Of a DNA stretch of 64,000 bases, positions 1 through 64,000 are shown piece after piece. The DNA is from Owenia fusiformis (taxonomy: Eukaryota > Annelida > Polychaeta > Sabellida > Oweniidae). The stretch spans positions 18,674,813 to 18,738,812 of the forward strand of contig CAIIXF020000002.1 of the NCBI GenBank assembly GCA_903813345.2. Direction: 5' to 3'. The notes below the pieces were generated by a model, which worked only from the letters and a program-made list of their open reading frames with translations, ran no database searches and was not told where the DNA came from. The number at the start of each line of letters is the position of its first letter. Position 1 is the first letter of the stretch. The translations under genes were made by a program, and so were the position numbers.

Positions 1-470
1 AGCCACGCCCCCTTTATCAGTTTTTTACTTTAAATTACCCTAAACCACGCCTCTTTTTCGATTATTTCGTTTTTTTTACTGTAAGCCACGTCCCTTTATC
101 GTTTTTTCGCTTTTAATTACCTTAAACCACGCCTCTTTTTCGATTTTTTTTCGTTTTTATACAATAAGCCACGCCTCTTTTTCGATTTTTTTTCGTTTTT
201 TACGCTAAGCCACGCCCCCTTTATCATTTTTTCGCTTTAAATTACCTTAAACCACGCCTCTTTTTCGATTTTCTTCGTTTTAATACACTAAGCCACGCCC
301 CTTTATCGTTTTTTCGTTTTAATTACCTTAAACCACGCCTCTTTTTCGATTTTTTCCGTTTTTACGCTAAGCCACGCCCCCTTTATTAATTTTTTCGCTT
401 TAAATTACCTTAAACCACGCCTCTTTTTCGATTTTCCGTTTTTTACATTAAGCCACGCCCGTTTATTGTT
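1..470 (+). repeat. sat80 satellite array, end of a longer array
   Basis: This is a tandem array of a unit of about 80 bp. Each unit is two related halves of about 40 bp: one opens AAGCCACGCCCC and runs through TTTATCGTTTTTTCGC to AATTACCTT, the other opens AAACCACGCCTC and runs through TTTTTCGATTTTTTCG to a T-rich end. The plus strand is strongly pyrimidine-rich and CpG recurs at fixed places. The array runs off the left edge and ends in a degenerate unit (CACGCCCGTTTATTG) before the spacer. The same degenerate last unit precedes the spacer at 25.7, 28.2 and 30.6 kb. Confidence 0.95.
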
Positions 471-1319
471 TTTTATACAAAGCCCTCAATGGTATTAACT
501 GTATTCTTCTTTAATTTGGCGCTACTTCCTAACATCTGTCTTTATCTTGACATGAATTAACAAACTATTATATTGGGAAACATGCCAGAAATTAACATTA
601 TTTATTGATGGTCATCTTTATATCTCTTAACCCTGGGGTATTCCCCCTCTAAATTAATCTCTGTAAATGGTAGAAGATTTTGATGACCTACTCCAACCAT
701 TTAAAAAGTAGTCAGATTCAATTTATTGTTTGTATTTTGATTTCAGATTTTATAAATTGTATCATAATTTCCAAGTGCTCTTCAATAATCAGTCAATGGA
801 GGATGAATTGATACGCTTGGTTGATGATATTAAAGTTCTCCAAATATTAGGGGAAGTATCCATTAATGGGTAAAACCAATAGATTTCATTATTTAAAATC
901 TGTTTCTTGTTGGCAGTCAAAAACAACATCTGCAACAAATGTTACGCTTTTGTCACCCTTTTATATGAGTTATTTTACATTTTTGCTAGAACCAGAAAAA
1001 TAGTGGAGCTGTTTTGTTACACTGTCAAATGACAATTTTTGTCATTTTTAAAATGGCAGCCAATCTATGGCTGTTACCTAGTTATGAACTGTGAAGTATT
1101 ATATTATCCTGCAATAAACTCCTTCCTTTTCAAATAAAATCAGTGTCAATGTATATACTTAATATTTTCTAGGTGGGTTTACAGTCGGCAGTATACTTGT
1201 GGACCCCAATGTGTTAAGAGAGCAAGTGATAAGCCTTTAAAATTGAACCCTTCAATGACTGTATCATGTCCCACGTAGGAGGGTAGGTGGGTATGAGGTA
1301 GGAAATTTTTTATACCAAG
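471..1319 (+). repeat. 845-bp spacer module, copy 1
   Basis: This non-satellite module recurs almost unchanged at 25724, 28246 and 30593, and its right half alone at 24618 and 27140. It holds exon-like pieces a and b. Between them lie two adjacent hairpins: AAATGACA...TGTCATTT near 1027-1048 and CAGCCA...TGGCTG near 1057-1074. In this copy and at 30593 the module continues into the exon c region. In the others its right end (TTATACCAAGCC) joins directly to sat80 at a shared AAGCC. Confidence 0.9.
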
Positions 1320-1491
1320 CCGAGAGAGATGCAGCGAACACACCAAGTTAATGCGACAGCTGGATCAGTTTTTCGACAACTTTGTGCCATCAGATCCAGT
1401 CCAAGTAAACAGTATCATGGGCGAGAGGTGTTCGTGTTCCTGTCACTTACACCCCAGTCACATTTGTCGCAGGGAGGCCGTGAATCAGTGA
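747..1491 (+). pseudogene. Three exon-like pieces (a, b, c) of an unrecognised protein, block A
   Basis: Piece a is 747-869, after the acceptor TTTTGATTTCAG and before the donor GTAAAA. It encodes 40 codons (ending GEVSIN) in an open frame. Piece b is 1173-1274, after TATTTTCTAG. It encodes 33 codons including YTCGPQCVKRASDKPLK. Piece c starts at 1320 after a 45-bp GT...AG gap and encodes a Cys/His-rich stretch (RCSCSCHLHPSHICRREAV) before a TGA at 1489-1491. The phases fit at both junctions (two leftover bases plus one), so one frame reads through all three. I do not recognise the protein. Compared with the other copies, piece a here has an in-frame 3-base deletion and an E-to-K change. The 45-bp intron is very short for an animal, and piece b could instead end at the TAG at 1276-1278. 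The upstream start is not seen. These pieces are most likely a captured gene fragment carried by the repeat. Confidence 0.5.
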
Positions 1492-1596
1492 ATTTCTGCG
1501 GCGAGCGTAGAAAAACTACGTTTGCCTTGCGGTCTCCGTCCGGCGTATCCAGTTTTTTACAGGCCGCAGGGTAGCCGTAGAAATTAAAACTCGTAG

Positions 1597-2330
1597 TTAT
1601 AATATTTGTTCATATCTGTGATCCCCGTAGAAATCAACAGGCCGTTGCCAGACCACAGAAAGGTCCAACGATGGCCGCACGTCGGGTTCCGTTGACTTGC
1701 TTCTACTGTAGGGTTTGATGGGTAATGTACCTTTGGAAACAGTTTTTATGTCAGTTTTCGGTCATATATTTGCTGTAAACGCAACAAAGTACGTATACTT
1801 TTTGATGTCAGGCCAGCAACTTATATTTCACTTACACTTTTTATTTGATACTATATCCTAACACTACAAACAACATTTATAAATTGTATTGATGTAGATA
1901 AAATAAAAAGAAGAATTAACGTTAAATCAACAGAAATTCAAAAACTCAGAGTTATAATATTTGTTCATTTCTGCGGTCCCCGTAGAAATCAACAGGCCGT
2001 TGCCAGACCACAGAACAGTCCCACGGTTGCCGCACATTGACTTGCGTCTGCCGTAGTATGCGTGATATACATTTGGAAACAGTTTTAGGTCAGGTTTGCT
2101 GTCGTATCTTTGCTGTAAACACAGCGTAATAGATATACTGTTTGATGTATTACCATAGCAACCTATACTACAAAAGATTAAGTTACTTATGGTCAATGTA
2201 ATATCCAGCACTTTCTATTTGATACTATATACTAGCACTATAAATAACATTTATGAATTGAACTAATGTAAATAAATTAAAAATAAACAACGTTTATCAG
2301 CAGATATTCAAATTTCGCCGTGAAGCTGCC
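1597..2330 (+). repeat. Imperfect tandem duplication, two ~354-bp units
   Basis: Unit 1 begins at 1597 and unit 2 at 1951, both with GTTATAATATTTGTTCAT. They share the block AATCAACAGGCCGTTGCCAG, then TTTGGAAACAGTTTT, and end with similar TTTGATACTATAT...AACATTTAT stretches. The units are clearly diverged, so this duplication is older than the block duplication, which is nearly identical. In block B the second unit is interrupted by the DIRS-like element. Many short CCGTAGAAA/CCGCAGAAA motifs extend to about 2450. Confidence 0.85.
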
Positions 2331-2953
2331 GCAGGAAATGTGACTGCAAAACTATCCTACCCCAGAAATTCTACGGAGAGCGACGTAGAAATGTTACTGA
2401 CCGCAGAAATGACAAACCGCACGTTTGCCGTAGAAAATGTGACTTGGGTGTTACTAACCAACCAACTAATGAACCAGGTAACCACCAGACCACCAAAAAG
2501 GGTAAAACTAACTAACCAATTAACTAATTAATCAACCAACTAACCAACACTCCATCCATCCAACGAACCAAACAACCAACGAACCAGACTGCAACAAACG
2601 AACCAGATGACCAAGATCATGGATCTAGTGTCTTGTATTGTTTTGTATTGTTTTGAATTGTATTGCATTGTATTTTTTGTATTGTATTTGTTTTTCGTTG
2701 ATCAATACTTACTCAGTAATGATTCAATTTTAAAGTTCACCTCATGTACTACTCAAGATCTAAATTTTGAAGGTCTGAAGTCTTATGTTCATTTTAAGCT
2801 ACAGTTGTATATTGAAGGGTATTTTCTTTTGGGTGTAATTTTAATTTCAATTTAAAGGTATTCATGTAAAATTGTGGGCTTAGTTTCGGGATTTTCTTTG
2901 TTTTTAATTGAATCATCTCTGATCTTTTCCTTAAATGTACTTTGAGGTGCATT
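2331..2953. other. Non-coding stretch with simple repeats
   Basis: No gene is seen here. About 2450-2600 is a degenerate (AACC)n/(AACTAACC)n tract and about 2630-2695 is a (TTGTA)n-like tract. The latter is a purer TTGTA run in block B (near 35369-35400), showing microsatellite change since duplication. Confidence 0.7.
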
Positions 2954-3037
2954 CCTCTTGCCTTGGAGAAATTAAAGTGAAACATAAAAGAAAAAACCAC
3001 AGAGAATCTACAATTTGTGCTACCCATCTGCAGCATT
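2954..3037 (+). repeat. Left copy of a long direct repeat flanking the LINE
   Basis: The sequence starts CCTCTTGCCTTGGAGA, passes ACCACAGAGAATCTACAATT and ends near CTGCAGCA. The matching copy lies just after the LINE tail at 4473-4560. The copies are diverged, with small indels in the A-rich middle. It is best read as an unusually long target-site duplication, or an older tandem repeat into which the LINE inserted. Confidence 0.75.
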
Positions 3038-3044
3038 TGTATCT

Positions 3045-4360
3045 ACATACCTCGGCAGGGAGATAATATTTCTCCGACATTATTTATAATCTTTGTAAAT
3101 GATCTCGTTACGGAAATAAAAAGGCTTAATGCAGGTGTCGATATCGCAGGAGACAATGTAAGCATATTACTGTATGCTGATGATGTTGCATTGATCGCAC
3201 CAACTGAATTAAAGCTGCAACAAATGCTGAACTGTCTTCATGATTGGATATATAAGCGGCGACTGACTGTAAATGTTGAAAAAACGAAAGTAGTGCACTT
3301 TAGGAGAGCGTCGACAATGTTAACAGAAGCAATATTTGTGCTAGGGGATGCAAAAATTGGAAAAATAAACTCTTATCGCTATCTCGGAGTTGTTATGAAT
3401 GAGATTCTCGACTACACTGAAATGGTTTCCACTCTAGCTGATGCAAGTTCTCGATCCCTTGGCGCTCTTATTGGAAAATATTATTCGATTACTGGACTTC
3501 ATTATTCGACATTCACAAAGATGTATAATGCAACCGTTATCCCCATCATGGATTACGGGGCTGGAGTTTGGGGCTATAAAGACTATGACAAACCAAATAC
3601 TGTCCAAAACCGTGCCATGAGAACATTAATGGGCTTAGGGAAATATGCTCCCATTCCAGCTATGTATGGAGATATAGGCTGGATACCACCATCTGTTAGG
3701 CACCATGTTGAAATGGTTCGTTTATTCATCCGACTTAGTAGAATGCCAAGAACAAGGATTACTCAAAGAATATTTGACTTTGACTATGCCAATGCTGAAA
3801 AAGGCCATAGAGGATGGTGTAAAGAGGTCAAAGATATATTTGAAAATTCTAACCTGTTAGACCTCTATAATGAACGTTTCTTTAATAATTCAAGTGCAAG
3901 GTCAACATTTAAAACTGTAAAAGATTCTGAAATGAATCGCTTTATACATAAATGGACAGTTCAAATAACTACAATGCCAAAGTTACTTACATATAAGTTA
4001 ATTAAAGACAATTTTGGTACAGAGGATTATATAAAATTATTTTTATCAAGGAATCAAAGATCTGTTATTGCTAGAACTCGGTCAGGTACTCTTCACCTGA
4101 ACATAGAAACTGGTCGATATAAAGGCCTTGCTGTTGAACAAAGACTCTGTGAGGCATGTAAATATGGACATATAGAAACTGAGAAACATTTTCTTCTAGA
4201 ATGCTCTTGTTACAAGGATTTGAGAAAAACTATAATCAGACCCCCTATGGTTCATGATAATCAAGATTTACTGAAACATCTTCTTTCAAATAAAAATTGT
4301 GTAAAACTTACAGCAAAATTTATAATGTCAGCACTTGAAAAACGACAAAAAATTGTATAA
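3045..4360 (+). pseudogene. LINE reverse transcriptase, C-terminal part, open frame
   Basis: The frame is open for 447 codons from an upstream ATG at 3017, but the first dozen codons come from the flanking repeat. The polymerase part begins at RQGDNISP (residues 13-20), with the catalytic YADD at 53-56 and the thumb-side YLGV motif near residue 118. The middle has the Trp/Tyr-rich region usual after a LINE polymerase. Near the C-terminus lies a CCHC motif (C-x2-C-x9-H-x4-C, starting CEACKYG), a nucleic-acid-binding element common in LINE ORF2 proteins. The endonuclease and the N-terminal fingers and palm motifs, including the first catalytic Asp, are missing, so it cannot be active. The block B copy differs at eight residues, with very few silent changes, which fits neutral decay rather than selection. 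Confidence 0.9.
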
Positions 4361-4470
4361 ATAACACACTGTAATTACATGTATATGTATTTGTATAATG
4401 CCTCATAAGCCTGATTAGGCTGGGTGCCGATTAAGGTGCGTGGCACTTAAATAAATAAATAAATAAATAA
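3045..4470 (+). mobile_element. 5'-truncated non-LTR retrotransposon (LINE), block A
   Basis: The element starts inside the reverse transcriptase coding region, just before the RQGD motif, and runs through the stop at 4358-4360. A 3' UTR of about 85 bp follows, with GC-rich self-complementary parts (GCCTGATTAGGC), then an (AAAT)n tail at about 4448-4470. Truncation at the 5' end and a short-unit 3' tail are typical of target-primed reverse transcription by CR1/L2/I-like LINEs. I cannot assign the clade. A long direct repeat flanks it. The same insertion at the same site is in block B, so it predates the block duplication. Confidence 0.9.
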
Positions 4471-4472
4471 TA

Positions 4473-4560
4473 CCTCTTGCCTTGGAGAGAACAAGAAGAA
4501 TTACAAAAGCAAAAACCACAGAGAATATACAATTTATGCTACCTATAATCTGCAGCACTG
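4473..4560 (+). repeat. Right copy of the long direct repeat flanking the LINE
   Basis: This matches 2954-3037, beginning CCTCTTGCCTTGGAGA and ending near CTGCAGCACTG. It is about 88 bp against 84 bp on the left. It continues into a stretch open in one frame to the TAA at 4716-4718. That stretch has no recognisable domain and no ATG near its start, so I do not call it a gene. Confidence 0.75.
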
Positions 4561-5514
4561 TGAATGCTGCGCCTAGTATGCAGGGTATTATAGGGGGAGA
4601 CTTAACTACAATTGCATTGTTGACAATACATCACTCCCAAAACAATGAAGATGACTTAGGTAGAGAATTTGGAACTGGAAAATTTATCAGTTTATTATTT
4701 ATCTATGCAACAGACTAAGTAAACACAATTAACTGAACGATTATTTATATGTGTGAAAACCACATGCATTTGTATAGGGTAACTTCTGCGTTCAGGTTTA
4801 CGTTTCGATTGGATAACTTAAGTCTCAAATGAGTTGACAATGTACAGATTACAACGATATTACATTTGCAATCACTAATCGATAAATATGCTTCACAACA
4901 AGCAAGGAAACTATTTATGTCAACTGGGAAGAATTCATGAAAATCAAATTCAAATTTGTTTTAGTGTGACAAGACCCTTAAAGTACAAGTTTAGGTATAT
5001 GTTTTCAAAACAACCTTATTCGCAACATCCTTTATCGAAACATCTCTAAGATTGAGTTATCGACTTTAATAAATCTAAGAATAACAGATCCTAGAGTAGC
5101 CCAGCTTTAAAGGCTTTCTACAGGCATCTCTATCATTCATTTGTATATGATTTTGTAACGAAGCTTTTCAAATGTGCTTCATGACCTTTTATTTTTTATT
5201 TTATTTTTTTTTCATGACCTTTTATGGTTGTTATTAGAATATCAGTTACTTATTTGTAGATTGCGCTGAGTTGAACAGGAATATGTGTTTAAAATGAAAT
5301 CTGAAAATGTATTTCATAAATTATAGCTATAGATGATCATGATCTTCACTATGAAGGTATAGACGGCAACATGTATATACTATTAGAATCAATTACCAGG
5401 TTATACATTTTTATCAATATACTTAAAATACTACCTAATATGATAGGTAAAGAACAAATTTTATGAGGAACTTAATTGCAAATCGCATCATAAAATGAGT
5501 AAGTAATGATAATG
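4561..5514. other. Non-coding stretch, no gene seen
   Basis: The sequence is AT-rich and unique within the block, with its counterpart at 37307-38272 in block B. Apart from the open stretch ending at 4718 and the tail-only insertion at 5193-5210, I see no motif, repeat or coding signal. Confidence 0.6.
5178..5225 (-). mobile_element. Tail-only retroinsertion with 15-bp target duplication
   Basis: TTCATGACCTTTTAT occurs at 5178-5192 and again at 5211-5225, flanking nothing but a T-rich tract made of T and TTTTA runs. This is what an extremely 5'-truncated LINE insertion on the minus strand would leave: a tail and its target duplication. Block B has the same pair at 37924-37938 and 37969-37983 with a longer tract between. 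Confidence 0.6.
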
Positions 5515-5516
5515 TA

Positions 5517-5795
5517 CAAGGGGCGATCAACAAATAACGCAAATAGAGCCCTATCTCAGAAACTAATTGGAGTTAGAACACCAAATTTGATACATCGTAT
5601 CACCATATCATCGTATTGACCTGCTTCAAGTACCCATACCACGGGTTACTATGGTAACTGCAACTTTGACATATATCAATGTTTGTGCCTGTAATTTTCT
5701 GGAAATATTGATGAATGTTTGGTGATACTATGTACAATTAAGTGTTCTAACTCCAACTCTCGTGAGTAATATGCTATATTCACTCGTTCCCTCCA
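5517..5795. mobile_element. Degenerate foldback (MITE-like) relic, block A
   Basis: The left end reads TACAAGGGGCGATCAACAA, close to the TACGAGGGGTGATCAGGAA end of the mariner derivative at 60315. TTGGAGTTAGAACAC (about 5568-5582) and its exact reverse complement (about 5742-5756) form inverted arms, and GTTACTATGGTAAC in the loop recalls GTTACCATGGTAAC of the mariner derivative. The right terminus is not clear. It is probably an old non-autonomous mariner relative. Confidence 0.45.
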
Positions 5796-5816
5796 GTCAC
5801 TCGTGAATATATCATA

Positions 5817-6170
5817 TACTCACTTGAGTATAAACACGATATACGGAATCAACAATTATATAACCTCATACTATCCTGTTTGTTTTTCTTACTGTATGGT
5901 GAATGATGTAAGATGGAAAAAGATCAAGATTATGCACCATTCAAATCTTTGTGTGACCAATCAACAAGTCGTCGGTAGGGCAAATGTAAAAATGTATCCT
6001 GGAACATCTCACTAAATAACCAATATCATGCTGCCACCAGCGTTACGTACGACTGTTGCAAAAATTGACATTTCCTCCAGAGCACAAACTGCATCATAGA
6101 TTTAAGACGAATTAGATATAAAATATATCACGAACGGGAACACCATTCATTAAATCCATTCAAGAGCATA
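5817..6170 (+). repeat. 354-bp segment inverted relative to block B
   Basis: This segment begins with the small hairpin ATACTC-ACTT-GAGTAT, covers a short unique stretch, and enters the satellite at about 5957. It ends at AAGAGCATA. In block B exactly this segment (38574-38927) lies in reverse orientation between the same outer flanks. Breakpoints fall at TA dinucleotides beside GAGTAT/ATACTC inverted repeats. Confidence 0.85.
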
Positions 6171-9100
6171 CTCAAAAATATATATTTAAACGCCTGACAA
6201 AATTGCAAAGGACTGTCATGTACCAGTGTGACGTACGACTAGTCGGAAAATTGACATTTCGTCAAGAGCGCAAATTGCATAAGCGATTTAAGACAAATTG
6301 GATATTATATATCTCCCTAAAAGACAAATCAATCGATACATCCCTCCTTTGGCAAACGTAAAAATATATACATAAACGTCTCACAATATATGAAACTAGT
6401 CGCTGCTACCAGTGCGATGTACAGCTGGTCCGAAAATTGACATTCCGTACAAAGCCCAAAGTAAATCAGACTTGTATGACAAATAAGATACTCAATATCT
6501 CACGAATAGAATGACCAATCAACAAGTCCTCGGTAGGGCAAATGCAAATATGTATTTTGAAACATCTCTCTAAATAACAAATCTCATGCTGCCACCAGCG
6601 TTACGTACGACTGGTCCAAAAATTGACATTTCCTCCAGAGCACAAACTGCATCATAGATTTAAGACGAATTAGATATGAAATATATAACGAACGGGAACA
6701 TCATTCATTAAATCCATTCAAGGGCATACTCCAAAATATATACTTAAACGTCTCACAAAAAGGCAAAGGACTGGCATGTACCAGTGTGACGTACGACTGG
6801 TCGGAAAATTGACATTTCGTCAAGAGCGCAAATTGCATAAGCGATTTAAGACGAATTGGATATTATATATCCCCCTAACAGAGAAGTCAATCGATACATC
6901 CCTCCTTTGGCAAACGTAAAAATATATACATAAACGTCTCACAATATATCAAACTAGTCGCTGCTACCAGTGCGATGTACAGCTGGTCCGAAAATTGACA
7001 TTCCGTACATAGCCCAAAGTAAATCAGACTTGTATGACAAATAAGATACTCAATATCTTACGAATAGAATGACCAATCATTTAGTCCTCGGTAGGGCAAA
7101 TGTAAAAATGTATCCTGAAACATCTCACTAAATAACAAATATCATGCTGCCACCAGCGTTGCGTACGACTGGTCCGAAAATTGACATTTCCTCCAGAGCA
7201 CAAACTACATCATACATTTAAGACGAATTAGATATAAAATATTTCACGAACGGGAATATCTTTCATTTAATCCATTCAAGAGCATACTCCAATATATATA
7301 CTTAAACGTCTCACAAAATTGCAAAGGACTGGCATGTACCAGTGTGACGTACGACCGGTCGGAAAATTGACATTTCGTCAAGAGCGCAAATTGCACAAGC
7401 GATTAAAGACGAATTGGCGATAATATATCCCCCTAACAGAGAAGTCAATCGATACATCCCTCCTTTGGCAAACGTAAAAATATATACATAAACGTCTCAC
7501 AATATATCAAACTAGAAGCTGCTACCAGTGCGATGTACAGCTGGTCCGAAAATTGACATTCCGTACAAAGCCCAAAGTAAATCAGACTTGTAAGAAAAAT
7601 AAAATACTCAATATCTTACGAATAGAATGACCAATCAACAAGTCCTCGGTAGGGCCAATGTAACAATGTATCCTGAAACATCTCACTAAATAACAAATAT
7701 CATGCTTCCACCAGCGTTACGTACGACTGGTCCGAAAATTGTCATTTCCTCCAGAGCAGAAACTGCATCATAGATTTAAGACGAATTAGATATAAAATAT
7801 ATCGCGAACGGGAACATCATTCGTTGAAGCCATTTAAGAGCATACTCCAAAATATATACTTAAATGTCTCACAAAATTGCAAAGGACTGGCATGTACCAG
7901 TGTGACGTACGACTGGTCGGAAAATTGACATTTCGTCAAGAGCGCAAATTGCATAAGCGATTTAAGACGAATTGGATATTATATATCTCCCTAACAGACA
8001 AATCAATCAATACTCCCTCCTTTGGCAAAAGTAAAAATATATACATAAACGTCTCACAATATATCAAACTAGTCGCTGCTACCAGTGCGATGTACAGCTG
8101 GTCTGAAAATTTTTATTTCATCAAGTGCGCAAATTGCATAAGCGATTTAAGACGAATTGGATATTATATATCCCCCTAACAGAGAAGTCAATCGATACAT
8201 CCCTCCTTTGGCAAACGTAACAATATATACATAAACGTCTCACAATATATCAAACTAGTCGCTGCTACCAGTGCGATGTACTGCTGGTCTGTAAATTGAC
8301 ATTCCGTATAAAGCCCAAAGTAAATCAGTCTTGTATGACAAATTAGATACTCAATATCTCACGAATAGAATGACCAATCAACAAGTCCTCGGTAGGGCAA
8401 ATGTTAAAATGTATCCTGAAACATCTCACTAAATAACAAATCTCATGCTGCCACCAGCGTCATGTACGACTGGTCCGAAAAGTGACATTTCCTCCAGAGC
8501 ATAAACTGCATCATAGATTTAAGACGAATTAGATATAAAATATATCACGAACGGGAACATCATTCATTAAATCCATTAAAGAGCATACTCCAAAATATAT
8601 ACTTAAACGTCTCACAAAATTGCAAAGGACTTGCATGTACCAGTGTGACGTACGACTGGTCGGAAAATTGACATTTCGTCTAGAGCGCAAATTGCATAAG
8701 CGATTTAAGACGAATTAGATATTATATATCTCCCTAACAGACAAATCAATCGATACATCCCTTCTTTGGCAAACGTAGAAATATATACATAAACGTCTCA
8801 CAACATATCAAACTAGTCGCTGCTACCAGTGCGATGTACAGCTGGTCCGAAAATTGACTTTCCGTACATAGCCCAAAGTAAATCAGACTTGTATGACAAA
8901 TAAGATACTCAATATCTTACGAATAGAATGACCAATCAACAAGTCCTCGGCAGGGCAAATGTAAAAATGTATCCTGAAACATCTCAAAAAATAACAAATA
9001 TCAAGCTGCCACCAGCGTTACGTACGACTGGTCCGAAAATTGACATTTCCTCCAGAGCACAAACTGCATCATAGATTTAAAACGAATTAGATATAAAAAA

Positions 9101-10029
9101 AATATAACGAACGGGAACATCATTCATTAAATCCATTCAAGAGCATACTCCAAAATATATACTTAAACGTCTCACAAAATTGCAAAGGACTGGCATGTAC
9201 CAGTGAGACGTACGACTGGTCGGAAAATTGACATTTCGTCAATAGCGCAAATTGCATAAGCGATTTAAGACGAATTGGATATTATATATCCCCCTAACAG
9301 AGAAGCCAATCGATACATCCCTCCTTTTGCAAATGTAAAAATATATACATAAACGTCTCACAATATATCAAATTAGTCACTGCTACCAGTGCGATGTACA
9401 GCTGGTCCGAAAATTGACATTCTGTACATAGCCCAAAGTAAATCAGACTTGTATGACGAATTAGATACTCAATATCTCACGAATAGAATGACCAATCAAC
9501 AAGTCCTCAGTAGGGCAAATGTAAAAATGTATCCTGAAACATCTCACTAATTAACAAATCTCATGCTGCCACCAGGGATACGTACGACTGGTCCGAAAAG
9601 TGACATTCCCTCCAGAGCACAAACTGCATCATAGATTTAAGACGAATTAGATATAAAATATATCACGAACGGGAACATCATTCATTAAATCCATTTAAGA
9701 GCATACTCCAAAATATATACTTAAACGTCTCACAATATTGCAGAGGACTGGCATGTACCAGTGTGACGTACGATTGGTCGGAAAATTGACATTTCGTCTA
9801 GAGCGCAAATTGCATAAGCGATTTAAGACGAATTGGATATTATATATCTCCCTAACAGACAAATCAATCGATACATCCCTCCTTTGGCAAACGTAAAAAT
9901 ATATACATAAACGTCTCACAATATATCAAACTAGTCGCTGCTACCAGTGCGATGTACAGCTGGTCCGAAAATTGACATTCTGTACATCACCCAAAGTAAA
10001 TCAGACTTGTATGACAAATAAGATACTCA

Positions 10030-12380
10030 ATATCTAACGAATAGAATGACCAATCATTTAGTCCTCGGTAGGGCAAATGTAAAAATGTATCCTGAAACAT
10101 CTCACTAAATAACAAATATCATGCTGCCACCAGCGTTGCGTACGACTGGTCCGAAAATTGACATTTCCTCCAGAGCACAAACTACATCATTGATTTAAGA
10201 CGAATTAGATATAAAATATATCACGAACGGGAACATCTTTCATTTAATCCATTCAAGAGCATACTCCAAAATATATACTTAAACGTCTCACAAAATTGCA
10301 AAGGACTGGCATGTACCAGTGTAACGTACGACTGGTCGGAAAATTGACATTTCGTCAAGAGCGCAAATTGCATAAGCGATTAAGACGAACTGGCGATAAT
10401 ATATCCCCCTATTATAACAGAGAAGTCAATCAATACATCCCTCCTTTGGCAACCGTAAAAATATATACATAAACGTCTCACAATATATCAAACTAGTAGC
10501 TGCTACCAGTGCGATGTACAGCTGGTCGGAAAATTGACATTTCGTTAAGAGCGCAAATTGCATAAGTGATTTAAGACGAATTGGATATTATATATCCCCC
10601 TAACAGAGAAGTCAATCGATACATCCCTCCTTTGGCAAACGTAAAAATATATACATAAACGTCTCACAATATATCAAACTAGTCGCTGCTACCAGTGCGA
10701 TGTACAGCTGGTCCCAAAATTGACATTCCGTATAAAGCCCAAAGTAAATCAGACTTGTATGACAAATTAGATACTCAATATGTCATGAATAGAATGAGCA
10801 ATCAACAAGTCCTCGGTAGGGCAAATGTAAAAATGTATCCTGAAACATCTCACTAAATAACACATCTCATGCTGCCACCAGTGTTACGTACGACTGGTCC
10901 GAAAAGTGACATTTCCTCCAGAGCACAAACTGCATCATAGATTTAAGACGAATTAGATACAAAATATATCACGAACGGGAACATCATTCATTAAATCCAT
11001 TCAAGAGCATACTCCAAAATATATACTCAAACGTCTCACAAAATTGCAAAGGACTGGCATGTACCAGTGTGACGTACGAATGGTCGGAAAATTGACATTT
11101 CGTCTAGAGCGCAAATTGCATAAGCTATTTAAGACGAATTGGATATTATATATCTCCCTAACAGACAAATCAAACAGGCAAACGTAAAAATATATACATA
11201 AACGTCTCACAATATATCAAACTAGTCGCTGCTACCAGAGCGATGTACAGCTGGTCCGAAAATTGACATTCCGTACATAGCCCAAAGTAAATCAGACTTG
11301 TATGACAAATAAGATACTCAATATCTTACGAATAGAATAACCAATCAACAAGTCCTTGGTAGGGCCAATGTAACAATGTATCCTGAAACATCTAACTAAA
11401 TAACAAATATCATGCTTCCACCAGCGTTACGTACGACTGGTCCAAAAATTGACATTTCCTCCAGAGCACAAACTGCATCATAGATTTAAGACGAATTAGA
11501 TATAAAATATATCACGAACGGGAACATCATTCGTTGAAGCCATTCAAGAGCATACTCCAAAATATATACTTAAACGTCTCACAAAATTGCAAATGACTGG
11601 CATGTCCCAGTGTGACGTACGACTGGTCGGAAAATTGACATTTCGTCAAGAGCGCAAATTGCATAAGCGATTTAAGACGAATTGGATATTATATATCTCC
11701 CTAACAGACAAATCAATCAATACTCCCTCCTTTTGCAAACGTAAAAATATATACATAAACGTCTCACAATATATCAAACTAGTCGCTGCTACCAGTGCGA
11801 TGTACAGCTGGTTGGAAAATTGACATTTCGTCAAGAGCGCAAATTGCATAAGCGATTTAAGACGAATTGGATATTATATATCCCCCTAACAGAGAAGTCA
11901 ATCGATACATCCCTCCTTTGGCAAACGTAAAAATATATACATAAACGTCTCACAATATATCAAACTAGTCGCTGCTACCAGTGCGATGTACAGCTGGTCC
12001 GAAAATTGACATTCCGTATAAAGCCCAAAGTAAATCAGTCTTGTATGGCAAATTAGATACTCAATATCTCACGAATAGAATGACCAATCAACAAGTCCTC
12101 GGTAGGGCAAATGTTTAAATGTATCCTGAAACATCTCACTAAATAACAAATCTCATGCTGCCACCAGCGTTATGTACGACTGGTCCGAAAAGTGACATTT
12201 CCTCCAGAGCACAAACTGCATCATAGATTTAAGACGAATTAGATATAAAATATATCACGAACGGGAACATCATTCATTAAATCCATTAAAGAGCATACTC
12301 CAAAATATATACTTAAACGTCCCACAAAATTGCAAAGGACTTGCATGTACCAGTGTGACGTACGACTGGTCGGAAAATTG
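10030..12380 (+). repeat. Segmental duplication inside sat186, left copy
   Basis: This stretch is nearly identical to about 15786-18060, an offset near 5,756 bp. Both carry the same private replacement: 18 bp between AAATCAA and GGCAAACG is replaced by ACA (11171 and 16927). Both also share the insertion CTATTATAACAGAG. Block B has related sequence at 43.2-45.4 kb without the 18-bp loss, so the copies arose in block A by unequal exchange or amplification. Confidence 0.75.
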
Positions 12381-15300
12381 ACATTTCGTCTAGAGCGCAA
12401 ATTGCATAAGCGATTTAAGACGAATTAGATATTATATATCCCCCTAACAGAGAAGTCAATCGATACATCCCTCCTTTGGCAAACGTAAAAATATATACAA
12501 AAACGTCTCACAATATATCAAACTAGTCGCTGCTACCAGTGCGATGTACAGCTGGTCCGAAAATTGACATTCCGTATAAAGCCCAAAGTAAATCAGTCTT
12601 GTATGACAAATTAGATACTCAATATCTCACGAATAGAATGACCAATCAACAAGTCCTAGTAGGGCAAATGTTAAAATGTATTCTGAAACATCTCACTAAA
12701 TAACAAATCTCATGCTGCCACCAGCGTTATGTACGACTGGTCCGAAAAGTGACATTTCCTCCAAAGCATAAACTGCATCATAGATTTAAAACGAATTAGA
12801 TATAAAATATATCACGAACGGGAACATCATTCATTAAATCCATTAAAGAGCATACTCCAAAATATATACTTAAACGTCCCACAAAATTGCAAAGGACTTG
12901 CATGTACCAGTGTGACGTACGACTGGTCGGAAAATTGACATTTCGTCTAGAGCGCAAATTGCATAAGCGATTTAAGACGAATTAGATATTATATATCTCC
13001 CTAACAGACAAATCAATCGATACATCCCTTCTTTGGCAAACGTAGAAATATATACATAAACGTCTCACAACATATCAAACTAGTCGCTGCTACCAGTGCG
13101 ATGAACAGCTGGTCCGAAAATTGACTTTCCGTACATAGCCCAAAGTAAATCAGACTTGTATGACAAATAAGATACTCAATATCTTACGAATCGAATGACC
13201 AATCAACAAGTCCTCGGCAGGGCAAATGTAAAAATGTATCCTGAAACATCTCAAAAAATAACAAATATCAAGCTGCCACCAGCGTTACGTACGACTGGTC
13301 CGAAAATTGACATTTCCTCCAGAGCACAAACTGCATCATAGATTTAAAACGAATTAGATATAAAAAAAATATATCACGAACGGGAACATCATTCATTAAA
13401 TCTATTCAAGAGCATAATTCAAAATATATACTTAAACGTCTCACAAAATTGCAGAGGACTGGCATGTACCAGTGTGACGTACAACTGGTCCAAAAATTGA
13501 CATTTCGTCAAGAGTGCAAATTGCATTAGCGATTTAAGACGAATTGGATATTATATATCCCCCTAACAGAGAAGTCAATCGATACATCCCTCCTTTGCAA
13601 ACGTAAAAATATATACATAAACGTCTCACAATATATCAAACTAGTCGCTGCTAACAGTGCGATGTACAGCTGGTCCGAATATTGACATTCCGTACAAAGC
13701 CCAAAGTAAACCAGATTTGTATGACGAATAAGATACTCAATATCTTACGAATAGAATGACCAATCGACAAGTCCTCAGTAGGGCAAATGTAAAAATGTAT
13801 CCTGAAACATCTCACTAAACAACAAATATCATGCTTCCACCAGCGTTACGTACGACTGGTCCGAAAATTGACATTTCCTCCAGAGAACAACCTGCATCAT
13901 AGATTTAAGACGAATTAGATATAAAATATATCACGAACGGGAACATCATTCATTAAATCCATTCAAGAGCATACTCCAAAATATATACCTAAACGGCTCA
14001 CAAAATTGCAAAGGACTGGCATGTACCAGTGTGACGTACGACTGGTTTGAAAATTGACATTTCGTCTAGAGCGCAAATTGCATAAGCTATTTAAGACGAA
14101 TTGGATATTATATATCTCCCTAACAGACAAATCAATCAATACATCCCTCCTTTGGCAAACGTAAAAATATATACATAAACGTCTCACTATATATCAAACT
14201 AGTCGCTGCTACCAGTGCGATGTACAGCTGGTCCGAAAATTGACATTCCGTACATAGCCCAAAGTAAATCAGACTTGTATGACAAATTAGATACTCAATA
14301 TCTCACGAAAAGAATGACCAATCAACAAGTCCTCGGTAGGGCAAATGTAAACACGTATCCTGAAACATCTCAGTAAATAACAATTCTCATGCTGCCACCA
14401 GCGTTGCGTACGACTGGTCCGAAAAGTGACATTTCCGCCAGAGCACAAACTGCATCATAGATTTAAGACGAATTAGATATAAAGTATATCACGAACGGGA
14501 ACATCATTCATTAAATCCATTCAAGAGCATACTCCAAAATATATCCTTAAACGTCTCACAAAATTGCAAAGGACTGGAATGTACCATTGTGACGTACGAC
14601 TGGTCGGAAAATTGACATTTCGTCTAGAGCGCAAATTGCATAAGCGATTTAAGACGAATTGGATATTATATATCTTCCTAACAGACAAATCAATCGATAC
14701 ATCCCTCCTTTGGCAAACGTAAAAATATATACATAAACGTCTCACAATATATCAAACTAGTCGCTGCTACCAGTGCGATGTACAGCTGGTCCGAAAATTG
14801 ACATTCCGTACAAAGCCCAAAGTAAATCAGACTTGTATGACAAATTATATACTCAATATCTAACGAATAGAATGAGCAATCAACAAGTCCTCGGTAGTGC
14901 ATACTCCAAAATACATACTTAAACGTCTCACAAAATTGAAAAGGACTGGTATGTACCAGTGTGACGTACGACCGGTCGGAAAATTGACATTTCGTCTAAA
15001 GCGCAAATTGCATAAGCGATTTGAGACGAATTGGATATTATATATCTCCCTAACAGACAAATTAATCGATACATCCCTCCTTTGGCAAACGTAAAAATAT
15101 ATACATAAACGTCTCACAATATATCAAACTAGTCGCTGCTACCAGTGCGCTGTACAGCTGGTCCGAAAATTGACATTCCGTACAAAGCCCAAAGTAAATC
15201 AGACTTGTATGACAAATTAGATACTCAATATCTCATGAATAGAATGAACAATCAACAAGTCCTCGGTAGGGCAAATGTAAAAATGTATCCTGAAACATCT

Positions 15301-15785
15301 CTCTAAATAACAAATCTCATGCTGCCACCAGCGTTACGTACGACTGGTCCGAAAAGTGACATTTCCTCCAGAGCACAAACTGCATCATACATTTAAGACA
15401 AATTAGATATAAAATATATCACGAACGGGAACATCATTCATTAAATCCATTCAAGAGCATACTCCAAAATATATACTTAAACGTCTCAGAAAATTGCAAA
15501 GGACTGGCATGCACCAGTGTGACGTGCGACTGGTCGGAAAATTGACGTTTCGTCTAGAGCTCAAATTGCATAAGCTATTTAAGACGAATTGGATATTATA
15601 TATCTCCCTAACAGACAAATCAATCGCCACATCCCTCCTTTGGAAAACGTAAAAATATATACATAAACGTCTCACAATATATCAAACTAGTCGCTGCTAC
15701 CAGTGCGATGTACAGCTGGTCCGAAAATTGACATTCCGTACATAGCCCAAAGTAAATCAGACTTGTATGACAAATAAGATACTCA

Positions 15786-18060
15786 ATATCTTACGAATAG
15801 AATGACCAATCATTTAGTCCTCGGTAGGGCAAATGTAAAAATGTATCCTGAAACATCTCACTAAATAACAAATATCATGCTGCCACCAGCGTTGCGTACG
15901 ACTGGTCCGAAAATTGACATTTCCTCCAGAGCACAAACTACATCATTGATTTAAGACGAATTAGATATAAAATATATCACGAACGGGAACATCTTTCATT
16001 TAATCCATTCAAGAGCATACTCCAAAATATATACTTAAACGTCTCACAAAATTGCAAAGGACTGGCATGTACCAGTGTAACGTACGACTGGTCGGAAAAT
16101 TGACATTTCGTCAAGAGCGCAAATTGCATAAGCGATTAAGACGAACTGGCGATAATATATCCCCCTATTATAACAGAGAAGTCAATCAATACATCCCTCC
16201 TTTGGCAACCGTAAAAATATATACATAAACGTCTCACAATATATCAAACTAGTAGCTGCTACCAGTGCGATGTACAGCTGGTCGGAAAATTGACATTTCG
16301 TTAAGAGCGCAAATTGCATAAGTGATTTAAGACGAATTGGATATTATATATTCCCCTAACAGAGAAGTCAATCGATACATCCCTCCTTTGGCAAACGTAA
16401 AAATATATACATAAACGTCTCACAATATATCAAACTAGTCGCTGCTACCAGTGCGATGTACAGCTGGTCCGAAAATTGACATTCCGTATAAAGCCCAAAG
16501 TAAATCAGACTTGTATGACAAATTAGATACTCAATATGTCATGAATAGAATGAGCAATCAACAAGTCCTCGGTAGGGCAAATGTAAAAATGTATCCTGAA
16601 ACATCTCACTAAATAACACATCTCATGCTGCCACCAGTGGTACGTACGACTGGTCCGAAAAGTGACATTTCCTCCAGAGCACAAACTGCATCATAGATTT
16701 AAGTCGAATTAGATACAAAATATATCACGAACGGGAACATCATTCATTAAATCCATTCAAGAGCATACTCCAAAATATATACTCAAACGTCTCACAAAAT
16801 TGCAAAGGACTGGCATGTACCAGTGTGACGTACGAATGGTCGGAAAATTGACATTTCGTCTAGAGCGCAAATTGCATAAGCTATTTAAGACGAATTGGAT
16901 ATTATATATCTCCCTAACAGACAAATCAAACAGGCAAACGTAAAAATATATACATAAACGTCTCACAATATATCAAACTAGTCGCTGCTACCAGAGCGAT
17001 GTACAGCTGGTCCGAAAATTGACATTCCGTACATAGCCCAAAGTAAATCAGACTTGTATGACAAATAAGATACTCAATATCTTACGAATAGAATAACCAA
17101 TCAACAAGTCCTTGGTAGGGCCAATGTAACAATGTATCCTGAAACATCTAACTAAATAACAAATATCATGCTTCCACCAGCGTTACGTACGACTGGTCCG
17201 AAAATTGACATTTCCTCCAGAGCACAAACTGCATCATAGATTTAAGACGAATTAGATATAAAATATATCACGAACGGGAACATCATTCGTTGAAGCCATT
17301 CAAGAGCATACTCCAAAATATATACTTAAACGTCTCACAAAATTGCAAAGGACTGGCATGTCCCAGTGTGACGTACGACTGGTCGGAAAATTGACATTTC
17401 GTCAAGAGCGCGAATTGCATAAGCGATTTAAGACGAATTGGATATTATATATCTCCCTAACAGACAAATCAATCAATACTCCCTCCTTTGGCAAACGTAA
17501 AAATATATACATAAACGTCTCACAATATATCAAACTAGTCGCTGCTACCAGTGCGATGTACAGCTGGTTGGAAAATTGACATTTCGTCAAGAGCGCAAAT
17601 TGCATAAGCGATTTAAGACGAATTGGATATTATATATCCCCCTAACAGAGAAGTCAATCGATACATCCCTCCTTTGGCAAACGTAAAAATATATACATAA
17701 ACGTCTCACAATATATCAAACTAGTCGCTGCTACCAGTGCGATGTACAGCTGGTCCGAAAATTGACATTCCGTATAAAGCCCAAAGTAAATCAGTCTTGT
17801 ATGGCAAATTAGATACTCAATATCTCACGAATAGAATGACCAATCAACAAGTCCTCGGTAGGGTAAATGTTTAAATGTATCCTGAAACATCTCACTAAAT
17901 AACAAATCTCATGCTGCCACCAGCGTTATGTACGACTGGTCCGAAAAGTGACATTTCCTCCAGAGCACAAACTGCATCATAGATTTAAGACGAATTAGAT
18001 ATAAAATATATCACGAACGGGAACATCATTCATTAAATCCATTAAAGAGCATACTCCAAA
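15786..18060 (+). repeat. Segmental duplication inside sat186, right copy
   Basis: Right partner of 10030-12380, sharing the 18-bp loss near 16927 and the CTATTATAACAGAG variant near 16166. The few differences between the copies are single bases, indicating a recent event. The extent is estimated by eye. Confidence 0.7.
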
Positions 18061-20730
18061 ATATATACTTAAACGTCTCACAACATTGCAAAGGACTGGC
18101 ATGTACCAGTGTGACGTACGACTGGTCGGAAAATTGACATTTCGTCTAGAGCGCAAATTGTGTAAGCGATTTAAAACGAATTGGATATTATATATCTCCA
18201 TAACAGACAAATCAATCGATACATCCCTCCTTTGGCAAACGTAGAAATATATACAAAAACGTCTCACAACATATCAAACTAGTCGCTGCTACCAGTGCGA
18301 TTTACAGCTGGTACGAAAATTGACTTTCCGTACATAGCCAAAGGAAATCAGACTTGTATGACAAATAATATACTCAATATCTTACGAATAGAATGACCAA
18401 TCAACAAGTCCTCGGCAGGGCAAATGTAAAAATCTATCCTGAAACATAACAAATAATACTACTGGTCCGAAAATTGACATTTCCTCCAGAGCACAAACTG
18501 AATCATAGATTTAAAACGAATTAGATATAAAATATATCACGAACGGGAACATCATTCGTTAAAGCCATTCAAGAGCATACTCCAAAATATATACTTAAAC
18601 GTCTCACAAAATTACAAAGGACTCGCAAGTACCAGTGTGACGTACGACTGGTCGGAAAATTGACATTTCGTCAAGAGCGCAACGTAGAAATATATACATA
18701 ACAAGTCCTCGGTAGTGCATACTCCAAAATATATACTTAAACGTCTCACAAAATTGCTAAGGACTGGCATGTACCAGTGAGACGTACGACTGGTCGGAAA
18801 ATTGACATTTCGTCAAGAGCGCAAATTGCATAAGCGATTTAAGCCGAATTGGATATTATATATCCCCCTAACAGAGAAGCCAATCGATACACCCCTCCTT
18901 TTGCAAACGTAAAAATATATACATAAACGTCTCACAATATATCAAATTAGTCGTTGCTACCAGTGTGATGTACAGCTAGTCCGAAAATTGACATTCGGTA
19001 CATAGCCCAAAGTAAATCAGACTTGTATGACTAATTAGATACTCAATATCTCACGAATAGAATGACCAATCAACAATTTCTCGGTAGGGCAAATGTAAAA
19101 ATGTATCCTGAAGCATCTCACTTAATACCAAATTTCATGCTGCCACCAGCGTTACGTACGACTGGTCCGAAAATTGACATTTCCTCCAGAGCACAAACTG
19201 CATCATAGATTTAAGACGAATTAGATATAAAATATATCACGAACGGGAACATCATTCGTTAAAGCCATTCAAGAGCATACTCCAAAATATATACTTAAAC
19301 GTCTCACAAAATTACAAAGGACTCGCAAGTACCAGTGTGACGTACGACTGGTCGGAAAATTGACATTTCGTCAAGAGCGCAACGTAGAAATATATACATA
19401 AACGTCTCACAATATATCATCTTGTAGCTGCTACAAGTGCGATGTACAGCTGGTCTGAAAATTGACATTCCGTACATAGCCCAAAGTAAATCAGACTTGT
19501 ATGACAAATTAGATACTCAACATCTCACGAGTAGAACGACCAATCAACAAGTCCTCGGTAGGGCAAATGTAAAAATGTACCCTGAAACATCTCATTAAAT
19601 AACAAATATCATGCTGCCACCAGCGTTACGTACGACTGGTCCGAAAATTGACTTTCCTCCAGAGCACAAACTGTATCATAGATTTAAGACGAATTAGATA
19701 TAAAGTATATCACGAACAGGAACATCATTCATTAAATCCATTCAAGAGCATACTCCAAAATATATACTTAAACGTCTCAAAAAATTGCAAAGGACTGGCA
19801 TGTACCAGTGTGACGTACGACTGGTCGGAAAATTGACATTTCGTCAAGAGCGCAAATTGCATAAGCGATTTAAGACGAATTGGATATTATATATCCCCCT
19901 AACAGAGTAGTCAATCGATACATCCATCCTTTCGCTAACGTAAAAATATATACATAAACGTCTCACAATATATCAAACTAGTCGCTGCTACCAGTGTGAT
20001 GTACAGCTGGTCCGAAAATTGACATTCCGTACATAGCCCAAAGTAAATCAGACTTGTATGACAAATTAGATACTCAATATCTCACGAATAGAATGACCAA
20101 TCAACAAGTCCTCGGTAGGGCAAATGTAATAACGTATCCTGACACATCTCACTAAATAACAAATATCATGCAGCCAGCAGCGTTACTTACGACTGGTCCG
20201 AAAATTGATATTTCCTCCAGAGCACAAACTGCATCATAGATTTAAGACGAATTAGATATAAAATATATCACGAACGGGAACATCATTCATTAAATCTATT
20301 CAAGAGCATAATTCAAAATATATACTTAAACGTCTCACAAAATTGCTAAGGACTGGCATATACCAGTGTGACGTACGACTGGTCGGAAAATTGACATTTT
20401 GTCAAGAGCGCAAATTGAATAAGCGATTTAAGACGAATTGGATATTATATATCCCCCGAACAGAGAAGTCAATCGATACATCCCTCCTTTGGCAAATGTA
20501 AAAATATATACATAAACGTCTCACAATATATCAAACTAGTCGCTGCTACCAGTGCGATGTACAGCTGGTCCGAAAATTGACATAGCCCAAAGTAAATCAG
20601 ACTTGTATGACAAATTAGATACTCAATATCTCACGAATAGAATGACCAATCAACAAGTCCTCCGTACGGCAAATGTAAAAATGTATCCTGAAACATCTCA
20701 CTAAATAACAAATATCATGCTGCCACCACC

Positions 20731-21552
20731 AAATCTTCTTAAATCGCGTATTCAATTTTCGCTCTTGACAAAAAGTCAATTTTCCGACTAGTCGTACGTC
20801 ACAATGGTACATGCCAGTCCTTTGCAATTTTGTGAGACGTTTAAGTATATATTTTGGAGTACGCTCTTGAATGGATTTTATGAATGATGTTCCCGTTCGT
20901 AATATATTTTATATCTAATTCGTCTTAAATCTATGATGTAGTTTGTGCTCTGGAGGAAAGTCAATTTTCGGACCAGGCGTACGTAACGCTGGTGGCAGCA
21001 TGAAATTTGGTATTAAGTGAGATGCTTCAGGATACATTTTTACATTTGCCCTACCCAGGACTTGTTGATTGGTCATTCTATTCGTGAGATATTGAGTATC
21101 TAATTTGTCATACAAGTCTGATTTACTTTGGGCAATGTACGGAATATCAATTTTCAGACCAGCTGTACATCGCATTGGTAGCAGCTACAAGTTTGATATA
21201 TTGTGAGACGTTTATGTATATATTTTTACGTTTGCCAAAGGAGGGATGTATCGATTGACTTCTCTGTTAGGGGGATATATAATATCCAATTCGTCTTTAA
21301 TCGTTTATGCAATTTGCGCTCTTGACGAAATGTCAATTTTCCGACCAGTCGTACGTCAAACTGGTACATGCCAGTCCTTTGCAATTTTGTGGGACGTTTA
21401 AGTATATATTTTGGAGTATTCTCTTGAATGGATTTAATGAATGATGTTCCCATTCGTGATATATTTTATATCTAATTCGTCTTAAATCCATGATGCAGTT
21501 TGTGCTCTGGAGGAAATGTCAAGTTTCGGACCAGTCGTACGTAACGCTGGTG
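20731..21552 (-). repeat. Inverted ~820-bp segment at the end of the sat186 array
   Basis: After GCTGCCACCACC the array switches to the reverse complement. CTTGACAAAAAGTCAATTTT, then AGTCGTACGTCACAATGG and the other monomer landmarks appear in reverse order and strand until ACGCTGGTGG near 21552, where a forward type A fragment resumes. About one and a half higher-order units are inverted. The segment lies at the array edge next to the integrase spacer, where unequal exchange is least able to homogenise the array. Confidence 0.85.
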
Positions 21553-21595
21553 GAGCACAAACTGCATCATAGATTTAAGACGAAACAGATATAAA

Positions 21596-22420
21596 ATATA
21601 TATTAAAAAATTAAAACAAATCCCCCCAAAATAGATAAAAATCAAGATAAACCTTTAATTTCATTAACAAGATACTTTTTTAAAATCAACCAAAATTTCC
21701 TCTGTACAATTACAATATTGAGAGACCTAAACATGTTGTGATATGTCGTTTTGTTCCAATGAGGTTCGGAAAGATGTTTCATTTCACTCTGGAAACGTGA
21801 TCCAAAGAACAAAACAAGTGTTTGATGTGTTTTCTAAAACAATATAGATGAAAGTATATATATATATATTTCAAATTATATTGTTACCTTTCAAAAGATG
21901 ACCATTAAATTGACGATGTGTTAAATTTTTAGATTTTACTTACATACAAATTGAACTGTCGTGAAGTACTCTTATCATAATAGTTAATTTTTAGGGAGTT
22001 TTCATTAGGCAGACGAAACGTGAATGTATTGACAGATGACGAACTTCATACAAAAGTAAAATAATCTATCCAGAACAATCAAAAAATCGGGCCAAATGCA
22101 GTCAAGGCAAGGCTTCAAGGTCAAGGACTTGACGTTGGTCGCCAACGAGTTCGGGATTCCATGCATCGGGTTGACCCTGACGGATGTGCCCTAAGGTCCG
22201 TTTCAGATAGGCTTCAAAGACGAACTTATACAGTTCCGGCACCCAACTCATTGTGGTATGTTGATGGAAACCAAACTAATCAGGTTAGCATCATTATTAA
22301 AGTAACCTGTATAAAAATACTTTGAATGTAAAAAAGACAGGAATGAATTGATGAAAATTGTCAAACTGCTAGTAATAAAGATTTCCTTTTCACTATTGAT
22401 GCTTGATTGATGTTGAACAC
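21596..22420. other. Spacer between sat186 and sat80, block A
   Basis: This non-satellite module matches 60080-60316, 61344-61769 and 62686-62819 in block B, where it is broken by two insertions. It includes the integrase-like exon at 21995-22283 and a short (TA)n run at 21858-21870, which is the empty site of the mariner derivative. The remainder is AT-rich with no other signal. Confidence 0.85.
21995..22283 (+). pseudogene. Integrase-like (DDE family) exon fragment, block A
   Basis: After the acceptor-like TTAATTTTTAG the frame reads through LTDDELHTKVK, a TAA at 22062-22064, then VGRQRVRDSMHRVDPDG and LQRRTYTVPAPNSLWYVDGN before a CAG/GTTAGC donor-like end. The RRVDPxG...RRxYxVPxPNxLWHxDGN layout matches, from memory, an integrase-core domain family widespread in invertebrate and fish genomes. 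In that family the Asp of the WHxDGN motif is taken as the first catalytic acidic residue of an RNase H-fold integrase. Only the N-terminal linker and the first catalytic motif are present. The rest of the core is absent from the window. The in-frame stop and missing domain make it a pseudogene or isolated exon. Whether it derives from a transposon or a host gene is open. Confidence 0.65.
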
Positions 22421-24617
22421 AAAGCCACGCCCCTTTATCGTTGTTTCGCTTTTAATAACCTTAAACCACTCCACATTTTCGTTTTTTTCGCTTTTTTAGG
22501 TAAAGCAACGCCCTTCTATTGTATTTCGCTTCTAATTACCTTAAACCACGCCTCTTTTCGTTTTTTTCGGTTTTTTGAACAAAGCCACGCCCCTTTATCG
22601 TATTTTGCTTTTAATTACCTTAAACCACGCCTCTTTTTCGATTATTTCGTTTTTTTTACTGTAAGCCACGCCCCTTTATCGTTTTTTTCGCTTTTAATTA
22701 CCTTAAACCACGCCTCTTTTTCGATTTTTTCGTTTTTTAAGCTAAGCCACACCCCCTTTATCAGTTTTTCGATTTAAATTACCTTAAACCACGCCTCTTT
22801 TTCGATTTTTTCGTTTTTTTACTGTAACGCGCCCCTTTATCGTTTTTTCGCTTTAAATTACCTTAAACCACGCCTCTTTTCGTTTTTTTTCAATTTTTAA
22901 ACAAAGCCACGCCCTTTATCGTATTTTGCTTTTAATAACCTTGAACCACGCCTCGTTTTCGAGTTTATTTCGTTTTTTACGCTAGGCCACGCCCCCTTTA
23001 TCATTTTTTCCCTTTAAATTACCTAAAACCATGCCTCTTTTTCGATATTTTCGTTTTTTTTTACAGTAAGCCACGCCCCTTTATCGGTTTTTCGCTTTTA
23101 ATTACCTTAAACCACGCCTCTTTTTCGATTTTTTGTTTTTTTACGCCAAGCAACGCCCCTTTTATCAGTTTTTCGCTTTAAATTACCCTAAACCACGCCT
23201 CTTTTTCGATTTTTTCGTTTTTTACTGTAAGCCATGCCCTTTTATCAGTTTTTCGCTTTAAATTACCTTAAACCACGCCTCTTTTTCTATTATTTCGTTT
23301 TTTACTGTAAGCCACGCCCCTTTATCGTTTTTTTCGCTTTTAATTACCTTAAACCACGCCTCTTTTTCGATTTTTTCGATTTTTACGCTAAGCCACGCCC
23401 TTTTTATAATTTTTACGCTTCCATTACCTTAAACCACGCCTTTTTTTCGATTTTTTAGTTTTTAAACTGTAAGCCACGCCCCTTTATCGTTTTTTCGCTT
23501 TTAATTACCTTAAACCACGCCTCTTTTTCGATTTTTTTTTCGTTTTTTACGCTAAGCCACGCCCCCTTAATCAGTTTTCGCTTTAAATTACCCTAAACCA
23601 CGCCTCTTTTTCGATTTTTTTCGTTTTTTTTTACTGTAAGCCACGCCCCTTTATCAGTTTTTCGCTTTAAATTACCTTAAACCACGCCTCTTTTTCGATT
23701 TTTTCGTTTTTTAAGCTAAGCCACGCCCCTTTATCGTTTTTTGCTTTAAATTACCTTAAACCACGCCTCTTTTTCGATTTTTTCGTTTTTTTAAGCTAAG
23801 CCACGCCCCTTTTATCACTTTTTCGCTTTAAATTACCTTAAACCACGCCTCTTTTTCGATTTTTTCGTTTTTTTTACTGTAAGCCACGCCCCTTTATCGT
23901 TTTTTTCGCTTTTAATTACCTTAAACCACGCCTCTTTTTCGATTTTTTTCGTTTTTTAAGCTAAGCCACGCCCCCTTTATCAGTTTTTACTTTAAATTAC
24001 CCTAAACCACGCCTCTTTTTCGATTTTTTTTTCGTTTTTATACTGTAAGCCACGCCTCTTTTTCGATTATTTCGTTTTTTTTACTGTAAGCCACGCCCCT
24101 TTATCGTTTTTTTCGCTTTTAATTACCTTAAACCACGCCTCTTTTTCGATTTTTTTCGTTTTTATACTGTAAGCCACGCCTCTTTTTCGATTTTTTTTTC
24201 GTTTTTTACGCTAAGCCACGCCCCCTTTATCATTTTTTTCGCTTAAAATTACCTTAAGCCACGCCTCTTTTTCGATTTTTTCGTTTTTTTTACAGTAAGC
24301 CACGCCCCTTTATGGTTTTTTTCGCTTTTAATTACCTTAAACCACGCCTCTTTTTCGATTTTTTCGTTTTTTAAGCTAAGCCACGCCCCCTTCATCAGTT
24401 TTCGCTTGAAATTACCTTAAACCACGCCTCTTTTTCGATTTTTTCGTTTTTTCACTGTAAGCCACGCCCCTTTATCGTTTTTTCGCTTTTAATTACCTTA
24501 AACCACGCCTCTTTTTGGATTTTTTCGTTTTTTTAAGCTAAGCCACGCCCCCTTTATCAGTTTTTTACTTTAAATTACCCTAAACCACGCCTCTTTTTCG
24601 ATTATTTCGTTTTTTTC
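22421..24617 (+). repeat. sat80 satellite array, block A
   Basis: About 27 units of the ~80-bp satellite are present, starting abruptly after GTTGAACACA. The first few units are more divergent (CCACTCCACATTTTCG, AAGCAACGCCC) and lack the strict two-half alternation, as expected at an array edge. The open frames of 74-124 codons across it simply reflect periodic sequence without stops. Confidence 0.95.
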
Positions 24618-25052
24618 GATTTCATTATTTAAAATCTGTTTCTTGTTGGCAGTCAGGAACAACATCTGCAACAAATGTTACGCTTTTGTCACCCTTTTAT
24701 ATGAGTTATTTTACATTTTTGCTAGAACCAGAAAAATAGTGGAGCTGTTTTGTAACACTGTCAAATGACAATTTTTGTCATTTTTAAAATGGCAGCCAAT
24801 TTATGGCTGTTACCTAGTTATGAACTGTGAAGTATTATATTATCCTGCAATAAACTCCTTCCTTTTCAAATAAAATCAGTGTCAATGTATATACTTAATA
24901 TTTTCTAGGTGGGTTTACAGTCGGCAGTATACTTGTGGACCCCAATGTGTTAAGAGAGCAAGTGATAAGCCTTTAAAATTGAACCCTTCAATGACTGTAT
25001 CATGTCCCACGTAGGAGGGTAGGTGGGTATGAGGTAGGAAGTTTTTTATACC
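24618..25052 (+). repeat. Truncated spacer module with exon-like piece b, unit 1
   Basis: The right half of the 845-bp spacer begins abruptly at GATTTCATTATTTAAAATC, inside the intron after piece a. It joins sat80 at a TTCGATTT/TAGATTTC microhomology. It carries piece b at 24909-25010 unchanged, with its TTTTCTAG acceptor and GTAGGA donor-like end, then ends at ACCAAGCC joined to sat80. Piece a is absent. Confidence 0.9.
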
Positions 25053-25723
25053 AAGCCACGCCTCTTTTTCGATTATTTCGCTTTTTTACTGTAAGCCACG
25101 CCCCTTTATCGTTTTTTCGCTTTTAATTACCTTAAACCACGCCTCTTTTTCGATTTTTTTTCGTTTTTATACTGTAAGCCACGCCTCTTTTTCGATTTTT
25201 TTTTCGTATTTTACGCTAAGCCACGCCCCTTTTATCACTTTTTCGCTTTAAATTACCTTAAACCACGCCTCTTTTTCGATTTTTTCGTTTTTTTTACTGT
25301 AAGCCACGCCCCTTTATCGTTTTTTTCGCTTTTAATTACCTTAAACCACGCCTCTTTTTCGATTTTTTTCGTTTTTTAAGCTAAGCCACGCCCCCTTTAT
25401 CAGTTTTTACTTTAAATTACCCTAAACCACGCCTCTTTTTCGATTTTTTACGCTAAGCCACGCCCCCTTTATCATTTTTTCGCTTTAAATTACCTTAAAC
25501 CACGCCTCTTTTTCGATATTCTTCGTTTTAATACACTAAGCCACGCCCCTTTATCGTTTTTTCGTTTTAATTACCTTAAACCACGCCTCTTTTTCGATTT
25601 TTTCCGTTTTTACGCTAAGCCACGCCCCCTTTATTAATTTTTCGCTTTAAATTACCTTAAACCACGCCTCTTTTTCGATTTTCCGTTTTTTACATTAAGC
25701 CACGCCCGTTTATTGTTTTTTAT
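25053..25723 (+). repeat. sat80 satellite array
   Basis: About eight units lie between the truncated and full spacers. The last units carry the distinctive TTCTTCGTTTTAATACACT and TTATTAATTTTTCGC variants that always precede the full spacer. Confidence 0.95.
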
Positions 25724-26567
25724 ACAAAGCCCTCAATGGTATTAACTGTATTCTTCTTTAATTTGGCGCTCCTTCCTAACATCTGTCTTTATCTTGACAT
25801 GAATTAACAAACTATTATATTGGGAAACATGCCAGAAATTAACATTATTTATTGATGGTCATCTTTATATCTCTTAACCCTGGGGTATTCCCCCTCTAAA
25901 TTAATCTCTGTAAATGGTAGAAGATTTTGATGACCTACTCCAACCATTTAAAAAGTAGTCAGATTCAATTCATTGTTTGTATTTTGATTTCAGATTTTAT
26001 AAATTGTATCATCATGATTTCCAAGTGCTCTTCAATAATCAGTCAATGGAGGATGAATTGATACGCTTGGTTGATGATATTGAAGTTCTCCAAATATTAG
26101 GGGAAGTATCCATTAATGGGTAAAACCAATAGATTTCATTATTTAAAATCTGTTTCTTGTTGGCAGTCAGGAACAACATCTGCAACAAATGTTACGCTTT
26201 TGTCACCCTTTTATATGAGTTATTTTACATTTTTGCTAGAACCAGAAAAATAGTGGAGCTGTTTTGTAACACTGTCAAATGACAATTTTTGTCATTTTTA
26301 AAATGGCAGCCAATTTATGGCTGTTACCTAGTTATGAACTGTGAAGTATTATATTATCCTGCAATAAACTCCTTCCTTTTCAAATAAAATCAGTGTCAAT
26401 GTATATACTTAATATTTTCTAGGTGGGTTTACAGTCGGCAGTATACTTGTGGACCCCAATGTGTTAAGAGAGCAAGTGATAAGCCTTTAAAATTGAACCC
26501 TTCAATGACTGTATCATGTCCCACGTAGGAGGGTAGGTGGGTATGAGGTAGGAAGTTTTTTATACCA
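25724..26567 (+). repeat. 845-bp spacer module with exon-like pieces a and b, copy 2
   Basis: This is a full copy of the module at 471-1319. Piece a is 25994-26119 (126 bp, 41 codons plus split codons, three bases longer than block A copy 1, restoring HHD) and piece b is 26423-26524. Both have intact AG and GT borders and open frames. Piece c is missing because the right end joins sat80. Confidence 0.9.
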
Positions 26568-27139
26568 AGCCACGCCTCTTTTTCGATTATTTCGCTTTTT
26601 TACTGTAAGCCACGCCCCTTTATCGTTTTTTTCGCTTTTAATTACCTTAAACCACGCCTCTTTTTCGATTTTTTTTCGTTTTTATACTGTAAGCCACGCC
26701 TCTTTTTCGATTTTTTTTTCGTTTTTTACGCTAAGCCACGCCCCCTTTATCATTTTTTCGCTTAAAATTACCTTAAGCCACGCCTCTTTTTCGATTTTTT
26801 TCGTTTTTTTTACAGTAAGCCACGCCCCTTTATGGTTTTTTTCGCTTTTAATTACCTTAAACCACGCCTCTTTTTCGATTTTTTCGTTTTTTAAGCTAAG
26901 CCACGCCCCCTTCATCAGTTTTCGCTTGAAATTACCTTAAACCACGCCTCTTTTTCGATTTTTTCGTTTTTTTCACTGTAAGCCACGCCCCTTTATCGTT
27001 TTTTTCGCTTTTAATTACCTTAAACCACGCCTCTTTTTGGATTTTTTCGTTTTTTTAAGCTAAGCCACGCCCCCTTTATCAGTTTTTTACTTTAAATTAC
27101 CCTAAACCACGCCTCTTTTTCGATTATTTCGTTTTTTTC
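26568..27139 (+). repeat. sat80 satellite array
   Basis: About seven units lie between the full spacer and the next truncated spacer, ending in the CGTTTTTTTCGATTTC junction. Confidence 0.95.
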
Positions 27140-27573
27140 GATTTCATTATTTAAAATCTGTTTCTTGTTGGCAGTCAGGAACAACATCTGCAACAAATGT
27201 TACGCTTTTGTCACCCTTTTATATGAGTTATTTTACATTTTTGCTAGAACCAGAAAAATAGTGGAGCTGTTTTGTAACACTGTCAAATGACAATTTTTGT
27301 CATTTTTAAAATGGCAGCCAATTTATGGCTGTTACCTAGTTATGAACTGTGAAGTATTATATTATCCTGCAATAAACTCCTTCCTTTTCAAATAAAATCA
27401 GTGTCAATGTATATACTTAATATTTTCTAGGTGGGTTTACAGTCGGCAGTATACTTGTGGACCCCAATGTGTTAAGAGAGCAAGTGATAAGCCTTTAAAA
27501 TTGAACCCTTCAATGACTGTATCATGTCCCACGTAGGAGGGTAGGTGGGTATGAGGTAGGAAGTTTTTTATAC
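27140..27573 (+). repeat. Truncated spacer module with exon-like piece b, unit 2
   Basis: This is the same truncation point and right end as at 24618. Piece b is 27431-27532 with intact borders. Confidence 0.9.
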
Positions 27574-28245
27574 CAAGCCACGCCTCTTTTTCGATTATTT
27601 CGCTTTTTTACTGTAAGCCACGCCCCTTTATCGTTTTTTTCGCTTTTAATTACCTTAAACCACGCCTCTTTTTCGATTTTTTTTCGTTTTTATACTGTAA
27701 GCCACGCCTCTTTTTCGATTTTTTTTTCGTATTTTACGCTAAGCCACGCCCCTTTTATCACTTTTTCGCTTTAAATTACCTTAAACCACGCCTCTTTTTC
27801 GATTTTTTCGTTTTTTTTACTGTAAGCCACGCCCCTTTATCGTTTTTTTCGCTTTTAATTACCTTAAACCACGCCTCTTTTTCGATTTTTTCGTTTTTTA
27901 AGCTAAGCCACGCCCCCTTTATCAGTTTTTACTTTAAATTACCCTAAACCACGCCTCTTTTTCGATTTTTTACGCTAAGCCACGCCCCCTTTATCATTTT
28001 TTCGCTTTAAATTACCTTAAACCACGCCTCTTTTTCGATATTCTTCGTTTTAATACACTAAGCCACGCCCCTTTATCGTTTTTTTCGTTTTAATTACCTT
28101 AAACCACGCCTCTTTTTCGATTTTTTCCGTTTTTACGCTAAGCCACGCCCCCTTTATTAATTTTTCGCTTTAAGTTACCTTAAACCACGCCTCTTTTTCG
28201 ATTTTCCGTTTTTTACATTAAGCCACGCCCGTTTATTGTTTTTTA
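27574..28245 (+). repeat. sat80 satellite array
   Basis: This is the counterpart of 25053-25723 in the second higher-order unit, nearly identical apart from T-run lengths. Confidence 0.95.
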
Positions 28246-29089
28246 TACAAAGCCCTCAATGGTATTAACTGTATTCTTCTTTAATTTGGCGCTCCTTCCT
28301 AACATCTGTCTTTATCTTGACATGAATTAACAAACTATTATATTGGGAAACATGCCAGAAATTAACATTATTTATTGATGGTCATCTTTATATCTCTTAA
28401 CCCTGGGGTATCCCCCCTCTAAATTAATCTCTGTAAATGGTAGAAGATTTTGATGACCTACTCCAACCATTTAAAAAGTAGTCAGATTCAATTCATTGTT
28501 TGTATTTTGATTTCAGATTTTATAAATTGTATCATCATGATTTCCAAGTGCTCTTCAATAATCAGTCAATGGAGGATGAATTGATACGCTTGGTTGATGA
28601 TATTGAAGTTCTCCAAATATTAGGGGAAGTATCCATTAATGGGTAAAACCAATAGATTTCATTATTTAAAATCTGTTTCTTGTTGGCAGTCAGGAACAAC
28701 ATCTGCAACAAATGTTACGCTTTTGTCACCCTTTTATATGAGTTATTTTACATTTTTGCTAGAACCAGAAAAATAGTGGAGCTGTTTTGTAACACTGTCA
28801 AATGACAATTTTTGTCATTTTTAAAATGGCAGCCAATTTATGGCTGTTACCTAGTTATGAACTGTGAAGTATTATATTATCCTGCAATAAACTCCTTCCT
28901 TTTCAAATAAAATCAGTGTCAATGTATATACTTAATATTTTCTAGGTGGGTTTACAGTCGGCAGTATACTTGTGGACCCCAATGTGTTAAGAGAGCAAGT
29001 GATAAGCCTTTAAAATTGAACCCTTCAATGACTGTATCATGTCCCACGTAGGAGGGTAGGTGGGTATGAGGTAGGAAGTTTTTTATACC
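28246..29089 (+). repeat. 845-bp spacer module with exon-like pieces a and b, copy 3
   Basis: This is a full module. Piece a is 28517-28642 and piece b is 28946-29047, both open with intact AG/GT borders. The right end joins sat80 at ACCAAGCC. Confidence 0.9.
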
Positions 29090-30592
29090 AAGCCACGCCT
29101 CTTTTTCGATTATTTCGCTTTTTTACTGTAAGCCACGCCCCTTTATCGTTTTTTTCGCTTTTAATTACCTTAAACCACGCCTCTTTTTCGATTTTTTTTC
29201 GTTTTTATACTGTAAGCCACGCCTCTTTTTCGATTTTTTTTTCGTATTTTACGCTAAGCCACGCCCCTTTTATCACTTTTTCGCTTTAAATTACCTTAAA
29301 CCACGCCTCTTTTTCGATTTTTTCGTTTTTTTTACTGTAAGCCACGCCCCTTTATCGTTTTTTCGCTTTTAATTACCTTAAACCACGCCTCTTTTTCGAT
29401 TTTTTCGTTTTTTAAGCTAAGCCACGCCCCCTTTATCAGTTTTTACTTTAAATTACCCTAAACCACGCCTCTTTTTCGATTTTTTTTTTCGTTTTTATAC
29501 TGTAAGCCACGCCTCTTTTTCGATTATTTCGTTTTTTTTTACTGTAAGCCACGCCCCTTTATCGTTTTTTTCGCTTTTAATTACCTTAAACCACGCCTCT
29601 TTTTCGATTTTTTTTTCGTTTTTTACGCTAAGCCACGCCCCCTTTATCATTTTTTCGCTTAAAATTACCTTAAGCCACGCCTCTTTTTCGATTTTTTCGT
29701 TTTTTTACAGTAAGCCACGCCCCTTTATGGTTTTTTCGCTTTTAATTACCTTAAACCACGCCTCTTTTTCGATTTTTTCGTTTTTTAAGCTAAGCCACGC
29801 CCCCTTCATCAGTTTTCGCTTGAAATTACCTTAAACCACGCCTCTTTTTCGATTTTTTCGTTTTTTCACTGTAAGCCATGCCCCTTTATCGTTTTTTTCG
29901 CTTTTAATTACCTTAAACCACGCCTCTTTTTGGATTTTTTCGTTTTTTTTAAGCTAAGCCACGCCCCCTTTATCAGTTTTTTACTTTAAATTACCCTAAA
30001 CCACGCCTCTTTTTCGATTATTTCGTTTTTTTTTACTGTAAGCCACGCCCCTTTATCGTTTTTTTCGCTTTTAATTACCTTAAACCACCCCTCTTTCTCG
30101 ATTTTTTTCGTTTTTATACAATAAGCCACGCCTCTTTTTCGATTTTTTTTCGTTTTTTTACGCTAAGCCACGCCCCCTTTATTATTTTTTCGCTTAAAAT
30201 TACCTTTAGCCACGCCTCTTTTTCGATTTTTTCGTTTTTTTTTACACTAGGCCACGCCCCTTTATCGTTTTTTTCGCTTTAAATAACCTTAAACCACGCC
30301 TCTTTTTCGATTTTTTTACGCTAAGCCACGCCCCCTTTATCATTTTTTCGCTTTAAATTACCTTAAACCACGCCTCTTTTTCGATATTCTTCGTTTTAAT
30401 ACACTAAGCCACGCCCCTTTATCGTTTTTTCGTTTTAATTACCTTAAACCACGCCTCTTTTTCGATTTTTTTCCGTTTTTACGCTAAGCCACGCCCCCTT
30501 TATTAATTTTTCGCTTTAAATTACCTTAAACCACGCCTCTTTTTCGATTTTCCGTTTTTTACATTAAGCCACGTTCGTTTATTGTTTTTTAT
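29090..30592 (+). repeat. sat80 satellite array
   Basis: About 18 units lie here. Up to about 30027 it parallels the other arrays of the 2.5-kb unit. Where those enter the truncated spacer (after GATTATTTCGTTTTTTT), this one continues as satellite, so the truncated spacer was lost or never inserted here. It ends in the usual degenerate unit, here with CACGTTCG. Confidence 0.95.
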
Positions 30593-31438
30593 ACAAAGCC
30601 CTCAATGGTATTAACTGTATTCTTCTTTAATTTGGCGCTACTTCCTAACATCTGTCTTTATCTTGACATGAATTAACAAACTATTATATTGGGAAACATG
30701 CCAGAAATTAACATTATTTATTGATGGTCATCTTTATATCTCTTAACCCTGGGGTATTCCCCCTCTAAATTAATCTCTGTAAATGGTAGAAGATTTTGAT
30801 GACCTACTCCAACCATTTAAAAAGTAGTCAGATTCAATTCATTGTTTGTATTTTGATTTCAGATTTTATAAATTGTATCATCATGATTTCCAAGTGCTCT
30901 TCAATAATCAGTCAATGGAGGATGAATTGATACGCTTGGTTGATGATATTGAAGTTCTCCAAATATTAGGGGAAGTATCCATTAATGGGTAAAACCAATA
31001 GATTTCATTATTTAAAATCTGTTTCTTGTTGGCAGTCAGGAACAACATCTGCAACAAATGTTACGCTTTTGTCACCCTTTTATATGAGTTATTTTACATT
31101 TTTGCTAGAACCAGAAAAATAGTGGAGCTGTTTTGTAACACTGTCAAATGACAATTTTTGTCATTTTTAAAATGGCAGCCAATTTATGGCTGTTACCTAG
31201 TTATGAACTGTGAAGTATTATATTATCCTGCAATAAACTCCTTCCTTTTCAAATAAAATCAGTGTCAATGTATATACTTAATATTTTCTAGGTGGGTTTA
31301 CAGTCGGCAGTATACTTGTGGACCCCAATGTGTTAAGAGAGCAAGTGATAAGCCTTTAAAATTGAACCCTTCAATGACTGTATCATGTCCCACGTAGGAG
31401 GGTAGGTGGGTATGAGGTAGGAAGTTTTTTATACCAAG
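30593..31438 (+). repeat. 845-bp spacer module, copy 4, opening block B
   Basis: This is a full module that, like copy 1, continues into piece c instead of sat80. It marks the start of block B: from here the order of modules repeats that from position 471. Confidence 0.9.
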
Positions 31439-31622
31439 CCGAGAGAGATGCAGCGAACACACCAAGTTAATGCGACAGCTGGATCAGTTTTTCGACAACT
31501 TTGTGCCATCAGATCCAGTCCAAGTAAACAGTATCATGGGCGAGAGGTGTTCGTGTTCCTGTCACTTACACCCCAGTCACATTTGTCGCAGGGAGGCCGT
31601 GCGTCGATCGCAGATCAATTAA
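30863..31622 (+). pseudogene. Three exon-like pieces (a, b, c), block B
   Basis: Piece a is 30863-30988, piece b 31292-31393 and piece c from 31439, with the same borders and phase-compatible joins as in block A. Piece c is longer: an 18-bp stretch absent from block A follows GGCCGTG, adding a few codons before a TAA at 31620-31622. Piece a has the longer HHD form. Piece b is identical in all six copies in the window. The encoded protein is not recognised, and no start codon context or promoter is visible. It is probably a gene fragment carried along by the repeat, though a short spliced transcript cannot be excluded. Confidence 0.5.
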
Positions 31623-32355
31623 ATCAGTGAATTTCTGCGGCGAGCGTAGAAAAACTACGTTTGCCTTGCGGTCTCCGTCCGGCGTATCCAGTTTTTTACA
31701 GGCCGCAGGGTAGCCGTAGAAATTAAAACTCGTAGTTATAATATTTGTTCATATCTGTGATCCCCGTAGAAATCAACAGGCCGTTTCCAGACCACAGAAA
31801 GGTCCAACGATGGCCGCACGTCGGGTTCCGTTGACTTGCTTCTACTGTAGGGTTTGATGGGTAATGTACCTTTGGAAACAGTTTTTATGTCAGTTTTCGG
31901 TCATATATTTGCTGTAAACGCAACAAAGTACGTATACTTTTTGATGTAAGGCCAGCAACTTATATTTCACTTACACTTTTTATTTGATACTATATCCTAA
32001 CACTACAACATTTATAAATCGTATTGATGTAGATAAAATAAAAAGAAGAATTAAGTTAAATCAACAGAAATTCAAAAACTCAGAGTTATAATATTTGTTC
32101 ATTTCTGCGGTCCCCGGAGAAATCAACAGGCCGTTGCCAGACCACAGAACAGTCCCACGGTTGCCGCACATTGACTCGCGTCTGCCGTAGTATGCGTGAT
32201 ATACATTTGGAAACAGTTTTAGGTCATGTTTGCTGTCGTATCTTTGCTGTAAACACAGCGTAATAGATATACTGTTTGATGTATTACCATAGCAACCTAT
32301 ACTACAAAAGATTAAGTTACTTATGGTCAATGTAATATCCAGCACTTTCTATTTG
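31623..32355. repeat. Tandem ~354-bp units, block B, left part
   Basis: This is the counterpart of about 1483-2223. Both tandem units are present, starting near 31735 and 32085. The second is cut at TTTCTATTTG (32355) by the DIRS-like insertion and resumes at ATACTATATAC (34963). No gene is seen. Confidence 0.85.
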
Positions 32356-32359
32356 TGGA

Positions 32360-32391
32360 GATTGTGTTGAGCGGAGACGCTCGGCACAATC
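32360..32391 (+). other. Hairpin with GAGA loop at the left end of the DIRS-like element
   Basis: Arms 32360-32373 (GATTGTGTTGAGCG) and 32378-32391 (CGCTCGGCACAATC) pair along all 14 positions, with two G-U wobbles if transcribed as RNA, around the loop GAGA, a GNRA-type tetraloop. The wobbles make the pairing better as RNA than as DNA. It lies four bases from the element end and about 170 bp ahead of the first ATG. Confidence 0.7.
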
Positions 32392-32559
32392 CGTGATTGA
32401 CGGAAAACACATAATTTTCCCGCCAGCCTCGTTTTGGTATTTTAGTTTTGACACTAGTCATAGTACACGAGAATTTTTTATAGTTGGAATTTAATGAGTT
32501 ATGTTACAGTCAATAGTAGTCAAAGTTAAGTATAGTGATATATAGACGCTTTACAAATA

Positions 32560-33878
32560 ATGGCAGAAGCTGGAGGAGATCAAAGAAATCTCAGAGACAC
32601 TAAAAAGATCGACTATTTGCAACTACCTCTACAGGTCAAGTTCAAGTTGAATCAGAAAGTCACCAACAACTTCACGAACATGAACAGAATGAGCTTATGG
32701 ATATAAAGGACATAAAAACAATGATTAATGATCCCCCAATAGACAGTGATTCCGATATCTCTTCGCATGATTCTGCAGAAGACGAAGAGAAGGTGGCGCA
32801 GGAATTAAGGAATCTGAGGCGGATAGAGCGCAAGTGTCGTAAAAACAAAGTGAAGGCAATGAAGGCAGAGATATCACGAGTTCGAGAGTCTATCGACACT
32901 TTGGAAACTGAAACGGAAAATTTGAGCGACAGAAATAAAACTCGTACAAGGACAAAATTACGACAAAAACCCAGTGAACCCACTTCGTCGAAAGGAGATA
33001 ACAATAACAATACTATGTACAAATTCAAACAAACAGGTGATTACAAAAGTCAAGGCGCTATCCCCAAGATCGACACAAAGACGGAAACAACGTCGAATTT
33101 CAACGCCAATGACCTCAGATCCAACAAGGGGTTACAGAAACGAGCCGAAAGTAAGATTCCCACAATATTTGACTCTAGCTCCGATTATTCTACAACATCA
33201 TCTCAATCCTCCACCTCTGATACGGAACAAAGAGACTCACATAAGCGTAGAGGTAAGAAACATCTTAAATCAGGAGCAACTAAAAAATCAACTGACATAG
33301 TGAAAAAACAATTGAAATGGCCACATAGTGGTCTGAAAATCAAATTTGCTAGGAAATATAAAGCCACGTCTGATCTTGATTTTCCACTCTTTGTGGCTGG
33401 TGAAACAAACATCATAATCTCCAAAAATATCAGTGCGTCTGAAAGGCAGGGGAGGTTGAACTTACTCTCCAAAGTGGCGTACGCATATAACATGAAATAT
33501 AAGTGGGCAGAAATCAGGGATTTTCATGCTGATGTGCTGCATTCAATTGAGCGGGGCCATATTGGTTGGGACGATGAGGTCCAGATATTGGCACTAAGGG
33601 ATGAAAACTTGACTACTCCAATTACATCAAGTGTCAGTACTAGTGCTTCTTCAAACAAATCAAGTAGCGAATCGAAAAGTCTCGAGAATACTTACTTCTG
33701 TCGATTTTTCAGTAGGGGGGAGTGTAAAATCAAGGAAAAGAATCACATGGGCTTTGTAAACAATAAATCTGTGAATGTAAAGCACATATGTGCAAAATGT
33801 TGGCTGCATGATAAAAAGGAGAAGGAGCACTCTGAGATAGATAAAGTATGTCCGTATCTTGTCGGTGAGTCAGCATGA
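32560..33878 (+). pseudogene. Gag-like ORF1 of the DIRS-like element, frameshifted
   Basis: The main open frame runs from an ATG at 32697 to a TGA at 33876-33878 (393 codons). The frame upstream of 32697 is open back to about 32603, while a better-placed ATG at 32560 (TAATGGCAGAAGC) lies in another frame. The two meet at an A run (32602-32606), so a one-base slip there probably broke the original start. The protein is acidic then basic, with a charged heptad-rich stretch around residues 40-80 (likely coiled coil) and a Ser-rich linker. A C-terminal Cys/His cluster (FCRFFSRGEC, then HICAKCW and a last Cys, residues about 335-385) resembles the zinc-binding end of DIRS-type capsid-like proteins. 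It would bind element RNA in the particle. Confidence 0.7.
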
Positions 33879-34962
33879 CTAGAAGGATATGGTACATGGG
33901 ACGATGTAAGGTGCAATACAGATATTGCTTTATTATTAAACCCTGATACATGCATAGACAGTGGTTTTGAATCAGATATCAGTGTGAAAAGTCATAAAAG
34001 TACTGATAGTAACAAGTCAGAAAATTTCGAAGAGATCATTTTCAATCACAATACAATAGGAGACTCAAAAGTCATTAATGCTGAAGGGTGCAAAATCCCT
34101 ATAAACAAACCATAAATTGTGATCTCTTCGAGACGATGCTTGTAAATTATGATGACAAAGATGTGATTAAATACACTAGGTACGGTTGGCCTTTAGGGTG
34201 TTCTCACAGTGTACATAACAAGATTCCTGTTACTGGGAGTAATCATAAAGGGGCTAATGAATTTCCTAACGAGGTTGACGCATTCATAGATAAAGAGGCG
34301 AAATTGGGGGGTAACATGGGACCCTTTAAAATGAACCCGTTTAACTGTGAATGCGCAATCTCACCATTGAACACAGTTGAGAAGGATATGGGGAAACGTA
34401 GAACAATATTAGATCTCAGTTGGCCTATTGGAGACTCTATCAATTTTCATACTCCTAAGAATACTATACAGGGTCATGAATATTGTTTACGTTTCCCTAC
34501 AGTAGATGATCTCTGTGAACTCATAGTGGAAAAGGGACCGGATGCGATGATGTTCAAGTTAGACTTACGGCGGGCTTATAGACAAATTTATCTTGATCCG
34601 GGAGATATTCATTTACTCGGATATCGTTGGAAAGATGAGTTATGGTTCGATCGAGTTTTTCCCTTCGGTAGTCGGTTAGCGGCATTAGCTTGTCAAAAAA
34701 CCACTAACGCGATTACCTACATACATCGACTGCGAGGATTTAGTAGCTTAGTCTATCTCGATGACTTTGCCGGAGTCGACAGTAGTGAAAACGTTCACAA
34801 CAGCTTCGCTGAACTAAAACGGATCTTACAAGATCTAAATATTCAAACATCACCCGAGAAAGAACAAGTTCCGTGCAAAGAAATGAAGTTCTTGGGAATC
34901 ATTGTTAACATTGATACTATGACTTTGAAAGTTACCCCGGAGCGTTTAACAGAGATAAACAA
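33879..34962 (+). pseudogene. Linker and reverse transcriptase fragment of the DIRS-like element
   Basis: After the TGA, the ORF1 frame stays open for about 78 more codons to a TAA near 34114-34116. The polymerase frame, shifted relative to it, is open from 34085. It shows YGWPLGC, then FKLDLRRAYRQI (first catalytic Asp), FPFGSR, and YLDDF (residues about 223-227 of the frame), followed by EMKFLGI and VTPERL. The LDLRxAYRQI, YLDDFAG and VTPERL set fits DIRS/Ngaro-type polymerases better than Gypsy. Synthesis as a fusion through the stop and frameshift is possible for the family, but here the stop and shift look like decay. The frame runs into flanking DNA at 34963, losing the RNase H and recombinase. 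Confidence 0.8.
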
Positions 34963-35699
34963 ATACTATATACTAGCACTATACATAACATTTATGAATT
35001 GAACTAATGTAAATGAATTAAAAATAAACAACGTTTATCAGCAGATATTCAAATTTCGCCGTGAAGCTGCCGCAGGAAATGTGACTGCAAAACTATCCTA
35101 CCCCAGAAATTCTACGGAGAGTGACGTAGAAATGTTACTGACCGCAGAAATGACAAACCGCACGTTTGCCGTAGGAAATGTGACTTGGGTGTTACTAACC
35201 AACCAACTAATGAACCAGATAACCACCAGACCACCAAAAAGGGTAAAACTAACTAACCAATTAACTAATTAATCAACCAACTAACCAACACTCCATCCAA
35301 CGAACCAAACAACCAACGAACCAGACTGCAACAAACGAACCAGATGACCAAGATCATGGATCTAGTGTCTTGTATTGTATTGTATTGTATTGTATTGTTT
35401 TGAATTGTATTGCATTGTATTTTTTGTATTGTATTTGTTTTTCGTTGACCAATACTTACTCAGTAATGATTCAATTTTAAAGTTCACCTCATGTACTACT
35501 CAATATCTAAATTTTGAAGGTCTGAAGTCTTGTGTTCATTTTAGCTACAGTTGTATATTGAAGGGTATTTTCTTTTGGGTGTAATTTTAATTTCAATTTA
35601 AAGGTATTCATGTAAAATTGTGGGCTTAGTTTCGGGATTTTCTTTGTTTTTAATTGAATCATCTCTGATCTTTTCCTTAAATGTACTTTGAGGTGCATT
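34963..35699. other. Non-coding stretch with simple repeats, block B
   Basis: This is the counterpart of about 2224-2953: the end of the second 354-bp unit, the AACC-rich tract (near 35195-35345), a pure (TTGTA)n run near 35369-35400 and AT-rich sequence. No gene is seen. Confidence 0.7.
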
Positions 35700-35783
35700 C
35701 CTCTTGCCTTGGAGAAATTAAAGTGAAACATAAAAGAAAAAACCACAGAGAATCTACAATTTGTGCTACCCATCTGCATCATT
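35700..35783 (+). repeat. Left copy of the LINE-flanking direct repeat, block B
   Basis: This matches 2954-3037 with one visible change (CTGCATCAT for CTGCAGCAT). Its partner is 37219-37306. Confidence 0.75.
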
Positions 35784-35790
35784 TGTATCT

Positions 35791-37106
35791 ACATACCTCG
35801 GCAGGGAGATAATATTTCTCCGACATTATTTATAATCTTTGTAAATGATCTCGTTACGGAAATAAAAAGGCTTAATGCAGGTGTCGATATCGCAGGAGAC
35901 AATGTAAGCATATTACTGTATGCTGATGATGTTGCATTGATCGCACCAACTGAATTAAAGCTGCAACAAATGCTGAACTGTCTTCATGATTGGATATATA
36001 AGCGGCGACTGACTGTAAATGTTGAAAAAACGAAAGTAGTGCACTTTAGGAGAGCGTCGACAATGTTAACAGAAGCAATATTTGTGCTAGGGGATGCAAA
36101 AATTGGAAAAATAAACTCTTATCGCTATCTCGGAGTTGTTATGAATGAGATTCTCGACTACACTGAAATGGTTTCCACTCTAGCTGATGCAAGTTCTCGA
36201 TCCCTTGGCGCTCTTATTGGAAAATATTATTCGATTAATGGACTTCATTATTCGACATTCACAAAGATGTATAATGCAACCGTTATCCCCATCATGGATT
36301 ACGGGGCTGGAGTTTGGGGCTATAAAGACTACGACAAACCAAATACTGTCCAAAACCGTGCCATGAGAACATTTATGGGCTTAGGGAAATATGCTCCCAT
36401 TCCAGCTATGTATGGAGATATAGGCTGGATACCACCATGTGTTAGGCACCATGTTGAAATGGTTCGTTTATTCATCCGACTTAGTAGAATGCCAAGAACA
36501 AGGATTACTCGAAGAATATTTGACTTTGACTATGCCAATGCTGAAAAAGGCCATAGAGGATGGTGTAAAGAGGTCAAAGATATATTTGAAAATTCTAACC
36601 TGTTAGACCTCTATAATGAACGTTTCTTTAATAATTCAAGTGCAAGGTCAACATTTAAAACTGTAAAAGATTCTGAAATGAATCGCTTTATACATAAATG
36701 GACAGTTCAAATAACTACAATGCCAAAGTTACGTACATATAAGTTAATTAACGACAATTTTGGTACAGAGGATTATATAAAATTATTTTTATCAAGGAAT
36801 CAAAGATCTGTTATTGCTAGAACTCGGTCAGGTACTCTTCACCTGAACATAAAAACTGGTCGATATAAAGGCCTTGCTGTTGAACAAAGACTCTGTGAGG
36901 CATGTAAATATGGACATATAGAAACTGAGAAACATTTTCTTCTAGAATGCTCTTGTTACAAGGATTTGAGAAAAACTATAATCAGACCCCCTATGGTTCA
37001 TGATAATCAAGATTTACTGAAACATCTTCTTTCAAATAAAAATTGTGTAAAACTTACAGCAAAATTTATAATGTCAGCACTTGAAAAACGACAAAAAATT
37101 GTATAA
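35791..37106 (+). pseudogene. LINE reverse transcriptase, C-terminal part, block B copy
   Basis: The frame is open through to TAA at 37104-37106, with the same RQGDNISP, YADD, YLGV and CCHC landmarks as the block A copy. Differences from block A include T-to-N in YYSI(T/N)GLH, L-to-F in MRT(L/F)MG, S-to-C in IPP(S/C)VRH, Q-to-R in RIT(Q/R)RIF and E-to-K in LNI(E/K)TGR. Nearly all coding changes alter the protein, so the intact frame reflects recent duplication rather than function. The endonuclease and first catalytic Asp are missing. Confidence 0.9.
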
Positions 37107-37216
37107 ATAACGCACTGTAATTACATGTATATGTATTTGTATAATGCCTCATAAGCCTGATTAGGCTGGGTGCCGATTAAGGTGCGTGGCACTTAAATAA
37201 ATAAATAAATAAATAA
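35791..37216 (+). mobile_element. 5'-truncated LINE, block B copy
   Basis: It has the same 5' truncation, 3' UTR and (AAAT)n tail as 3045-4470, at the same site. It was therefore copied with the block and is not a second insertion. Confidence 0.9.
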
Positions 37217-37218
37217 TA

Positions 37219-37306
37219 CCTCTTGCCTTGGAGAGAACAAGAAGAATTACAAAAGCAAAAACCACAGAGAATCTACAATTTATGCTACCTATAATCTGCA
37301 GCACGG
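37219..37306 (+). repeat. Right copy of the LINE-flanking direct repeat, block B
   Basis: Counterpart of 4473-4560, beginning CCTCTTGCCTTGGAGA and ending near CTGCAGCACGG. Confidence 0.75.
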
Positions 37307-38272
37307 TGAATGCTGCGCCTAGTATGCAGGGTATTGTAGGGGGAGACTTAACTACAATTGCATTGTTGACAATACATCACTCCCAAAACAATGAAGATGA
37401 CTTAGGTAGAGAGTTTGGAACTGGAAAATTTATCAGTTTATCATTTATCTATGCAACAGACTAAGTAAACACAATTAACTGAACGATTATTTATATGTGT
37501 GAAAACCACATGCATTTGTATAGGGTAACTTCTGCGTTCAGGTTTACGTTTCGATTTGATAACTTAAGTCTCAAATGAGTTGACAATGTACAGATTACAA
37601 CGATATTACATTTGCAATCACTAATCGATGAATATGCTTCACAACAAGCAAGGAAACTATTTTTGTCAACTGGGAAGAATTCATGAAAATCAAATTCAAA
37701 TTTGTTTTAGTGTGACAAGACCCTTAAAGTACAAGTTTAGGTATATGTTTTCAAAACAACCTTATTCGCAACATCCTTTATCGAAACATCTCTGAGATTG
37801 AGTTATCGACTTTAATAAATCTAAAATTAACAGATCCTAGAGTAGCCCAGCTTAAAAGGCTTTCTACAGGCATCTCTATCATTCATTTGTATATGATTTT
37901 GTAACGAAGCTTTTCAAATCTGCTTCATGACCTTTTATTTTTTATTTTTATTTTTTATTTTATTTTTTTTCATGACCTTTTATGGTTGTTATTAGAATAT
38001 TAGTTACTTATTTGTAGATTGCGCTGAGTTGAACAGGAATATGTGTTTAAAATGAATTCTGAAAATGTATTTCATAAATTATAGCTATAGATGATCATGA
38101 TCTTCACTATGAAGGTATAGACGGCAACATGTATATACTATTAGAATCAATTACCAGGTTATACATTTTTATCAATAGACTTAAAATACTACCTAATATG
38201 ATAGGTAAAGAACAAATTTTATGAGGAACTCAATTGCAAATCGCATCATAAAATGAGTAAGTAATGATAATG
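37307..38272. other. Non-coding stretch, block B
   Basis: Counterpart of 4561-5516. It includes the tail-only retroinsertion (target duplication 37924-37938 and 37969-37983), whose T/A tract is longer here than in block A. No gene is seen. Confidence 0.65.
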
Positions 38273-38555
38273 TACAAGGGGCGATCAACAAATAACGCAA
38301 ATAGAGCCCTATCTCAGAAACTAATTGGAGTTAGAACACCAAATTTGATACATCGTATCACCATATCATCGTATTGACCTGCTTCAAGTACCCATACCAC
38401 GGGTTACTATGGTAACTGCAACTTTGACATATATCAATGTTTGTGCCTGTACTTTTCTGGAAATATTGATGAATGTTTGAAGATACTATGTACAATTAAG
38501 TATTCTAACTCCAACTCTCGTGAGTAATATGATATATTCACTCATTCCCTCCAGT
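38273..38555. mobile_element. Degenerate foldback (MITE-like) relic, block B
   Basis: Counterpart of 5517-5795, with TACAAGGGGCGATCA at the left. The right arm has one change (GTATTCTAACTCC for GTGTTCTAACTCC), weakening the pairing. Confidence 0.45.
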
Positions 38556-38573
38556 CACTCGTGAATATATCGT

Positions 38574-38927
38574 ATGCTCTTGAATGGATTTAATGAATGG
38601 TGTTCCCGTTCGTGATATATTTTATATCTAATACGTCTTAAATCTATGATGCAGTTTGTGCTCTGGAGGAAATGTCAATTTTCGCACCAGTCGTACGTAA
38701 CGCTGGTGGCAGCATGATATTGGTTATTTAGTGAGATGTTCCAGGATAAATTTTTACATTTGCCCTACCGAGGACTTGTTGATTTGTCACACAAAGATTT
38801 GAATGGTGCATAATCTTGATCTTTTTCCATCTTGCATCATTCACCATACAGTAAGAAAAACAAACAGGATAGTATGAGGTTATATAATTGTTGATTCCGT
38901 ATATCGTGTTTATACTCAAGTGAGTAT
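38574..38927 (-). repeat. 354-bp segment inverted relative to block A
   Basis: This is the reverse complement of 5817-6170, running from TGCTCTTGAATGG to CTCAAGTGAGTA. The outer flanks (GTGAATATATC on the left, CAAAAATATATACTT on the right) are in the same orientation as in block A. Length is unchanged, so it is a clean inversion without loss. Confidence 0.85.
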
Positions 38928-41900
38928 ATTCAAAAATATATACTTAAACGCCTGACAAAATTGCAAAGGACTGTCATGTACCAGTGTGACATACGACTAG
39001 TCGGAAAATTGACATTTCGTCAAGAGCCCAAATTGCATGAGCGATTTAAGACGAATTGGATATTATATATCCCCCTAACAGAGAAGCCAATCGATACATC
39101 CCTCCTTTGGAAAAACGTAAATATATATACATAAACGTCTCACAATATATCAAAGTAGTCGCTGCTACCAGAGCGATGTACAGCTGGTCCGAAAATTGAC
39201 ATTCCGTACATAGCCCAAAGTAAATTAGACTTGTATGACAAATTAGATACTCAATATCTCACGAATAGAAAGACCAATCAACAAGTCCTCGGTAGGGCAA
39301 ATGTAAAAATGTATCCTGAAACAAATAACAAATCTCATGCTGCCACCAGCGTTACGTACGAGTGGTCCGAAAAGTGACATTTCCTCCAGAGCACACACTG
39401 CATCATAGATTTAAGACGAATTAGATATAAAATATATCACGAACAGGAACATCATTCATTAAATCCATTCAAGAGCATACTCCAAAATATATACTTAAAC
39501 GTCTCACAAAATTGCAAAGGACTGGCATGTACCAGTGTGACGTACGACCAGTCGGAAAATTGACATTTCGTCTAGAGCGCAAATTGCATAAGCGATTTAA
39601 GACGAATTGGATATTACATATCTCCCTAACAGACAAATCAATCGATACATCCCTCCTTTGGCAAACGTAAAAATATATACATAAACGTCTCACAATATAT
39701 CAAACTAGTCGCTGCTACCAGTGCGATGTACAGCTGGTCCGAAAATTGACATTCCGTACAAAGCCCAAAGTAAATCAGACTTGTATGACAAATGAGATAC
39801 TCAATATGTCATGAATAGAATGACCAATCAACAAGTCCTCGGTAGGGCAAATGTAAAAATGTATCCTGAAACATCTCTCCAAATAACAAATCTCATGCTG
39901 CCACCAGCGTTACGTACGACTGGTCCGAAAATTGAGATTTCCTCCAGAGCACAAACTGCATCATAGATTTAAGACGAATTAGATATAAAATATATCACGA
40001 ACGGGAACATCTTTCATTTAATCCATTCAAGAGCATACTCCAAAATATATACTTAAACGTCTCACAAAATTGCAAAGGACTGGCATGTACCAGTGTGACG
40101 TACGACTGGTCGGAAAATTGACATTTCGTCAAGAGCGCAAATTGCATAAGCGATTTAAGACGAATTGGATATTATATATCTCCCTAACAGACGAATCAAT
40201 CAATACTCCCTCCTTTGGCAAACGTAAAAATATATACATAAACGTCTCACAATATATCAAACTAGTCGCTGCTACCAGTGCGATGTACAGCTGGTCGGAA
40301 AATTTCGTTAAGAGCGCAAATTGCATTAGCGATTTAAGACGAATTGGATATTATATATCCCCCTAACAGAGAAGTCAATCGATACATCCCTCCTTTGGCA
40401 AACGTAAAAATATATACATAAACGTCTCACAATATATCAAACTAGTCGCTGCTACCAGTGCGATGTACAGCTGGTCCGAAAATTGACATTCCGTATAAAG
40501 CCCAAAGTAAATCAGACTTGTATGACAAATTAGATACTCAATATCTCACGAATAGAATGACCAATCAACAAGTCCTCGGTAGGGCAAATGTTAAAATGTA
40601 TCCTAAAACATCTCACTAAATAACAAATCTCATGCTGCCACCAGCGTCACGTACGACTGGTCCGAAAAGTGACATTTCCTCCAGAGCACAAACTGCATTA
40701 TAGATTTAAGACGAATTAGATATAAAATATATCACGAACGGGAACATCATTCATTAAATCCATTAAAGAGCATACTCCAAAATATATACTTAAACGTCTC
40801 ACAAAATTGCAAAGGACTTGCACGTACCAGTGTGACGTACGACTGGTCGGAAAATTGACATTTCGTCTAGAGCGCAAATTGCATGAGCGATTTAAGACGA
40901 ATTGGATATTATATATCTCCCTAACAGACAAATCAATCGATACATCCCTTCTTTGGCAAACGTAGAAATATATACACAAACGTCTCACAACATATCAAAC
41001 TAGTCGCTGCTACCAGTGCGATGTACAGCTGGTCCGAAAATTGACTTTCCGTACATAGCCCAAAGTAAATCAGACTTGTATGACAAATTAGATACTCGTA
41101 CTCAATATCTCACGAATAGAATGACCAATCAACAAGTCCTCGGTAGGGCAAATGTAAAGACGTATCCTGAAACATCTCACTAAATAACAATTCTCATGCT
41201 GCCACCAGCGTTGCGTACGACTGGTCCGAAAAGTGACATTTCCGCCAGAGCACAAACTGCATCATAGATTTAAGACGAATTAGATATAAAGTATATCACG
41301 AACGGGAACATCATTCATTAAATCAATTCAAGAGCATACTCCAAAATATATCCTTAAACGTCTCACAAAATTGCAAAGGACTGGAATGTACCAGTGTGAC
41401 GTACGACTGGTCGGAAAATTGACATTTCGTCTAGAGCGCAAATTGCATAAGCGATTTAAGACGAATTGGATATTATATATCTTCCTAACAGACAAATCAA
41501 TCGATACATCCCTTCTTTGGCAAACGTAAAAATATATACATAAACATCTCACAATATATCAAACTAGTCGCTGCTACCAGTGCGATGTACAGGTGGTCCG
41601 AAAATTGACATTCCGTACATAGCCCAAAGTAAATCAGACTTGTATGACAAATAAGATACTCAATATCTTACGAATAGAATGACCAATCAACAAGTCCTCG
41701 GTAGGGCAAATGTAAAAATGTATCCTGAAACATCTCACTAAATAACAAATATCATGCTTTCTCCAGCGTTACGTACGACTGGTCCGAAAATTGACATTTC
41801 CTCCAGAGCACAAACTGCATCATAGATTTAAGACGAATTAGATATAAAATATATCACAAACGGGAACATCATTCATTATATCCATTCAAGAGCATACTCC

Positions 41901-44900
41901 AAAATATATACTTAAACGTCTCACAAAATTGAAAAGGACTGGCATGTACCAGTGTGACGTACGACTGGTCGGAAAATTGACATTTCGTCAAGAGTGCAAA
42001 TTGCATAAGCGATTTAAGACGAATTGGATATTATATATCCCCCTAACAGAGAAGTCAATCGATACACCCCTCCTTTGGCAAACTTAAAAATATATACATA
42101 AACGTCTCACAATATATCAAACTAGTCGCTGCTACCAGTGCGATGTACAGCTGGTCCGAAAATTGACATTCCGTACAAAGCCCAAAGTAAATCAGACTTG
42201 TATGACAAATTAGATACTCAATATCTCACGAATAGAATGAGCAATCAACAAGTCCTCGGTAGGGCATACTCCAAAATACATACTTAAACGTCTCACAAAA
42301 TTGAAAAGGACTGGTATGTACCAGTGTGACGTACGACCGGTCGGAAAATTGACATTTCGTCTAAAGCGCAAATTGCATAAGCGATTTAAGACGAATTGGA
42401 TATTATATATCTCCCAAACAGACAAATCAATCGATACATCCCTCCTTTGGCAAACGTAAAAATATATACATAAACGTCTCACAATATATCAAACTAGTCG
42501 CTGCTACCAGTGCGATGTACAGCTGGTCCGAAAATTGACATTCCGTACAAAGCCCAAAGTAAATCAGATTTGTATGACAAATTAGATACTCAATATCTCA
42601 TGAATAGAATGAACAATCAACAAGTCCTCGGTAGGGCAAATGTAAAAATGTATCCTGAAACATCTCTCTAAATAACAAATCTCATGCTGCCACCAGCGTT
42701 ACGTACGACTGGTCCGAAAAGTGACATTTCCTCCAGTGCACAAACTGCATCATACATTTAAGACGAATTAGATATAAAATATATCACGAACGGGAACATC
42801 ATTCATTAAATCCATTCAAGAGCATACTCCAAAATATATACTTAAACGTCTCAGAAAATTGCAAAGGACTGGCATGCACCAGTGTGACGTGCGACTGGTC
42901 GGAAAATTGACATTTCGTCTAGAGCGCAAATTGCATAAGCTATTTAAGACGAATTGGATATTATATATCTCCCTAACAGACAAATCAATCGACACATCCC
43001 TCCTTTGGCAAACGTAAAAATATATACATAAACGTCTCACAATATATCAAACTAGTCGCTGCTACCAGTGCGATGTACAGCTGGTCCGAAAATTGACATT
43101 CCGTACATAGCCCAAAGTATGACAAATAAGATAAGATACTCAATATCTTACGAATAGAATGACCAATCATTTAGTCCTCGGTAGGGCAAATGTAAAAATG
43201 TATCCTGAAACATCTCACTAAATAACAAATATCATGCTGCCACCAGCGTTGCGTACGACTGGTCCGAAAATTGACATTTCCTCCAGAGCACAAACTACAT
43301 CATAGATTTAAGACGAATTAGATATAAAATATATCACGAACGGGAACATCTTTCATTTAATCCATTCAAGAGCATACTCCAAAATATATACTTAAACGTC
43401 TCACAAAATTGCAAAGGACTGGCATGTACCAGTGTAACGTACGACTGGTCGGAAAATTGACATTTCGTAAAGAGCGCAAATTGCATAAGCGATTTAAGAC
43501 GAACTGGCGATAATATATCCCCCTATTATAACAGAGAAGTCAATCAATACATCCCTCCTTTGGCAAACGTAAAAATATATACATAAACGTCTCAAAATAT
43601 ATCAAACTAGTAGCTGCTACCAGTGCGATGTACAGCTGGTCGGAAAATTGACATTTCGTTAAGAGCGCAAATTGCATAAGCGATTTAAGACGAATTGGAT
43701 ATTATATATCCCCCTAACAGAGAAGTCAATCGATACATCCCTCCTTTGGCAAACGTAAAAATATATACATAAACGTCTCACAATATATCAAGCTAGTCGC
43801 TGCTACCAGTGCGATGTACAGCTGGTCCGAAAATTGACATTCCGTATAAAGCCCAAAGTAAATCAGGCTTGTATGACAAATTAGATACTCAAAATCTCAC
43901 GAATAGAATGAGCAATGAACAAGTCCTCGGTAGGGCAAATGTAAAAATGTATCCTGAAACATCTCACTAAATAACAAATCTCATGCTGCCACCAGTGTTA
44001 CGTACGACTGGTCCGAAAAGTGACATTTCCTCCAGAGCACGAACTGCATCATAGATTTAAGACGAATTAGATATAAAATATATCACGAACGGGAACATCA
44101 TTCATTAAATCCATTCAAGAGCATGCTCCAAAATATATACTCAAACGTCTCACAAAATTGCAAAGGACTGGCATGTACCAGTGTGACGTACGACTGGTCG
44201 GAAAATTGACATTTCGTCTAGAGCGCAAATTGCATAAGCTATTTAAGACGAATTGGATATTATATATCTCCCTAACAGACAAATCAATCAATACACCCCC
44301 CCCCTTTGGCAAACGTAAAAATATATACATAAACGTCTCACAATATATCAAACTAGTCGCTGCTACCAGAGCGATGTACAGCTGGTCCGAAAATTGACAT
44401 TCCGTACATAGCCCAAAGTAAATCAGACTTGTATGACAAATAAGATACTCAATATCTTACGAATAGAATGACCAATCAACAAGTCCTCGGTAGGGCCAAT
44501 GTAACAATGTATCCTGAAACGTCTCACTAAATAACAAATATCATGCTTCCACCAGCGTTACGTACGACTGGTCCGAAAATTGACATTTCCTCCAGAGCAC
44601 AAACTGCATCATAGATTTAAGACGAATTAGATACAAAATATATCGCGAACGGGAACATCATTCGTTAAACCCATTCAAGAGCATACTTCAAGATATATAC
44701 TTAAACGTCTCACAAAATTGCAAAGGACTGGCATGTACCAGTGTGACGTACGACTGGTCGGAAAATTGACATTTCGTCAAGAGCGCAAATTGCATAAGCG
44801 ATTTAAGACGAATTGGATATTATATATCTCCCTAACAGACAAATCAATCAATACTCCCTCCTTTGGCACACGTAAAAATATATACATAAACGTCTCACAA

Positions 44901-47900
44901 TATATCAAACTAGTCGCTGCTACCAGTGCGATGTACAGCTGGTTGGAAAATTGACATTTCGTCAAGAGCGCAAATTGCATAAGCGATTTAAGACGAATTG
45001 GATATTATATATCCCCCTAACAGAGAAGTCAATCGATACATCCCTCCTTTGGCAAACGTAAAAATATATACATAAACGTCTCACAATATATCAAACTAGT
45101 CGCTGCTACCAGTGCGATGTACAGCTGGTCTGAAAATTGACATTCCGTATAAAGCCCAAAGTAAATCAGTCTTGTATGGCAAATTAGATACTCAATATCT
45201 CACGAATAGAATGATCAATCAACAAGTCCTCGGTAGGGCAAATGTTAAAATGTATCCTGAAACATCTCACTAAATAACAAATCTCATGCTGCCACCAGCG
45301 TTATGTACGACTGGTCCGAAAAGTGACATTTCCTCCAGAGCACAAACTGCATCATAGCTTTAAGACGAATTAGATATAAAATATATCACGAACGGGAACA
45401 TCATTCATTAAATCCATTAAAGAGCATACTCCAAAATATATACTTAAACGTCTCACAACATTGCAAAGGACTGGCATGTACCAGTGTGACGTACGACTGG
45501 TCGGAAAATTGACATTTCGTCTAGAGCGCAAATTGCGTAAGGATTTAAAACGAATTGGATATTATATATCTCCCTAACAGACAAATCAATCGATACATCC
45601 CTTCTTTGGCAAACGTAGAAATATATACATAAACGTCTCACAACATATCAAACTAGTCGCTGCTACCAGTGCGATGTACAGCTGGTACGAAAATTGACTT
45701 TCCGTACATAGCCAAAGGAAATCAGACTTGTATGACAAATAAGATACTCAATATCTTACGAATAGAATGACCAATCAACAAGTCCTCGGCAGGGCAAATG
45801 TAAAAATGTATCCTGAAACATAACAAATAATACGACTGGTCCGAAAATTGACATTTCCTCCAGAGCACAAACTGAATCATAGATTTAAAACGAATTAGAT
45901 ATATAAAAAATATATCACGAACGGGAACATCATTCATTAAATCCATTCAAGAGCATACTCCAAAATATATACTTAAACGTCTCACAAAATTGCTAAGGAC
46001 TGGCATGTACCAGTGAGACGTACGACTGGTCGGAAAATTGACATTTCGTCAAGAGCGCAAATTGCATAAGCGATTTAAGACGAATTGGATATTATATATC
46101 CCCCTAACAGAGAAGCCAATCGATACATCCCTCCTTTGGCAAACGTAAAAATATATACATAAACGTCTCACAATATATCAAATTAGTCGTTGATACCAGT
46201 GCGATGTACAGCTAGTCCGAAAATTGACATTCGGTACATAGCCCAAAGTAAATCAGACTTGTATGACAAATTAGATACTCAATATCTCACGAATAGAATG
46301 ACCAATCAACAATTTCTCGGTAGGGCAAATGTAAAAATGTATCCTGAAGCATCTCACTTAATACCAAATTTCATGCTGCCACCAGCGTTACGTACGACTG
46401 GTCCGAAAATTGACATTTCCTCCAGAGCACAAACTGCATCATAGATTTAAGACGAATTAGATATAAAATATATCACGAACGGGAACATCATTCGTTAAAG
46501 CCATTCAAGAGCATACTCCAAAATATATACTTAAACGTCTCACACATGTTACAAAGGACTCGCAAGTACCAGTGTGACATACGACTGGTCGGAAAATTGA
46601 CATTTCGTCAAGAGTGCAACGTAGAAATATATACATAAACGTCGCATATTATATCATCTAGTAGCTGCTACCAGTGCGATGTACAGCTGGTCTGAAAATT
46701 GACATTCCGTACATAGCCCAAAGTAAATCAGACTTGTATGACAAATTAGATACTCAACATCTCACGAATAGAATGACCAATCAACAAGTCCTCGGTAGGG
46801 CAAATGTAAAAATGTACCCTGAAACATCTCACTAAATAACAAATATCATGCTTCCACCAGCGTTACGTACGACTGGTTCGAAAATTGACATTTCCTCCAG
46901 AGCACAAACTGCATCATAGATTTAAGACGAATAAGATATAAAATATATCACGAACGGGAACATAATTCATTAAATCCATTCAAGAGCATACTCCAAAATA
47001 TATACTCAAACGTCTCACAAAATTGCAAAGGACTGGCATGTACCAGTGTGACGTAAGACTGGTCGGAAAATTGACATTTTGTCAAGAGCACAAATTGAAT
47101 AAGCGATTTAAGACGAATTGGATATTATATATCCCCCTAACAGAGAAGTCAATCGATACATCCCTCATTTGGCAAACGTAAAAACATATACATAAACGTT
47201 TCACAATATATCAAACTAGTCGCTTCTACCAGTGCGATGTACAGCTGGTCCGAAAATTGACATAGCCCAAAGTAAATCAGACTTGTATGACAAATTAGAT
47301 ACTCAATATCTCACGAATAGAATGACCAATCAACAAGTCCTACGTACGGCAAATGTAAAAATGTATCCTGAAACATCTCACTAAATAACAAATATCATGC
47401 TGCCACAAGCGTTACGTACCACTGGTCCGAAACTTGACATTTCCTCCAGAGCACAAACTGCATCATAGATTTAAGACGAATTAGATATAAAATATATCAC
47501 GAACGGGAACATCATTCATTAAATCCATTCAAGAGAATACTCCATAATATATATACTTAAACGTCTAACAAAATTGCAAAGGACTGGCATGTACCAGTGT
47601 GACGTACGACTGGTCGGAAAATTTACATTTCATCAATAGCGCAAATTTCATAAGCGATTTAAGATGAATTGGATATTATATATCCCCTAACAGAGAAGTC
47701 AATCGATACATCCTTCCTTTGGCAAACGTAAAAATATATACATAAACGTCTCACAATATATCAAACGAGTCGCTGCTACCAAGGCCATGTACAGCTGGTC
47801 TGAAAACTGACATTCCGTACATAGCCCAAAGTAAATCAGACTTGTATGACAAATTAAATACTCAATATCTCAAGAATAGAATGACCAATCAACAAGTCCT

Positions 47901-50900
47901 CGGTAGGGCAAATGTAAAAATGTATCCTGAAGCATCTCACTTAATACCAAATTTCATGCTGCCACCAGCGTTACGTACGACTGGTCCGAAAATTGACATT
48001 TCCTCCAGAGCACAAACTACATCATACATTTAAGACGAATTAGATATAAAATATTTCACGAACGGGAACATCTTTCATTTAATCCATTCAAGAGCATACT
48101 CCAAAATATATACTTAAACGTCTCAGAAAATTGCAATTATCACTAAATCTCACTAAATAACAAATATCATGCTGCCACCAGCGTTGCGTACGACTGGTCC
48201 GAAAATTGACATTTCCTCCAGAGCACAAACTACATCATACATTTAAGACGAATTAGATATAAAATATTTCACGAACGGGAACATCTTTCATTTAATCCAT
48301 TCAAGAGCATACTCCAATATATATACTTAAACGTCTCACAAAATTGCAAAGGACTGGCATGTACCAGTGTGACGTACGACCGGTCGGAAAATTGACATTT
48401 CGTCAAGAGCGCAAATTGCACAAGCGATTTAAGACGAATTGGCGATAATATATCCCCCTAACAGAGAAGTCAATCGATACATCCCTCCTTTGGCAAACGT
48501 AAAAATATATACATAAACGTCTCACAATATATCAAACTAGAAGCTGCTACCAGTGCGATGTACAGCTGGTCCGAAAATTGACATTCCGTACAAAGCCCAA
48601 AGTAAATCAGACTTGTATGACAAATAAAATACTCAATATCTTACGAATAGAATGACCAATCAACAAGTCCTCAGTAGGGCCAATGTAACAATGTATCCTG
48701 AAACATCTCACTAAATAACAAATATCATGCTTCCACCAGCGTTACGTACGACTGGTCCGAAAATTGTCATTTCCTCCAGAGCAGAAACTGCATCATAGAT
48801 TTAAGACGAATTAGATATAAAATATATCGCGAACGGGAACATCATTCGTTGAAACCATTTAAGAGCATACATCAAAATATATACTTAAATGTCTCACAAA
48901 ATTGCAAAGGACTGGCATGTACCAGTGTGACGTACGACTGGTCGGAAAATTGACATTTCGTCAAGAGCGCAAATTGCATAAGCGATTTAAGACGAATTGG
49001 ATATTATATATCTCCCTAACAGACAAATCAATCAATACTCCCTCCTTTGGCAAAAGTAAAAATATATACATAAACGTCTCACAATATATCAAACTAGTCG
49101 CTGCTACCAGTGCGATGTACAGCTGGTCTGAAAATTTTTATTTCATCAAGAGCGCAAATTGCATAAGCGATTTAAGACGAATTTGATATTATATATCCCC
49201 CTAACAGAGAAGTCAATCGATACATCCCTCCTTTGGCAAACGTAACAATATATACATAAACGTCTCACAATATATCAAACTAGTCGCTGCTACCAGTGCG
49301 ATGTACTGCTGGTCCGTAAATTGACATTCCGTATAAAGCCCAAAGTAAATCAGTCTTGTATGACAAATTAGATACTCAATATCTCACGAATAGAATGACC
49401 AATCAACAAGTCCTCGGTAGGGCAAATGTTAAAATGTATCCTGAAACATCTCACTAATTAACAAATCTCATGGTGCCACCAGCGATACGTACGACTGGTC
49501 CGAAAAGTGACATTCCCTCCAGAGCACAAACTGCATCATAGATTTAAGACAAATTAGATATAAAATATATCACGAACGGGAACATCATTCATTAAATCCA
49601 TTTAAGAGCATACTCCAAAATATATACTTAAACGTCTCACAATATTGCAGAGGACTGGCATGTACCAGTGTGACGTACGATTGGTCGGAAAATTGACATT
49701 TCGTCTAGAGCGCAAATTGCATAAGCGATTTAAGACGAATTGGATATTATATATCTCCCTAACAGACAAATCAATCGATACATCCCTCCTTTGGCAAACG
49801 TAAAAATATATACATAAACGTCTCACAATATATCAAACTAGTCGCTGCTACCAGTGCGATGTACAGCTGGTCCGAAAATTGACATTCTGTACATCACCCA
49901 AAGTAAATCAGACTTGTATGACAAATAAGATACTCAATATCTAACGAATAGAATGACCAATCAACAAGTCCTCAGCAGGGCAAATGTAATTATGAATCCT
50001 GAAACATCTCACTAAGTAACAAATATCATGTTGCCACCAGCATTACGTACGACTGGTCCGAAAAGTGACATTTCCTCCAGAGCACAAACTGCATCATAGA
50101 TTTAAGACGAATTAGATATAAAATATATCACGAACGGAAACATCATTTATTAAATCCATTCAAGAGCATACTCCAAAATATATACTTAAACGTCTCACAA
50201 TATTGCAGAGGACTGGCATGTACCAGTGTGACGTACGATTGGTCGGAAAATTGACATTTCGTCAAGAGCGCAAATTGCACAAGCGATTTAAGACGAATTG
50301 GCGATAATATATCCCCCTAACAGAGAAGTCAATCTATACATCCCTCCTTTGGCAAACGTAAAAATATATACATAAATGTCTCACAATATATCAAACTAGT
50401 CGCTGCTACCAGTGCGATGAACAGCTGGTCCGAAAATTGACATTCCGTACATAGCCCAAAGTAAATCAGACTTGTATGACAAATAAGATACTCAATATCT
50501 TACGAATAGAATGACCAATCAACAAGTCCTCGGCAGGGCAAATGTAGAAATGTATCCTGAAACATCTCACTAAATAACAAATATCATGCTTCCACCAGCG
50601 TTACGTACGACTGGTCCGAAAATTGACATTTCCTCCAGAGCACAAACTGCATCATAGATTTAAGACGAATTAGATATAAAATATATCACGAACGGGAACA
50701 TCATTCGTTAAAGCCATTCAAGAGCATACTTCAAAATATATACTTAAACGTCTCACAAAATTACAAAGGACTTGCAAGTACCAGTGTGACGTACGACTGG
50801 TCGGAAAATTGACATTTCGTCAAGAGCGCAAATTGCATAAGTGATTTAAGACGAATTGGATATTATATATCCCCCTAACAGAGAAGTCAATCGATACATC

Positions 50901-53311
50901 CCTCCTTTGGCAAACGTAATAAAAATATATACACAAACGTCTCACAATATATCAAACTAGTCACTGCTACCAGTGCGATGTACAGCTGGTCCGAAAATTG
51001 ACATTCTGTACAAAGCCCAAAGTAAATCAGACTTGTATGACAAATAAGATACTCAATATCTCACGAATAGAATGACCAATCAACAAGTCCTCGGTAGGGC
51101 AAATGTAAAAATGTATCCTGAAACAAATAACAAATCTCATGCTGCCACCAGCGTCACGTACGACTGGTCCGAAAAGTGACATTTCCTCCAGAGCACACAC
51201 TGTATCATAGATTAAGACGAATTAGATATAAAATATATCACGAACGGGAACATCATTCAATAATCCATTCAAGAGCATACTCCAAAATATATACTTACAC
51301 GTCTCCCAAAATTGCAAAGGACTGGCATGTACCAGTGTGACGTACGACCGGTCGGAAAATTGACATTTCGTCTAGAGCGCAAATTGCATAAGCGATTTAA
51401 GACGAATTGGATTTATATATCTCCCTAACAGACAAATCAATCGATACATCCCTCCTTTGGCAAACGTAAAAATATATACATAAACGTCTCACAATATATC
51501 AAACTAGTCGCTGCTACCAGTGCGATGTACAGCTGGTCCGAAAATTGACATTCCGTACAAAGCCAAAAGTAAATCAGACTTGTATGACAAATTAGATACT
51601 CAATATGTCATGAATAGAATGACCAATCAACAAGTCCTCGGTAGGGCAAATGTAAAAATGTATCCTGAAACATCTCTCTAAATAACAAATCTCATGCTGC
51701 CACCAGCGTTACGTACGACTGGTCCGAAAGTGACATTTCCTCCAGAGCACAAACTGCATCATACATTTAAGACGAATTAGATATAAAATATATCACGAAC
51801 GGCAACATCATTCATTGAATCCATTCAAGAGCATACTCCAAAATATATACTTAAACGTCTCAGAAAATTGCAAAGGACTGGCATGTACCAGTGTGACGTG
51901 CGACTGGTCGGAAAATTGACATTTCATCTAGAGCGCAAATTGCATAAACTATTTAAGACGAATTGGATATTTTATATCTCCCTAACAGACAAATCAATCG
52001 ATACATCCCTCCTTTGGCAAACGTAGAAAAATATACATAAACGTCTCACAATATATCAAACTACGATTTACAGCTGGTCCGAAAATTGACATTCCGTACA
52101 TAGCCCAAAGTAAATCAGACTTGTATGACAAATAAAATACTCAATATCTTACGAATAGAATGACCAATCAACTAGTCCTCGGTAGGGGATATGTAAAAAT
52201 GTATCCTGAAACATCTCAATAAATAACAAATATCATGCTGCCACCAGCGTTGCGTACGACTGGTCCGAAAATTGACATTTCCTCCAGAGCACAAACTACA
52301 TCATAGATTTAAGACGAATTAATTATAAAATATATCACGAACGGGAACATATTTCATTTAATCCATTCAAGAGCATACTCCAAAATATATACTTAAACGT
52401 CTCACAAAATTGCAAAGTACTGGCATGTACCAGTGTAACGTACGACTGGTCGGAAAATTGACATTTCGTCTAGAGCGCAAATTGCAGAAGCGATTTAAGA
52501 CGATATGGCGATAATATATCCCCCTAACAGAGAAGTCAATCCATACATCCCTCCTTTGGCAAACGTAAAAATATATACATAAACGTCTCACAATATATCA
52601 AACTAGTAGCTGCTACCAGTGCGATGTACAGCTGGTCCGAAAATTGACATTCCGTACAAAGCCCAAAGTAAATCAGACTTGTATGACAAATTAGATACTC
52701 AAAATCTCACGAATAGAATGAGCAATCAACAAGTCCTCGGTAGGGCAAATTTAAAAATGTATCCTGAAACATCTCACTAAATAACAAATCTCATGCTGCC
52801 ACCAGCGTTACGTACGATTGGTCCGAAAAGTGACATTTCCTCCAGAGCACAAACTGCATCATAGATTTAAGACGAATTAGATATAAAATATATCACGAAC
52901 AGGAATATCATTCATTAAATCCATTCAAGAGCATACTCCAAAATACATACTTAAATGTCTCACAAAATTGCAAAGGACTGGCATGTACCAGTGTGACGTA
53001 CGACTGGTTGGAAAATTGACATTTCGTCTAGAGCGCAAATTGCATAAGCTATTTAAGACGAATTGGATATTATATATCTCCCTTACAGACAAATCAATCA
53101 ATACATCCCTCCTTTGGCAAACGTAAAAATATATACATAAACGTCTCACAATATATCAAATTAGTCGCTGCTACCAGTGCGATGTACAGCTGGTCCGAAA
53201 ATTGACATTCCGTACATAGCCCAAAGTAAATCAGACTTGTATGACAATAAGATACTCAATATCTTACGAATAGAATGACCAATCAACAAGTCCTCAGCAT
53301 GGTAAATGTAA

Positions 53312-54976
53312 CTAGACATGTAAATTGAACAAGTTCAATTTAAGACTCCAGATTTCAGACTTTTTTTAAGCTGAGTCATCCAAATACTTGTAAGCTGAGT
53401 CATTCAGAAAAGGCTGAGTCAGCTAGAATATAGACATTTAGACAACTCTTAAGAATGTTATCTTCGACTACATTGGCTTAACACGGGGATATCATCGTAT
53501 CGACTTTTCGAGACTTCAAACCGCTATAACTATCTAATCAGAAGTTGGATCAAAATTTGGTTTAAAGATTCTGATTCCTGAGAAAATTCTACCCTTAATT
53601 CATAACTCATACGTTAAATTTTGAGAACTTCTTATTTTGACCTACTTTTCAGACACCATATCTCAAAAGTGGGTCAAAATACTTTCTGACGGCAGAAAGC
53701 TAACACTATTAGCACACTCTTTGCTACCTGTATACAAAATTTCGTAGCAAATCATTAAAATGTAATGTCAGAATCGCAAAAATAAGGAAAAACTATGAAT
53801 TTGACCTAGATTTTGACCTAGGCATTTTGGTCTCCAAATTTTAAAGCTAGATAGCCTTCGAGGTCCCCTTCTTTTATAGGCTTTCAGAATGTTAAGCTGT
53901 ACTAAGTTTATATCTGGTATTTTACACTTCAAAAAAATCTTTTTTCTCATTGACATAACATGGGGCACCAAATTTAGCGATTTATGAGCTTTCAAAACGC
54001 CATAACTTCCGAACTGAAAGTCGGATTGAAATTTGGTTTGCAGATTCGGATTCCTGGAAAAATTCTTCTCTTAATTCATAGCTCATATGTTAAATTTGGA
54101 GAACTTTTTATTTTGACCTACTTTTCGGACACCATTTCTCAAAAGTGGGTCAAAATACTTTCTGACGGCAAAAAGCTAACACTATAAGCACAGTCTTTGC
54201 TACCTGTATACAAAATTTTGAAGTAAATTATTAAAGTGTAGTGTCAGAATCGTAAAAATAAGGAAAAACTATGAATTTGACCTAGATTTTGACCTAGGCA
54301 TTTTGGTGTCCAAATTTTGAAGCTACCGTGTATGTAGCTTTTGAGGTCCCCCTTCTTTTATAAGCATTCATTATGTTAAGCTGTACTCAGTCTATATCTT
54401 GTATTTTACACTTCGAAAAACTCTTTTTTCCCATTGACTTAACATAGGCACCAAATTTAGCGATTTTTGAGCTTTCAAAACGCCATAACCTCTGAACCGA
54501 AAGTCAGATCGATTTTTGGTTTCAGATTCGGAATCCTGAGAAAATTTCCTATAAGACTAATATCCTGGACATTGGATTCGGAGAACCTTTTTTTGGACCT
54601 CGTTTTCGGACACTGATATCTCGAAATCGGTTTGAGATACCAAAAAACTAAATCGAATCTAGCTTTTCTCCTTTTTTATGAGGAACACAACGAAAAAAAA
54701 ACCGGATCAAAAATATTGAAGGACGACCGAGATAATGGGAAAAAGTGACAAAGTACTGGATTTGACCTAGTTCTTGACCTTTGACCTTGATAAAAATTTG
54801 ACCTAATTTCCCAGAAAGCCAGATACATTCCCTAGTCAACCATGTAGGTTGGATTAAGTAAGATGTTATAGTTGGAGAGAAAATCTGTTAGGAGGAAGAA
54901 AGAAGAAGAAGAAGAAAAAGAATAATAAGAAAACAGGCAAAAACAATAGACTCCAGATTTTCAATCTGGAGTCTAA
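53312..54976. mobile_element. Helitron-like non-autonomous element with terminal hairpins
   Basis: About 1.66 kb interrupts sat186 between AATGTAA and TTATGAATCC, contiguous in the related monomer at 49985. Near the left end, TAAATTGAAC and GTTCAATTTA (53321-53330, 53333-53342) form a perfect 10-bp hairpin. At the right end, 54947-54959 and 54963-54975 form a perfect 13-bp hairpin with loop TTC. The right hairpin arm AGACTCCAGATT also occurs near the left end at 53343. The right end reads CTAA next to a T, fitting the CTRR/T rule of Helitrons; alternatively TAA could be a 3-bp target duplication. It carries internal tandem repeats and a GAA-rich tract but no coding region. Confidence 0.65.
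53471..54850 (+). repeat. ~480-bp tandem repeats inside the Helitron-like element
   Basis: Three imperfect units begin near 53471, 53948 and 54432 at CATTGNC(T/A)TAACA(C/T). Shared parts include CGCCATAAC, GATTC.GATTCCTG, TTTTGACCTACTTTTC, GACACCAT.TCTCAAAAGTG and TGAATTTGACCTAG. The third is the most diverged. A core of tandem units is common in non-autonomous Helitron-like elements of molluscs. Confidence 0.8.
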
Positions 54977-57900
54977 TTATGAATCCTGAAACATCTCACT
55001 AAATAACAAATATCATGCTGCCACCAGCGTCACGTACGACTGGTCCGAAAATTGACATTTCCTCCAGAGCACAAACTGCATCATAGATTTAAGACGAATT
55101 AGATATAAAATATATCACGAACGGGAACATCATTCATTAAATCCATTTAAGAGCATACTCCAAAGTATATACTTAAACGTCTCACAAAATTGCAAAGGAC
55201 TGGCATGTACCAGTGTGACGTACAACTCGTTGGAAAATTGACATGTCGTCAAGAGCGCAAATTGCATTAGCGATTTAAGACGAATTGGATATTATATATC
55301 CCCCTAACAGAGAAGTCAATCGATACATCCCTCCTTTGGCAAACGTAAAACTATATACATAAACGCCTCAAAATATATCAAACAAGTCGCTGCTACCAGT
55401 GCGATGTACAGCTGGTCCGAAAATTGACATTCCGTACATAGCCCAAAGTAAATCAGACTTGTATGACAAATTAGATACTCAATATCTCACGAATAGAATG
55501 ACCAATCAACAAGTCCTCGGTAGGGCAAATGTAAAAATGTACCCTAAAACATCTCACTAAATAACAAATATCATGCTGCTACCAGCGTTACGTACGACTG
55601 GTCCGAAAATTGATTTTCCTCCAGAGCACAAACTGCATCATAGATTTAAGACGAATTAGATATAAAGTATATCAGGAACGGGAACATCATTCATTAAATC
55701 CATTCAAGAGCATACTCCAAAAAATATACTTAAACGTCTCACAAAATTGCAAAGGACTGGCATGTACCAGTGTGACGTACGACTGGTCGGAAAATTGACA
55801 TTTCGTCAAGAGCGCAAATTGCATAAGCGATTTAAGACGAATTGGATATTATATATCCCCCTAACAGAGTAGTCAATCGATACATCCATCCTTTTGCTAA
55901 CGTAAAAATATATACATAAACGTCTCACAATATATCAAACTAGTCGCTGCTACCAGTGCGATGTACAGCTGGTCCGAAAATTGACATTCCGTACATAGCC
56001 CAAAGTAAATCAGACTTGTATGACAAATTAGATACTCAATATCTCACGAATAGAATGACCAATCAACAAGTCCTCGGTAGGGCAAATGTAATATCGTATC
56101 CTTAAACATCTCCCTAAATAACAAATATCATGCTGCCAGCCGCGTTACGTACGACTGGTCCGAAAATTGACATTTCCTCCAGAGCACAAACTGCATCATA
56201 GATTTAAGACGAATTAGATATAAAATATATCACGAACGGGAACATCATTCATTAAATCCATTCAAGGGCATACTCCAAAATATATACTTAAACGTCTCAC
56301 AAAATTGCAAAGGACCGGCATTTACCAGTGTGACGTACAACTGGTCGGAAAATTGACATTTCGTCAAGAGCGCAAATTGCATTAGCGATTTAAGACGAAT
56401 TGGATATTATATATCTCCCAAACAGACAAATCAATCGATGCATCCCTCCTTTGGCAATTGTAAAAATATATACATAAACGTCTCACAATATATCAAACTA
56501 GTCACTTCTACCAGTGCGATGTACAGCTGGTCCGAAAATTGACATAGCCCAAAGTAAATCAGACTTGTATGACAAATTAGATACTCAATATCTCACGAAT
56601 AGAATGACCAATCAACAAGTCCTCCGTACGGCAAATGTAAAAATGTAATCTGAAACATCTCACTAAATAACAAATATCATGCTGCCACAAGCGTTACGTA
56701 CGACTGGTCCAAAACTTGACATTTCCTCCAGAGCACAAACTGCATCATAGATTGAAGACGAATTAGATATAAAATATATCACGAACGGGAACATCATTCA
56801 TTAAATCCATTCAAGAGAATACTCCAAAATATATATACTTAAACGTCTCACAAAATTGCAAAGGACTGGCATGTACCAGTGTGACGTACGACTGGTCGGA
56901 AAATTTACATTTCATCAATAGCGCAAATTTCATAAGCGATTTAAGACGAATTGGATATTATATATCCCCTAACAGAGAAGTCAATCGATACATCCCTCCT
57001 TTGGCAAACGTAAAAATATATACATAAACGTCTCACAATATATCAAACGAGTCGCTGCTACCAGGGCCATGTACAGCTGGTCCGAAAACTGACATTCTGT
57101 ACATATCCCAAAGTAAATCAGACTTGTATGACAAATTAAATACTCAATATCTCACGAATAGAATGACCAATCAACAAGTCCTCGGTAGGGCAAATGTAAA
57201 AATGTATCCTGAAGCATCTCACTTAATACCAAATTTCATGCTGCCACCAGCGTTACGTACGACTGGTCCGAAAATTGACTTTCCTCCAGAGCACAAACTG
57301 CATCAAAGATTTAAGACGAATTAGATATAAAATATTTCACGAACGGGAACATCATTCATTAAATCCATTCAAGAGAATACTCAAAAATTTATACCTAAAC
57401 GTCTCACAAAATTGCAAAGGACTGGCATGTACCAGTGTAACGTACGACTGGTCGGAAAATTGACATTTTGTCAAGAGCGCAAATTGAATAAGCGATTTAA
57501 GAAGATTTGGATATTATGTATCCCCCTAACAGAGAAGTCAATCGATACATCCTTCCTTTGGCAAACGTAAAAATATATACATAAACGTCTCACAATATAT
57601 CAAACTAGTCGCTGCTACCAGTGCGATGTACAGCTGGTACAAAAATTGACATTCCGTACATAGCCCAAAGTAAATCAGACTTGTATGACAAATTAGATAC
57701 TAAATATCTCACGAATAGAATGACCAATCAACAAATCCTCGATAGGGTAAATGTAAAAATGTATCCTAAAACATTTCACTTAATAATAAATATCAAGCTG
57801 CCACAAACGTTACGTACGACTGGTCCGAAAATTGACATTTCCTCCAGAGCACAAACTGCATCATAGATTTAAAACGAATTAGATATAAAATATATCACGA

Positions 57901-60079
57901 ACGGGGAACATCATTCATTAAATCCATACAAGAGCATACTCCAAAATATATACTTAAACGTCTCACAAAATTGCAAAGGACTGGCATATACCAGTGTGAC
58001 GTACGACTGGTCGGAAAATTGACATTTCGTCAAGAGCGCAAATTGCATAAGCGATTTAAGACGAATTGGATATTATATATCCCCCTAACATAGAAGTAAA
58101 TCGATACATCCCTCATTTGGCAAACGTAAAAATATATACATAAACGTCTCACAATAGATCATCTAGTAGCTGCTACCAGTGCGATGTACAGCTGGTCTGA
58201 AAATTGACATTCCGGACATAGCCCAAAGTAAATCAGACTTGTATGACAAATTAGATACTCAATATCTCACGAATAGAATAACCAATTAAAAAGTCCTCGG
58301 TAGGGCAAATGTAAAAATGTACCCTGAAACATCTCATTAAATAACAAATATCATGCTGCCACCAGCGTTACGTACGACTGGTCCGAAAATTGACTTTCCT
58401 CCAGAGCACAAACTGCATCATAGATTTAAGACGAATTAGATATAAAATATATCACGAACGGGAACATCATTCATTAAATCCATTCAAGAGCATACTCCAA
58501 AATATATACTTAAACGTCTCACAAAATTGCAAAGGACTGGCATGTACCAGTGTGACGTACAACTGGTCGGAAAATTGACATTTCGTCAAGAGCGCAAATT
58601 GCATTAGCGATTTAAGACGAATTGGATATTATATATCCCCCTAACAGAGAAGTCAATCGATACATCCCTCCTTTGGCAAACGTAAAAATATATACATAAA
58701 CGTCTCACAATATATCAAACTAGTCGCTGCTACCAGTGCGATGTACAGCTGGTCCGAATATTGACATTCCGTACAAAGCCCAAAGTACACCAGACTTGTA
58801 TGACAAATAAGATACTCAATATCTTACGAATAGAATGACAAATCGACAAGTCCTCGGTAGGGCAAATGTAAAAATGTATCCTGAAACATCTCACTAAATA
58901 ACAAATATCATGCTTCCCCCAGCGTTACGTACGACTGGTTCGAAAATTGACATTTCCTCCAGAGCACAAACTGCATCATAGATTTAAGACGAATTAGATA
59001 TAAAATATATCACGAACGGGAACATTATTCATTAAATCCATTCAAGAGTATACTCCAAAATATATATTCAAACGTCTCACAAAATTGCAAAGGACTGACA
59101 TGTACCAGTGTGACGTACGACTGGTCGGAAAATTGACATTTTGTCAAGAGCGCAAATTTCATAAGCGATTTAAGACGAATTGGATATTATATATCCCCCT
59201 AACAGAGAAGTCAATCGATACATCCCTCCTTTGGCAAACGTAAAACTATATACATAAACGCCTCACAATATATCAAACTAGTCGCTGCTACCAGTGCGAT
59301 GTACAGCTGGTTCGAAAATTGACATTCCGTACATAGCCCAAAGTAAATCAGACTTGTATGACAAATTAGATACTCAATATCTTACGAATAGAATGACCAA
59401 TCAACAAGTCCTCGATAGGGCAAATGTAAAAATGTATCCTAAAACATCTCACTTAATAACAAATATAATGCTGCCACCAGCGTTACGTACGACTGGTCCG
59501 AAAATTGACATTTCCTCCAGAGCACAAACTGCATCATAGATTTAAGACGAATTAGATATAAAATATATGACGAACGGGAACATCATTCATTAAATCCTTT
59601 CAAAAGCATACTCCAAAATATATACTTAAACGTCTCACAAAATTGCAAATGACTGGCATGCACCAGTGTGACGTACGATTGGTCGGAAAATTGGCATTTC
59701 GTCAAGAGCGCTAATTGCATAAGCGATTTAAGACGAATTGGATATTATATATCCAGCTAACAGAGAAGTCAATCGATACATCCCTCCTTTGGCAAACGTA
59801 AAAATATATACATAAACGTCTCACAATATATCATCTAGTAGCTGCTACCAGTTCGATGTACAGCTGGTCTGAAAATTGACATTCCGTACATAGCCCAAAG
59901 TAAATCAGACAAATTAGATACTCAATATCTCACGAATAGAATGACCAATCAACAAGTCCTCGGTAGGGCAGATGAAAAGATGTATCCTGAAACATCTCAC
60001 TAAATAACAAATTTCATGCTGCCACCAGCGTTACGTACGACTGGTCCGAAAAGTGACATTTCCTCCAGAGCAAAACAAA

Positions 60080-60316
60080 GTCCCCCCAAAATAGATAAAA
60101 ATCAAGATAAACCTTTAATTTCATTAACAAGATACTTTTTTAAAATCAACCAAAATTTCCTCTGTACAATTACAATATTGAGAGACCTAAACATGTTGTG
60201 ATATGTCGTTTTGTTCCAATGAGGTTCGGAAAGATGTTTCATTTCACTCTGGAAACGTGATCCAAAGAACAAAACAAGTGTTTGATGTGTTTTCTAAAAC
60301 AATATAGATGAAAGTA
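60080..60316. other. Integrase spacer, block B, left part
   Basis: This matches 21621-21856, from TCCCCCCAAAATAGATAAAA to ATAGATGAAAGTA, where the mariner derivative interrupts it at a TA. No gene is seen. Confidence 0.8.
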
Positions 60317-60645
60317 CGAGGGGTGATCAGGAATTTCTGGACCGTTGGCTCTATTTTTACCATTTTTTATCCTTTCTTGATGATTTTTTCACATAATATA
60401 ACCCAAATATATAGGATCGCACCATGAAGATTTCAATGTTCTATGACATCATTATCCTTTTATTTTTGTTACCATGGTAACTGGTGACGCGACAAGGTGG
60501 AGCTCAGAAAAAATAACAAATTTGAAAAATCAACAGTAGTTTTATATGATGTTTGGACACTGTATTCATCGCTGAATATATGACATACTGTAATAGGTTG
60601 TATTATATCATGAAGTATATTAATTAATATTCATAGTAATTGTCA

Positions 60646-60736
60646 TTATTCTTCCATCAATTCTAATCCTTCAAAGTACATGTAGTTACCAGCATTTTGT
60701 ACACATTTGTTATGCCTTTTCACCAAGTCCTGAAAG
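60646..60736 (-). pseudogene. Mariner transposase C-terminus, left inverted copy
   Basis: On the minus strand this arm carries the same end of the gene as 60872-61015: the KRHNKC-like and YFEGLELMEE-like parts with the stop at 60646-60648. It has substitutions and a small insertion ahead of YFEG relative to the right arm. It stops matching at the arm boundary. Confidence 0.7.
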
Positions 60737-60844
60737 GCATGATACAGACCGTCTTTTCCTACAAAACGTGATTGTTTCCATCTGTTGTGGCCGTGTACCA
60801 CACGCACCTATCCCCCAGAATTAGCTGGGTGTGATTTCTATCTT

Positions 60845-61015
60845 TTCCCAAGAGTGAAGAACAAATTATGAGGTGTCCACTTTGAGGACATTAATGAGAT
60901 CATTCATGAATTCACACACCAATGTTACGTCTTTCAGGACTGGGTGAAAAGGTATAACAAATGCTTACAAAGTGCTGGTAACTACTTTGAAGGATTAGAC
61001 TTGATGGAAGAATAA
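60845..61015 (+). pseudogene. Mariner transposase C-terminal fragment, right copy
   Basis: From 60872 to the TAA at 61013-61015 the frame reads GVHFEDINEIIHEF, then FQDWVKRYNKCLQSAG and NYFEGLDLMEE. This matches the usual mariner transposase end: a GVRFED-like stretch, WVKRxxKC, then GxYFEG. Just upstream, FPKSEEQ in another frame (from 60845) continues the family pattern (FPKLKEQL), so a frameshift lies near 60868. The DDE catalytic domain and DNA-binding domain are missing, so it is non-functional. Its stop lies about 330 bp from the right terminus. Confidence 0.8.
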
Positions 61016-61343
61016 AAATAGTTACTATGAACATTAATGAATATAATTAATGAAATAATACAACCTATACAGTATGTCACATATTCAGCAATGAATACAG
61101 TGTCTTAACATCATATAAAATTACTGTAGATTTTTCAAATTTTGGTATTTTTCCGAGATCCACCTTGTTGCGTCACCAGTTACCATGGTAACAAAAATAT
61201 AAGGATAATGATGTCATAGAACAATGAAACCTTCATGGTGTGATCCTATCTATTTGGGTTATATTATGTGAAAAAATTACTAAGAAGGGATAAAAAATGG
61301 CAAAAATAGAGCCAACGGTCCAGAAATTCCTGATCACCCCTCG

Positions 61344-61477
61344 TATATATATATTTCAAATTATATTGTTACCTTTCAAAAGATGACCATTAAATTGACG
61401 ATGTGTTAAATTTTTAGATTTTAGTTACATACAAATTGAACTGTCGTGAAGTACTCTTATCATAATAGTTTATTTCT
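61344..61477. other. Integrase spacer, block B, middle part
   Basis: This matches about 21857-21994 from the TATATATA run onward. The acceptor-like end before the integrase exon is changed: block A has TTAATTTTTAG, here it is TTTATTTCTGG, so the AG is lost. Confidence 0.75.
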
Positions 61478-61769
61478 GGGAGTTTTCATTAGGCAGACGA
61501 AACGTGAATGTATTGACAGATGACGAACTTCATACGAAAGTAAAATAATCTATCCAGAACAATCAAAAAATCGGGCCAAATGCAGTCAAGGCAAGGCTTC
61601 AAGGTCAAGGACTTGACGTTGGTCGCCAACGAGTTCGGAATTCCATGCATCGGGTTGACCCTGACGGATGTGCCCTAAGGTCCGTTTCAGATAGGCTTCA
61701 AGACGAACTTATACAGTTCCGGCACCCAACTCATTGTGGTATGTTGATGGAAACCAAACTAATCAGGTT
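61478..61769 (+). pseudogene. Integrase-like exon fragment, block B, frameshifted
   Basis: This is the counterpart of 21995-22283, with MHRVDPDGCALRSVSDRLQ still readable. One A is missing after GGCTTCAA (A has CTTCAAAGACG, here CTTCAAGACG), which shifts the frame before the PxPNxLWYVDGN motif. The acceptor AG is lost and a LINE fragment is inserted at the donor end. This copy is therefore more decayed than block A. Confidence 0.65.
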
Positions 61770-62672
61770 TTTTTTTTTTTTTTTTTCATTTCTCATTTAT
61801 TCCAAATATAACATAAAATACATTACAATATTATTGCCTACGTTTTTCAACATTGTCGGCAATATACAAAAAATATAAAAATGGAAACAATGAAAATACA
61901 ATAGATAAGGTACATAATATTAATGGCAGGGAATGTTAGAGGCTTTCAGGGGGGGGGGGTTAATCTAAAATATCAAGAGCCTGGCAGATGTAATGGCTAA
62001 CTATATGAATAATTTGTTCATTATCAGTTACAGTGAGATTTCTGTCTCCAAATAATAAAAATTGAATTTTTTCATGAGAGTTTAAATTTTGGAAACGATT
62101 GAAAAATCCTAAGGTTTTTAGTCCTGCTAGGAGAGTGCATCTTTCTTGTTGCAGCAGAGGGCAGTTTAATAAAAAGTGATGCGTTGTTTGTTGTATGTCA
62201 CCACATACGCAGAAAGGGTCATTTACTGTCACAAAGTTATGGGAATATAAATGAGCTTTTAGAATCAGTCCAGCTCTAAATCTATTGAACAGAATTTCAA
62301 TTTTCCTTGGCATTGTCATATTCATTTTAGTAGTGGATACTCTGGAGTCAGGGCTCATATTTCCTCTTATTAACCTTTTAAATCTAGATATTGGTTGACC
62401 TTTCCTGTCCTCATATGGTATGTCATCCCACAGGGTCATAGCCCTGATAATGGTTGACTTTTTGAACGAATTACTGATTGGAAAGGGTATTCTATAATGC
62501 CTTGGTTGTCTTAGGGGCCGATTTGGAATATTCTCGTATGAACTAACTAAATCACAAATGAAAGGAGGGAAACAATGGTATCTAGCCTTGAAAGCAAAAA
62601 TTTTAAGATGTTCTTCTCTCCTGGAAGCTAACGTTTTCCAGTTGAGTAATGATAAAACTTTCGATGTGTTTG
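61770..62672 (-). mobile_element. 5'-truncated LINE fragment with poly(A), minus strand, block B only
   Basis: On the minus strand a ~0.9-kb LINE end finishes with AATAAA (complement of 61796-61801) and a run of about 19 A (61768-61786 as T). With the 13-bp target duplication and 5' truncation this is a textbook target-primed insertion. The poly(A) tail and signal set it apart from the (AAAT)n-tailed LINE at 3045/35791, so two LINE lineages are present. A G10 run lies near 61949-61958. Confidence 0.9.
61960..62672 (-). pseudogene. C-terminal end of a LINE ORF2 protein
   Basis: The frame is open from the insertion edge to the stop at 61960; the ~30 codons upstream of the edge (to 62763) come from flanking DNA. 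It covers only the region after the reverse transcriptase. It has LWDDIP, then the basic Phe/Arg-rich RFRAGLILKAHLYSH, followed by a CCHC-like motif C-x-C-x8-H-x4-C (CVCGDIQQTTHHFLLNC). This is the usual end of Jockey/RTE-like or CR1-like LINE proteins. No polymerase motifs are present, so it is dead on arrival, but the frame has no stops, in keeping with a recent insertion. Confidence 0.8.
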
Positions 62673-62685
62673 AACTAATCAGGTT

Positions 62686-62819
62686 AGCATTATTATTAAA
62701 GTAACCTGTATAAAAATACTTTGAATGTAAAAAAGACAGGAATGAATTGATGAAAATTGTCAAACTGCTAGTAATAAAGATTTCCTTTTCACTATTGATG
62801 CTTGATTGATGTTGAACAC
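62686..62819. other. Integrase spacer, block B, right part
   Basis: This matches 22287-22420, ending GATGTTGAACACA before sat80. No gene is seen. Confidence 0.8.
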
Positions 62820-64000
62820 AAAGCCACGCCCCTTTATCTTTGTTTCGCTTTTAATAACCTTAAACCACTCCACATTTTCGTTTTTTCGCTTTTTTAGGTA
62901 AAGCAACGCCCTTCTATTGTATTTTTCTTCTAATTACCTTAAACCACGCCTCTTTTCGTTTTTTTTCGGTTTTTTAAACAAAGCCACGCCCCTTTATCGT
63001 ATTTTGCTTTTAATTACCTTAAACCACGCCTCTTTTTCGTTTTTTTTCGTTTTTTACTGTAAGCCACGCCCCTTTATCGTTTTTCGCTTTTAATTACCTT
63101 AAACCACGCCTCGTTTTCGAGTTTATTTCGTTTTTTACGCTAAGCCACGCCCCCTTTATCATTTTTCGCTTTAAATTACCTAAAACCACGCCTCTTTTTC
63201 GATTTTTCCTTTTATCAGTTTTTCGCTTTAAATTACCCTAAACCACGCCTCTTTTTCGATTTTTTCGTTTTTTACTGTAAGCCATGCCCCTTTATCAGTT
63301 TTTCGCTTTAAATTACCTTAAACCACGCCTCTTTTTCGATGATTTCGTTTTTTTAAGCTAAGCCACGCCCCCTTTATCAGTTTTTCGCTTTAAATTACCT
63401 TAAACCACGCCTCTTTTTCGAGTTTATCGGTTTTTTTTTACTGTAAGCCACGCCCCTTTATCGTTTTTTTCGCTTTAAATTACCTTAAACCACGCCTCTT
63501 TTTCGATTTTTTTCGTTTTTTAAGCTAAGCCACGCCCCCCTCTATCAGTTTTTTGCTTTAAACTACCCTAAACCACGCCTCTTTTTCGATTTTTTTTCGT
63601 TTTTATACTGTAAGCCACGCCTCTTTTTCGATTATTTCGTTTTTTTACTGTAAGCCACGCCCCTTTATCGTTTTTTTCGCTTTTAATTACCTTAAACCAC
63701 GCCTCTTTTTCGATTTTTTTTTAGTTTTTTACGCTAAGCCACGCCCCCTTTATCATTTTTTCGCTTTAAATTACCTTAAACCACGCCTCTTTTTCGATTT
63801 TTTAGTTTTTATACTGTAAGCCACGCCTCTTTATCGTTTTTTTCGCTTTTAATTACCTTAAACCACGCCTCTTTTTCGATTTTTTTTCGTTTTTTTACGC
63901 TAAGCCACGCCCTTTTTATAATTTTTTCGCTTCCATTACCTTAAACTACCCTAAACCACGCCTCTTTTTCGATTTTTTTTCGTTTTTATACTGTAAGCCA
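62820..64000 (+). repeat. sat80 satellite array, block B, runs off the window
   Basis: The first units repeat those at 22421 onward (CCACTCCACATTTTCG, AAGCAACGCCC) almost base for base. Differences from block A follow, including a deletion of several units near 63207. The array continues beyond the right edge. Confidence 0.95.

Follow-up and report, generated by a model that had tools for sequence, protein, structure and literature searches.

The two repeat blocks in the window, the 64,000-nucleotide stretch of the Owenia fusiformis contig CAIIXF020000002.1 (C2) that we analysed, are very probably neighbouring copies from a tandem array that is far longer and lies near the middle of the chromosome. 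The features of the array point, with the same high confidence, to a composite megasatellite that grew through unequal recombination. This kind of repeat is known, and the present one is unusual for having two satellites inside its unit. The array spans C2:18,583,313-18,970,283 (387 kb), at 52-53% of the 35.8-Mb contig, and carries at least 13 unit-level copies of the A spacer between C2:18588503 and 18947437, all on the plus strand (40 of 1217 candidates scored). This number is a lower bound composed of 11 units that were read and 2 copies known from the search alone. The units were read in two stretches without N, 18583313-18848812 (nine units) and 18922000-18970283 (two units), and the 73 kb of the array outside them (18848813-18921999) could contain gaps. 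A run of 500 N borders the array at the left, and one of at least 5.7 kb, starting at 18970284, borders it at the right, the N standing either for a gap or for withheld sequence. Since N runs lie on both sides and the satellite sat186 stands at both array ends, the array probably extends beyond 387 kb. The first-pass annotation had counted two blocks and had supposed that more copies may lie outside the window; the copies on C2 bear out the latter, replace the former and rule out a two-copy segmental duplication.

Module order within the window

The window opens on the plus strand in the tail (1-474) of an array of the 41/82-bp satellite sat80 that starts at C2:18672440. Unit U4 then begins with the A1 spacer (475-1446, plus), whose frames at 712-870, 1297-1488 and 1302-1571 have flanks that resemble splice sites by eye. 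It is followed on the same strand by T (1447-2455), a dispersed element with a ~354-bp internal tandem (1579-1942 and 1932-2312) and half-length relatives of 82-89% identity on many other contigs. Next come the A2 spacer (2456-2950), a truncated LINE (2951-4560) with a 459-aa ORF that matches the C-terminal part of RVT_1 (E 8.9e-16), the A3 spacer (4561-5821), which has no long frame, and the A4 spacer (5822-5949), which meets sat186 at a position common to other units. The sat186 array (5950-20730, plus) consists of a 186-bp satellite, and an inverted sat186 segment (20761-21551, minus) lies ahead of the C spacer (21613-22420, plus). In the C spacer, a dispersed repeat occupies the left end (about 21605-21937); farther on, at 22065-22325, is an integrase-like frame whose rva_4 match (E 0.017) falls under the curated cut-off. 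The following stretch (22422-30590, plus), annotated at first as sat80, does contain this satellite, together with four partial A1 copies (24618-25057, 25722-26571, 27140-27579 and 28245-29094) that form a sub-duplication with a 2.5-kb shift.

Unit U5 repeats this order on the plus strand with A1 (30591-31565), T (31566-35196) and A2, LINE and A3 (35197-38579). Its T is split by a 2.6-kb retroelement piece (32356-34962) that holds a 424-aa frame without clear family and then RVT_1 (E 6.3e-11). A sat186 piece (38571-38789) and A4 (38794-38921) follow on the minus strand (38571-38921), in the opposite orientation to that of the other units read. The sat186 array itself is in two parts (38922-53311 and 54989-60071, plus) on either side of insX (53312-54988, plus), a dispersed repeat whose relatives, mostly of 86-96% identity, are on 11 of the large contigs among the matches listed. 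The C spacer (60072-62819, plus) has a variant beta junction and two inserts, the first of them (60317-61343) a foldback insert and the other spanning 61770-62672, and the final sat80 (62820-64000, plus) runs on to C2:18739653, the A1 start of unit U6.

Masked self-alignment confirmed that A spacer, sat186, C spacer and sat80 occur twice in the same orientation, with spacers of 97.6-99.6% identity. Positions 475-2221 matched 30591-32355 (97.6-97.7%, offset 30116), and 2222-5821 matched 34963-38579 (98.0-98.1%, offset 32741). In the C spacer, 21613-21856 matched 60072-60316 (99.6%), 21859-22286 matched 61344-61769 (98.4%) and 22274-22420 matched 62673-62819 (99.3%, offset 40399). The landmark pairs 1320/31439 and 22421/62820 given by the first-pass annotation, and the offsets derived from them, were correct. 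The counterpart of 5814-5949 is inverted in the second block (38929-38794, 99.3%), and the inserts 32356-34962, 53312-54988, 60317-61343 and 61770-62672 are present in the second block only of the pair. The two A spacers had 3555 of 5436 31-mers in common and the two C spacers 542 of 839, as opposed to none in both A-C cross pairs and none in a shuffled control, which excludes chance as the source of the similarity.

The three A1 frames, which had been taken for exons, match no Pfam family at E 0.1, and the gene reading was therefore dropped. The 'gene fragments' reported at first are mostly transposon remains, namely RVT_1 in the LINE and, weakly, rva_4 in C. Much of the spacer is transposon debris.

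Units and junctions across the array

The A modules had a constant order leading into sat186 in all 11 units read, with A4 inverted in U5, and sat80 stood ahead of A1 in 10 of them. The C spacer followed sat186 in just 5 of the 11, so that the 'unit' is a loose one, which counts against our preferred explanation. At five places read, sat186 abutted sat80 directly, and in one case among these units it passed straight into the next A1. A fixed unit of ~30 kb, as first proposed, was not found: A1 starts were 7.4-50.8 kb apart, and the unit was often incomplete. The array shares with megasatellites, or composite tandem repeats, a multi-kilobase unit repeated head to tail at a single locus and the presence of several repeat classes within that unit (a LINE with RVT_1, the dispersed repeats T and C1, and two satellites); the regular length and content of such repeats are missing. 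We do not take this regularity as defining, and the array is an irregular member of the class.

Junction positions were shared among copies. The joint between A4 and sat186 did not shift in 9 of the 10 array copies compared, the inverted A4 of U5 being left out, and the tenth had a short deletion. The joint between C and sat80 coincided in six of six copies, and that between sat80 and A1 in 11 of 11 (nine units and two partial copies); two further units, in which A1 begins at base 62 (unit at 18839526) and base 13 (unit at 18926001), stood outside the latter comparison. The direct joint between sat186 and sat80, ...GCTGCCCCC, was identical in four of five cases. New joints showed the microhomologies AAGCC and CCCCC. 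Furthermore, several units had private inserts at sites that were uninterrupted in the other units read, and variant classes were observed in the array, comprising alpha and beta C joints and an A-deletion subfamily. Nested tandem duplications were also present: 6.05 kb aligned at 99.5% with a shift of 6.0 kb, 4.4 kb at 99.9% with a shift of 7.0 kb, and 3.0 kb at 98.4% with a shift of 2.5 kb.

The proposal that satellites and spacers were amplified as one unit is supported by what can be read directly: unit order, common junction positions, unit-specific insertions, collinear satellite subarrays and mosaic units that reveal exchange between units.

Exchange between units and origin of the array

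The unit copies differed by 0.09-1.79%, and all pairs but one by 0.65-1.79%. A test for mosaicism covered 8 of the 11 units and 53 informative sites. Local incompatibility was 0.044, compared with a permuted mean of 0.244, and 0 of 2000 permutations were as low. U6, for example, equalled U14 throughout the first 39 informative sites and U5 throughout the remaining 14. This test left out U2 and U13, which have a LINE-A3 deletion in common, and U9, which is almost identical to U8; the T module was dropped for all units, and A4 for U5, where it is inverted. The mosaicism shows that sequence is exchanged between units, as expected of a megasatellite that evolves by unequal crossing-over or conversion. 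It is compatible with crossing-over and gene conversion alike and does not separate the two. Sequence divergence showed no clear rise with physical distance among the units (Spearman 0.15; 706 of 5000 permutations as high), and stepwise similarity between neighbours was thus not seen. A rise of this kind would be likely under stepwise unequal crossing-over between neighbouring units, and the result counts against this mode.

The sat186 satellite forms a multi-monomer higher-order repeat, a 558-bp trimer of 186 x 3 bp. Full trimers numbered 176, with a mean identity of 0.942; they were those covering query positions 15-540 among 259 matches of at least 84% identity. C20 and C2:18.02 Mb contributed 2 each, and 1 came from outside the named blocks. 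Where inserts divide an array (B5a/b and B6a/b), its parts were treated as separate blocks. Identity was 0.9422 within blocks and 0.9421 between them, and the best match lay in another block for 154 of the 176 trimers, where block sizes alone predict ~91%; these values show only a lack of block-specific homogenisation. With the search for best matches confined to other blocks, 33 of 117 neighbouring trimer pairs kept neighbouring best matches in another block, as opposed to a mean of 0.5 and a maximum of 3 in 200 shuffles, indicating collinear subarrays.

In the preferred explanation, one ancestral repeat-rich stretch (sat80, A spacer with T and LINE, sat186, C spacer) would have been tandemly duplicated. 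Recombination between misaligned copies would then have expanded and contracted the array to at least 387 kb and at least 13 unit-level copies, driven presumably in the main by unequal crossing-over, with mispairing taking place in the satellites. The new partial and direct junctions may stem from microhomology joins (AAGCC, CCCCC). The setting would be heterochromatic, and the spacers would have no selected function.

The amplification could instead have been replication-based, by rolling circle from excised circles with reinsertion or by break-induced replication with template switching. The low divergence without clear distance effect, the microhomology at new joints and the small inverted segments at sat186 edges fit such routes. 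However, all 13 unit-level copies found were head to tail on one strand, and mosaic units with long tracts are directly explained by homologous exchange, so we regard these routes as unlikely. An assembly artefact, in which one or a few real units were falsely duplicated (both haplotypes in tandem, or graph loops through satellites), has a very small probability. It is favoured by the N runs at both ends, by the near-identity of two sub-duplications (99.9% and 99.5%) and by the unplaced contigs C124 and C20, which terminate inside sat80 and sat186 and thus indicate that the assembly broke on this repeat. In addition, heterozygosity in some invertebrates is of a similar order to the 1-2% by which the copies diverge. 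A false haplotypic duplication, however, would give two copies only, without private insertions, whereas 11 units were read in N-free sequence (nine and two), nearly all pairs were divergent, and 13 copies with unit-specific inserts go beyond simple doubling or two haplotypes. Diverged relatives also exist elsewhere, on C124 and at C2:11.68 Mb. The array modules are found in part at these two places and at C20 and C2:18.02 Mb, which would suit a giant mobile element that carries the satellites aboard and multiplies by transposition. That reading is scarcely credible: the unit-level copies found form one array in one orientation, no common ends of the units were seen and their boundaries vary, and the relatives on C124 and at C2:11.68 Mb are partial, with 78-95% identity compared with 98-99.5% within the array. 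A4 in C20 is 99.2% identical and lies at a contig end that is possibly an array edge.

Centromere question and related repeats

A pericentromeric role of the array is possible. A selected function, as a centromeric or pericentromeric region or a source of non-coding or small RNA, would accord with the position at the middle of C2, the trimeric higher-order repeat and, perhaps, the several related repeats that lie close by on C2 (15.7-18.2 Mb). A length of 186 bp is also close to the nucleosome repeat length. On the other side, arrays of sat186 and sat80 also occur megabases away from the array. Furthermore, the matches scored for sat186 (17 of 308 candidates in one search) lie on C2, C11 and C12 and on three unplaced contigs, C20, C265 and C483, and not on other large contigs, which weakly opposes such a function. 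No core match to the CENP-B box was found on either strand of the window, and this box is dispensable in some lineages. Overall, a selected function appears improbable. There is a slim chance that the array is part of a functional (peri)centromere whose domain is the composite unit, two satellites and transposon debris being copied and exchanged jointly. In such a (peri)centromere, the alpha and beta C joints and the A-deletion subfamily would be its own variant classes, spreading through the array. If the array were centromeric, it would bear on the formation of composite centromeres.

The layers of the repeat are readable from 186-bp monomers through 558-bp trimers and satellite blocks to the macro-unit, and junction variants, private inserts and mosaic tracts reveal the level at which recombination acts. 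The macro-unit transports satellite subarrays, while trimers are equally alike within and between blocks. This makes the array a test case for satellites that spread by riding on segmental duplication, not by in-place expansion.

The array belongs to a known kind of repeat, within which it is large and well preserved. To our knowledge, the units of the macrosatellites D4Z4, DXZ4 and NBL2 have no embedded satellite arrays. These repeats resemble the array in their kilobase-scale tandem units, described as 1.4-3.3 kb long (PMC8122249), and D4Z4 is described as containing the gene DUX4 (PMC9186530), as opposed to the unit here, in which no gene was recognised. Human megasatellites of interspersed-transposon patterns are also similar in their large tandem units and transposon-pattern composition; as described, an array of 12-kb units spans 600 kb to 1.7 Mb, and expansion was presumably by unequal crossing over (PMC2588610). 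They differ from the present array, with its variable A1 spacing and two long satellite arrays inside most units. Tandem units of several repeat types are likewise described for ape sex-chromosome composite repeats (PMC11168930) and for composite transposable element arrays on human acrocentric short arms (PMC9186530). The present case is in another genome, and internal satellites, one with its own higher-order repeat, make up most of the unit. A literature search on annelid higher-order repeats gave grasshopper work only, and wider searches gave general parallels. In the 'transposon graveyard' model of composite satellites, as outlined in PMC12628747, tandem repeats originate from heterochromatic transposon remains that have been shuffled and degraded; the satellite monomers concerned contain short transposon-like stretches, whereas here the unit is a whole stretch of tens of kilobases.

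Extent of the array and anatomy of its unit

In the self-alignment of the window with satellites masked, the longest matches joined two blocks at offsets of ~30.1 and ~40 kb, as the first-pass annotation had proposed for two ~30-kb blocks of the same module order and orientation. The remaining matches lay within single modules (the ~354-bp tandem in T, the insX repeats, the arms of a foldback insert and an 85-bp LINE-end repeat) or were cross-matches of these internal repeats between the blocks, together with one 49-bp satellite remnant. Blocks 1 and 2 shared 3555 of 5436 31-mers in the A spacer; the count for the C spacer was 542 of 839, with none common to either A-C cross pair in the window and none in the shuffled control. 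The reverse complement yielded 75 common 31-mers, consistent with an inverted A4 segment. A TGTAT microsatellite was scored at 14.2 copies in block 2 (window 35366-35435) against 12.2 in block 1 (2629-2688).

The suggestion that more copies lie outside the window also held. A DNA search with the A1 module, scoring the best 40 of 1217 candidates, found 13 unit-level copies at C2:18588503-18947437, all on the forward strand, and four more, partial, within sat80 of block 1. The window occupies C2:18674813-18738812; C2 is contig CAIIXF020000002.1, with 35,751,742 bases, in an assembly of one genome (498 Mb, 525 contigs). Eleven units were read, and those at 18870995 and 18882683 come from searches only. 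From left to right, the A1 starts are spaced by 20857, 18744, 47183, 30116, 34251, 41686, 50768, 7418, 31469, 11688, 43318 and 20465 bases. The array spans at least 386,971 bases (18583313 to 18970283), of which 73 kb lie outside the sequence read; it has sat186 at both ends and is bounded by N (500 on the left, and on the right at least 5.7 kb that may be a gap or withheld sequence). Two unplaced contigs could be edges of the array: C124, which terminates in sat80 (A1 and T 86-95% identical, A2 79%), and C20, which terminates in sat186 (A3 92-98%, A4 99%). Left of the 500-N gap, sat186 at C2:18579172-18582210 is oriented opposite to that of the array, and may be an inverted scaffold piece or an inversion at the array edge.

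The fullest module order was sat80-A1-T-A2-LINE-A3-A4-sat186-C-sat80. The A modules, followed by sat186, kept a constant order in all 11 units read, and sat80 preceded A1 in 10 of them. C followed sat186 in only five (U2, U3, U4, U5 and U13), and one additional C stood at the left end, ahead of U1. Sat186 joined sat80 directly in U1 and U6, was followed in U7 by other material and more sat186-sat80 pairs, and ran directly from U8 into A1 of U9; U9 and U14 extend past the stretches read. Sat80 is a 41/82-bp dimer. Shifting the sat186 array against itself gave an identity of ~68% for one and for two monomers and 84% for three, and its repeat is therefore a 558-bp trimer of 186-bp monomers. The LINE module retains a 459-aa frame matching RVT_1 in Pfam (E 8.9e-16), at full length in 3 of 11 modules and shorter in eight (two with a common deletion, one interrupted by an insert). 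An 86-aa frame in C gave a weak rva_4 integrase match under the curated cut-off (E 0.017), and three A1 frames matched no Pfam family at E 0.1.

Common joints and exchange between units

Junction positions common to the copies bear out the earlier proposal that satellites and gene fragments were amplified as one unit. The A4-sat186 joint fell at one position in nine of ten array copies compared (the tenth has a short deletion) and at the same position in C20. One position was likewise found for the C-sat80 joint (6/6) and for the sat80-A1 joint in 11 of 11 compared, namely nine units and two partial copies, with the units at 18839526 and 18926001 outside the comparison. The sat186-C joint had two variants, alpha (n=4) and beta (n=2); the direct sat186-sat80 joint lay at CCCCC in 4/5, and the right-hand sat80 joint of the partial A1 copies at AAGCC in 4/4.

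The A spacer diverged by 0.09-1.79% between units. Among 53 two-state informative sites in eight units, 336 of 1378 pairs were incompatible; incompatibility between near neighbours was 0.044 versus 0.244 with permuted site order, and none of 2000 permutations was so low. Over the first 39 sites U6 is identical to U14, and over the last 14 it is identical to U5. The distant units at 18609360 (U2) and 18926001 (U13) have in common a deletion that runs from LINE into A3; the units at 18870995 and 18882683, whose A3 starts in the same way in the search, probably carry it too. Units farther apart on the contig were not clearly more different in sequence (Spearman 0.15; 706 of 5000 permutations as high). 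The data show recombination, of one kind or another, across long distances within the array. Tandem sub-duplications of 6.05 kb aligned (99.5%, shift 6.0 kb), 4.4 kb (99.9%, shift 7.0 kb) and 3.0 kb (98.4%, shift 2.5 kb) were also present.

The 176 full sat186 trimers were as alike within blocks (mean identity 0.9422) as between them (0.9421), and 154 had their best match in another block, close to the 91% predicted from block sizes. The best matches of 33 of 117 neighbouring trimer pairs were themselves neighbours in another block, against a mean of 0.5 and a maximum of 3 in 200 shuffles, indicating that sat186 subarrays were copied as part of the unit and did not all expand anew each time.

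Insertions in single units

Several units carry inserts at sites unbroken in the other units read, and these private inserts argue against copies made by computer. The largest, 25.7 kb in C of U3 (C2:18646395-18672069), had frames of 224 and 145 aa without Pfam matches at E 0.01; the flanking C pieces overlap imperfectly by ~22 bases in the reference module. An 11.7-kb insert in the LINE of U6 (C2:18742555-18754302) has inverted ends (TATGGTGTAA...), the 6-base ATCTGC on either flank and a longest frame of at most 176 aa. U14 holds inserts of 6.0 kb, with inverted ends, and 5.5 kb, and U7 one of 0.4 kb. U5 has inserts at window 32356-34962, 60317-61343 and 61770-62672, the second being a 1.0-kb foldback element in C of block 2 with ~420-bp arms ~90% alike in the masked self-alignment.

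An insert in A3 of U14 (L028:5846-8660, in a read segment) contains retroelement pieces matching RVT_1, RVT_3 and Dam methylase in Pfam; the Dam domain is reminiscent of DIRS-like elements. Beside sat186 of U7 (L016:3363-6350), an open frame of 996 aa matches Exo_endo_phos_2 and RVT_1 and is apparently a long LINE ORF. The insX repeat in sat186 of U5 (window 53312-54988) is not private, as sat186 of U13 also contains it in a diverged form (79%). Its family comprises, among the matches listed, ~1.6-kb repeats on many contigs, often in tandem (e.g. C14:31917-43916), and by eye its 3' end is Helitron-like, with a hairpin followed by CTAA.

Occurrences elsewhere and kind of repeat

The repeat families that include T, insX and the left-hand part of C have members on many contigs among the matches listed. 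Outside the array, the best 17 of 308 candidates scored placed sat186 on C2 at 9.92, 14.02, 17.86-17.89, 17.99 and 18.01 Mb, and off it at C12:17.31 and 25.56 Mb, at C11:8.57 Mb and on C483 and C265; 558-bp steps were seen at C2:9.92 and C12:17.31 Mb. At C2:11.675-11.684 Mb, sat186, sat80 and A1 pieces (78-94%) lie together, mostly in opposite orientation, and at C2:18.022 Mb sat186 contacts sat80 directly at a joint different from the array's. The two satellites have come together more than once. In searches that score the best candidates only, the array is the sole place found with the larger unit multiplied.

Composite repeats are among those reported in complete ape and human assemblies (PMC11168930, PMC9186530), and a review covers, among its topics, macrosatellites of 1.4-3.3 kb and the theory of unequal exchange (PMC8122249). 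The array fits this known composite or macrosatellite kind, at its complex end, as its unit is long and variable and has two satellites embedded. Its place and content suggest a heterochromatic or possibly pericentromeric setting. The final ~119 bases of A1 (window 1322-1440) recur at 94-95% identity with ~2.3-2.5-kb spacing at C12:20.73-20.75 Mb and C2:15.75 Mb, and also on C5; these recurrences are a separate tandem family.
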